A stretch of DNA of 44,290 nucleotides from contig NZ_BIXY01000059.1 of the NCBI RefSeq assembly GCF_008326305.1, forward strand, positions 1 through 44,290, given 5' to 3'. The DNA is from Dictyobacter arantiisoli (lineage in GTDB: Bacteria; Chloroflexota; Ktedonobacteria; Ktedonobacterales; Ktedonobacteraceae). Made by a program: the position numbers and the translations under genes. Under the pieces are notes generated by a model that saw nothing but the letters and a program-made list of their open reading frames with translations, was not told where the DNA came from and searched no databases. Positions 1-44,290 of the stretch are shown piece by piece (the stretch's first letter is position 1; each line of letters opens with the position of its first letter).

Positions 1-124
1 TTTTTGCCTTTAAATCTGAGCTGTATCGTTTCCGTGGTCCTGCCATCATCTTTCTCCTTTTGCACTCGTTCTGATACAGCTATTTTATCTTATTGACCTG
101 TCCAGGATTACGGGACCATTATAA

Positions 125-223
125 GGTCTTTGTGATCAAAAAGCACGTCTAGAAGCGATACTTGATGCAGCAGGCCAAGATGTTTCTCCATTCCTCGATG
201 TTGTCGAGAGTTCAGTCCGTTAA
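125..223 (+). pseudogene. possible 3' remnant of an unidentified gene
   Basis: After an in-frame TAA at 122-124 this frame stays open for 32 codons and ends at TAA 221-223. The residues read like ordinary soluble protein (a stretch like DQKARLEAILDAAGQD). There is no ATG, GTG or TTG that could start it. It may be the tail of a decayed or displaced gene, or chance. I do not recognise the family. Confidence 0.2.
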
Positions 224-267
224 AATTTACCGGTATATAGATTTTATTAGGTCTAGAGGAGGTTCAT

Positions 268-687
268 ATGAGTCGTCAATCCCTAGTTCCTCGCATTGGT
301 GAAAGTCTTACTCGGTTTACTGATCGAAGAAATTTTCTACGGAAAACAGCTGTTGGATTTTTCGGCTTTACAGCCGCTGCATTGGCTGAGTTCACACTTG
401 TTCCTTCTGCTCATGCTACAAATTATTGTGCCAATCGCTCTGCATCTCAATCATGTAGTCCGCCTCGCGGCATCTATTGTTCAACCATAAGTACTTCTTA
501 TTGTAATGGCCCCGATTGTGCCGGGCCATGTCACCTCACTAAAGCCTATTATCCGAATACAGGCTGCTGGTGTACACAGACTCACTGTGCCGGTTCTTCT
601 TCAGAATACTACGAATGCTGTGACTGCTCATGCCCTGGTGGTGATTGTGGGTGTTTTGGAGGTGTAGTAATCAGTCGAGCGTGCTAA
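268..687 (+). CDS. Tat-exported cysteine-rich small protein
   Basis: The 139-residue product begins with a Tat-like signal: the twin arginine sits in DRRNFLRKTAVG (about residues 19-30), followed by a hydrophobic stretch and a likely cleavage site after SAHA near residue 50. The mature part of roughly 89 residues contains about 16 cysteines, including GCWC, ECCDC and DCGC clusters, so it should fold through many disulfides outside the membrane. The arrangement recalls methylamine dehydrogenase light chains, which are also exported and disulfide-rich. However, only one tryptophan is present, so a tryptophan tryptophylquinone cofactor cannot form, and function is unassigned. The start is secure: AGAGGAGG at 255-262 lies five bases before the ATG. 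The next gene encodes a CcdA/DsbD-like membrane protein, which suggests a shared role in thiol-disulfide chemistry. Confidence 0.75.
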   Translation: MSRQSLVPRIGESLTRFTDRRNFLRKTAVGFFGFTAAALAEFTLVPSAHATNYCANRSASQSCSPPRGIYCSTISTSYCNGPDCAGPCHLTKAYYPNTGCWCTQTHCAGSSSEYYECCDCSCPGGDCGCFGGVVISRAC

Positions 688-720
688 GAGATAAACAGCA
701 TTTTATTAGCGTTATGTCTT

Positions 721-794
721 ACTCACGAGTATATATCAATATTTGCAAGCTTTTTCTATATAAACTAGCAATGATCGACTATATATTCGTGAGT
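721..794. repeat. inverted repeat between the Cys-rich and CcdA-like genes
   Basis: ACTCACGAGTATATA at 721-735 pairs with TATATATTCGTGAGT at 780-794, 14 of 15 positions plus one G-U pair. The arms are separated by 44 AT-rich bases. It could be a weak terminator, an RNA element or an operator pair ahead of the following gene. No U-tract follows it. Confidence 0.45.
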
Positions 795-857
795 TTCAAA
801 GTGATCTGGTTTGGTAAAGGTTGATCGAAGATAAAATAATTTTAAAAGAGAGTGAAT

Positions 858-1520
858 ATGTATCTACTAATACTCCTTTTCTTATCCCTCACTTGTGGAT
901 TAATCAACGCTCATGCACCCTGAATATTCAATATGGCCATGGGCCTTAATTTCCTCGGTCGAGGGAACAAAAGAAAAGCAGTAATAGCAGGTGTATGTCA
1001 TGTTTTTGGAGCTATTATTGGTGGATCAATGTTAGGTGGAGGACTTGGATGGTTGGGGGCATTACTACTATTACCAACCTGGAGGATTGAAGTTTTATGT
1101 ATCATAGGTATTTTTGCTATCTGGCATAGTTTTTATGGTTCTTCCATGAAATTAGGTCGTCCGTGTCAGGTTAATCGTCGCTGGAAAAATAACAATATAT
1201 CTGCTGCATGGGCCTACTTCCTATGGGGGATTCAGCTTGGATGTGGATTAGTCACTTTTATTCCTTATTCTTGTTTTGCCATACTAATGGGAGCACAAGC
1301 CACATCGGGTCCATGGAACGGGCTCATTTCTGGAGCAATATATGGTGGCACCAGAGAATTAGTAACACTTTTAGCGCTCTTTCATAAAAATAAAGACGGA
1401 AATAATTTGTTAAGCATCTCATCTTATTTTCCGTTATTAGAGCCCCTGGCTAGATACTCTAACATTTGTTGGATTATCATCGGTGTACCATTACTCATCA
1501 TATTTGGTTTTTTGAAGTAG
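858..1520 (+). CDS. CcdA/DsbD-like six-helix membrane protein with an in-frame TGA
   Basis: The frame runs from ATG 858 to TAG 1520 with one TGA at 921-923 (codon 22). ATG 858 has GAGAG at 848-852, five bases upstream; the next in-frame ATGs (933, 939) have no ribosome site. Upstream of the TGA lies a hydrophobic helix ending NAHAP. Downstream are about five more helices, giving the six of the CcdA family. Helix 1 across the TGA (CGLINAHAP-X-IFNMAMG) aligns without gaps over 17 residues with helix 4 (CGLVTFIPYSCFAILMG), matching C, G, L, F, M and G, as expected for the internal repeat of CcdA/DsbD proteins. The TGA falls one residue from the helix-4 Cys and directly after Pro, where CcdA proteins have their Pro-Cys motif. 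It is therefore either a Cys-to-stop mutation or a selenocysteine codon. A conventional reading would annotate only 933-1520. The family call is by topology and motif and is moderately sure. Confidence 0.6.
951..967 (+). other. SECIS-like hairpin downstream of the in-frame TGA
   Basis: TTCCTC (951-956) pairs with GAGG-AA (961-964, 966-967; G965 bulged) around the apical loop GGTC at 957-960. The loop begins 33 bases after the TGA. The known E. coli fdhF SECIS also carries GGUC in its apical loop, though closer to its UGA. The stem is short, and it is a candidate only. Confidence 0.3.
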
Positions 1521-1564
1521 CAGCTCACCATCAACAATACAGCTATGCTTAAGATTAGGAGGTA

Positions 1565-1600
1565 AACCAGTAAAACATAAAAATATATGTTTTACTGGTT
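1565..1600. repeat. perfect 14-bp inverted repeat just before the Asp-box gene
   Basis: AACCAGTAAAACAT (1565-1578) is exactly complementary to ATGTTTTACTGGTT (1587-1600), with an 8-base loop. It ends nine bases before ATG 1610, where a ribosome site would be expected, and no T-run follows. It could terminate transcription of the CcdA-like gene, act as an operator, or control translation of the next gene. Confidence 0.6.
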
Positions 1601-1609
1601 AAATTTAGA

Positions 1610-3001
1610 ATGGCTTTTAATAAAATTTTGGTGCTTACTTTCGTTTCATTCATTTTTTTGTCTGCTTTTACTCAGCCAATTTCTGAGGCTGTACCGATTA
1701 AGCAAATCAGTACAGATCCTTATCTAAATACAAATGCTGAACATCAAACTGAGGTAGAACCTGCTACTTATGCTTTTAATTCTACCATCGTTTCTACCTT
1801 TCAAGTTGGGCGTTTTTTTGATGGAGGAAGCACCAATATTGGTGTTGCAACCTCTATAGATAGAGGTTTGACTTGGAAACAAAGTTTCCTTCAAGGAATT
1901 ACTACTTATGCTGGAGGACATTTCGATAGTGTATCTGATCCCTCTGTTGCCTATGATACCAAACATCGTGTTTGGTTAATTTCATCTCTTGGACTTTCAA
2001 CCTCTGGCGCCGCTGCCATTCTTGTAAGCCATTCGACAGATGGAGGAATAACATGGAGTTCTCCTGTTACTATTGCTCTTGATGACGGATCTTTAGGTTT
2101 CGATAAGGATTGGATAACGTGTGATACGAGTAAAAACAGCCCTTATTTTGGTCAATGTTATATAGAATGGGATGCCGCTTTCTCAAATGGCCTTGTTCTT
2201 ATGAGCACTTCCATAGATGGTGGTTTAACCTGGAGCACACCAAATAGCCCAATTAATAGTAACAATTTCTTTGGTATTGGTGGACAACCTCTTGTGCAGC
2301 CAAATGGAACTGTTGTAGTTCCTATCTCTGGAATAGACAACTTTACTGGAAACGACAGCCTCTTTTCCTTTACGTCTACTGACGGTGGAAAAATTTGGAG
2401 CAAGGCGATTGTTATATCAACTATCACTGCATTTAATCCAAAAGCATCCTTTCGCGGAGGAGGTGGAGGTTTTCCTTCAGCTGGGATTAATAACTCAGGA
2501 AAGATATATGTACCATGGGCCGATTGCCGCTTTGAGCAAAATTGCTCTTCAAATGATATAGTATTTAGCATGTCTGATGATGGAATTAAATGGTCAGATA
2601 TTCGCCTTATACCAATAAAGCCCACCGGAAGTAGTATTGATCCTATAATACCTGGACTTGCCGTTGATATAGATACAACTGGAAGTAACACACATCTTGC
2701 ATTGGCCTTTTATTATTTAAGTGATGCAAATTGTTTTACCTATAATTGTCAACTTAATGTTGGCTTTATCTCCTCAACAGACAGTGGCACAAAATGGAGT
2801 AAAACGAAACAATTAGCTGGACCTATGTCACTCCCCTGGCTGGCAGATGCTGGAGGCTTCTTCGTTGGGGATTACATCTCCACTTCAATTATGAATAATC
2901 GGGCTTTCCCTGTTTTTGCGGTTGCAACAGCCCCTTCAGCCAATCATCTCAATGAAACTATGTATACCGTCGGGAAATCTGGTTTGAAGGTTGAAGCATG
3001 A
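1610..3001 (+). CDS. secreted Asp-box (BNR) repeat protein, sialidase-like fold
   Basis: The 463-residue protein starts with a cleavable-looking signal peptide (residues 1 to about 27). It has at least six Asp-box motifs of the S-x-D-x-G-x-T-W type, for example SIDRGLTW, STDGGITW, SIDGGLTW, STDGGKIW, MSDDGIKW and STDSGTKW, spread along the whole chain. Such motifs mark the blades of six-bladed propellers in sialidases and related exo-acting or carbohydrate-binding proteins. The arginine triad and catalytic Tyr/Glu of true sialidases could not be placed, so enzymatic activity is not claimed. No clear ribosome site precedes ATG 1610, because the 1565-1600 hairpin occupies that place. Its base composition is AT-rich like its neighbours and unlike the exopolysaccharide genes. 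Confidence 0.75.
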   Translation: MAFNKILVLTFVSFIFLSAFTQPISEAVPIKQISTDPYLNTNAEHQTEVEPATYAFNSTIVSTFQVGRFFDGGSTNIGVATSIDRGLTWKQSFLQGITTYAGGHFDSVSDPSVAYDTKHRVWLISSLGLSTSGAAAILVSHSTDGGITWSSPVTIALDDGSLGFDKDWITCDTSKNSPYFGQCYIEWDAAFSNGLVLMSTSIDGGLTWSTPNSPINSNNFFGIGGQPLVQPNGTVVVPISGIDNFTGNDSLFSFTSTDGGKIWSKAIVISTITAFNPKASFRGGGGGFPSAGINNSGKIYVPWADCRFEQNCSSNDIVFSMSDDGIKWSDIRLIPIKPTGSSIDPIIPGLAVDIDTTGSNTHLALAFYYLSDANCFTYNCQLNVGFISSTDSGTKWSKTKQLAGPMSLPWLADAGGFFVGDYISTSIMNNRAFPVFAVATAPSANHLNETMYTVGKSGLKVEA

Positions 3002-3106
3002 ACAAATGGATCTCGCTATTTATTGACGTACTTAGAAGAGCAGAAATGGATAATGTTCTTTTGTAGATCTTAACTGTTTAATATTTGCAAATAAGGAGAT
3101 GGTTTT

Positions 3107-3715
3107 ATGCTTCAGTCTTTTATGAGAAAGTACTGTGTTCTCTGTGTTTTCTTCGTCCTTTTCGCAGCTTGTACTCAGCAGCCATTATCTTCTCAAACTC
3201 CTTCAGCAACAGCAACCTCTGCCCCAACGCTAGCAACACTCCATCAGAGACCGCTTCACCTTCCCAAGGTTCTCACTGGCCAATCCTGTCCTGTATCATC
3301 TGCCATACAAGTTGCTGCCAATTTTCCGATTGCCATAGGAAATGGTCCTGCGTATGCAGCTATTGGGCTAGATCAATCTTCCCAACAACCTGTCATGCTA
3401 TTTGCAGATGCACAGCATTATGCAAATGGACAGAGTCAGGGCTGGGGAGGAGCTAAAGTGCGCTGGTTTGTACGTCCCAGTTATTATGGCCCTCTCCTCA
3501 TTAGAGGCTCCCAGCTCGATAATTCTCATCAAATCCGTTTTGATGATGGGCTACTTTCAGAAATTGCCTTAAATATTCCACAAGGAGACTCCCAACAGTG
3601 GTATGATCGACCTTCGGAGACACGTCTACAAGTGCCGGGATGTTATGCTTACCAAGTGGATGGAATACACTTTAGTCAGATACTCGTCTTTCAAGCTGTT
3701 GTTAAAAATTCATAG
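3107..3715 (+). CDS. lipoprotein of unknown function
   Basis: This 202-residue protein has a lipoprotein signal: a basic start, a hydrophobic core and the lipobox FAAC with Cys22, followed by a Ser/Thr/Pro-rich linker. It should be anchored to the outer face of the membrane. The remaining roughly 150 residues are rich in beta-type sequence and aromatic residues (KVRWFVRPSYYGPLLIRG, RLQVPGCYAYQVDG). The two cysteines there (in GQSCPVSS and VPGCYAY) could pair. I do not recognise a named domain. AAGGAG at 3093-3098 gives a good ribosome site eight bases from ATG 3107. It stands alone, convergent with the response regulator gene downstream. Confidence 0.7.
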   Translation: MLQSFMRKYCVLCVFFVLFAACTQQPLSSQTPSATATSAPTLATLHQRPLHLPKVLTGQSCPVSSAIQVAANFPIAIGNGPAYAAIGLDQSSQQPVMLFADAQHYANGQSQGWGGAKVRWFVRPSYYGPLLIRGSQLDNSHQIRFDDGLLSEIALNIPQGDSQQWYDRPSETRLQVPGCYAYQVDGIHFSQILVFQAVVKNS

Positions 3716-3950
3716 AGGCGTTTTTAGTTAAAGCACAAAAATGCCAGTGATTTTGTTTCCAGCGTGCTGAAGAGGCGTGAAGCACCAACACATGGTTAGG
3801 TAAGCGAAAAAGTTGGCAATTTTTCTAGTTGCGCAGTGTAACGCGTCAGTTACTTTGCGGCTGATGACAGTTTACGTTTGCGCCGTGTCGCGCTTGATGA
3901 TATCCCTTTGAGGTGCTGACGGTCAAGTATTTCTGAAAAGCAACAGGTAT

Positions 3951-4703
3951 TTAGGAGATAGTGAAGCGATATCCGATCCCCCAGACTGTGGTGATTTTAT
4001 CGCCGAGCGGCCCTAATTTCTTACGCAGACGCGTAATATGGGTATCGACCGTGCGATCAAAACCATCGTAGTCATAGCCCCAGATCTGTTGAAGTAAGAA
4101 GTCCCGACTAAATGCCCGGCCGGGATGAGAGGTGAAAAGCACCAGGAGGTCATATTCGCGGGGTGTGAGATTGAGCTCAGCATTATGGAGCGAAACCACG
4201 TGTTCTGTTAGCTGAATACGTAACGGGCCACAGATAATAGGCGCAACGCTCACGGCTAGTTCTGGGACCTGTGAGGATAGAGGGGGCGCTGGTTGAGGCG
4301 GTTGAGGCGTCGACGTAGTTATACTATGCATCTGGTTATCCAGTTCGACGCGTCGTAACATCGCACGTACTCGTGCGGTCACCTCTCGAATACTAAACGG
4401 TTTGCTGATATAATCATCCGCGCCTACCTCTAATCCCAGGATGCGATCTACCTCTTCGGTGCGTGCAGTGAGCATAATAATAGGGATGAGATAGTTTTGC
4501 CGTACGCGGCGGCAGACAGAGAGACCATCTAATTTTGGTAACATCCAATCCAGGATGATAAGTTGTGGCGTATGGGTTGTTACTGTCTCCAATGCAGCCT
4601 CACCATCGAAGGCCTGGAAAACGGTATGACCTTCTGCTTTCAATGCATTGTACAATAAATTGCAAATATCCACCTCGTCTTCTACAACGAGAATCTTTGC
4701 CAT
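3951..4703 (-). CDS. OmpR/PhoB-family response regulator
   Basis: A receiver domain (about residues 1-115) carries the acidic pair near residues 9-10, the phospho-acceptor Asp52 in LILDWMLP, and Lys101 in ISKPF. A Pro/Ser-rich linker follows. The C-terminal winged helix (LTPREYDLLVLF to VWGIGYRF) has the RTVDTHITRLRKKLG recognition helix region. It is a DNA-binding regulator phosphorylated by the kinase encoded 111 bases upstream on the same strand. I chose ATG 4703 (MAKILVVEDE) because AAGGA precedes it at good spacing; a GTG at 4718 would add five residues. Its targets are unknown; nearby candidates are the membrane gene at 6563 and its own operon. Confidence 0.95.
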   Translation of the reverse strand: MAKILVVEDEVDICNLLYNALKAEGHTVFQAFDGEAALETVTTHTPQLIILDWMLPKLDGLSVCRRVRQNYLIPIIMLTARTEEVDRILGLEVGADDYISKPFSIREVTARVRAMLRRVELDNQMHSITTSTPQPPQPAPPLSSQVPELAVSVAPIICGPLRIQLTEHVVSLHNAELNLTPREYDLLVLFTSHPGRAFSRDFLLQQIWGYDYDGFDRTVDTHITRLRKKLGPLGDKITTVWGIGYRFTIS

Positions 4704-4814
4704 ACTCTCATCCTTCACCTATGTGCATCAATTTTTTGTATTTATATGTAGTATGCATAGTGTACCTCATTCCACTGCAGCATGTCTATATGGTTGACTC
4801 GAATAAAACTATAT

Positions 4815-6224
4815 TTATACATGTGTAGAAACTTCGTGATAGATAGGTAATAAGACACGAAAGCAACTGCCCTCGCCGACCACGCTATCCACTGAGATCG
4901 AGCCACCCATTGCCAGAACAAAATCGTGCACAATCGCCAGCCCCAGGCCAAATCCACCTGAATGGCGGGCGCGTGAGGTATCGGTGCGATAAAAGCGTTC
5001 AAAGATATGCTCCAGTTCTTCTGGAGCCATTCCCACCCCTGTATCGGCTATACTCAGGACTATGTAGCGCTGATTCGCGGGCTGGAGCGAAATGGATACA
5101 ATCCCCCCGTCCGGTGTATAGGTGATCGCGTTACGAACCAGATTGAGCAGGATTTGCAGCAGGCGCTGTCTATCAACCTGAACCGCTGGCAGGTGCGGTG
5201 CTATATCCCGGATCACGCTCACCTGACGCTCACGCTTAGCCAGCGGCATTAGCGCCTGATAGACTTCTTCGACCACATTACCTGCCTGGACCTCTGTAAG
5301 ATCCACACGCAGTTCATGTGTCTCTGCCCGGGCGACTGAAAGAAGATCGTTGACAAGCGTGCCCAGACTTACTGACTCCCGCTGCACAATCTCCAGATAC
5401 GTTCGGACTGTTTCCATGGACGGTAACGTTTCAGCGCTCGCGTCAAACTCCAGGAGCAGGGCATCAATGTGGCCGCGAATACTGGCAATGGGTGTGCGCA
5501 ACTCATGAGAGACATTTACAATCAGATCCCGCCGGAGCTTATCTGCCAGTTCTGCCCGGGCATGTTCTTTTTCCGCTATTTCAACCGCCTGAGCCAGGCG
5601 CATGGCCTGATCACTCATTCCCAATGAGGCCCGTGCAAAGTAGGACCAGAGTGTGCCTAATCCTACAATAACGTAGAGCAATGCAAATGGTATGCCACCA
5701 CCTGTACAGATAGCGAAGAAGAATTTCCTCGTCAGCTTTTTCTTTGTAAAGGCCAGCGTAAACAGGATACCAAAAGGGGTAATCAACAAAGCAAGGACGC
5801 TCAAAACGATGATTAAAACAAATATCAGAATGATAATGACCAGGGTGAGGACAAAGGAGAGCAGACCAAATGGAAACTTGAGCGAGAGATAGCCCAGACT
5901 TTTCCAGGTCACTGAGCGCCGCAGATGCAGCAGGATGCGTTGCACCCAATGGCGATCAGCAGGGAGCGGGGCAGCCATGGGGGCAATATCGGCCTTGAGC
6001 CAGTGTATAGAGAGAGATCGTTCCCAACTTCCAAATTTCCACCACAACCAGAAAAAAAGTACCGTCAGAGGGAGACCAATAATGACCAGATCCAGCATTC
6101 CCAGACAGAGTCCCAGGAGCAGCATGATAAAGTAGAGTAGACCCAGTGGAAAGGCAAGCAGATGATAGAGTATCGTTTGATATGTCTGTTTGCTTTGCGC
6201 AAGTTGTAGTAAAGGATTAATCAT
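4815..6224 (-). CDS. sensor histidine kinase with N-terminal putative-sensor domain
   Basis: The 469-residue kinase begins with a membrane sensor region of about 200 residues: two pairs of long hydrophobic helices separated by amphipathic segments containing W-x-R-S and S-V-T-W-K-S-L. This matches the putative sensor domain found in actinobacterial and Chloroflexota kinases. The HisKA dimerisation domain has His240 in VSHELRTP. The ATPase domain shows the N box (LVRNAITYTPDGG), G1 (ADTGVGMAPEE), the F box (FERFYRTD) and G2 (GGFGLGLAIVHDF). It is complete. GGGG lies upstream of ATG 6224. It is transcribed with the response regulator, with 111 bases between stop and start. The same sensor fold recurs in the divergent gene at 6563. 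Confidence 0.95.
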   Translation of the reverse strand: MINPLLQLAQSKQTYQTILYHLLAFPLGLLYFIMLLLGLCLGMLDLVIIGLPLTVLFFWLWWKFGSWERSLSIHWLKADIAPMAAPLPADRHWVQRILLHLRRSVTWKSLGYLSLKFPFGLLSFVLTLVIIILIFVLIIVLSVLALLITPFGILFTLAFTKKKLTRKFFFAICTGGGIPFALLYVIVGLGTLWSYFARASLGMSDQAMRLAQAVEIAEKEHARAELADKLRRDLIVNVSHELRTPIASIRGHIDALLLEFDASAETLPSMETVRTYLEIVQRESVSLGTLVNDLLSVARAETHELRVDLTEVQAGNVVEEVYQALMPLAKRERQVSVIRDIAPHLPAVQVDRQRLLQILLNLVRNAITYTPDGGIVSISLQPANQRYIVLSIADTGVGMAPEELEHIFERFYRTDTSRARHSGGFGLGLAIVHDFVLAMGGSISVDSVVGEGSCFRVLLPIYHEVSTHV

Positions 6225-6562
6225 CTTCAGCCCCTTTGTATATTCTCATAGTGAGCAAATAGAGAAACGGTTCAGGTAAATGGAGTATCTTTCTGGCTGA
6301 AAGAATCAGCCAGCAAACCGTTCACAACAGTATTCAATGCTATGAACTAGCATAGAGTGCAAATGTTACAGGAGTATGACAAAACCATGCCCACTCAGTT
6401 ACATACATTCCCTCAGTCAGCAATTGAGCATATCGTTACAAAATTGACACAAAATCATCATATATTTGGCAAGTCATGCATGTATCCTCTGTATATCAAG
6501 ACCTATGGCAGAAGAAAATTATTATCGTTTTCATAAAAGCTTTCGCTAAGGAGAAGGATATT
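6225..6562. promoter_or_regulatory. divergent intergenic region with nested inverted repeats
   Basis: This gap separates the kinase operon (leftward) from the membrane protein gene (rightward), so it should hold both promoters. Visible structure: CTGGCTGA (6293-6300) and TCAGCCAG (6306-6313) form a perfect 8-bp stem with a 5-base loop. It is nested inside AACGGTT (6266-6272) and AACCGTT (6316-6322). This could be an operator or a leader hairpin of the kinase mRNA. A TTGACA at 6444-6449 has no good -10 at 16-18 bases, so I do not call a promoter there. Confidence 0.4.
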
Positions 6563-7333
6563 ATGATGAAAAGCATGCAAGCCACGCCAGCGATTTTGTT
6601 TGATGCAAAACAAAAACGCTTTGCCAGCAAAACGCTCTACCTGTTACTTTCGTTCCCATTGAGTCTCATCTCCTTCATTCTGATAGTTACCTTTTTTTCT
6701 ATCAGTGTTAGCACTATCATTATCTGGATAGGGTTACCACTCTTGTTATTAACCCTGGGCATGGTGCGGATAATTGCCAGCATTGAACGAGATATGGCAA
6801 TTGGACTGCTAGGGGTGAATATCCCTGTTCGTGAACCGCGTGATCATTCACAACTACGTCTGGGAACGCTGTTCCGTGTGATGTTGCAGGATAGCGCTAC
6901 CTGGAAAAGTCTGCTCTACATTTTTATCAAATTTCCTTTATCCATCTTTTCGTTTTGTATCACTCTCACTTTATCTCTTACTACCCTGGCCTTACTACTC
7001 TTACCGTTGACCTATATTATTCTGACACTTGTCTTTCAGGCCAATGGTATCCATATCGCAAATCAGATTCCTGCCATGTGGCAGATGGTAACGCTCCAAA
7101 TTACTGGAGAATTTACGATCCAGGACTTGCTTAAATCTATCCTTTACGGCGTTTCTCTGGGACTTCTCTTCTGGTTTGTTTCACGCGTCGTAATCAACGG
7201 ATTAGCCTGGATATCTGGTGAGATCGCCCGTGTGTTGTTGGGCACACCAATGAGGGCGCTCCCGAAAACGGAGCACTACAATGTTGCCATGCCAGCACTG
7301 CTGCCAACCATCCAACCAGGTATGCTGGATTAA
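6563..7333 (+). CDS. membrane protein with kinase-type putative-sensor domain
   Basis: The protein of 256 residues (from ATG 6563) has four to six membrane helices. It closely resembles the N-terminal sensor part of the adjacent kinase: a KTLYLLLSFPLSLISF-type first helix, an I-x-R-D-M amphipathic stretch, then DSATWKSLLYIFIKFPLSI corresponding to SVTWKSLGYLSLKFPFGL in the kinase. It lacks any kinase or output domain. AAGGAG at 6548-6553 supports ATG 6563; the longer frame from 6476 has no ribosome site. It is divergent from the kinase operon and may supply or modulate the signal. Function is inferred only from that similarity. Confidence 0.75.
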   Translation: MMKSMQATPAILFDAKQKRFASKTLYLLLSFPLSLISFILIVTFFSISVSTIIIWIGLPLLLLTLGMVRIIASIERDMAIGLLGVNIPVREPRDHSQLRLGTLFRVMLQDSATWKSLLYIFIKFPLSIFSFCITLTLSLTTLALLLLPLTYIILTLVFQANGIHIANQIPAMWQMVTLQITGEFTIQDLLKSILYGVSLGLLFWFVSRVVINGLAWISGEIARVLLGTPMRALPKTEHYNVAMPALLPTIQPGMLD

Positions 7334-7411
7334 TCTAGATGCTAAGCGTGCTGGTATCAATAGCCTTTTTACACCAACATCTATCAATTTTGTGGGGGCA
7401 TAAAAAAGCCG

Positions 7412-7494
7412 GTACCTGAACGCCTGGTCTGGGGATCACCATAGGAAAGCGATCTGTGTTTCCATGGTGGTCCTCAAGCCAGGCGTTCAGGTAC
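7412..7494. repeat. long imperfect hairpin, about 30 base pairs, between convergent genes
   Basis: GTACCTGAACGCCTGG (7412-7427) is perfectly complementary to CCAGGCGTTCAGGTAC (7479-7494). Inside, GATCACCAT (7434-7442) pairs with ATGGTGGTC (7464-7472) with one wobble, then GGAAA with TTTCC around a 10-base loop. It lies between two convergent genes, so it may act as a bidirectional terminator. Its length also fits a small palindromic repeat element (MITE or REP type). Confidence 0.6.
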
Positions 7495-7529
7495 TGCAAT
7501 GTATAAATGTATATTCAATATGAGTATAT

Positions 7530-8075
7530 TTAATCCCAATCAGATATCTGTAGGAACGCGACACCCACAACTGCACGTTTGCTCTGCTTTATCGGTATGG
7601 GCTTGATAATATCTTCTGTGATATCGAAATCAAGCACAGATTGAAAGCCAGCCTTATGTATTCCCTTTTCTGATGCATGGTTAAATGGCGCATAGAGAAT
7701 CCAGAAACGATCAAAATGTTCACGCTCTTGTTCAAGAATAGCTTGTAGCAGGTGAGGATAGATGTTGTGACCACGCCAATCCGGTAAGGTTGCGAAATCC
7801 CAGAGATAACAATTGCGTGCCGGTAGCTCGAAGCGAAGATCGATTTCGATGACTTCTCCGACCGTGGTGGCTACCCAGCCATAACCAGCTGGTGTTTCCG
7901 CGACAGAAGCGAGATAAGGTATGCTGCCTTCGGCGATGCGCCGTTCAACCTCTTCAACCTCCAGATGGGCCAGACGCGCTAATAAGGATAAATCAGAGGT
8001 GCGGTGTGCCGAAAATTGTGGCACTGGTGCGATTTCCGGCACTGGATCGCCCCGCCACCAGGTTGCTAAAGCCAT
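7530..8075 (-). CDS. GNAT-family N-acetyltransferase
   Basis: The 181-residue protein has a GNAT layout. There is a variable N-terminal half, a beta strand with a Gly-Trp turn (TPAGYGWVATT), and then a motif-A-like segment, NCYLWDFATLPDWRGHNIYPHLL. Here an R-G-H/N-I-Y loop stands in the place of the acetyl-CoA pyrophosphate-binding R/Q-x-x-G-x-G/A loop. The C-terminal part (NHASEKGIHKAGF) matches the usual N-x-x-S-x-x-x-Y-x-K-x-G-F ending of GNAT domains. The substrate is unknown. AAGAAGGAAAC precedes ATG 8075 as the ribosome site. It stands alone between a long hairpin and an AT-rich gap. Confidence 0.7.
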   Translation of the reverse strand: MALATWWRGDPVPEIAPVPQFSAHRTSDLSLLARLAHLEVEEVERRIAEGSIPYLASVAETPAGYGWVATTVGEVIEIDLRFELPARNCYLWDFATLPDWRGHNIYPHLLQAILEQEREHFDRFWILYAPFNHASEKGIHKAGFQSVLDFDITEDIIKPIPIKQSKRAVVGVAFLQISDWD

Positions 8076-8712
8076 ACGTTTCCTTCTTTTTCATTGTCCC
8101 TCTTTCTCTTTCAACAAAGTCCGAGTGCTGACACAGCCTCTCTACTAGAATTATTACACGACTATTCATATAAATGTCTGTATATATCTCAGACGAAAAA
8201 GGGACACCTTATTATAATCTATGCAGATTGTATTACTGAATAGAGATTTAGTTGTTCCATTCTGTCTCATTATATCATCTATATACATTGCTAAGGCACA
8301 GTCCTTTGCGATGGAACAGTCCTTTGCCCTGAGAAAGCTCAAAAAATTCTCTGAGCTGAACCTGTAGTTGGATTTTAATCCTTCTGTCTACTCTCACCCT
8401 ATCATTTGTTACGGTAACGCCATCTAATCCAAATCTCCTAAAGATTTTCTCACGGTGGCTGCACATTCATATGTATCCTTATGGGCTGAAAGTAGGAGTT
8501 TCTCTAAAGATGTTATGTAAAGATGGTACAAACGTTTTTCTTAAGTGGGTCGACAATAATAATTATTACCAATTGTAAGCATATTGTTATCTATAATCAC
8601 TACTCGCTATATTCATATTGTTCAATATATCAATGTGAATTTTTAGAAGCTGCTATTTCAATGAAGTCGTGAATACCGCTAATGACCATTCTGGCGGTAG
8701 GTAAAGAGGAAG
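8076..8712. other. 637-base gap, AT-rich, with a doubtful small ORF and one stem-loop
   Basis: The gap separates the leftward GNAT gene from the rightward transporter gene, so it should hold both promoters. A 63-codon leftward frame at 8275-8466 has a distant AAGGA before it and no recognisable family; I do not call it a gene. ATTCATATTG (8611-8620) and CAATGTGAAT (8631-8640) form a 10-bp stem with one wobble upstream of the transporter. CAGTCCTTTGC is repeated 19 bases apart near 8299-8330. Nothing else is evident. Confidence 0.4.
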
Positions 8713-9912
8713 ATGAAAGCACTCATGACGAGTCTGCTTATTGGTATCTGGGTTGCGTTACTCTGGGGATTGAATGATGTATTAGCGACCTTTTCAGTGC
8801 GTCGTTTTACACCCCTGGCAACAACGCTTCTCTCGCAGGGAAGTAGCCTGTTTGCCCTGATATGTGTTGTTATGGTTGTGTATGGCTATCCTTTTTTTTA
8901 CAGTAACTTTCTGGTCTGGTCCGCTATCTTGCCAGGTATTGTCATCGGTGCTATTGCGGCTCTGGGGTATTTCGCTTTATACCGTGCGCTTGAGCTGGGT
9001 CCACTGATGCTCACGAGCCCTTTAGCTTCAAGTAGTGCGGCTGTGACACTCATTTTGTCTACCCTTTTTTTGCAAGAGACTCTGACTCCTCTGACGATGG
9101 TTGCTATCGTCTGTATCCTCGCCGGAGAGGTATGTGCAGTGTCGCACTTTCCATCGCTCGCTAAACGGAAGCATCCTCAGAAAGAGCGAAATGTTGATAG
9201 ATTGGGGACATTGACAGGGGAGTTAGAGAAAACTCACAAGCTGGCGATGGTATCCCTTCCGATAGAAGCACACACAACGCAGACAATGATGTCCTATCAG
9301 AAGACTTCTCGTACTGCTCACCCGTGGGCAGAAACGCATCCAGCTCCCAGGCAGTCGACTTTCTCTTTCACTGATCTGTTCAGACGATTAAAGCTGAGCC
9401 TACAGATAGATACGTTGAAGTTGGGCTTGTTCTGGACAATGGTGACGATGGTCGCATTTGGCTGTATGGATTTTGGGCTGGGTACCGTTGCCGTATTTTC
9501 AAACTGGTTAATGCCCATTCTCTGGATGCGCATCTCAAGTGTGATTCTCCTGCTATTTGTCAGGGGGTGGCAGCAAAAGCAAGAGGGAGATCCTCCTGTC
9601 CATACTGAAAAGCCGCATAAAGCGCTCTGGATATTCCCCCGTCTCAGCTATGATTGTTTTCTACCAATTATCATCGGCTGTATTGAAAACCTGGCGATCC
9701 TCCTGTTCAGTCTGGCAGCGAAACAATTGCATTTAATTCAAGCCCTTGGCCTCTCCAGACCAAACCATCAGGGGAATCCGCTGGCACAGAAAGAGTCGCG
9801 CATCATGTCTACATCCTATCAACCATTTCCCTCCACCGACGCTCCCAAACAATCCAAGCAGTCCAAGCAGTCCAACCCAACTAATCCATCAAGTCAGCCC
9901 CGGCGGAAATAG
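8713..9912 (+). CDS. EamA/DMT-superfamily transporter, C-terminus atypical
   Basis: The first half (residues 1 to about 145) is a regular EamA unit of five helices, starting IGIWVALLWGLNDVLA and including YFALYRALELGPLMLTSPLA and FLQETLTPLTM, the usual family landmarks. A hydrophilic insert of about 90 residues follows. The second EamA unit begins near residue 236 (LGLFWTMVTMVAFGCMDFG) but stops after its third helix, ILLFSLAAKQLHLIQA. The expected last two helices are replaced by a polar tail with SKQSKQS repeats and a basic end. No other frame supplies the missing helices. It is probably a drug/metabolite exporter relative whose 3' end was replaced, so activity is uncertain. AGAGGAAG lies immediately before ATG 8713. 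Confidence 0.75.
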   Translation: MKALMTSLLIGIWVALLWGLNDVLATFSVRRFTPLATTLLSQGSSLFALICVVMVVYGYPFFYSNFLVWSAILPGIVIGAIAALGYFALYRALELGPLMLTSPLASSSAAVTLILSTLFLQETLTPLTMVAIVCILAGEVCAVSHFPSLAKRKHPQKERNVDRLGTLTGELEKTHKLAMVSLPIEAHTTQTMMSYQKTSRTAHPWAETHPAPRQSTFSFTDLFRRLKLSLQIDTLKLGLFWTMVTMVAFGCMDFGLGTVAVFSNWLMPILWMRISSVILLLFVRGWQQKQEGDPPVHTEKPHKALWIFPRLSYDCFLPIIIGCIENLAILLFSLAAKQLHLIQALGLSRPNHQGNPLAQKESRIMSTSYQPFPSTDAPKQSKQSKQSNPTNPSSQPRRK

Positions 9913-9930
9913 GGAAAGCTCGAGCTGGGA

Positions 9931-9954
9931 TAGCTATCTAGCTATCTAGCTATC
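9931..9954. repeat. three perfect tandem copies of an 8-mer
   Basis: TAGCTATC occurs three times head to tail, directly followed by GAGCG-rich sequence up to 9981. It lies just after the abnormal 3' end of the transporter gene and may mark a slippage or recombination point. Confidence 0.85.
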
Positions 9955-10005
9955 GACGAGCGTGAGCGCGTGAGAGCGCGAGAAAAATCCACTCAGCATG
10001 CTACG

Positions 10006-10047
10006 ACAGCATGAGGTATTGGCAATGTCGCCAGTACCTCATGCTGT
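10006..10047. terminator. 18-bp stem-loop between convergent genes
   Basis: ACAGCATGAGGTA (10006-10018) pairs perfectly with TACCTCATGCTGT (10035-10047), extended inward by TTGGC and GCCAG with one wobble, around the loop AATGTC. On the minus strand a TTTTT follows about 13 bases beyond the stem. It is likely a bidirectional terminator for the transporter and the DUF305 genes. Confidence 0.55.
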
Positions 10048-10162
10048 TAATCTCTTCTTGATGAGTATGTGTGATAAATCAGAACACGCAGCAAGAGAGA
10101 AAGCAGATAATCATTTAAGCAACAGCTTGTTTTATTGTATTTCCCAGACGCTCGGAATAGCT

Positions 10163-10855
10163 TCAGGCGTTAAACCATGCCTTTTGCCAGCCTTTCATTT
10201 GCTGGATCTCCGCACTCTGAGCCTGAATAATGGCCTGGCTCAATTTGAGTAATTCAGGACGTTGTGTTTTTCCAGGAATCAGGCGCGCCATATTGATCCC
10301 TTGCTGATGGTGTTGGATCATCAAGCTATTAAACTGCTTATCAAAAATTGCATTCTTCGCCATTCTGAGCTTATACATGCTGGCTGTCATGGCTGTCATG
10401 CCTGGAACTTGCGCAGTATTTGCAAGTGGCTTTACATGATACCACTGGTTTAACCAGCCAGTCATATTTTTGATATCCTGAGTTTGGCTTGTGATAATCC
10501 GCTGGGACAATGTGCTAAGCTCAACTCTCTTTGTATGAGCCGGGACCATGCTCGCCATATCAATGGCTACTTGATGATGAACGATCATTTCTTGCATGAA
10601 TTGTACTTCAAAATCTTTGCCAGTTAGACTGCTGAGGCTACTCGTCATAGGATCGGTAGTCATTATGATAGCCGATTTTGTAGGATGGCTTGTGGGACGG
10701 TTCGTTGTTCCGCCGGGTACGCCTGCTATCCTGGCATGATTGGTCGTATTCGTTGTGGTCGTCGGGGTAGTGGTTGTGTCTGTGCCTCCACACCCCGCAA
10801 GCACAAAGATAAGAAGGAGGCTTCCAAGGAGGCTCCAGCACCGATAATTCATCAT
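10163..10855 (-). CDS. DUF305 lipoprotein
   Basis: From ATG 10855 the protein has 230 residues with a lipoprotein signal ending LAGC (Cys22), a long Thr/Pro-rich linker, and a DUF305 domain. That domain has two ferritin-like helical halves, each carrying the family signature: FMQEMIVHHQVAIDMA and FNSLMIQHHQQGINMA. The paired His residues suggest metal binding on the cell surface. Members often occur near copper or metal-handling genes, but none are adjacent here. I preferred ATG 10855, with AGAAAGAAG upstream, over a GTG at 10930, because the signal peptide then starts properly. The gene is flanked downstream by the 10006-10047 hairpin. Confidence 0.85.
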   Translation of the reverse strand: MMNYRCWSLLGSLLLIFVLAGCGGTDTTTTPTTTTNTTNHARIAGVPGGTTNRPTSHPTKSAIIMTTDPMTSSLSSLTGKDFEVQFMQEMIVHHQVAIDMASMVPAHTKRVELSTLSQRIITSQTQDIKNMTGWLNQWYHVKPLANTAQVPGMTAMTASMYKLRMAKNAIFDKQFNSLMIQHHQQGINMARLIPGKTQRPELLKLSQAIIQAQSAEIQQMKGWQKAWFNA

Positions 10856-11264
10856 AATCTGTAACTTCTTTCTATGCATCTGTGTGTGGAAACCAGCGAC
10901 AACATCCTCATATCTCTTCTGTTTTTCCACAAAACAATTTTTACACTTCCCTGTTATTGTACAGAGGAAAATTTATTTGCTGCTACCAATTATGCGCTAA
11001 ACACTGATGGTGCCTGTATAACTGCTAGCAGTATATTCCCTTGCTTATTTCTATTGTACAGACTATGCATGAGAAATTTACTACGAAACTTCCTGATTTG
11101 TTGCCTCCTTATACTCTAGTTATTTTTGCGTCTGGTGATCAGGTCATTTATAAATAGAGCTATTTTACAGTAATATTATGCTATACTCTCACAAAAGGAA
11201 CAGCTTGAAGCAGGGATATGCCTGTAGAAATGCAAGCCATAACAAAGAATAAAAGGAAATATGT
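10856..11264. promoter_or_regulatory. 409-base divergent intergenic region
   Basis: This AT-rich gap lies between the leftward DUF305 gene and the rightward NERD gene and should contain both promoters. TATACT-like -10 sequences are visible near 11110 and 11183, but I cannot pair them with convincing -35 boxes. No coding sequence, tandem repeat or strong hairpin was seen. Confidence 0.3.
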
Positions 11265-12248
11265 ATGTTCACGATGAAACGCCTGGTGAGGGCTTTTGAC
11301 GGTATGTCGACCGTAAAATTAGCTGGGAAAGATCGCGGTGGGGAACAGGGGGAGGATGACGCTGAACTGATCATTCGCGCTGGCGGTCAGGGATGTTATA
11401 TGCGCAATCCAATTCTTCCTCATCCACGTAAGCCAGGTTTTTTTCTGGAGTCCGATTTTCTCGTTTACGCGCATGGTGCGCTCTTTTGTGTAGAAATCAA
11501 GAACTATCGCGGACGCGTCTATTATCCTACTCGAACCCATACCATCTATGTGAAAAAAGGCTGGTTTATTTTTAAAAGAACCGTTGCACAGACGGTTGTT
11601 GATGGTTATGATTATTCAAAAGTAATTCAGGAGAAGAGCGGCTATAATGGTGAAGGAATAACGACCCGTGAACAGCCGAATCCTCTGACGAAGACACAGA
11701 ATATTGTGGATGATCTGCAACGCTTTTTACCACGTGTTGATACGCATTTTCAGGGTGTTCCTATCTATCCCGTGCTCGGCTTCTCTGAGAAGACAGATAT
11801 CAGTGCTATTTATGATTTTAAAGCTGGCATTATTCATATTTCAGAACTCCCCAAATTCTTCGCGGCCCATGGCAATGGCACGCCCAGTAAAGCTCAGGTA
11901 CAACGAATGCAGCAGGCATTGAATCTCTTGCCTACCTGGGACCGCATCTGGACCACTAACAATGAAATGTTTTATGGAACCATTACTGATCGTGATTTTA
12001 CATTTAAAGATATAAATAATCGCACCTATACGCTTCCCTATCAGCAAATCCAATCGATTGAGTTGAAACGTGACGGCGCCTTTTCCGCCTATGATGATCT
12101 CACGGTGTTCTATAGCAATGGAAAAAAGCAAGCATTTCGTTGTACAGGTGGCGAGATTCATCTGGATCGTTTTCAGGGGGAGAAGCAGATACACAGGTTG
12201 CGCAATGTGACCAGGATTGTGGCTGGTATCGCAAATAAACAGTTTTAA
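11265..12248 (+). CDS. NERD-domain protein (nuclease-related)
   Basis: The 327-residue protein carries an N-terminal NERD domain (about residues 20-200). It shows the PD-(D/E)xK-like core: E62-S-D64 in LESDFLVYAHG and E77-I-K79 in FCVEIKNYRG, the residues expected for metal-dependent nuclease activity. The C-terminal third (about 230-320) looks like a small beta domain (FKDINNRTYTLPYQQIQSIEL), possibly binding-type. NERD proteins are linked to DNA processing, but their targets are mostly unknown. AAAAGG upstream supports ATG 11265; another ATG at 11261 is in a different frame. It stands alone and is followed by a hairpin, so it is probably a single-gene unit. Confidence 0.8.
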   Translation: MFTMKRLVRAFDGMSTVKLAGKDRGGEQGEDDAELIIRAGGQGCYMRNPILPHPRKPGFFLESDFLVYAHGALFCVEIKNYRGRVYYPTRTHTIYVKKGWFIFKRTVAQTVVDGYDYSKVIQEKSGYNGEGITTREQPNPLTKTQNIVDDLQRFLPRVDTHFQGVPIYPVLGFSEKTDISAIYDFKAGIIHISELPKFFAAHGNGTPSKAQVQRMQQALNLLPTWDRIWTTNNEMFYGTITDRDFTFKDINNRTYTLPYQQIQSIELKRDGAFSAYDDLTVFYSNGKKQAFRCTGGEIHLDRFQGEKQIHRLRNVTRIVAGIANKQF

Positions 12249-12289
12249 CCCCTGCGCTCCCTTGCATCTTTATGACTTTGAGCGAGCCC

Positions 12290-12331
12290 CGGCAATAGAT
12301 GCCGAGCATTACTATACAGCATCTGTTGCCG
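12290..12331. terminator. 13-bp stem-loop between convergent genes
   Basis: CGGCAATAGATGC (12290-12302) pairs with GCATCTGTTGCCG (12319-12331) with one wobble, around a 16-base loop. It lies between the 3' ends of the NERD and acetyltransferase genes. It has no clean U-tract and is a terminator candidate by position. Confidence 0.45.
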
Positions 12332-12421
12332 TGACTCTTCATTCAATCTATTCCTCTTGCTGATTGCTGGCAGAAATACCAGAGATGTGCCCCTGCTTGT
12401 AGGGTCTCCTCTTTCCACGGC

Positions 12422-13039
12422 TCAGGATTTGTTGCAACTGTCCGCTACATTTTTTACCACGCACCAGATTTGACAGGCTTCACACCAGCCTTGCACATTT
12501 TCGTCTTGCACCTCAATCCGAGAGAGACGTTGGGCACACTTGCAGACATAGCCATGAGGACGCGCTGGATTCCCAAAGACAAGGGTATACGGTGCCACAT
12601 CATGTGTGACGACTGCGCCAGCACCAACCAGGGCGAAGGTACCAATGGTTATTCCACAAACAATTACAGCATGCGCTCCGATAGATGCTCCATATGCGAT
12701 CCGCGTTGGTGAAATATGCCAATCATCAGCATTCTGGAGCCTCCCTGAGGGAGTGATTGCACGTGGAAACTGATCATTGGTAAAACAGACGTGCGGCCCG
12801 ATAAAAACGCCATCCTCTACCGTGACCCCTTCGAAAAGGGAGACATGATTTTGAATCTTGACGCGTGAACCTATTTGTACGCGCGTGTCAATATATACTC
12901 CGTTGCCAATATTGCACTCGGACCCGATAGCCGCGTATGCACGCACATGAGCATTGCGCCATATCCGTGTTTTCTCTCCGATAGATGCTTCGGCTGCTAC
13001 CTCTGCCTCTGGATGAATAGAGCATGATGTATGAATCAT
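12422..13039 (-). CDS. left-handed beta-helix sugar N-acetyltransferase (WbpD/WlbB-like)
   Basis: From ATG 13039 the protein has 205 residues made mostly of hexapeptide repeats (I/V-G-x-x-x-x; for example IGEKTRIW, IGSECNIGNGVYI, IGSRVKIQNHVSLF). It includes the family segment GPHVCFTNDQFPRA and ends with GNPARPHGYVC, typical of UDP-2-acetamido-3-amino-uronate 3-N-acetyltransferases. The predicted reaction is acetyl-CoA-dependent N-acetylation of the 3-amino group of a UDP-uronic sugar. The C-terminal tail has CKC and CEAC cysteine pairs that could bind a metal. AAAAGGAAAAG supports ATG 13039 rather than the longer 13078 frame. It is divergent from, but adjacent to, the aminotransferase and oxidoreductase of the same predicted pathway. 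Confidence 0.85.
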   Translation of the reverse strand: MIHTSCSIHPEAEVAAEASIGEKTRIWRNAHVRAYAAIGSECNIGNGVYIDTRVQIGSRVKIQNHVSLFEGVTVEDGVFIGPHVCFTNDQFPRAITPSGRLQNADDWHISPTRIAYGASIGAHAVIVCGITIGTFALVGAGAVVTHDVAPYTLVFGNPARPHGYVCKCAQRLSRIEVQDENVQGWCEACQIWCVVKNVADSCNKS

Positions 13040-13293
13040 TTTTATCTTTTCCTTTTGAAACGCACAAAAGATTTGCATAGCCTTAAAGAATGCCTGAATT
13101 GCAGCGCTATTCTTTCCTGCTGATTATAGTATAAGCGAAGTAGAAAGCAGAATTCGTATTTTTTTAATTAAATGCATAAAGAGAGTTTTTTGTATGCGGT
13201 ATGATAAAAACATACTTTGGTGATATGGTTACAGACTGGATGTAAAAATCAGGTTGAAATCTGATTTGACATTTAGACAAGAGGAAAACTTTC

Positions 13294-14415
13294 ATGATTC
13301 CTATCGCTCATCCTCTGATTGGTATAGAGGAGAAAAATGCTGTGCTCCAGGTATTGGAGTCTGCGCAACTGGCACAAGGTGAGCAAGTGTTGCGCTTCGA
13401 ACGCGAGTTTGCCAGGGCCTGTCAGGTTGAAGATGCGATCGCAGTTTCCTCCGGCACCGCCGCGCTGTATCTGGCCTTGCTTGCACATGGTATTGGTCCT
13501 GGTGATGAGGTGATCACAACCGCCTTTAGTTTTGCCGCGACAGCCAATGTGATTTTCCTGGTCGGTGCGACTCCAGTATTTGTGGATATAGAGTCCGATA
13601 CGTATAATCTTGATCCTGCCTTAGTTGCCAGAGCGGTGACAAAAAAGACGAAAGCCATCCTCCCGGTACATCTCTACGGAAATCCTTGCTCGATTGGTCA
13701 GTTATTGCAGATTGCTGAGGAACATCATCTGACGCTTATTGAGGATGCGTGTCAGGCGCATGCGGCAACTGTTCATGGCAAGCCAGTCGGCGGTTTTGGC
13801 ACGGGATGCTTCTCCTTTTATGCCACAAAAAATATGACCACAGGTGAAGGTGGCATGGTCACGACCAACAATTCCACTGTGGCTGAGCGGGTGCGTTTGC
13901 TGCGCAATCATGGACAGAAAGCACGCTACAGCCACATTGCATTGGGATACAACCTGCGTATGACCGACATTCAAGGCGCGCTTGGTGTGGTCCAACTTAA
14001 ACGTTTGGAACAGATGACTGAACAGAGGATAGCCAACGCAACCTTCTTGACTGAACAGTTACAGACAGCGCTACAAACGCCCGTCGCGCATCCTGAGCAT
14101 CGGCATGTCTACCATCAATACACAATACAAGTGCCTGATGAGCGAGATGCCTGGATAGGACGTTTGCAAGCGCGGGGCGTTGGCAGTTGTGTCCATTATC
14201 CTGTGCCCATCCATCGGCAACCTTTCTATCAAGCACATCCGGACACGTATCGGTGCATAGGTTCTCATGGAACAGCCTCTGCTAGCTATGCGGATGCGCG
14301 CTTACCAATCACAGAAGCGGCGGCACAACATGTTCTATCCTTGCCTGTACATCCTGCTCTCAGTACAGAAGATCTGGCGACGATTGCCAGGGAGGTGCTT
14401 AACCTATGCCATTAA
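13294..14415 (+). CDS. DegT/DnrJ/EryC1 sugar aminotransferase (WbpE-like)
   Basis: This is a 373-residue PLP enzyme. Family landmarks are SSGTAALYLALLA (cofactor phosphate region), TYNLDP, IEDACQAHAA (Asp facing the pyridine ring) and the Schiff-base lysine in SFYATKNMTTGEGGM, followed by RNHGQ. The C-terminal part ends VLSLPVHPALS as usual. The predicted reaction is transamination of a UDP-3-keto-hexuronic acid to the 3-amino sugar, between the oxidoreductase (next gene, overlapping by 10 bases) and the acetyltransferase (divergent neighbour). Sequence alone cannot separate 3-amino from 4-amino specificity; the assignment rests on this neighbourhood. AGAGGAAA lies before ATG 13294. It is the first gene of the long exopolysaccharide run. 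Confidence 0.88.
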   Translation: MIPIAHPLIGIEEKNAVLQVLESAQLAQGEQVLRFEREFARACQVEDAIAVSSGTAALYLALLAHGIGPGDEVITTAFSFAATANVIFLVGATPVFVDIESDTYNLDPALVARAVTKKTKAILPVHLYGNPCSIGQLLQIAEEHHLTLIEDACQAHAATVHGKPVGGFGTGCFSFYATKNMTTGEGGMVTTNNSTVAERVRLLRNHGQKARYSHIALGYNLRMTDIQGALGVVQLKRLEQMTEQRIANATFLTEQLQTALQTPVAHPEHRHVYHQYTIQVPDERDAWIGRLQARGVGSCVHYPVPIHRQPFYQAHPDTYRCIGSHGTASASYADARLPITEAAAQHVLSLPVHPALSTEDLATIAREVLNLCH

Positions 14416-15440
14416 AAGTTGGAGTCGTGGGTGCTGGCACCATGGGTATGAATCATCTGCGCGTCCTCTCTGATTTCAGTGAAGATCAGGCGCGACTGGT
14501 GGGAGTTGCCGAGGCAGCAGAGCCAGCTTTACACAAAGCCATGAGCCGTTTTCATGTCGCGGGCTATACCGATTATCGTCGGATGGTAGAGGAAACCCAT
14601 CCAGATCTTGTCTCGGTCGTGGTGCCTACCAATTTACATTTTGAGGTTGCCTCCTATTTATTAGATCAGGGTATCAATGTGCTGATCGAAAAGCCCATGA
14701 CAAGCACTCCTGAGGAAGCCGCTTCGCTGATTCGCCTGGCACGTCTGCGGAATGTGAAGATTGCCATTGGACATATTGAACGCTTTAATCCAGCCATTCT
14801 CGAGTTAAAGCGCCATCTTCTGCTGGGTGAACCCGGCAAACTCTTTCAATTGCATGCACGTCGTCTGGGGCCTTTTCCTCCGCGTATTCGCGATGTTGGC
14901 GTGATTCTGGATCTGGCTACCCATGACGTTGATATTATGCGGTATCTCACAAATTCTGAGGTAAAGCAGACTTACGCAGAGACGCAACGGCGGATTCACA
15001 GCACGTGTGAGGATTTATTGCTGGGAATTCTGCGTTTTCACGACGATGTGATCGGGGTACTGGATGTCAATTGGCTGACACCAACCAAGGTGCGTGAACT
15101 CACGGTGACGGGGGAGAAAGGTATGTTCCTGGTGAACTATCTCACTCAGGACATCACTTTTTATGAGAACGATTATACTTCCACCTCCTGGGATGCTTTG
15201 CGTTCTCTTTCGGGTGTGAGTGAGGGAACCATGACGCGCTTTAAAGTACAGAAAGCCGAACCATTGCGCCTGGAATATGAAGATGTGTTGCAGGCCATAC
15301 GTACTGATACCCGGCCCACCGTAACGGGCGAGGATGGTCTGGAAACGTTAAAGGTGGCTTATCGTTTACTTGCATCTGCGACCTCCACTGGTGCGATGGT
15401 CGAACAAAGAGAGGTGCAGTATGCAAATAAACACAACTAG
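14406..15440 (+). CDS. Gfo/Idh/MocA oxidoreductase, probable UDP-GlcNAc(A) 3-dehydrogenase
   Basis: The 344-residue protein starts with a Rossmann fold (VGVVGAGTMGMNHLR) and carries the family EKP motif in VLIEKPMTS. Further landmarks are IGHIERFNPAI and the catalytic-region histidine in DLATHDVDIMRYL. The closest functional model is the WbpB/WlbA type, which oxidises C3 of UDP-N-acetyl-glucosaminuronate, supplying the keto sugar to the aminotransferase encoded just upstream. GGGAGGTG lies about 10 bases before ATG 14406. The start overlaps the preceding gene by 10 bases and the end overlaps the next by 20, so translation is probably coupled. Confidence 0.85.
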   Translation: MPLKVGVVGAGTMGMNHLRVLSDFSEDQARLVGVAEAAEPALHKAMSRFHVAGYTDYRRMVEETHPDLVSVVVPTNLHFEVASYLLDQGINVLIEKPMTSTPEEAASLIRLARLRNVKIAIGHIERFNPAILELKRHLLLGEPGKLFQLHARRLGPFPPRIRDVGVILDLATHDVDIMRYLTNSEVKQTYAETQRRIHSTCEDLLLGILRFHDDVIGVLDVNWLTPTKVRELTVTGEKGMFLVNYLTQDITFYENDYTSTSWDALRSLSGVSEGTMTRFKVQKAEPLRLEYEDVLQAIRTDTRPTVTGEDGLETLKVAYRLLASATSTGAMVEQREVQYANKHN

Positions 15441-16824
15441 CTTCGTTTCTGCTCCACTCACCATTGCGGTGGTCGGTTTAGGCAAAATCGGTCTGCCGCT
15501 GGCGGTGCAATACGCCAGACATGGACAGCGCGTGATTGGTTGCGATATCAATCAGGAGGTGGTTGATAATCTGAATGCGGGGCGGTCTCACATCCAGGAG
15601 GAGTCTGAACTGGCAACCGATGTGCCGCGTCTGATACGTGCGGGTTTCTTTTCCGCCACGACTTCGACGCAAGCTGCAGTCTGCGAGGCACAGGTCGTCG
15701 TGGTGATTGTGCCGGTGGCGATTGATGCAGAGCATGTGGTCAATACAGCACACATTGATGCCGCAAGCCGGGCGATTGGCGATGCGTTACAACCTGGCAC
15801 GCTGGTGATCTATGAGACGACTCTACCAGTAGGCACGACATCCCGTCATTTGCGCCAGTTACTGGAACAAACCTCGCAACTTCAGGCCGGGAAAGATTTT
15901 TACCTTGCATATAGTCCTGAGCGTGTCTCGTCTGGCTCTGTCTTTCATGATCTGCGCATGTATCCCAAGGTTGTCGGTGGTATCGATGCGGCCAGCACGG
16001 AGCGCGCTATCACTTTTTATCGCTCGGTGCTGGATGCAGAGATTATCGCGATGGCCTCAACGGATGAGGCAGAGTTTGTCAAACTGATTGAGACGACGTA
16101 TCGGGATGTAAATATTGCGCTGGCGAATGAATATGCCTGCTATGCTGACATGCATCAGCTCAATGTTCATGCTGCGATAGCCGCCGCCAATACTCAGCCC
16201 TATTCGCATATTCACACGCCCGGCGTGGGGGTAGGGGGACATTGTATTCCTGTCTATCCTTACTTCCTGTTCTCAAATCCATTGGATCACGCCCAACCCG
16301 GTCTGGCTGATACTGCGCATACGATGCTCACTTTGCCACGTCAGGCTCGTCAGATCAATGATGGGATGGCAGAATATACGATTCAACGCCTGGAGGAAGT
16401 GGTCGGGCCACTCTACCAGCAATCCGTCTTGTTGCTCGGTGTCGCTTATCGGGGAGACGTACGCGAAACAGCTTTTACCAGCGCTAGATTATTGCAGGCC
16501 GCACTACGATACCGCGATGCTATTGTTTATGCTGATGATGTGTTTTTTAACGAGGATGAGCTGAAAGAGCTCGGCTATACTGCCTTACCTGCTGGCTATG
16601 AGGACCGCATTACCGCTGTCATACTGCAATGTGATCATCGTGCATATCATCACTTCAATTTCTCACCCTTCAGTCGTTGTCAGGTAGTGCTTGATGGACG
16701 CCATGCCCTGCGCCGGGCCGAAATTGAGGCCGCCGGTATGCACTATCTTTCCATTGGAGATGGAACGACTCTTGCCGTAAAAAATGACAATGCACAACGT
16801 TTAGCGAAAAAAACGGTCTCTTAG
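15421..16824 (+). CDS. nucleotide-sugar 6-dehydrogenase (WbpA / UDP-ManNAcDH family)
   Basis: The 467-residue enzyme has an N-terminal NAD domain (AVVGLGKIGLPLAVQYA), the central helix signature EFVKLIETTYRDVNIALANE with catalytic Lys and Asn, and the nucleophile region GVGVGGHCIPVYPYF containing the active-site Cys. The C-terminal UDP-binding domain includes LLGVAYRGDVRETAFT. The reaction is a two-step NAD-dependent oxidation of C6 of a UDP-HexNAc to a uronic acid. Family membership is sure; the choice between UDP-GlcNAc and UDP-ManNAc is inferred from the neighbouring WbpB/E/D-like genes. I chose ATG 15421 (MQINTT), with GAGGTG just upstream, over the longer frame from 15370. Confidence 0.9.
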   Translation: MQINTTSFVSAPLTIAVVGLGKIGLPLAVQYARHGQRVIGCDINQEVVDNLNAGRSHIQEESELATDVPRLIRAGFFSATTSTQAAVCEAQVVVVIVPVAIDAEHVVNTAHIDAASRAIGDALQPGTLVIYETTLPVGTTSRHLRQLLEQTSQLQAGKDFYLAYSPERVSSGSVFHDLRMYPKVVGGIDAASTERAITFYRSVLDAEIIAMASTDEAEFVKLIETTYRDVNIALANEYACYADMHQLNVHAAIAAANTQPYSHIHTPGVGVGGHCIPVYPYFLFSNPLDHAQPGLADTAHTMLTLPRQARQINDGMAEYTIQRLEEVVGPLYQQSVLLLGVAYRGDVRETAFTSARLLQAALRYRDAIVYADDVFFNEDELKELGYTALPAGYEDRITAVILQCDHRAYHHFNFSPFSRCQVVLDGRHALRRAEIEAAGMHYLSIGDGTTLAVKNDNAQRLAKKTVS

Positions 16825-16841
16825 TCGAAGAGCATGAAGTG

Positions 16842-18224
16842 ATGCAACTTGCTTTAGCAAGCGATGATGAGGAGAAGGAGAAAGTGCCACATATTCTATT
16901 TGTTACGCCCTATTATCCACCGGAAATAACTCCGCCAGCCATGCGTATCCATGAGATGGCGCTACGACTGGTGCGCCTGGGGCATCAGGTGACTGTGCTC
17001 ACGACTTTTCCCAACTTTCCTTCTGGTGTTGTCCCGCTTGCGTATCGTGGTCATAGACAGTTACGTGAGCAAAAAGATGGCATTACTATTGTGCGCGTCT
17101 GGAGCTATATCAGTCCCAATCGAGGCTTTTTGCGCCGTATTCTGGCGCAGCTTTCCTTCGGATGTGTCGCCCCTTTCCTTGGGGGGAGCGCCGTCGGGCA
17201 GCCGGATGTGATTATTGTTGAGTCCCCGCCACTTTTTAATGCTATTGCGGGACGCCTGCTAGCTTCCTGGAAGCGCTGTCCCTTTATCTTTACGGTGGCT
17301 GATCTCTGGCCGGAGGTCGCGGTAAAGATGGGTATGTTGCGCAATCGTCTACTCATCCGCCTGGCCGAATGGCTGGAGTGGACGACATATCAACGTGCAG
17401 CGCTTGTCTGGGTTGTCACTGAAGGATTGCGGGCTATCTTGTTACAACGCGGACTGGCTGCCAGCCATATTTTTGTGGTGACCAATGGAGTTGACTGTAC
17501 AACCTTTTGTCCCAGTGTAAAAGCACTGGCTCGGGCCGAGTTGGCTTGGGATAACCGCTTTACTGTATTGTATGCGGGTAGCCACGGTCCTTCCCATGGA
17601 TTAGGGGCGATCATTGATACGGCTGAGCGCTTGCACGCTTGTAAGGATATCCGTATTATCTTAGTTGGCGATGGGGCAGAGAAAGAGGCTTTAATGGCTG
17701 ATGCGCAAAGACGCGGGCTGAGCAATATCACTTTTCTGGACCCGCAACCCTATGAGCGTATCCCGCTGCTATTAGCCGCCTCAGACGCGTGCCTGGCGAC
17801 TGCAAGTAAGGCCATTCTTTTTCAAGGTGTGTTACCCGTAAAGATGTATGAAGCGATGGCTTGCGCTCGCCCTATTATCCTCGCTGTGGATGGAGAAGCC
17901 TGCCGGGTCGCGATTCAGGAAGCTGGAGCAGCCATTTATGCCGAACCTGAAAATCCGGCTGCCATTGCTGATGCCATCCTCTACTTGCATGAGCATCCAT
18001 TTGAAGCTGAAGTACTCGGGCAGCGAGGCCGTGCATTTGTTGAGCAGCATTTTGACCGTAACCAGCTGGTGAAAAAACTCCATCAGCAGATTATGACGGT
18101 TCTGCATAGAAATGATACCACACCATATCATGAATGGCTTGCTGACAGCGCTCCATTCCAACTGCCAGAGACTGAGCCATTGAGTAGCGCATGCGGTTCA
18201 CGCGATAGGGGCAGTGCTATATGA
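16842..18224 (+). CDS. family 4 glycosyltransferase (WcaI/WbuB-like)
   Basis: About 460 residues with a GT-B fold. The N-terminal domain opens HILFVTPYYPPEITPPAMR and GHQVTVLTTFPNFPSG, typical of colanic-acid WcaI/WbuB relatives. The C-terminal domain has NGVDCTTF, LYAGSHGPSHGLG and the donor-site region VLPVKMYEAMACARP, where the usual E-x7-E shows as K-M-Y-E. The donor is probably a UDP-HexNAc or a modified sugar. Start choice is uncertain. ATG 16842 follows the previous stop by 17 bases with little ribosome-site signal. GTG 16884, preceded by GAGGAG about nine bases away, would begin directly at the conserved PHILFVTPYYPP and may be the true start. Confidence 0.88.
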   Translation: MQLALASDDEEKEKVPHILFVTPYYPPEITPPAMRIHEMALRLVRLGHQVTVLTTFPNFPSGVVPLAYRGHRQLREQKDGITIVRVWSYISPNRGFLRRILAQLSFGCVAPFLGGSAVGQPDVIIVESPPLFNAIAGRLLASWKRCPFIFTVADLWPEVAVKMGMLRNRLLIRLAEWLEWTTYQRAALVWVVTEGLRAILLQRGLAASHIFVVTNGVDCTTFCPSVKALARAELAWDNRFTVLYAGSHGPSHGLGAIIDTAERLHACKDIRIILVGDGAEKEALMADAQRRGLSNITFLDPQPYERIPLLLAASDACLATASKAILFQGVLPVKMYEAMACARPIILAVDGEACRVAIQEAGAAIYAEPENPAAIADAILYLHEHPFEAEVLGQRGRAFVEQHFDRNQLVKKLHQQIMTVLHRNDTTPYHEWLADSAPFQLPETEPLSSACGSRDRGSAI

Positions 18225-18919
18225 TCCTTAAACCCCAAAAGACCTTGCTGAAAGAGGTAGGGACAACATGTACATGCGTAAAGCAAGATGAGCAATTCGA
18301 AATGTTCTCCGGCCAGGAGGGAAGAATATCCTTCCGCTATCTCTGCTGGTATTACGCTATGAATGTTTTTTTTGCCAGCCTTGGCCTGTTGTTGTTGCTG
18401 TTGTTTCTCCCATTGCTGGCTGCGCTTATTTATATCGATGCGCCCGGACCGATTTTTTATACGCAGGAGCGCCTGGGATACAAAGGGTCCACGTTTCGTA
18501 TGTACAAGTTGCGTTCTATGTATGTCAGACAAGAGCAGACCGCACATTTTGCCTGGACTGCCCGCCATGATCCCCGAGTGACGCGTATGGGACGCTTGCT
18601 ACGCGCAGCGCATCTGGATGAGATTCCTCAGGTGATAAATATTTTGCGTGGTGAAATGAGCTTGATCGGGCCAAGACCAGAGGTGGCAGATTGTGCTACA
18701 AAACTGGAGGCGCTGGTGCCACGCTATCGTCAGCGTTTACTGGTCAAGCCGGGCTTAACCGGGTTGGCACAGGTTATGCATCACTACGGCGATACCCTCC
18801 AGGATGAAGAGACCAAACTCATATACGATTTTTATTATGTTGAACATCAATCTTTTCGATTGGATGTACTGATTCTTTTCAGGACAATGGGAGAGGTGTT
18901 ATTGCGACATGGAAGGTAG
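18221..18919 (+). CDS. polyprenyl-phosphate sugar-1-phosphate transferase (initiating PGT)
   Basis: The 232-residue protein has one hydrophobic re-entrant helix (about residues 47-75, rich in Leu) and then the monotopic phosphoglycosyl transferase core. That core includes GPIFYTQERLGYKG, FRMYKLRSM, the catalytic Asp-Glu dyad in HLDEIPQ, MSLIGPRPE and KPGLTGLAQV. It transfers a sugar-1-phosphate from a UDP-sugar to undecaprenyl phosphate at the inner face of the membrane, starting the repeat unit. It is the short, PglC-like form without the extra N-terminal helices of WcaJ. The ATG overlaps the preceding stop (ATGA at 18221-18224). The next two genes make a 4-amino-6-deoxy sugar, its likely substrate. 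Confidence 0.9.
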   Translation: MILKPQKTLLKEVGTTCTCVKQDEQFEMFSGQEGRISFRYLCWYYAMNVFFASLGLLLLLLFLPLLAALIYIDAPGPIFYTQERLGYKGSTFRMYKLRSMYVRQEQTAHFAWTARHDPRVTRMGRLLRAAHLDEIPQVINILRGEMSLIGPRPEVADCATKLEALVPRYRQRLLVKPGLTGLAQVMHHYGDTLQDEETKLIYDFYYVEHQSFRLDVLILFRTMGEVLLRHGR

Positions 18920-20117
18920 AAGTGTTTCTCAAGCTGTTCAAGTCAGCAAAAAGTTGCCCCGTACAACCTGGCTTCCGTTTGCGCTACCACATATCACGCA
19001 GGCAGAGATTGATGAGGTTGTGGATACCTTGCGTTCTGGATGGTTAACTACTGGATTAAAGACCAGGCGCTTTGAAAAAGAGTTTGCCCACTATGTTGAC
19101 GTTCCGCATGCTGTTGCGGTGAATTCTGCTACTGCGGCGATGCATCTGGCTCTGGATGCTATTGGTATCCAGGAAGGTGATGAAGTCATTGTGCCCGTCT
19201 ATACGTTTACTGCTACTGCTGAAGTCGTGATCCATTGTCGGGCGCATCCAGTTTTTGTCGATGTTGATCCTATAACCTGCAATCTAGATCCGCTTCAGCT
19301 CGAAAAGAGCATCACCGCTCGTACGCGGGCCATCATTGTAGTGGATATTGCAGGCCTCCCTGCCGAGATGGACGCGATTCGGGTTATCGCGGAATCTCAT
19401 GGCCTGCCAGTGATTGAAGATGCTGCGCATGCCTTCCCTGCCTCATATCGAGGACAGCGCGTAGGCTCTATCAATGAATTGACGGCATTTAGTTTCTATG
19501 CCACCAAGACCCTGACCACCGGTGAAGGAGGCATGCTGACCACGGCGAATCCTGAATATGCACAGCGGGCCGCTGTGATGGCGTTGCATGGTATTAGCCA
19601 TGATGCCTGGAAACGCTATGCCGCCGGTGGTTCCTGGTATTATGAGGTTGTAGATGCAGGTTACAAGTACAACATGACCGACATTGCTGCATCCCTGGGA
19701 TTACACCAACTGGCTCGTAGCACCTGGCTTTTGCAACGACGTCAGGAAATCGCTCAGCGTTACACACTGGCTTTTTCCTGTGTGCCTGAAGTCATTACTC
19801 CTCCGAATCCCATCCATTGCGTTCATGCCTGGCACCTGTATCTGCTTCGTTTACGGCTCGAAAGCCTCAACATCACGCGCGCGGCTTTCATTCAGGCTAT
19901 GGCGGAAACACAGATCGGGACGAGTGTTCATTTCATCCCGTTGCATATCCAACCTTTTTATCGTGACCGCTACCAGTTGACCCCAGAATCTTTTCCTGTC
20001 GCATTCCAGGCATATCAACAGGCTGTTTCTCTCCCTATCTATCCCGGCATGACTGATGAGGATGTCTCGGACGTCATCGAAGCAGTGACTGACATCATAA
20101 AAGCATCCAAAAAGTGA
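18909..20117 (+). CDS. second DegT/DnrJ/EryC1 aminotransferase (UDP-4-keto-6-deoxy-HexNAc type)
   Basis: The 402-residue PLP enzyme has the opening LPFALPHITQAEIDEVVDTL and SGWLTTGLKTRRFE, typical of 4-aminotransferases such as PglE, ArnB and PseC. Other landmarks are NSATAAMHLAL, IEDAAHAFPA and the lysine in SFYATKTLTTGEGGM. With the 4,6-dehydratase encoded next it would produce UDP-4-amino-4,6-dideoxy-HexNAc. No second acetyltransferase is present in the window, so the amine may stay free. The start overlaps the transferase gene by 11 bases. No strong ribosome site is visible, consistent with translational coupling. Confidence 0.87.
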   Translation: MEGRSVSQAVQVSKKLPRTTWLPFALPHITQAEIDEVVDTLRSGWLTTGLKTRRFEKEFAHYVDVPHAVAVNSATAAMHLALDAIGIQEGDEVIVPVYTFTATAEVVIHCRAHPVFVDVDPITCNLDPLQLEKSITARTRAIIVVDIAGLPAEMDAIRVIAESHGLPVIEDAAHAFPASYRGQRVGSINELTAFSFYATKTLTTGEGGMLTTANPEYAQRAAVMALHGISHDAWKRYAAGGSWYYEVVDAGYKYNMTDIAASLGLHQLARSTWLLQRRQEIAQRYTLAFSCVPEVITPPNPIHCVHAWHLYLLRLRLESLNITRAAFIQAMAETQIGTSVHFIPLHIQPFYRDRYQLTPESFPVAFQAYQQAVSLPIYPGMTDEDVSDVIEAVTDIIKASKK

Positions 20118-20172
20118 AAAAGTAGTAAAAGTACATTCGTGTGTTAGTAGAGATAAGTATAGGTGGATGATG

Positions 20173-21312
20173 ATGGATTTTTCGCGAAGCTTTCCCCATA
20201 AGGATGGACGGAATTCAGATAAGATCAACGTAGATGTTACAGATTTGCTCAATCGAGATGTTGTGCCCCTGCAATCCGCAACGTCCCACGCTTTTCTGCA
20301 CCGACAAATTATCCTGGTTACAGGGGCCGCTGGATCGATTGGTTCGGAACTCTGCCGCCAATTGCTTGAGTATGAACCAGCACTGGTGATTGCGCTGGAT
20401 ACTAATGAAACAGGATTGTTTGACCTGGCTGAGAGTGTCCGCTCTCATCCGCGCAGTCATCATCTCCAATTACAGATTGGCGATATTACCGATGCTTTTC
20501 GTATGGAATCGCTCTTTGCCAGAAAGCGGCCGTGTATCATTTTTCATGCAGCCGCCTATAAACATGTGCCATTGCTGGAGATGTATCCCGACCAGGCCAT
20601 ACGTACCAATGCGCTTGGCACCTATCATCTTTGCAGGCTGGCCCAGAAATACGAGGTCGAGCGTTTTGTCTTTATCTCAACCGATAAAGCTGCCAATCCT
20701 ATCAGTATCATGGGAGCCACCAAGAAATTTGGCGAAATGGTTATCCAGTCGTTAGCCCGGCAGGAATACCATGAAACCTGTTTTTGCGCTGTCCGCTTTG
20801 GAAATGTGATCGGGAGTCGTGGCAGCGTTGTGCCGATTTTTAAGCAGCAGATTGAGAATGGTGGCCCGGTAACGGTGACTGATCCACAGGCTACTCGCTA
20901 TTTCATGACCATTCCTGAAGCCTGTGACTTAACTATCCTCTCCGCTGCTCTGGCGGAGGCTGGCAAGATTTACCTCCTGGATATGGGCAAACCAGTACGT
21001 ATTATAGACCTGGCGCGCAAAATGATTCATTTGTATAGCGCAGAGACAGAACGCCTGATAGATATTGTCTATACGGGCTTACGTCCGGGTGAACGTTTAC
21101 ATGAGACGCTAACCGCCACGCATGAGCAGTTGAAGCCAACAAGCCAGGGCAAGATCTTTTGTGTCACCTGTAGCGATGTTGTGCCAGACTCTAGGACTAT
21201 CGCGCAATGGGTAAAGCGCCTGGATAGTTATCTTCTCACTGAAGACAATGAAAAGCTGCGGCAGCATGTCTTTGATATTGTGCTTCAACCTGATCTGATA
21301 ACGGTACCGTAA
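20173..21312 (+). CDS. UDP-GlcNAc 4,6-dehydratase (PseB/FlaA1/CapD-like)
   Basis: Extended SDR protein of about 379 residues. The NAD site is VTGAAGSIGSELCRQL. Further landmarks are AAAYKHVPLLE, the motif ISTDKAANPISIMGATKK (where Met replaces the usual active-site Tyr, as in this dehydratase subfamily), GNVIGSRGSVVPIF and VYTGLRPGERLHE. These are characteristic of short soluble polysaccharide-synthesis-2 dehydratases. It has an extra N-terminal segment of about 40 residues and lacks the membrane helices of CapD/PglF. It converts UDP-GlcNAc to a 4-keto-6-deoxy sugar for the aminotransferase upstream. Three ATGs in a row (20167, 20170, 20173) follow AGGTGG; the third has the best spacing. Confidence 0.9.
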   Translation: MDFSRSFPHKDGRNSDKINVDVTDLLNRDVVPLQSATSHAFLHRQIILVTGAAGSIGSELCRQLLEYEPALVIALDTNETGLFDLAESVRSHPRSHHLQLQIGDITDAFRMESLFARKRPCIIFHAAAYKHVPLLEMYPDQAIRTNALGTYHLCRLAQKYEVERFVFISTDKAANPISIMGATKKFGEMVIQSLARQEYHETCFCAVRFGNVIGSRGSVVPIFKQQIENGGPVTVTDPQATRYFMTIPEACDLTILSAALAEAGKIYLLDMGKPVRIIDLARKMIHLYSAETERLIDIVYTGLRPGERLHETLTATHEQLKPTSQGKIFCVTCSDVVPDSRTIAQWVKRLDSYLLTEDNEKLRQHVFDIVLQPDLITVP

Positions 21313-21375
21313 TTGTCAGGCGCTGACAATCAATTTTTAGGCTCTGGAACAGCGCAATTTGAAGGAGATGATGTA

Positions 21376-23091
21376 ATGACACTTGAGCATTACTGGCTCA
21401 TCGTGCTAAAGCAATGGAAACTCATCGTAACGAGTGTGGTGCTGATTGGATTGGGTGCATATGTTGGCAGCCGCCTGCTCACGCCGGTCTATCAATCCAC
21501 TGCCCTCGTACGTGTCAATATTCATGGGAAGAGTGATTCTGCTGACTATAACAATTTGCTGGCAAGCGATCAGCTCGTACAAACTGAAGCTGCGCTGGCT
21601 ACCAGTAATCCGGTTTTGCGTGAAGTTGTCTCGCATGATCGCGATTTAACCGTTGCTCAGCTTGCCAGAGAGACGACTGCCACCGCTGAATTGAACACGC
21701 AACTATTTAAGATTGATGTGCAGGATATACAGCCTGCACGGGCTGCCCATCTGGCGAACGATATCGCCAACGTTTTGATCAGGCAACAATCGCAAGAGAC
21801 ACTGCAGCAAAATGCGCTCTCACAACAAAAATTACAGCAAGATATTGATGACACTAATAAGCGCGTCAGTGCTGTTGCTAACAAGATCAATGCGCTGGAG
21901 TTGCAAATTGCAAAGCTGGAAGGCCGGCCCGGCACTGAGTTACAGGTTGCCACACTTCAGGTGCAAATTACTGGATTACAAAATCAATCTAATCGCTTAC
22001 AGGAACATTACGACCAGTCGCAATCTATGCTCACGCAGTTGGAGATTTCCAATGCGCAGAGTCGTGACTTTCTGCGTCTGGCACAACCTGCACAACCTGC
22101 TCTGAGTCCCATACGGCCACAGGTCATGCTCAATACCGTCCTTGGTCTGGTGGTTGGGCTGGCCTTTGGTCTGGCGCTGGCGCTTCTCCTGGAGCAATTG
22201 GATACCCGTGTACGCACACCTGATGACATCGCCCAATTGCTGAAATTACCTATTCTTACGGTGGTATGGTATGTCGAACAGCTGAAGGGTGCTCGCGCCT
22301 CGTTGATAAATCCTCGGGCTAACAGCATTAACGCCGAGGCATATCGCATCCTGCGTATGAATATTGGCTTTTTAACAGTTGATCGAGCTGTGCGTTCACT
22401 GGTGGTGACAAGCGCACTGCCTTATGACGGCAAAAGCACAGTTGCCTCCAATATCGCCATCTTTATCGCAAAGACTGAGAAGAAAACTTTGCTGATTGAC
22501 GCAGACCTGTACCATCCAACCTTGCATGAGCGTTTTGGCCTGGCAAAAACTACCCGAGGACTGAGCGATGCGGTTGTAGCCTGTTCTCATCCTGCTCAAA
22601 AGCTACATTGCTCATCTTCGTCCGTTGCTTCTCATCTGTGTCTGGACTCTTACATACATGCAGTGGATGTTCCCAATCTCTATGTGATGCCTGCTGGCTC
22701 ACTGCCTCCTAATCCTTCGGAGCTATTGGATTCAGTTGCAATGAATACCTTTCTGGCTAGCGTGATGGGCAGCGATATTGAAATGGTTGTTTTTGATGCT
22801 CCCCCTCTTATTGGATTAGCAGATGCCAGCATTCTGGCGTCTAAAGTGGATGGTACCATCGTGGTGGCGGATATTACGCGAGTGAAGCGCCGAAACCTGC
22901 AACAGATCAAGGAGCAGTTAGCGCATACAGGAGCCTGTGTGCTTGGTTGTGTGATCAATAAGCAGCACCGCAATCCTCGTGATTTGCCCTACAGCTACTA
23001 CCGAGCCGAGGATGATCTGTCTGAGGACGAGGAACGTCCAGGCGCTTCTCCACTGGTACAGCTTTTAGCCCGTACTGGACGGAAAAGTTGA
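21376..23091 (+). CDS. Wzc-like polysaccharide co-polymerase with BY-kinase domain
   Basis: The 571-residue protein combines a Wzz chain-length domain with a bacterial tyrosine kinase. The Wzz part has an N-terminal helix near residues 17-35, a periplasm-type region with coiled coil about 130-230, and a second helix near 255-275 after the LSPIRPQ proline motif. The kinase shows Walker A (ALPYDGKST, about 346-354), A' (LLIDADLYHP) and Walker B (MVVFDAPP, about 470-477). The C-terminus has a small tyrosine cluster (PYSYYRAE) for autophosphorylation. It should control polymer length and export with the polymerase next door. ATG 21376, with GAAGGAG eight bases upstream, is better than a TTG at 21313. 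No Wzb-type phosphatase gene is in view. Confidence 0.92.
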   Translation: MTLEHYWLIVLKQWKLIVTSVVLIGLGAYVGSRLLTPVYQSTALVRVNIHGKSDSADYNNLLASDQLVQTEAALATSNPVLREVVSHDRDLTVAQLARETTATAELNTQLFKIDVQDIQPARAAHLANDIANVLIRQQSQETLQQNALSQQKLQQDIDDTNKRVSAVANKINALELQIAKLEGRPGTELQVATLQVQITGLQNQSNRLQEHYDQSQSMLTQLEISNAQSRDFLRLAQPAQPALSPIRPQVMLNTVLGLVVGLAFGLALALLLEQLDTRVRTPDDIAQLLKLPILTVVWYVEQLKGARASLINPRANSINAEAYRILRMNIGFLTVDRAVRSLVVTSALPYDGKSTVASNIAIFIAKTEKKTLLIDADLYHPTLHERFGLAKTTRGLSDAVVACSHPAQKLHCSSSSVASHLCLDSYIHAVDVPNLYVMPAGSLPPNPSELLDSVAMNTFLASVMGSDIEMVVFDAPPLIGLADASILASKVDGTIVVADITRVKRRNLQQIKEQLAHTGACVLGCVINKQHRNPRDLPYSYYRAEDDLSEDEERPGASPLVQLLARTGRKS

Positions 23092-23153
23092 GTATGCTAC
23101 GCTCTGCTATGGATGGAGTTTGGGAAGAATGGAAAAGTTGGGAGGTGGTAAAG

Positions 23154-24620
23154 ATGCATGTGCCAGCAAGAATGACCAGGGGTGAGCATGGACATATCCT
23201 GGCGTCAGCGGTTTCTCTCGTTGTGGTTGGCGTCATCCTGCTTACTTTAGGATTGGGCATGGCGGTGGGGATTATTGGTCTGTTTGTTCCCATCCTTGTC
23301 ATTAGCGCGAGCGTGCTGCTGATTTTGCTTCTGTTGCGACAGGATGAATGGATCGCTGTTGCCTTGCTTATGCTGAGTTTGTATGTTGATTGGTATCAGG
23401 GACACTTGCTTCTCACGCCTGTGTTGACCGGTGCCTTGCTTCTCATCTTCTTTCTGGCACGCTCCCCTCAGTACAACTGGAGTAAACCGTGTGCCCTGTG
23501 GCTCTGGATGCTCTATCTTGTGCTGGCTCTTTTCCCTGCACTGGAAGGATCGCTTACACGCTATGATGCGGCATTTTATTATCCCAATATCGTCTGTGGA
23601 GCCTTCTTGATGTTCTGGCTGGGCACAGTACTGGCCCGAGATGTCAGGCGTCTGCGCCGCTTTTTCAAAATCCTGGCGGCTCTTGCTACCTGTCTGGCAA
23701 TCATTACTATTATCCAGGATCGGACAGGCATCTTGCTGTTGGGAACCACACGCTTTGATATCTCACTGGCAAGCGTCTCTAACTACAACATTTTCCAGGG
23801 GAGCAATGTATATCGCCTGGGCTCATTTTTCGTGAATCCAGATTGGAATGGCGCTTTTTTTGCGACCCTGCTCTGTATTCCTCTGGGCCTGTGCCTTGAT
23901 TGTCTGCGTTTATCGGGCAAGATCTTTTATCTGACGCAAGCACTGATCATTCTCCCAGCGCTCCTTTTTACGTATAGCATTGGATCATGGGCCAGTACCG
24001 GCGTGGGCATTCTGGCTTTTGTCCTGCTGTCCAGGCGTATGCACTATCGGATTGGTATAGCTCTGTTCATCATAATGGGAGCGCTGATCTTGCTGATCTT
24101 GTTTCCAGAACAAATTGCGCTCCTCTTGCGACACGGATCAGATCCCACTACGCTCATGCTGCGAAATGGAGCCTGGCATACCGCTATGCGCGTGATCCAG
24201 GCCCATCCATTTACAGGTATTGGATTAGGGCTCCAGGCGTATATGCGCCGTGCCGAACCTTACCGGGTACCGGAACAATATCGGCTGCTGGCACATCCCC
24301 ACAATTCCTATCTTGAGTTAGGCGCAATGGCGGGTCTGCCCGTGCTGGCATGTTTTGTCGGACTTATTCTCTATGCTCTAGGACGGGCGCTGTGCAATTG
24401 GAGACGGATTGATAGCAAACAGAGTGCCTTGCTGGGAGGAGGCATTGCGGCCATTATCGCCTTGAGTACGAATAGTCTGAGCGTGAACGCCTGGACGCTT
24501 CCTCCACTGGCGGCCTGTGGCTGGCTCATCCTGGGCCTTATTTCCTCGCCGCTCCTGAGCGCCGAAAAGAACAAGGATAACGAGAAAGGTATTACCCATG
24601 AGCTTACACATGCAACGTAG
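23154..24620 (+). CDS. O-antigen ligase/polymerase family protein (Wzy-like)
   Basis: The 488-residue protein has about 10-12 membrane helices. A large extracytoplasmic loop in the second half carries the family pattern MLRNGAWHTAMRVIQAHPFTGIGLG and HPHNSYLELGAMAGLP, the signature of Wzy_C/O-antigen ligase proteins. It most likely polymerises lipid-linked repeat units at the outer face of the membrane. The placement between the Wzc-like kinase and the flippase supports polymerase over ligase. I chose ATG 23154 because GGGAGGTGG lies directly upstream; longer readings from 23088 or 23094 lack a ribosome site. It overlaps the next gene by 23 bases. Confidence 0.88.
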   Translation: MHVPARMTRGEHGHILASAVSLVVVGVILLTLGLGMAVGIIGLFVPILVISASVLLILLLLRQDEWIAVALLMLSLYVDWYQGHLLLTPVLTGALLLIFFLARSPQYNWSKPCALWLWMLYLVLALFPALEGSLTRYDAAFYYPNIVCGAFLMFWLGTVLARDVRRLRRFFKILAALATCLAIITIIQDRTGILLLGTTRFDISLASVSNYNIFQGSNVYRLGSFFVNPDWNGAFFATLLCIPLGLCLDCLRLSGKIFYLTQALIILPALLFTYSIGSWASTGVGILAFVLLSRRMHYRIGIALFIIMGALILLILFPEQIALLLRHGSDPTTLMLRNGAWHTAMRVIQAHPFTGIGLGLQAYMRRAEPYRVPEQYRLLAHPHNSYLELGAMAGLPVLACFVGLILYALGRALCNWRRIDSKQSALLGGGIAAIIALSTNSLSVNAWTLPPLAACGWLILGLISSPLLSAEKNKDNEKGITHELTHAT

Positions 24621-25695
24621 TAAACGCTGGCAATCCCTTCCGGTGCTCCGTTTTCTGATTGCTGAATGGCAACTCTGGCAACATGAACTGACGCAACCGC
24701 GCTATACGCTGACCTCTTTACCGATCAGGGATACCAGGTTGATACCATATGCTCTGGATATGGACTCTCTGCTCGCCTTGCCCTTTGGGACGTTAGATGA
24801 ACACGGCGTGCTTTATAATCGAGCGGCAGGAAAAGATCTGCCCTCCATCCATCATCCTACCAGTATCGCGCAATATGCGCTGGCGCAATGGAATACTTAC
24901 CTCAAAGGAAGCGGTGAGCACTGCAAAGAAGCCTTCTTAATCCAGGCCCGCTGGCTGGTTGAGCATGAGATGCCCCTGACGGATGGCGCGGGTGGCTGGC
25001 CGCTTCCATTCCCTGTGTGTGAGTACAATACCCCTCCACAATGGCTCTCAGCCCTTACGCAGGGTAATGCTATTTCTGTCCTGGTGCGAGCGTATCAGGT
25101 TACTGGCAGCAAGAGCTTTCTGGAGAGCGCGCAACGTGCCGTGCGTACTTTTCAACAAGAGATCTGTGACGGTGGCGTAGCTGTTTCGGTTGGAAAAGAT
25201 GGTATCTTCTTTGAGGAGGTCGCCAGTTATCCCGCTGCGCATGTATTGAATGGTTACTTACTGGCCCTCTTTGGCTTATATGACTACGTGGCATACACAC
25301 GTGACCAGGACATTGATCAGCTTATTAAGCGCAGCCTGACAACCCTGCATGCGCTGCTGGATGAATTTGATCTGGGCTACTGGTCGTGTTATGACCTCCG
25401 TTTTCATGTGCCTTCCCCTCTCTTCTATCAGGCATTGCATGTTACATTGCTGGCCGCGCTGGCACGCTTTTCGGGTTGCGAGCATTGCGTTGCCCTGGCG
25501 GCCCGTTGGGATAGCTATCAACAGAAGCGCAGTTGCCTGCTGAGATATTTCATCATCAGCCGTTGGCTCCGCTATCGTCGTGGATTCCAGCATGTTATCG
25601 AGCGCATGACACAGAAAGAAGGAGTGGCTCAAAGCCTGGTACTGCGTTACCGTTCATTTGAAAAGCGGGGATGCAAGGGGCAGCAAGCCCCTTGA
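24598..25695 (+). CDS. D-glucuronyl C5-epimerase-domain protein
   Basis: The 365-residue protein is built around a glucuronyl C5-epimerase C-terminal domain (about residues 70-300). Landmarks are HHPTSIAQYALAQWN, GGWPLPF, LTQGNAISVLVRAYQVTG, GGVAVSV and FFEEVASYPAAHVLNGYLLAL, with FGLYDY and DLGYWSCYDLRFH. Tyr211, Tyr220 and Tyr265 lie where vertebrate heparan C5-epimerases have catalytic tyrosines (inferred by eye). Such enzymes flip D-glucuronic to L-iduronic acid within a polymer. There is no signal peptide, so it would act inside the cell, on lipid-linked chains. The last 17 or so codons lie inside a palindromic element (25646-25772), so the C-terminal tail appears acquired. GAAAGG precedes ATG 24598. 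A second copy of the domain occurs at 32405. Confidence 0.85.
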   Translation: MSLHMQRSKRWQSLPVLRFLIAEWQLWQHELTQPRYTLTSLPIRDTRLIPYALDMDSLLALPFGTLDEHGVLYNRAAGKDLPSIHHPTSIAQYALAQWNTYLKGSGEHCKEAFLIQARWLVEHEMPLTDGAGGWPLPFPVCEYNTPPQWLSALTQGNAISVLVRAYQVTGSKSFLESAQRAVRTFQQEICDGGVAVSVGKDGIFFEEVASYPAAHVLNGYLLALFGLYDYVAYTRDQDIDQLIKRSLTTLHALLDEFDLGYWSCYDLRFHVPSPLFYQALHVTLLAALARFSGCEHCVALAARWDSYQQKRSCLLRYFIISRWLRYRRGFQHVIERMTQKEGVAQSLVLRYRSFEKRGCKGQQAP

Positions 25696-25772
25696 CTGGG
25701 GTCTGGGGCTGTGCCCCAGTCTCTCACCCATTCCTGCCGCTGCAGGCGGCACTCCTTCAAATGAAGAGTAAC
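25646..25772. mobile_element. 127-bp palindromic MITE-like element overlapping the epimerase 3' end
   Basis: GTTACCGTTCATTTGAA (25646-25662) and TTCAAATGAAGAGTAAC (25756-25772) are terminal inverted repeats matching at 15 of 17 positions. Inside are further GC-rich hairpins: GGGGCAGCAAGCCCC and CTGGGGCTGTGCCCCAG. The left half runs into the coding sequence and provides its stop codon. No transposase lies inside. It could also act as a terminator or RNA-stability element within the operon. Confidence 0.55.
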
Positions 25773-25806
25773 AGACCACTAGAGATTGTAGCAAAGGGAA
25801 ATTAGC

Positions 25807-28578
25807 ATGAATATATTGGAAAAGCAGAGATTAACGACTATGGAAGCATTGCCTCTCGTGCTTGAGCAGTCGGAGGGACAGGTCTCAGAGATGTGGCGAT
25901 TTATCAAATCTTCAGGCGTATATGCTCTGGCCTCAGTAGTAACCCCTTTCATCTCTCTGCTACTGGCGCCATTTTTGACCCATATCCTTTCGACAACTGA
26001 TTATGGCATCCTCACACTCCTGAATACGATCATTGGACTGGTCGCGGGCGTCACACAACTTGGCATGGGGGCTGCCTTTTTTCGCGCCTATAATTATGAC
26101 TATACCACGCAGAGTGAGAAGCGTTGTGTCATATCTACTATGACCGTCTTGCTCTTTTTGTCCTCCCTCCTGACCATCATCGGGACAGTCAGTGCGGCTC
26201 CTTTCTTAGCCAGCCATTTACTCCAGCATGCTTCACAAAGCAGGCTGATTATCATCGCTGCTGGTGTCATCTGCGTTCAGAACCTTGCGGTGCCCAGTTT
26301 TGCCTGGTTGCGGGCCGAAAGCCGCGCTTTGTTCTACTCGTTGCTCTCGATTGGCAATATGCTCACCATGCTGCTGGCGAATATTGTGCTGGTCGGTTTT
26401 TTGCATCAGGGTATTGCAGGTTCTTTGCTGGCAACGGGAGTTGGCTATAGCTGTGTCGTGCTGTTTACCCTCTCAATGATCATTTTTCGCGTAGGAATAC
26501 GGGTACGCCTGGATATTGCCCACAATCTGTTAGGCTTTGGTATGCCCCTGATTATCAGCGTGGTCTCCTACTGGATATTACAACTCTCAGATCGTTATCT
26601 GCTGAGCCGTTTAAGTTCGCTGGCCGAGACGGCCAGGTATGGCGTTGCTTATACGCTGGGGACAGTGATTTCCGTGGTGATCATGGGACCATTTACGCTG
26701 GCGTGGCCCAAAACGATGTTCTCGATTGCCAGAAGTAAAAATGCAGCCCATATTTTCCAGATGGTGTTTCGGTGGTTTGGATTGTTCCTTTTGCTCAGTG
26801 CCTTCAGCCTGTCCAGTCTGGGCATCCTCCTCCTGCACTGGTTTTTCCCTGTCACCTATTCCTCGGCTGCCTTTGTTATTCCTATCGTGTCAGTTTCGAT
26901 TGTCTTTTATGGTATCTATCATTTTTTTATGATTGGGGCTAATATCCAGCGCAAGACCTGGATGAATAGCGTGTTTACGACGCTGGCAGCAGTGGCTAAT
27001 CTACTCCTGAACCTATGTCTGATTCCGCGCTATGGAGCTATGGGAGCGGCGCTGTCAACCTTGATTGCCTATATTGTATTGGCGCTGTCGGCGTATATCG
27101 TCAATCAAAAGATTTATCCCATTGCCTTTGAAATGGGACGTTTTGTGCTGGCGCTCTTGCCCGGTGTGGCACTCTATCTGGGCAGCAGCCTGCTGGTTCG
27201 ACGGCAGGGAATCTATCTTACTGTGGGAATAGATAGTCTGAGCGTTATGCTCTATGCGCTTATCCTGCTTGTGGTTGGCTTGTTTCCAGCTAAGGCGCAG
27301 CACGCCAGTTATAAAGCTAGCCGGGATGTTGCGCTAAGTAAGTATCAGCCCGTAGATATGTCTGCGGATGAGGTTTTCCAGCAGCAAACATTGCTGGTCG
27401 GCAGGCAGATTGTGATGCACATCCGGGGCTCTGTACGGTCTGACATGCGCGTGTTGCGCGAGGCGACTGCGCTGGTTCAGGCAGGATGCACCGTCACCAT
27501 TGTGGATATAGAAGGCGTGCGCACCTGTCCCGCGCATGAAGTAAGAATGGGTATCCATATCGAGCATCTCTTTCCTATACAGTCAATGTGGCCGTTGTTG
27601 CGGACTCCATTCAAAGTACGCCTGCTTCTCTACAGCGTCTACCGCTTGTTGACTATCAGGGCTGATGCGTATCATGCACATGACATCTCGGCACTTCCCG
27701 CCTGCTATATTGCGGCACGTTTACGACAGAAAGCGCTCATTTTCGATGCTCATGAATTACCGATGTCAAACATGTCGCCCCATTGGAGGCGTTTTAGCTG
27801 GATATTCAAAGGTCTGCTGACACATATTTTGCCGCGCTGCGCCGGAGTCATTACGGTCTCCCCACCTATCGGGCAGGCTCTATGTGCGCTGTATCATGCG
27901 CCAGAGATAACCCTGGTGCGCAACTTTCCGACCTATCAAGAGGTTACAAGAAGTGACCGTTTACGGCAACGGCTTGGATTGGGACCAGAGGCACGGATTG
28001 TGCTCTATCAGGGGAATATTCAGGCTGATCGCAGTCTGGAAATGCTGGTTATGGCGGCTCCTTTTCTGAAGCCTGATACCGTGATTGTTCTGCTGGGCTG
28101 GGCCGATGAAGCCACACGCCAGCAATTGGATGACCTGATAGCGCGTGAAGAGATGCAGGAGCATGTCAAAATCCTGCCTGCCGTGCCTTATGAGGAGTTG
28201 TTGCAGTGGACCGCTTCAGCCGACATTGGGCTGGTGCTCTTTTCCCCTGATTATTCATTGAGCATTCGCTGGTGTCTGCCCAACAAGCTCTTTGAATATC
28301 TTATGGCGGGCTTGCCAGTGCTGGCATCTTCCCTGGATGCGGTCGAAGCAATGCTCAGGGACTACGAAGTGGGGCAGATTGTCCCCTCACTGTCTCCTGC
28401 TGAGATTGGTGTGGCGATTGAAGCTATGCTGGCAGATCGCACTACCCTTGAGCGTATGCGGGCTAATGCGCTGTCAGCCGCACGCAGGGATCTCTGCTGG
28501 GAACAGGAACAGTGGCAGGTAGTTCGATTATATCAAAGTATTTTGTGCTGTCCCCTGTCTTCCTCATCCTTATCGTGA
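25807..28578 (+). CDS. Wzx-type flippase fused to a family 4 glycosyltransferase
   Basis: A single open frame of 923 residues. Residues about 30-497 form an oligosaccharide flippase of the polysaccharide-transport (MATE-like) superfamily with 12-14 helices, opening SGVYALASVVTPFISLLLAP and TTDYGILTLLNT as in Wzx proteins. A linker of about 30 polar residues follows. Residues about 530-910 are a complete GT4 enzyme with HAHDISALPACYIA, IFDAHELPMSN, LYQGNIQADRSLEML and the donor-site region PNKLFEYLMAGLPVLAS. The flippase would move lipid-linked units outward, and the GT domain would act on the cytoplasmic face. No stop or frameshift separates them. AAAGGGA lies before ATG 25807, just after the MITE-like element. 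Confidence 0.88.
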   Translation: MNILEKQRLTTMEALPLVLEQSEGQVSEMWRFIKSSGVYALASVVTPFISLLLAPFLTHILSTTDYGILTLLNTIIGLVAGVTQLGMGAAFFRAYNYDYTTQSEKRCVISTMTVLLFLSSLLTIIGTVSAAPFLASHLLQHASQSRLIIIAAGVICVQNLAVPSFAWLRAESRALFYSLLSIGNMLTMLLANIVLVGFLHQGIAGSLLATGVGYSCVVLFTLSMIIFRVGIRVRLDIAHNLLGFGMPLIISVVSYWILQLSDRYLLSRLSSLAETARYGVAYTLGTVISVVIMGPFTLAWPKTMFSIARSKNAAHIFQMVFRWFGLFLLLSAFSLSSLGILLLHWFFPVTYSSAAFVIPIVSVSIVFYGIYHFFMIGANIQRKTWMNSVFTTLAAVANLLLNLCLIPRYGAMGAALSTLIAYIVLALSAYIVNQKIYPIAFEMGRFVLALLPGVALYLGSSLLVRRQGIYLTVGIDSLSVMLYALILLVVGLFPAKAQHASYKASRDVALSKYQPVDMSADEVFQQQTLLVGRQIVMHIRGSVRSDMRVLREATALVQAGCTVTIVDIEGVRTCPAHEVRMGIHIEHLFPIQSMWPLLRTPFKVRLLLYSVYRLLTIRADAYHAHDISALPACYIAARLRQKALIFDAHELPMSNMSPHWRRFSWIFKGLLTHILPRCAGVITVSPPIGQALCALYHAPEITLVRNFPTYQEVTRSDRLRQRLGLGPEARIVLYQGNIQADRSLEMLVMAAPFLKPDTVIVLLGWADEATRQQLDDLIAREEMQEHVKILPAVPYEELLQWTASADIGLVLFSPDYSLSIRWCLPNKLFEYLMAGLPVLASSLDAVEAMLRDYEVGQIVPSLSPAEIGVAIEAMLADRTTLERMRANALSAARRDLCWEQEQWQVVRLYQSILCCPLSSSSLS

Positions 28579-28644
28579 AGCCTTCTATAGGTATAGTGTC
28601 GTCGGGCTTTTGGGCAGTGTGAAAAAGAGTATTTTGGAGATACG

Positions 28645-29709
28645 ATGCGCATCCTCTCAGTCCATAACATTAATAATATTGCCAGTACCTATGCCAGAGA
28701 ACTCGCGCAGCGGGGCCATACTACTGCGGTCTATGAGCCGGATCAGCGTGGTGCTGGTGCTCGGTTACCGATCAAGGTATCCCTGTTACCATGGCGTGCC
28801 CTGACGATGGCGCGTGCGGCTTCCCAATTCCGCGCCAGGCATTTTGATCTGGTACATATCCACTGGGCCAGTTATGGTGTATTCAGTACCTTTAGTGAGA
28901 TTCCCGTTGTGATCCATTGTCATGGCTCTGATGTACGGGAGCGTCTCTCGCATCCATTGTTCGGTCGCGTGCTGACCAGAACCTTCGCGCAGGCTGCCGC
29001 AGTTCTCTGTATCACGCCTGATCTGTTACCGGTGGTGCGTAGTGTACGCCCCGATGCTATTTTCTCGCCTGCGCCCATTGATACCGCGCACTTTCTACCA
29101 GAGCAGATCGTCGCCGGGAGGGCAGCCCGGCCCTGGACAATCCTGCTCTTTGCGCGTCTGGACCCCCAGAAAGGATCTGAAGTTGCCCTGGCTGGGATTG
29201 CAAAATTTACTCGCCACCATCCCGATGTGCGGGTGCGCCTTCTCGATTGGGGGCCCTTGAAGGAACATTACAGACAGCAATATGGAGGGCAATATGAGTT
29301 TGTGCCGCTGGTCCCTCCGGCGCAGGCCCAGCGCTTGATCGTAGCAGCGGATGTCATTGTGGGCCAGTTTGTGTTGGGCTCTCTGGGATTGGCTGAACTA
29401 CAGGCGATGAGTTGTGCCAAACCGGTCATTTGCTCCTTTCGCTATCGAGATGCCTATCCTCTACCTCCACCATTGTGTCAGGCCATGACGGCTGATGAGG
29501 TAGAGGCACAGCTTGAGCACCTTTATCAGCATCCAGCGCAAGCCAGTATCCTGGGACAGCGGGCACGGCAATGGATTAGCAGTTATCACAGTAGCAGCGC
29601 GCTTTCAGATGAGTTGGAATTACTCTATCATGCGCTCTTGCGACACACAAGTGTCGCAGGGGTTTTGCGTGGAGGGAGGCAAGAAGGAGGAATATGGAGA
29701 AACAAATAG
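28645..29709 (+). CDS. family 4 glycosyltransferase
   Basis: A 354-residue GT-B enzyme. The acceptor half begins MRILSVHNINNIASTYAREL, with FDLVHIHWASYG and VVIHCHGSDVRERL. The donor half has ILLFARLDPQKGSEVAL and the pattern GQFVLGSLGLAELQAMSCAKPV, where the E-x7-E of GT4 appears in altered form (G-S-L-G-L-A-E-L-Q-A-M). It should add one sugar to the growing lipid-linked unit; donor and linkage cannot be told. GGAG lies upstream of ATG 28645, 66 bases after the flippase fusion. The stop overlaps the methyltransferase gene by 16 bases. Confidence 0.85.
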   Translation: MRILSVHNINNIASTYARELAQRGHTTAVYEPDQRGAGARLPIKVSLLPWRALTMARAASQFRARHFDLVHIHWASYGVFSTFSEIPVVIHCHGSDVRERLSHPLFGRVLTRTFAQAAAVLCITPDLLPVVRSVRPDAIFSPAPIDTAHFLPEQIVAGRAARPWTILLFARLDPQKGSEVALAGIAKFTRHHPDVRVRLLDWGPLKEHYRQQYGGQYEFVPLVPPAQAQRLIVAADVIVGQFVLGSLGLAELQAMSCAKPVICSFRYRDAYPLPPPLCQAMTADEVEAQLEHLYQHPAQASILGQRARQWISSYHSSSALSDELELLYHALLRHTSVAGVLRGGRQEGGIWRNK

Positions 29710-30425
29710 AGGTGGGGCAAGAGCTTGCCCGGCTGGAAGGCGAATATACACGGCGTGCCCATAACAATTACTATGCGGAACGATATAGCTATTTCAATGA
29801 GGCCGCACTGCTCCATATTCACGATCTCGAGCGCCATCTGCTGGCTCTCCTGAAAAAGCATGGCCTGACATCCTTGTTGGATATGAAGATTCTCGATGTT
29901 GGTTGTGGCAGTGGGGGCTATTTGCGGCGTTTCCTGGACTACGGAGCTGTGCCATCCAATCTCTCTGGGATCGACTTGATGCCGCCACGGATTGAGCAGG
30001 CCAAACTCCTGAATCCCGCTATCGATTGGCGCGTTGGTAGCGCCCATCAACTGCCCTATGCGAACGAAAGCTTCGATCTGGTGATGAGCTTTGTGGTCTT
30101 TAGCTCTATTCTAGATACAGCCCTGCGCCAGCAGATTGTGGAGGAGATGTGGCGGGTACGCAAGCCTGGTGGCGTAATACTGCTCTACGATTTTTTGTAT
30201 TCTAATCCGCATAATGCAGCCGTACAAGGGGTAAGTATGCGCACCATGAAAGAGCTTTTTGCCAGATCCGCTGTGCGCTTCGATTTTCGTCGCATTACGC
30301 TGGCTCCCCCCGTTTCACGTATGATGGTGCCGCATTCTTACTGGTTGGCGCACACATTACAGCAATGCAGGTTATTTAATACACATATGCTTGGTATAAT
30401 TAGTAGAGACAATGAAAAAGAGTGA
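29694..30425 (+). CDS. SAM-dependent class I methyltransferase
   Basis: The 243-residue protein has the class I methyltransferase fold. Motif I is KILDVGCGSGGYLRRF (about 65-80), an acidic motif II follows in LSGIDLMPPRIEQAK, then SAHQLPYANESFDLVMSFVVF and MWRVRKPGGVILLYDF. It probably methylates a sugar hydroxyl or caps the chain, since it lies inside the polysaccharide gene run and overlaps the preceding GT gene by 16 bases. GGAGG lies just before ATG 29694. The acceptor is unknown; small-molecule or lipid methylation is possible. Confidence 0.87.
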   Translation: MEKQIEVGQELARLEGEYTRRAHNNYYAERYSYFNEAALLHIHDLERHLLALLKKHGLTSLLDMKILDVGCGSGGYLRRFLDYGAVPSNLSGIDLMPPRIEQAKLLNPAIDWRVGSAHQLPYANESFDLVMSFVVFSSILDTALRQQIVEEMWRVRKPGGVILLYDFLYSNPHNAAVQGVSMRTMKELFARSAVRFDFRRITLAPPVSRMMVPHSYWLAHTLQQCRLFNTHMLGIISRDNEKE

Positions 30426-30456
30426 AATCATCTTTTAAAGAAAGAGGTGCAGAACA

Positions 30457-31452
30457 ATGGTTTTTGTGAAGCGTACGTTGAGAGGGAAGCGAGTTCTGGT
30501 GACTGGTGGCGCAGGTTTTATTGGTAGTCATCTGGTTGACCATTTGATCGCAGAAGGTGTCGCAGAGCTGATTGTGGTAGATAACTTTTTTCTGGGTCAG
30601 CGTGCCAATCTTGCAGAGGCATATCGGAAGCTGCCCGGCCTGCAATTATTGGAACTCGATGCAGCGGGCGATGATGTCTTACGCGCAGCATTCTCACGCC
30701 TGGGAACGATAGATGTTGTCTTTGATCTGGCGGTGATTCCGCTCCCCAATTCATTGGAAGATCCACAGTTTTGCTTTGACACGAATGTGCGTATTACTTC
30801 CCATCTCTGTGAATTGTTGCGCAAGGGCTATTTTGGAACGTTAGTCCATTTCTCATCCTCTGAAGCCTATGGTACCGCTATGACGGTTCCCATGAGCGAG
30901 GAACATCCTCTCAAGCCGATTACTCCTTATGCTGCCAGCAAAGCGGCCGGTGATCATCTTGTGCGTACATATGTGGCATCATTTAACGTCGATGCGCTGA
31001 TCGTGCGTCCATTCAATAATTATGGACCTCGCCAGAATGATCAATTGTATGCAGGTATCATTCCAATGTTGCTGTCAGGCGCATTTGGGGGAAATACCTT
31101 TAAGCTCTTTGGCGACGGACGGCAAACACGCGATTATATCTATGTTACAGATACCGTACGGGCTGTGCTGGCGCTTTATGCCTGTTTCCAGGAGCGTGGA
31201 CAGGTGGTCAATATCGCCTCTGGACAGGAGATAAGTATGATCGATCTCAAGACGAAGATTGAGCATATTCTCGGACACCCGATTCCTATGCAGCAGTGTG
31301 ATCCACGACCAGGGGATGTACAACGTCTGGTGGCCGATACCACACGCCTGAAAAGCCTGACTGGTTTTGCGCCACAGGTCTCCTTTGATGATGGACTGGT
31401 CAAAACAATAGAGTTTTACCGCCAGCGTGCCAGTACAATGCAGGGCAGATAG
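30457..31452 (+). CDS. NAD-dependent nucleotide-sugar epimerase/dehydratase (extended SDR)
   Basis: The 331-residue protein has the glycine-rich NAD motif VTGGAGFIGSHL (about 15-26). It also has the catalytic pair in PYAASKAAGDH (Tyr-x3-Lys), FNNYGPRQ and GDGRQTRDYIYVTDTV. These are common to UDP-glucose 4-epimerases, UDP-glucuronate decarboxylases and related enzymes. The substrate cannot be fixed by eye. VIPLPNS stands where many relatives have AQ/AA-x-V-x-x-S. It is likely to supply another sugar nucleotide for the repeat unit. AGAGGTG precedes ATG 30457, and the next SDR gene starts six bases after its stop. Confidence 0.87.
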   Translation: MVFVKRTLRGKRVLVTGGAGFIGSHLVDHLIAEGVAELIVVDNFFLGQRANLAEAYRKLPGLQLLELDAAGDDVLRAAFSRLGTIDVVFDLAVIPLPNSLEDPQFCFDTNVRITSHLCELLRKGYFGTLVHFSSSEAYGTAMTVPMSEEHPLKPITPYAASKAAGDHLVRTYVASFNVDALIVRPFNNYGPRQNDQLYAGIIPMLLSGAFGGNTFKLFGDGRQTRDYIYVTDTVRAVLALYACFQERGQVVNIASGQEISMIDLKTKIEHILGHPIPMQQCDPRPGDVQRLVADTTRLKSLTGFAPQVSFDDGLVKTIEFYRQRASTMQGR

Positions 31453-31458
31453 GAGCAT

Positions 31459-32412
31459 ATGATGCGTCTCTTAGTGACAGGGGCCGCCGGTTTTATCGGT
31501 CGCAATATTTTGCTGGCTGTACCCCATACATGGGAAGTCATCACGCTCTATCGACCGGGCAATACTGATTTCCTCCATTTTTTACAGGAAAAACAGCTCA
31601 GACATATCCAGCCTGTCGCATGTGATCTCACTGATGAGGGACAGGTCAGACAGGCGATGCATCTGACAGGAGGAGCGTTTGAAGCCTGCCTTGCGCTGGC
31701 CAGCAATACCTCTATTCCCGGCTCAATTGAGCATCCCATCCAGGATGCAACGATAAATATTCTGGGATTATTGCACCTCCTGCAATACTGTACCCTTAAA
31801 CATCTGGTCTATCTCTCATCAGGGGCGGTTTATATTGGTCTCAGAGGTGCGGTTGGTCCATTGGCACCGGTTGTGCCAACGTTACCCTATGCCATTTCCA
31901 AACTGGCAGCCGAGCATTATATTCAGGCCTATATTCAGCATCATACCAGCTTACAGGCGGCAACCATTCTCCGTTTTTTTGGCGCCTATGGACCTTATGA
32001 ACCGGTCCGTAAGCTTTATACAAAGTTGGTGCGCCGCTTCGCCTTTGAGCGTAATCCTCACTTTACAGTGACGGGCGACGGAGAAAATTACATTGATGCC
32101 ATGTATGTTGATGATGCCATAACTGCTCTGATGGCGGTCCTGACAGAGCCTGTTTCAGAGGGAGTACGTTGTGTCGATTTAGGCGTCGGCAGCCGTGAAA
32201 GCGTGAAGGAGGTCGTGTTGCGGGCCGCACACACCTTCGGGATCGAGCCTCAATTGCAGTATGAAGGTGTTTCCGCCGAATATATACAATTTGTGATCGA
32301 TCCACGTACCTTTGCGTCCCTGTATCACTTCACGCCTACCATCTCGCTCGAAGTCGGGCTGCAACGTCTGGCGACCCATCTCGCACAGGTAGAGGGTATT
32401 ATGAATGACTGA
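31459..32412 (+). CDS. second NAD-dependent nucleotide-sugar epimerase/dehydratase
   Basis: The 317-residue extended SDR has RLLVTGAAGFIGRNIL at the N-terminus, LSSGAVYIG, the catalytic YAISKLAAEHY, FFGAYGPYEP and GDGENYIDAMYVDDA. The C-terminal domain is shorter than in GalE. It is paired with the SDR just upstream, from which it clearly differs in sequence. This pattern fits two-step conversion of one nucleotide sugar, for example dehydratase plus reductase or epimerase, but the reaction is not determinable here. AGGAG stands before ATG 31459. It overlaps the next gene by 8 bases. Confidence 0.85.
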   Translation: MMRLLVTGAAGFIGRNILLAVPHTWEVITLYRPGNTDFLHFLQEKQLRHIQPVACDLTDEGQVRQAMHLTGGAFEACLALASNTSIPGSIEHPIQDATINILGLLHLLQYCTLKHLVYLSSGAVYIGLRGAVGPLAPVVPTLPYAISKLAAEHYIQAYIQHHTSLQAATILRFFGAYGPYEPVRKLYTKLVRRFAFERNPHFTVTGDGENYIDAMYVDDAITALMAVLTEPVSEGVRCVDLGVGSRESVKEVVLRAAHTFGIEPQLQYEGVSAEYIQFVIDPRTFASLYHFTPTISLEVGLQRLATHLAQVEGIMND

Positions 32413-34627
32413 GTACAGAAGAGACCGGACAGGTCAACGTGAAGTCCTTGGATCTCCTGATCTGCTGCCCTATCCAATCGATCTGTATCCGTTTCTGGAT
32501 ACAGTGAATGGCACTATCATGCAGCCGACTGAGGTCGCACAACGTGCGCTTGCGCATTGGAATGCATACCTTACTGATGGGAGTGATGAGCATAAGGATA
32601 TCTTTCTACTGCATGCGCGCTGGTTACTGGTCCATGCATTGCGCTTCACAGATGATACGAGTGGCTGGCCGCTCCCTTTATTGATACCAACATCTACTAT
32701 TCCGTGCAGGATGTTGTCCGCCCTGGTGCAGGGAAATGGGCTCTCTGTGCTTGTACGTGCCTATCAGTTTACCGGGCAGCGTGCCTTCATAGAGACTGCC
32801 CGGCGCGTCGTACGTACATTTGAGCTTGATATCCTGGATGGAGGGGTCAGTACACCATTGGGTATTGATGGCCTCTTTTTTGAGGAACGGGGCATCTATC
32901 CTGCTACCCATGCATTATGCGGTTGTATGATGGCGCTCTGTGGACTCTATGATTATGACGCTATCGTCAAGGATGACCAGATAACTTCTCTGATCGCAGC
33001 TGGTCTCAGCGGGCTACAGGCTGTCCTGGATGAGTTCGATACAGGCTATTGGACCTATACCGATCTTTTGCATAAGCGCCTTGCCCCTCCATCCCTGCAT
33101 ACCCTGCACATTCTCCTTCTCGACGTGCTGGCCTCATATTCTGGCTGTGAGCAATATACCAAACTGGCGGCGCGCTGGAAGATGTATCAATCCAGCAGCA
33201 AAGCGTGTCTCCGTTCTCTGATCAGGGGCCACATCACAAGTTGTTATGAGCGTAGCCTCAAACCCATCCTACAGCGTATAGCCCACCACCAGCGCGCTCG
33301 CTCCCAATCTTCCCCGATCACTGATCCAGCTCTCACTCTTGAGCAGATCTGTGTCCCGATTCAGGCGTTTCCCATTCCAGGTGGCATGAAGAGTGTCCTG
33401 GCTGGCGTGGCGAGGGCCATGCGTCATCAATGGCAGATGACATATCTAACAAACCAGCGTGGACAGGGGATCGATTCCCTGCTGATCACACAATTTGGCT
33501 ATGGTCGAGCAACGTCTCCCTGGCAATTTCCCGGCGTCTGGTTGTATTGCTTGTGCGGAGGATATACGCTATTCCATTGGTTGCGTCGTCATGCTGATGT
33601 GCGTCTCGTTCTGCCACAGGATGGTCTATATACCGCTGCGTTTGCGGCACTGGTGGGGAAGTGTATGGGCGTGCGCGTGGTATGTATGGATCATGGCAAT
33701 GTAACGCATCTTGAGAACGCGACTTTTCGCGCTGAAAGAATGCAGGCTATCAAGGCTTATCCCAGAGCACGACAATGGCTGGCGCGCTTACAGTTTCTGT
33801 GTTACTGGCCTTCGTTGCGCCTGCTGGCGCGGTTAGCAACATCGCGAATCGATCATTTTCTTGTGGCTGGTGATGAGGTTGAGGCGGTCTATCGTCAATG
33901 CCTGGGAGTGAGCGCGAGCCGTATCACGCGTTACGCTTATATGGTTGATGTGGCACACTTCGTTCCACCTGATCGAGACACGCGGGCCAGCATACGTGCC
34001 GCTCAGGGATTGAGCGAAGACGCCATTGTGATTACTCTGATCAATCGTCTGGCCTTAGAGAAAGGGCTGTCCTTCGCGCTGGAAGGCATCGCCCTGGCAA
34101 TCGCAGCACTTGCTCCGGCTGTACGCCAGCGTGTCAATGTACTGATCGCTGGCACTGGCCCTTTGCAATCCCAGATGAGAGCAGATATCACACGTTATGA
34201 TTTGGATAGCGTGTGTACCCTCTGGGGTGAAGCTGGAGCAGCGGATGTTATCATGCTCCTGGGCATCACCGATATCTTTCTGTATAGCGGTACACGGGGC
34301 ACGAATTACTCGATGGCTGTGCTCGAAGCCATGGCTGCTGGCTGTGCGGTTGTCGCATCCACTGCTCCACAATCCAACCTGCGCCTGCTAGCGGAAGGAC
34401 GTGGCTGCTCTGTTTTTCCTGCCGATGCGCAGGGCATCGGAACATCCCTTGCACATCTCTGCAATAATCCACTGCTTTGTCGTCAGATGGGACAAGCTGC
34501 GCGAGCATATGTTGAACTGTACCATAGTGCTGCGATGTTGAAACGGACACTTCTACGGATATCCCACTTCATTCCGACGCTAAGCGAAGTATCCTCTCCT
34601 CAATTGCATGGAGAGCAAATAGATTAA
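32405..34627 (+). CDS. C5-epimerase-like domain fused to a family 4 glycosyltransferase
   Basis: A 740-residue single frame. Residues about 20-290 form a glucuronyl C5-epimerase domain collinear with the protein encoded at 24598 (ALAHWNAYL, LVQGNGLSVLVRAYQFTG, FFEERGIYPATHALCG, GLYDYD, DTGYWTYTDL). Two of the three conserved tyrosines are replaced: Cys174 and Thr219 stand for Tyr220 and Tyr265 of the paralogue, and the YDLR arginine is lost. The domain may therefore be a substrate-binding relic. Residues about 310-735 are a GT4 enzyme (PIPGGMKSVL, MDHGNVTHLENATF, INRLALEKGLSFALEGI, MAVLEAMAAGCAVVAS). It starts inside the previous gene and ends the polysaccharide run, its stop overlapping the convergent gene. 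Confidence 0.85.
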   Translation: MTEYRRDRTGQREVLGSPDLLPYPIDLYPFLDTVNGTIMQPTEVAQRALAHWNAYLTDGSDEHKDIFLLHARWLLVHALRFTDDTSGWPLPLLIPTSTIPCRMLSALVQGNGLSVLVRAYQFTGQRAFIETARRVVRTFELDILDGGVSTPLGIDGLFFEERGIYPATHALCGCMMALCGLYDYDAIVKDDQITSLIAAGLSGLQAVLDEFDTGYWTYTDLLHKRLAPPSLHTLHILLLDVLASYSGCEQYTKLAARWKMYQSSSKACLRSLIRGHITSCYERSLKPILQRIAHHQRARSQSSPITDPALTLEQICVPIQAFPIPGGMKSVLAGVARAMRHQWQMTYLTNQRGQGIDSLLITQFGYGRATSPWQFPGVWLYCLCGGYTLFHWLRRHADVRLVLPQDGLYTAAFAALVGKCMGVRVVCMDHGNVTHLENATFRAERMQAIKAYPRARQWLARLQFLCYWPSLRLLARLATSRIDHFLVAGDEVEAVYRQCLGVSASRITRYAYMVDVAHFVPPDRDTRASIRAAQGLSEDAIVITLINRLALEKGLSFALEGIALAIAALAPAVRQRVNVLIAGTGPLQSQMRADITRYDLDSVCTLWGEAGAADVIMLLGITDIFLYSGTRGTNYSMAVLEAMAAGCAVVASTAPQSNLRLLAEGRGCSVFPADAQGIGTSLAHLCNNPLLCRQMGQAARAYVELYHSAAMLKRTLLRISHFIPTLSEVSSPQLHGEQID

Positions 34628-35703
34628 TGATCATTCCAATAGTGTTTGCAGGCTGCAATGCCAGCGCGAATACCATTTTCTATCTCCAGACTGGTCATGG
34701 GAGAGAGCGAGGCGGGACCAATTTCGGAGTCACTCCAGCCGTAAAAAACGAGTCCGCTGGCTCCATTTTCACAAAATGCCTTGCTCTGCAGTGCGATATC
34801 ATTGGCCGTTGGTGGAACACGGTAAGCATTTTTGTGCGCGATAGGACCGCCAAATGCTTGCGCAATCCCGATTAGTGGCTCTTTTTTTATATCCCATCCT
34901 CGCAGGTGCAGGCTGGTAAGCATAACTGGCAGGACCTGCGACATAGACCAGTCATAGGCCGCCGGAGAAGGTGGATGAGAGACGGCAGGCATAGAGGTTG
35001 TATAGATATAGAGAGCTACATTATCACAGCCCTGTGGAGAGAAGTTATTGGCGACCTCATCATCCCAACCCGGAGACATATCTGTATAGAGCGTGCCACC
35101 AAAGCCGCAGATCGCAGGATGACCCGGAGTATAGAGCTGAATAAAATGATGGATTTTAGCAAGCAGTCCTCGCGCACTCCCTTCATCCCATGGTGCCCAA
35201 TCATCGAGTACCCAGTATCCTATGATCAGAGGATTTGTCATGCTTTGTTGTATATGGGCGCGGATTGTTGACAGAAAGGCATCTTCATCAGTGAAGGTTG
35301 GATATACTCTCTGTCCACAATAGGCATCCAGGCCGACTGGAGGGGGAACCATTGCCCTTGAGCGCTGGCATTCGTAGTAATATAAATTGCTGGCGATATA
35401 GCCATCCACTACTTTCATATGTAAGGCCTGGAGCTTTTGCCCTAATGGATCATGCTCAGAAGGAGGATTTCCATATTGAAAGACAACCTGAACTCCCTCG
35501 GTGGATGCCTGAATGGCACGTGCGGGCGTCGTCATGCTAAAGCCTCCCACCAGATGTGTTTTGACATGGCGTGGAGGCAATGGTAGTTTTTGTGGCCGTA
35601 ATAACAGGAGTAAGCACAAACAGAACCAGGTAAGAAAGAGAGTCATGAGACCCATGAGGAGTAATTTTTTGGATGGGCTGAGCGTCTCATTATACTTCTG
35701 CAT
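34624..35703 (-). CDS. membrane-anchored TIM-barrel-like protein, possible glycoside hydrolase
   Basis: The 359-residue protein has one N-terminal membrane helix (about 13-35) and an extracytoplasmic domain. That domain looks like an alpha/beta barrel of the glycosidase kind: VVFQYGNPP, VVDGYIASNLYYYECQ, IIGYWVLDDWAPWDEGS (acidic residues at a strand end), PAICGFGGTLY, NVALYIYTT, PLIGIAQAFGG and ASGLVFYGWSDSE. I cannot assign a GH family. It lies directly against the end of the polysaccharide operon on the opposite strand, so trimming or modifying the secreted polymer is plausible but unproven. GGAGGTG lies eight bases before ATG 35703. Confidence 0.7.
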   Translation of the reverse strand: MQKYNETLSPSKKLLLMGLMTLFLTWFCLCLLLLLRPQKLPLPPRHVKTHLVGGFSMTTPARAIQASTEGVQVVFQYGNPPSEHDPLGQKLQALHMKVVDGYIASNLYYYECQRSRAMVPPPVGLDAYCGQRVYPTFTDEDAFLSTIRAHIQQSMTNPLIIGYWVLDDWAPWDEGSARGLLAKIHHFIQLYTPGHPAICGFGGTLYTDMSPGWDDEVANNFSPQGCDNVALYIYTTSMPAVSHPPSPAAYDWSMSQVLPVMLTSLHLRGWDIKKEPLIGIAQAFGGPIAHKNAYRVPPTANDIALQSKAFCENGASGLVFYGWSDSEIGPASLSPMTSLEIENGIRAGIAACKHYWNDH

Positions 35704-35773
35704 GCATAATCACCTCCACTGATGCATAATCGGATCATCGCTATGTAAATTCAAGCTTGCCTCTTTTTTCATG

Positions 35774-35810
35774 GTTCAACCCGGCCATGTTTGTCATGGT
35801 CGGGTTGAAC
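35774..35810. terminator. 16-bp stem-loop between two leftward genes
   Basis: GTTCAACCCGGCCATG (35774-35789) pairs with CATGGTCGGGTTGAAC (35795-35810) with one wobble, around a 5-base loop. It lies 56 bases past the stop of the Ig-like repeat gene. No U-tract follows on the minus strand (A-rich instead), so termination is inferred only from position. Confidence 0.5.
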
Positions 35811-35865
35811 TGAGGAGTATGTGACAGTTTTGTTTTCTCTTTGGTTGCTGCGAATGAGCCATCTA

Positions 35866-37059
35866 TCAGAAGATCAGGATGGGCGAGGATGTGCTAACTC
35901 CGGTGGTTTCATCGATGAATACCAGTTTGTAATTTTTGCTACCGGCAGGTATATTTGGCGTGATAAGGCTTGAATTAATGGTTCCATACTTTGAAGCGGT
36001 TAATATTCCAACTGGAATTCCCGCGCTGGAGGCGGATTGACCTGGATCAAAGAGAAGAACTTGTACCTGACCACTGGGGGTAAACTGGCTCCCTCTGGCT
36101 TTAATTGGTTGATTCGGGACGCTGACTTTGGGTTGCAGGTTAGCACTCGGTTGCACTTGAAATGATGTGCTGGCTGATGCATGGCTTTTGATCCCAACAG
36201 CTTTGATCGAGTTGAGATAGTAGTTGATGCTTGCATACGGTGGAACTTGAAAGGAGGTAAAGAATTGTCCTGACTTATTCGCGACCGCGACCGCTATGAT
36301 TTTGTTCTGAATGAAGACTTTAACGGCTTCGTACGCGGCAAAACCCACACCACCAACCGACAGGGTACTTCCGACACGCCCATCAGAAGGATAAAGCAGA
36401 ATTGCAGGAGGATTGGGGACGTCAACCACTACCTGTTTGTTGGCACTATCTGTCGCCAGCAATGTGGTATGAGCGTTAAATGGGATGTCCAGGTTTCCCA
36501 GCGAAACCGAGAAATGCCCCTGATCGTCCGTTTGTACTGCCGGAATGCTGGCTGTGTTTGCGCCATTGCGCAGGGTAAGTCTGACAGCCTCATGTGCCAG
36601 AAAGCCCATGCCGTGGAAGACGTGTGGCATATGGAGATTGGCACGGGGACCAACTGGATGAGCGGGGACATATTTCAAGGCTGTTTTGACGAAGTTGAGA
36701 GGGGTTTTTGTGGTCGTGTTGTCGCTCACGACATACACATACGCTGGCCCTGAGATATAGTGTTTGGGGAGTGTCAGCTGCGTATTGAAGAAACCACCGG
36801 CGTTTGTCGTGGCACGAACGATACCATTTGAACGATCCTGGAAGTAGACCTCTACTTTTTTTGCTGCTGTATAATCAAATCCGGTCACCATGACCGTCGA
36901 TCCCGGAATCGCGGGATTTTGTCCAATAGCAAGCCTGACATGTTGCGTATGCGTATGTGTACCTCCAGCAAAAAAGAGCATGAGAAGTGCAGTAAGCGCT
37001 CCCAGGGATGTTCCTGCAAGGAATATCCCGAGTGAAAGGCGGCGAATGTTTTTTAACAT
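35866..37059 (-). CDS. secreted protein of four Ig-like beta repeats
   Basis: The 397-residue protein has an N-terminal hydrophobic signal or anchor (about 10-32) and then four repeats of about 85 residues. Each has a G-x-G/T-F-x-A-x-E-x-V-x-V-x-x-x-motif: VTGFDYTAAKKVEVYF, GMGFLAHEAVRLTL, GGVGFAAYEAVKVFI and ARGSQFTPSGQVQVLL. Each is followed by a G-x-F-x-x-S/T-x-x-x-P strand. This resembles bacterial IPT/TIG or Ig-like adhesion modules. It is probably a surface or matrix protein. AAAGGAT lies before ATG 37059. It is divergent from the DUF4012 gene. Confidence 0.75.
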   Translation of the reverse strand: MLKNIRRLSLGIFLAGTSLGALTALLMLFFAGGTHTHTQHVRLAIGQNPAIPGSTVMVTGFDYTAAKKVEVYFQDRSNGIVRATTNAGGFFNTQLTLPKHYISGPAYVYVVSDNTTTKTPLNFVKTALKYVPAHPVGPRANLHMPHVFHGMGFLAHEAVRLTLRNGANTASIPAVQTDDQGHFSVSLGNLDIPFNAHTTLLATDSANKQVVVDVPNPPAILLYPSDGRVGSTLSVGGVGFAAYEAVKVFIQNKIIAVAVANKSGQFFTSFQVPPYASINYYLNSIKAVGIKSHASASTSFQVQPSANLQPKVSVPNQPIKARGSQFTPSGQVQVLLFDPGQSASSAGIPVGILTASKYGTINSSLITPNIPAGSKNYKLVFIDETTGVSTSSPILIF

Positions 37060-37300
37060 AGTTTTATCCTTTTATTCTGTTGTTTTCCAACAGTGACGAG
37101 ACCATCCAATGCGGCATTCAATTATTCCCCTTTTGATAGTTTTCGGCTATACAAGTGCATTGTAGCCTGGGTAATAAATGAGATATTTGTATTCATGCTA
37201 AATACTAGTTATAGAGATTTGTATGTGCTATTTATGATGGAAATAGATGCTGCCGTTTTAAAGAGACATAGCATGAAAAAGGATAACGGAGGTAGAGAAG

Positions 37301-39286
37301 GTGGAAGATGTGCAGAGGAAATTGCCTCTCGGATATAGGAGGGGATGGTCGGGATGGTCCAGGAAAGTGCTCATGCTTGGAATAGTGTTCCTGATGGTTG
37401 TTGTTCCTATTCTGTCGGGTACAGGATATTGGATGGGGAGGACACGTTATCAACGCGATTTTCAGCTCGCACAGGATGGGACGCAGCATCTACTTAAAGC
37501 TCAACAATATTTAACTATATTCTTGCAACATCCTTTTGATGCGAATACTGTGGCTATAGCACAGCAAGATTTTGTTGCTGCCACAACTAGTTTTACAGGT
37601 ATAAATGAAGATCTGGCATTCTTGCCGGAGGGCGCGGCCTACCTGCCTGTGTATGGTCGGCGTTTCCATGCTGCACAACATCTGGTCCCGTTGGCGCTGG
37701 CGCTTTCTCAAGCTGGTGTGGCTGGTTGTGATATTTTAAATGTGCTGATTGCCAGATGGCATGGTCCCACACATGCTCAGGCACATGCCATCACGGCTGC
37801 GGATCTCGCTGTCATTGCGCAAAGTTTTAGGGATATCCAGGCGTCTCTGACAAGTACCCTGCATGAGGCCGATCAGCTACAGTCCTCGGATCTGCAAATC
37901 GATTCCCATCTCGGTATGCTATTAGATTTTGTTCATAAGGACGCTCCCAAATTCCAATCTTTGCTAACCGGCATCGCCCAAATATTGCCAGCGCTTCCAG
38001 TGCTGCTTGGTATTGGAACACCGACAAAGTATCTGGTCGAGATCCTTGATGTCACAGAACTGCGTCCGGGGGGTGGTTTTATTGGGAACTATGGTATCGT
38101 AACCTTTTCAGAAGGACAATTGCTAGGGGCACGCGTCACCGATACTGATTTATTGGATCGCCCCTTCTATGCTTCTGGTATGGGTATTCCATTTCCACCT
38201 GCATATCGCTGGTTTGACATCGCGTTGGGAAATTGGGGATTGCGCGATTCCAATCTGGATGCTGATTTTCCGACAGTAGCCCGCTCAGCTGAAGCACATT
38301 ATCAACGTGAGGGAGGAGATGGCCCGCTGCAAGGGGTGATTGCGATTACTCCTACCTTTATTCAGCATATATTGCACATCACCGGACCTATTTATTTGCC
38401 CGAATATCATGAAGTGATCAATGCTGACAATCTGGTGGCGCGTATTCACTATCATCAGTTAGGGCGTGGAGCTGAAGGACCCGATACGATTGCCTCTCCC
38501 GATGGGCGTTCTTCGCTGCGTAAACATTTTACGGCTATCCTTGCGGAACACTTTTTTGCCCGCGTGCGTCAGATGATGGCATCCCACGTCGCGCAGTTTT
38601 TGCAAACCCTGTTTAACGATGTCCGCTCAAAAGATTTACAGCTCTACGTCAATGATCCAGTCGCGGAGATGCTATTGCATCAGGCGCATCTAGATTCTGC
38701 GATCCAGACTCCACCGGGGGATAGTCTCCTGATTGTGGATGCTAATATTGCCTCTAATAAAGCCAATATCTCTATCAATAGTGACTTAAACGATAGGATT
38801 GTTATTGATAGAGATGGTAATGCTGTTCATCACACCACGTTACGTTATGCCTGGACCGTTCCAGGCCAGAATTATGGAGCCGCACTTTATCGGGATTATG
38901 TCCGTGTCTACACGCCCATCAGGAGTGTGTTGCGGGCTCAGGAAGGCTGGCAGGCGCGTGGTACCAGCCAGGCCTTTGGTTTAGAGCAATGGGCAGGTTT
39001 TTTTACGCTTGTCAGCGGACAGACCCGTACAATAACCCTGGATTGGATTGCCCCTCGGATCTCCACACACCATGAGCAGAACTGGCACTATCAAGAGCTG
39101 ATTCAGCGGCAAGCTGGCGTTCTATGGAAAGTTCATACACAGATAACATTGCCTGCCTGTGCGACGCTCACAACTGTCGCTGGAGGAATGCATGCGACTG
39201 GTAAACAGAGCGCCAGCCTCAATCAGACCTTAACGGAAAATATCCCTTCGTCTCTCAACTACACCTGTGATGACCCTGCTTCCTGA
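37301..39286 (+). CDS. DUF4012 envelope protein
   Basis: The 661-residue protein has one membrane helix near the N-terminus (about 24-46), a helical extracytoplasmic part, and then the DUF4012 core. The core is marked by LDVTELRPGGGFIGNYGIV and the following GWFD-like segment YRWFDIALGNWGLRDSNLDADFP. The family is frequent in Gram-positive-type and Chloroflexota genomes near exopolysaccharide genes. Distant similarity to LytR-CpsA-Psr-like chain transfer has been discussed, but function is unknown. The start is GTG 37301, with GGAGGT seven bases upstream. The C-terminal third is beta-rich. The GH3 gene follows 109 bases later. Confidence 0.85.
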   Translation: MEDVQRKLPLGYRRGWSGWSRKVLMLGIVFLMVVVPILSGTGYWMGRTRYQRDFQLAQDGTQHLLKAQQYLTIFLQHPFDANTVAIAQQDFVAATTSFTGINEDLAFLPEGAAYLPVYGRRFHAAQHLVPLALALSQAGVAGCDILNVLIARWHGPTHAQAHAITAADLAVIAQSFRDIQASLTSTLHEADQLQSSDLQIDSHLGMLLDFVHKDAPKFQSLLTGIAQILPALPVLLGIGTPTKYLVEILDVTELRPGGGFIGNYGIVTFSEGQLLGARVTDTDLLDRPFYASGMGIPFPPAYRWFDIALGNWGLRDSNLDADFPTVARSAEAHYQREGGDGPLQGVIAITPTFIQHILHITGPIYLPEYHEVINADNLVARIHYHQLGRGAEGPDTIASPDGRSSLRKHFTAILAEHFFARVRQMMASHVAQFLQTLFNDVRSKDLQLYVNDPVAEMLLHQAHLDSAIQTPPGDSLLIVDANIASNKANISINSDLNDRIVIDRDGNAVHHTTLRYAWTVPGQNYGAALYRDYVRVYTPIRSVLRAQEGWQARGTSQAFGLEQWAGFFTLVSGQTRTITLDWIAPRISTHHEQNWHYQELIQRQAGVLWKVHTQITLPACATLTTVAGGMHATGKQSASLNQTLTENIPSSLNYTCDDPAS

Positions 39287-39395
39287 CTTGATCATTTTCT
39301 TTAGCTGGTGCCAGTATCCTGACTGTGCCCATGTGCAAATCCTTGCCTGCCAGAGTGGGAAGTTTACTGGCGATAAAAATGAGGATTTTGAAGCT

Positions 39396-40697
39396 ATGAT
39401 GCATTCCAAGCCGAATCAAGCGCAGCCAACTGATAACCATCATGATGCTGTAACGTCAGCCCTTCTGGATGCCCCGTTGTGCAGAAAAAAAAGTCCGCAG
39501 CGGCAGGAGACGCTTTCCCTGTTGCTGCTTATCCTGACAATGCTTCTGATTATGGGGGGAAGCATCCTGGGATATACGTTTTTTCGCGGCGCCCATATGC
39601 CAGGACAGATCAGTTTTCCGGCGGGCACAACCTCTCACGTGCAGTTAGATCCCAGGCAGACGAAGTATCAGCGGATGGCCGCCCGCGTTGTTGCGCATAT
39701 GACCCTGGATGAGAAATTAGGACAAGTGTTTATGGTCAGCTATGCCACGCCTACCTATGCTTCCGATCTTGAGCACATGATTTTTCAGCTTCACGCGGGC
39801 GGTGTGATTCTCTATCAATCCCAGATAAACACACTGGCTCAAGTCCGACACGACATTACTGAGATGCAAAGACATGCCAGAATCCCCCTGCTGATCTCTA
39901 CTGATGAGGAGGGAGGATATGTTGATCGCCTGACGAATATTTATCCATCTCGTCCATCGGCCCGCGCAATGTATCTGACAGGTGATCCACAGGTAGCCGC
40001 TCAGGCGGGGCATCAGGCCGCCCATGATTTGCAAACGCTTGGCATTACCGTCAATCTTGCGCCCGATAGTGATGTGCAAGTGGTGAATGGTCCGGATCAA
40101 CTGGCACGCACCTTCGGCTCAACTCCTCGATCAGTTATCGCTTTCGCAGGTGCCTACATGCAAGCATTACAGCAAGATGGAGTAATTGCTTGTATCAAGC
40201 ACTTTCCCGGGCTGGGTGCTGCCACTACTGATGCGCATCTCGGTTTGCCAGTAGTGCAACGCACAAAGGAGCAAATCTATGCCACGGAACTGGCCCCCTT
40301 TTACTATTTTGTCCAGTCCCATCATGCGTGGGAACAGCCAGGAATGATTATGTCTACTGATGTACTCATGCCTGCTATTGATGCAACATTTCCGGCGGAA
40401 CTCTCACATATCTTTATTACTGATATTCTCCGCAAGCAATTTGGCTATAACGGGGTGATCATCACTGATGCGCTCTCTATGGAAGGTATCGCACATTCCT
40501 GGAATACCACTCAGGCAGCCGTCATGGCGCTCAAGGCTGGCAATGATATGATTCTTGGTATCAGCAATGCTCAGCAGATGGCAGAAGCCATCAGGGGACT
40601 CAAGGTAGCTCTCCAGCGCGGTGTGCTCTCACAAACGCGTATTGATGAAGCCGTGACGCATATTTTAACACTCAAAGCACAACATCAGGGACTATGA
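39396..40697 (+). CDS. membrane-anchored GH3 beta-N-acetylhexosaminidase (NagZ-like)
   Basis: From ATG 39396 the product has 433 residues: a short cytoplasmic tail, one membrane helix (about 40-63), then a glycoside hydrolase family 3 catalytic domain. It has TDEEGGYVDRL, the substrate lysine-histidine in CIKHFPGLG (K268, H269), the D-x-H general acid/base loop in TTDAHLGLP typical of NagZ-type enzymes, and the nucleophile Asp358 in ITDALSM. The GH3 C-terminal domain is absent, as in NagZ. The membrane helix implies action outside the cell, on peptidoglycan or on HexNAc units of the exopolysaccharide. The start is judged from GAGGA upstream; a GTG at 39267 would overlap the DUF4012 gene. Confidence 0.87.
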   Translation: MMHSKPNQAQPTDNHHDAVTSALLDAPLCRKKSPQRQETLSLLLLILTMLLIMGGSILGYTFFRGAHMPGQISFPAGTTSHVQLDPRQTKYQRMAARVVAHMTLDEKLGQVFMVSYATPTYASDLEHMIFQLHAGGVILYQSQINTLAQVRHDITEMQRHARIPLLISTDEEGGYVDRLTNIYPSRPSARAMYLTGDPQVAAQAGHQAAHDLQTLGITVNLAPDSDVQVVNGPDQLARTFGSTPRSVIAFAGAYMQALQQDGVIACIKHFPGLGAATTDAHLGLPVVQRTKEQIYATELAPFYYFVQSHHAWEQPGMIMSTDVLMPAIDATFPAELSHIFITDILRKQFGYNGVIITDALSMEGIAHSWNTTQAAVMALKAGNDMILGISNAQQMAEAIRGLKVALQRGVLSQTRIDEAVTHILTLKAQHQGL

Positions 40698-40730
40698 GGA
40701 ATGATAGAAGAGGCCAGTAAGAATAAAATA

Positions 40731-40771
40731 GCAAAAATCATCAGCTTTACATAAATGCTAATGATTTTTGC
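40731..40771. terminator. stem-loop between convergent genes
   Basis: GCAAAAATCATCAGC (40731-40745) pairs with GCTAATGATTTTTGC (40757-40771) with one mismatch, around an 11-base loop. The A-rich left arm and T-rich right arm give a U-rich end in both directions, fitting a bidirectional terminator for the GH3 and propeller genes. Confidence 0.6.
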
Positions 40772-40793
40772 CAGGCGTGTGAATGTTTCCTCT

Positions 40794-41990
40794 TTATTTA
40801 AAGTTAAGTCGCACGATCTTGTTGCCTTTGTAATGTGCTTCGGTGAACCAGATGTCGTTGTTTGAGGATGCTGTAATAGCATAGGGACCAGAATCTGGTG
40901 TTGGAACCGTGTATTCGTTGATTGAGCCATCAGTATTCACAATACCAATCTTGTTGGCATTATATTCAGTGAATGCTATCTGCCCGATTGGATTTCCCAC
41001 GGAGGTCAGGAAGAGTGGGCGACTGGCAGCGGTTGGAATAGGGAATTCTGTCACGGCCGCTCTCTGTGTATCCAGACGACCAATTTGATTTCCTGCCTGC
41101 TCGGTGAACCAGATATTACTGTCGGTTCCTAGCGTAATGCCGGTTGGTTCAGAGGCAAATGTTGGCAATGGAATTTCAGTGGTAATTCCATTTGGTGTAA
41201 TGCGACCAAGCTTGTTTCTATCCAGTTCTGTAAACCAGATTGCGTTGTCTGCTCCGGCGATGATGCCGAGTGGCTGTGCTTTATAGGTAGGCAATGGGAA
41301 TGTAGTGAGGGCATTGCCTGTAAAGCTCAGACGGTCGATTGAGTTATGGGCATAGTCGGTTATCCAAATATTGCCAGCGGCACCAATCGCAATGTCAAAA
41401 GGTTTTGCGCCAGCAGGTAAGCTGTAGATAGATAGCAGGCTCAGTGTTGGGACAAGCTCTTCGATTTTTCCATTATTCAAATCGGTAAACCAGATGGTAC
41501 CATCAGCAAGTGCAATAATACGACGGGCATCAGATTGTGCAGGGAGCGCAAATTCTGTAAAGATACCATCGCTCGTCACATGACCGATCTTGTTACCATC
41601 TACCTCGGAGAACCAGATTGTGTTATCGGTCCCATTTGTGACACCCGTGCTCTCTGCGAGGCGGGTAGGTATCAGATATTCCGTAAAAATGGGTGCCAGA
41701 GCTTTCTTTCCACTTTTTAACTCTGGTCTCGTAAACTCTGGTCTCGTAAACTCTGGTCTCGTATAGGTACGCAAATGGAGTTGACGCGGTGCGGTAGAGG
41801 TGATGTGTACAAACAGAGGTTTAACCTTTACTGTCAGTGGGTTTGTGCTAACTGGCTGCCTCTGAATATGGTTAGATGATGAGGATGTTGTTGAAGCTGC
41901 CATGACAGATAGTGGAGTGAGGCCAGCGAACATGATACTCATTGCAAGCATGCAGGCGCAGTTGAAACGCTTCAGAGATACGAATTTCAT
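40794..41990 (-). CDS. secreted Vgb-like (streptogramin lyase family) beta-propeller
   Basis: The 398-residue protein has a signal peptide (about 1-32), a low-complexity linker containing TRPEF tandem repeats (near residues 78-91), and then seven blades. The blades repeat D-x-x-I-W-F-T/S-E-x-x-x-N-K-I-G-x-I/V with x-T-E-F/I-P-L/I-P between them, the pattern of Vgb/SMP-30-type propellers. True virginiamycin B lyases are cytoplasmic and have a catalytic His; the export signal here argues for another, possibly binding, role. AAGAAGGAGTAC precedes the ATG at 41990. Confidence 0.82.
   Translation of the reverse strand: MKFVSLKRFNCACMLAMSIMFAGLTPLSVMAASTTSSSSNHIQRQPVSTNPLTVKVKPLFVHITSTAPRQLHLRTYTRPEFTRPEFTRPELKSGKKALAPIFTEYLIPTRLAESTGVTNGTDNTIWFSEVDGNKIGHVTSDGIFTEFALPAQSDARRIIALADGTIWFTDLNNGKIEELVPTLSLLSIYSLPAGAKPFDIAIGAAGNIWITDYAHNSIDRLSFTGNALTTFPLPTYKAQPLGIIAGADNAIWFTELDRNKLGRITPNGITTEIPLPTFASEPTGITLGTDSNIWFTEQAGNQIGRLDTQRAAVTEFPIPTAASRPLFLTSVGNPIGQIAFTEYNANKIGIVNTDGSINEYTVPTPDSGPYAITASSNNDIWFTEAHYKGNKIVRLNFK
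41721..41763. repeat. 15-bp tandem repeat inside the propeller gene linker
   Basis: CTCTGGTCTCGTAAA occurs as two full copies and a third of 13 bases, head to tail, encoding TRPEF repeats on the minus strand. Because the unit is a multiple of three, copy number can change without a frameshift. Confidence 0.85.
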
Positions 41991-42126
41991 TCATGTACTC
42001 CTTCTTTAATGAAAAGATAAGCCAGCCATTATTGAACACTCATGCACGTGTCAAGTTTAATGGCGTTCACTCCTTCAGTATAGAGAAGTTGTAAAAATGG
42101 CAGCGTCTATGGCCTGAAAAAGCAGG

Positions 42127-42179
42127 AAGGCCTCTGAAATCCCCTTTGCGATGTTATCTAAAGAGGTTTCAGAGGCCTT
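42127..42179. terminator. terminator-like hairpin after the helicase gene
   Basis: AAGGCCTCTGAAA (42127-42139) is perfectly complementary to TTTCAGAGGCCTT (42167-42179). TTTGTTTTG follows on the plus strand, and on the minus strand (direction of the helicase mRNA) TTTTT follows a few bases past the stem. It probably works in both directions. Confidence 0.7.
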
Positions 42180-42210
42180 TTGTTTTGTGTCTGATAGGGC
42201 TTAGAAAATG

Positions 42211-43791
42211 CTAGCGGCTCGTCGCCCGGTTTGGCGTAGAAGCTCGTCTGGCACGGGTGGCTGAGGTTGCAGTTCTTGGTTTTCTTCGCATTGTGCCGTG
42301 CTGTTGTTCAGATGCTACAAAAGCCGGTGCTTTGCGTTTAGCACTGGTTCGACCGAAGCCAGACTGCCTATCCTGTCTGTCTTGTCTATCCGCTATGTCT
42401 CTCTCATTTCTGTTCGCATCGGATGCAGGGCGTTCAGAGACAGTAAAACTTTCCGGCTGCCGGACTGGTGCTGGAGCACTGCTGGTAAATGTCTCTTTTG
42501 GTCGTCTTTTGAAGTTCGTTACAGGCTGGCCATCTCGCTCTGGTTGTACGCGCCGACCACGCTCCTGACTTTGTGAGAAGGGTTTCCGGTCGCGCATCGG
42601 ACGTTGCTCACGCTGTTCACTGTGGGATTCGTACATGGGGACTGCAACTGTTTCCGGTCTGGCAACCATTGCTTCCGCACTGATCGCGAGACGCTGTAAA
42701 GCGACTACTTGACCCAGGCTACTGGCCATCCGTCTCCATTTGGGCAAATCCGATGGTACCAGCAGCGTAATTGCTTTACCCTGATGTCCCATTCTGCCTG
42801 TCCGCCCAATGCGGTGCGTGAAAAGCTCGCTTGATTCTGGAAGCTCGTAATTAATAACCTGGTAAATGCCTTTGATATCCAGTCCACGTGCGGCTACATT
42901 GGTTGCCAGCAGTGTTTGCACCTGTCCGCGACGGAACGCAGCCAGGACCTCATCACGTGCGCGCTGGCTCTTGTCACCGTGCAAGGTACCCACGGCAAAT
43001 CCCAGCTTGCTGAGTTGTTTTCCTAACTTCTCAACCCCAAATTTTGTGCGACCAAAGATCAGGCTGCTCTCGTCCCCGGCGGATTGCAGCAGGGTACTGA
43101 GGGCGGCCATTTTCTGTTCCTGTGGTACCTGATACGCAATCTGCTCGATGGTACTCTCGGCGCCGACAGCGGCCTTAATTGTCACTTTTACAGGATCTTT
43201 GAGGAACTTTTCCTGCAGCTTAATGATCCAGTTTGGCATGGTTGCTGAGAAGAGTGCCATCTGGCGTGTGTCAGGAGTAGTCGCCAGGATATCCTCAATA
43301 ATGGATGCGAAACCAATATCCAGCATTTGGTCGGCCTCGTCCAGCACGCAGATGCGCAACTGGTTCAGGACTAACGTACCACGCTCTAAATGGTCCTTCA
43401 CGCGTCCAGGGGTACCTACCACAATCTGTGCACCATAGCGAAGTGCTGAAATCTGATTGCCATAGGGACGGCCACCTACCAGCAGGGCTGTCGAAAGACG
43501 TCGACTGGCTGCCAGTTTGCTCAAGATGGTATTTACCTGCACAGCCAGTTCGCGTGTAGGCACGAGAACCAGGGCCTGTACGACTCGTTTGTCTCTGGTC
43601 AGGCGTTCCACCAGAGGAATGCTATATGCGAGAGTTTTGCCTGAACCGGTGGCTGATTGGCCTACCAGATCATTGCCGGCTAAAAGGGCGGGAATAGCCT
43701 CAGCTTGAATAGAGGTCGGCTCTGTAATGTTCATATGTGCTAGCACCGCGCGAGTTGCGGCTTGTAAAGAAAAGTCATTAAATGATGGCAT
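42211..43791 (-). CDS. DEAD-box RNA helicase
   Basis: This 526-residue helicase has the full motif set: a Q-motif region (EPTSIQAEAIP), motif I ATGSGKT (47-53), Ia PTRELAVQ, GTPGRVKD, motif II DEAD, motif III SAT, motif IV LIFGRTKFGVEKL, motif V TNVAARGLDIKG and motif VI HRIGRTGRMGH. The last 150 residues are a basic, disordered Arg/Gln/Ser-rich tail (RDRKPF, RQDRQDRQ, RRKPRTATSATRARR) likely to bind RNA. It is of the DeaD/CshA/RhlE type, probably acting in ribosome assembly or mRNA turnover. GAAAGGA lies upstream of ATG 43791. It stands as a single gene with its own terminator. Confidence 0.95.
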   Translation of the reverse strand: MPSFNDFSLQAATRAVLAHMNITEPTSIQAEAIPALLAGNDLVGQSATGSGKTLAYSIPLVERLTRDKRVVQALVLVPTRELAVQVNTILSKLAASRRLSTALLVGGRPYGNQISALRYGAQIVVGTPGRVKDHLERGTLVLNQLRICVLDEADQMLDIGFASIIEDILATTPDTRQMALFSATMPNWIIKLQEKFLKDPVKVTIKAAVGAESTIEQIAYQVPQEQKMAALSTLLQSAGDESSLIFGRTKFGVEKLGKQLSKLGFAVGTLHGDKSQRARDEVLAAFRRGQVQTLLATNVAARGLDIKGIYQVINYELPESSELFTHRIGRTGRMGHQGKAITLLVPSDLPKWRRMASSLGQVVALQRLAISAEAMVARPETVAVPMYESHSEQREQRPMRDRKPFSQSQERGRRVQPERDGQPVTNFKRRPKETFTSSAPAPVRQPESFTVSERPASDANRNERDIADRQDRQDRQSGFGRTSAKRKAPAFVASEQQHGTMRRKPRTATSATRARRASTPNRATSR

Positions 43792-44131
43792 GAAAAAATC
43801 CTTTCGGCCAATGCGCCATAATATCTTTCAGACGCTATATCTCCCTGGAGGCACAATACCAGTAGGGAGTACCAGGAGCAGGCCGTAGGATACGGAAGCA
43901 ATGCTGCTAGCTGATATTAGATATGAACTTGAGTGCAGGAAGAGTTTCATCTACAGAGGATTGCTCAGAGCTCTTTAGCGTCTTTATCGGGGAACAGGAT
44001 ATGCCAACAGCCTGTCCCATGCCTTGCAAACAGTTATAACTCCTCTATTGTACCTGTTTTGGAGCTAATCGTCAAGTCATTCCGAAATTTGGGCAGGGCT
44101 TTCCAATTCTCCTAGAGGAGGTGAAAAAAAA
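43792..44131. promoter_or_regulatory. helicase upstream region running into the IS left end
   Basis: This region lies between the leftward helicase and the rightward transposase. It should hold the helicase promoter and 5' leader, plus the left boundary of the insertion sequence somewhere near 44090-44131. CTCC-TAGA-GGAG near 44109-44120 is a small palindrome. No coding frame of merit was seen. Confidence 0.35.
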
Positions 44132-44181
44132 GAGATTTCCTTGTAGAATACAAAAAACTTCAAAACCACAAAGGAAATCTC
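44132..44181. repeat. 11-bp inverted repeat enclosing the transposase ribosome site
   Basis: GAGATTTCCTT (44132-44142) and AAGGAAATCTC (44171-44181) are perfectly complementary. The right arm contains the AAGGA ribosome site of the transposase start at 44184, so the folded mRNA would hide it. This is a known type of control on insertion-sequence expression. Confidence 0.65.
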
Positions 44182-44183
44182 AT

Positions 44184-44290
44184 ATGGATTATACTACCTT
44201 GACGCTCAAGAGAGCATCCGTGACGAATGAAGAAAGCCTTTCGTTGCTCTCACTGTACGAAGCACTTCAGGCCCTCCCAGACCCACGACG
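44184..44290 (+). mobile_element. ISAs1-like transposase, 5' end only
   Basis: The frame starts at ATG 44184 and runs off the window after 35 codons. The residues SLLSLYEALQALPDPRR match the N-terminal region of ISAs1-family transposases, which carry an L-x-x-L-P-D-P-R-R motif in the DDE_Tnp_1-associated domain. AAGGA lies seven bases upstream inside a hairpin. Intactness cannot be judged from the window. Confidence 0.65.

Follow-up and report, generated by a model that had tools for sequence, protein, structure and literature searches.

The DNA from 13294 to 34627 of the window, the 44,290-nucleotide stretch of Dictyobacter arantiisoli analyzed here, is a Wzx/Wzy-dependent surface-polysaccharide cluster whose two C5-epim_C domains probably have intracellular, lipid-linked short sugars as their targets and not the finished polymer. 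The explanation that we favor, at roughly even odds (about 0.5), is that neighboring genes supply a diacetamido-uronate, that a standalone enzyme of the GLCE family (EPI1) epimerizes it on the lipid-linked unit, and that a second domain (EPI2) serves as a pseudo-epimerase together with the GT4 domain to which it is fused. A more specific version, in which a GLCE-fold enzyme makes L-ido 2,3-diacetamido-uronate on the lipid-linked unit and a GT4-tethered pseudo-epimerase devoid of the catalytic tyrosines reads the acceptor, is put forward tentatively.

ORF calling places 16 open reading frames in this interval, all on the forward strand and mostly overlapping or close together. Pfam and NCBIfam models back an inventory of sugar-nucleotide enzymes, a PGT, four GT4 domains, Wzx, Wzy, Wzc, a methyltransferase and two C5-epim_C domains, and thereby confirm the codirectional gene content that the earlier note had listed. 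An acetyltransferase gene just upstream, on the reverse strand, is an addition to that inventory. The source genome is a 7.2 Mb draft, 97% complete. The features are as follows.

12422..13078, (-), hexapeptide N-acetyltransferase, WbpD/WlbB-like, divergent, predicted to carry out the final step to UDP-GlcNAc3NAcA (PDB 3mqg, 'lipopolysaccharides biosynthesis acetyltransferase', E=3.9e-37)
13294..14415, (+), DegT aminotransferase, WbpE-like, candidate 3-aminotransferase (Pfam; WbpE structures are among the top matches of the PDB search, outscored by other DegT structures)
14406..15440, (+), Gfo/Idh/MocA dehydrogenase, WbpB-like, candidate UDP-GlcNAc(A) 3-dehydrogenase (NF040723, 322 bits, below the cut-off of 450; co-occurs with the epimerase)
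15421..16824, (+), nucleotide-sugar 6-dehydrogenase of the HexNAc type, WbpA/WecC-like (TIGR03026, 304 bits; PDB 4r16, Cap5O); alternative start TTG 15370
16839..18224, (+), GT4 glycosyltransferase, WcaI-like (Pfam/NCBIfam; conserved in relatives)
18221..18919, (+), polyprenyl-phosphate sugar-1-phosphate transferase (PGT), Bac_transf (PF02397, E=3.9e-58)
18909..20117, (+), second DegT aminotransferase, PseC/ArnB-like (Pfam/NCBIfam)
20167..21312, (+), UDP-GlcNAc 4,6-dehydratase family, PseB/FnlA-like, Polysacc_synt_2 (PF02719, E=1e-105)
21313..23091, (+), Wzc-like co-polymerase with tyrosine-kinase domain (Wzz and TIGR01007)
23088..24620, (+), Wzy-like polymerase, Wzy_C (PF04932, E=2e-18)
24598..25695, (+), EPI1, putative standalone GLCE-family C5-epimerase, C5-epim_C (PF06662, E=4.8e-43; GLCE 6hzz, E=2.6e-19)
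25807..28578, (+), Wzx-like flippase fused to GT4, Polysacc_synt and GT4 (PF01943 and PF00534/PF13439)
28645..29709, (+), GT4 glycosyltransferase (Pfam)
29694..30425, (+), SAM-dependent methyltransferase (PF08241, E=4.9e-19)
30457..31452, (+), SDR, 4-epimerase/dehydratase-like (Pfam)
31459..32412, (+), SDR, epimerase/dehydratase-like (Pfam)
32405..34627, (+), EPI2::GT4 fusion, C5-epim_C over about residues 1-290, then GT4 (PF06662, E=8.6e-30, and PF00534)

PGT, Wzx, Wzy and Wzc are thus all encoded together. A survey of related genomes, which the earlier note had proposed, finds the same gene set in Ktedonobacterales of different genera and families, so that its occurrence here is not a matter of chance.

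EPI1 scores 147.3 bits against PF06662, whose cut-off is 23.3, and its sequence matches human GLCE with E=2.6e-19. In its AlphaFold model (mean pLDDT 78.9) the active-site loop, residues 190-214, falls below a pLDDT of 50, and the geometry of that loop is not reliable. GLCE is the first Foldseek match to the model (E=4.6e-7), and superposition on 6hzz with VIA-align gives Z=24.4, the next fold reaching about 15; the helical domain has the GLCE fold. The key residues listed for human GLCE are E499/Y500/N510/Y560/Y578 (PMC13308652), and according to a review Tyr578 and Glu499 carry out the two proton transfers of C5epi (PMC12834895); in the PDB entries 6i01/6i02, complexes with substrate and product, the sequence has Phe at position 578. 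In a shallow family alignment the corresponding residues of EPI1 are E, V, N, Y and Y, so that both members of the acid/base pair Glu499 and Tyr578 are aligned and conserved and Tyr500 is replaced by valine. To judge from these residues, EPI1 is probably an active uronic-acid C5-epimerase, and would invert C5 by a two-base, GLCE-like mechanism through Glu207 and the equivalent of Tyr578.

The loss of Tyr500 counts against our explanation, since none of the Ktedonobacterales copies of this locus type retains the residue; most homologues from other Chloroflexota have tyrosine there. It is conceivable that none of the C5-epim_C domains, EPI1 included, is an epimerase, and that they are lyases, hydrolases or pure binding modules. 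The absence of both Tyr560 and Tyr578 from 14 of the 19 locus-type copies would fit such a role, as would the helical toroid, which is common to GH76, the AGE epimerases and others. EPI1 nevertheless retains the Glu499/Tyr578 pair credited with proton transfer, as well as Tyr560 and Asn510; no other fold matches its model nearly as well as GLCE; and one would hardly expect a lyase in the cytoplasm as part of a biosynthetic operon. We consider this account quite improbable, and retain epimerization as the activity of EPI1.

The second domain presents a different picture. It forms the N-terminal part of a single reading frame with a GT4 domain (32405-34627), a fusion absent from the earlier note, and both domains fold in the predicted model, where the best match of the GT4 half is PimB'. 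At the five GLCE positions EPI2 has E, R, C, T and L; the Glu499 equivalent alone is kept, and the Tyr578 and Tyr560 equivalents are absent. Two glucuronyl C5-epimerase domains had been claimed for the locus; both domains are indeed present, but only the 24598 protein carries the Glu499/Tyr578 pair. The fusion is neither a frameshift nor a one-off, because a dozen Ktedonobacterales genomes contain long C5-epim_C::GT4 frames. Nor is the degenerate domain likely to be a decaying pseudogene: in Thermogemmatispora, dN/dS for the tyrosine-less domain is 0.17-0.36, which indicates constraint and hence some role for the domain, although less constraint than in the GT4 half (0.05-0.12). EPI2 is thus probably a constrained, non-catalytic pseudo-epimerase. 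It may be a module for acceptor recognition that couples transfer by the GT4 domain to the uronate-bearing intermediate.

The five locus-type copies that keep both tyrosines are EPI1 itself, a standalone copy in genome G030, fused copies in G041 and G014, and a copy on a contig labelled Acidobacteria, which has Thr at the Glu499 position. Those without them are mostly intact fusions. Because Tyr560 and Tyr578 are both present in each of the nine homologues from other Chloroflexota groups, the loss appears to be particular to the Ktedonobacterales locus-type set. In a tree of the epimerase domains the tyrosine-less copies cluster with weak support (51/63), compatible with a single loss or with several. 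Since the fused domains of G041 and G014 have retained their tyrosines, active enzymes may also occur in fused form. An alignment-based scan of the genome contigs recovered homologues; a scan with the single EPI1 sequence gave no matches.

Several observations bear on where epimerization would take place. No signal peptide or transmembrane segment was found in EPI1 (hydropathy maximum 1.35), in keeping with the earlier suggestion that the enzyme acts before export, and in the fusion the epimerase domain stands at the very start of the protein with no export signal. GT4 enzymes use cytoplasmic NDP-sugars, and polymer of the Wzx/Wzy route is assembled outside the cell. C5-epim_C in the Ktedonobacterales usually lies among glycosyltransferase genes and is fused to GT4, and in many species this fusion assigns the domain to the cytoplasm. 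The lack of an export signal, the GT4 fusion and external polymerization together make the Und-PP-linked repeat unit the natural substrate. Epimerization at the level of the polymer, as first proposed for this locus, is rejected on the grounds of topology and Wzx/Wzy architecture.

A cytoplasmic enzyme might instead act on the nucleotide sugar, UDP-diacetamido-uronate, and so provide an L-uronate donor. In genome G165 a C5-epim_C gene does lie between genes for Gfo/Idh and UDP-GlcNAc 2-epimerase, amid sugar-nucleotide enzymes; that cluster also has an acetyltransferase and a DegT gene, and a break interrupts the 5' side of its C5-epim_C frame. GLCE-type enzymes, however, work on internal residues of oligosaccharides (PMC13308652), and the usual setting of the domain in the order, joined to GT4 among other transferases, is that of an enzyme acting on glycans. 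Action on the nucleotide sugar is in our judgment very unlikely, and the lipid-linked unit is preferred as the substrate.

The uronate itself is more likely to be a diacetamido-uronic acid than a glucuronic acid of the heparan type, judging by the genes predicted to supply it. Linked homologues of the 6-dehydrogenase, 3-dehydrogenase, 3-aminotransferase and N-acetyltransferase are encoded at 15421, 14406, 13294 and 12422, with scores below the equivalog cut-offs, and probably resemble the WbpA/B/E/D set for UDP-GlcNAc3NAcA. Models for UDP-ManNAc dehydrogenases score far above those for UDP-Glc dehydrogenases on the 15421 product, the 14406 product comes nearest to a model for UDP-GlcNAc 3-dehydrogenase, and homologues of the 12422 acetyltransferase adjoin the same genes in genomes G030, G013 and G001. 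At more than 60% identity, the Gfo/Idh gene occurs in 14 of 15 genomes with an epimerase domain and in 3 of 32 without one (Fisher p=2.7e-8 over 47 genomes of the order, kinship being ignored). The lone epimerase-bearing genome that lacks it, G043, is highly fragmented. Wherever the Gfo/Idh and epimerase genes share a contig (10 of 10 genomes) they are at most 15 kb apart. The L-diacetamido-uronate alternative raised in the earlier note fits these associations.

Separate clusters give a similar impression. A Priestia megaterium plasmid pairs C5-epim_C with amino-uronate genes, and a cluster in genome G406 contains a 2-epimerase, C5-epim_C, GT4 and PGT, the frame there being split. No amino-uronate genes adjoin the homologue on a Deinococcus plasmid; the association is therefore not universal.

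A heparosan- or heparan-like product, the other alternative raised earlier, would arise if EPI1 made L-iduronate from the GlcA residue of a lipid-linked GlcA-HexNAc unit, with the diacetamido-uronate as another, unmodified residue. The GLCE enzymes of animals and of Bermanella have GlcA as their specific substrate (PMC13308652), and a TuaD-like UDP-glucose 6-dehydrogenase encoded elsewhere in the same genome makes GlcA available. The conserved, linked 6-dehydrogenase is, however, of the HexNAc type, the supply genes look like a route to a HexNAc-derived diacetamido-uronate, and the Wbp-like marker follows the epimerase throughout the order and, in company with further amino-uronate genes, in unrelated clusters. 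A heparan-like product is unlikely, and the diacetamido-uronate remains the preferred target. Of the components of a K5-like heparosan capsule locus, Pfam finds neither the heparosan synthase nor the ABC-transporter export among the 16 genes.

The favored pathway may be outlined as follows. UDP-GlcNAc would be converted to UDP-2,3-diacetamido-2,3-dideoxy-D-glucuronate, probably by the products of 15421, 14406, 13294 and 12422. The PGT and GT4 enzymes would build this uronate into an undecaprenyl-PP-linked oligosaccharide at the cytoplasmic face, and EPI1 would then probably invert C5 of the uronate from D-gluco to L-ido, ahead of flipping by Wzx and polymerization by Wzy. No PF02350 UDP-GlcNAc 2-epimerase turned up in the genome, a 97% complete draft, which makes a manno precursor unlikely; the product of C5 inversion would accordingly be the L-ido isomer. 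Gene content, the fusion, the lack of export signals, the residue states and the gene association come from computation; the identity of the substrate, the stereochemistry of the product, the sequence of events and the function of EPI2 are inferred.

EPI1 is homologous in sequence and fold to the GLCE enzymes of human (6hzz), zebrafish (4pw2) and Bermanella marisrubri, and keeps the equivalents of Glu499, Asn510, Tyr560 and Tyr578. It differs from them in the replacement of Tyr500, in the lack of any visible match to their N-terminal beta-hairpin, and probably in substrate; the known enzymes modify polymer, either in the Golgi or in vitro, whereas EPI1 appears to be cytoplasmic. EPI2 departs further, lacking both tyrosines and being fused to GT4. 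Alginate C5-epimerases (AlgG/AlgE) likewise epimerize uronates for a bacterial exopolysaccharide, but they work on polymer outside the cytoplasm. Their fold differs from that of the GLCE family. The closest functional precedent for C5 epimerization on a lipid-linked glycan is Agl32 of Halobacterium salinarum, an archaeal N-glycan uronate C5-epimerase whose substrate is a short glycan still attached to its lipid and not yet translocated (PMC13308652). Agl32 reportedly lacks the GLCE catalytic residues and is nearer in structure to AGE-family epimerases (PMC13308652), and it serves N-glycosylation rather than a Wzx/Wzy-type locus. The Wbp/Wlb pathway makes UDP-GlcNAc3NAcA and UDP-ManNAc3NAcA (PMC10622841); linked homologues of its dehydrogenases, aminotransferase and N-acetyltransferase are present here, its 2-epimerase (WbpI) was not found in this genome, and a GLCE-family gene has been added. 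A search of the open-access literature returned nothing relevant on a GulNAc3NAcA epimerase or on C5-epim_C, and a 2026 paper names one single characterized bacterial glucuronyl C5-epimerase (PMC13308652).

If the favored pathway is correct, the GLCE family would be widened both in substrate range and in the stage at which it acts, and the locus would offer a testable source of rare L-configured amino-uronates. The coexistence of an active-looking copy and an inactive-looking copy fused to a transferase constitutes a natural experiment on the need for the Glu499/Tyr578 pair, with the prediction that species possessing only the degenerate fusion will show no GLCE-type epimerization. Because the fusion is present in the cultured Dictyobacter vulcani, D. 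kobayashii and Thermogemmatispora, their polysaccharide is open to analysis.

In the related loci that were examined, Wzx and GT4 are the products of separate genes, whereas in the window they are fused in a single frame of 923 amino acids (25807-28578). The 3' end of the preceding gene, which encodes the standalone GLCE-family epimerase EPI1 (24598..25695, + strand), lies in a dispersed repeat (25633-25782) that takes in the final ~24 codons and the sequence beyond them. Palindromic stretches occur within this repeat (TTCATTTGAA ... TTCAAATGAA), and at least four further copies are found on other contigs of the same genome, with 93-98% identity over 80-109 bases.

Downstream of the locus, a 359-residue protein with a hydrophobic segment at its N-terminus (34624-35703, - strand) gave no match in a Pfam search; in D. 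vulcani, D. kobayashii, and Thermogemmatispora, too, it is found next to the locus. Farther on are a DUF4012 protein and a GH3 family protein (37301-40697), and several related loci contain DUF4012 homologues internally.

In another member of the Chloroflexota (G132; L096 3429-5399, - strand), an N-terminal C5-epim_C domain is followed by ~350 residues that matched no Pfam family. Genome G032, of the same order as Dictyobacter, encodes an exported, lipoprotein-like C5-epim_C protein (L043 6436-7449, - strand) that retains both catalytic tyrosines; its gene is not within any locus of the window's type.

In the EPI1 homologue of contig MNJR01000052.1 (L047 7554-8867), labelled Acidobacteria, threonine aligns with Glu499 of human GLCE. 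Like EPI1, the Wzy, Wzx, and both SDRs of the window have close homologues encoded on this contig, which may be a Ktedonobacterales contig wrongly assigned to Acidobacteria.
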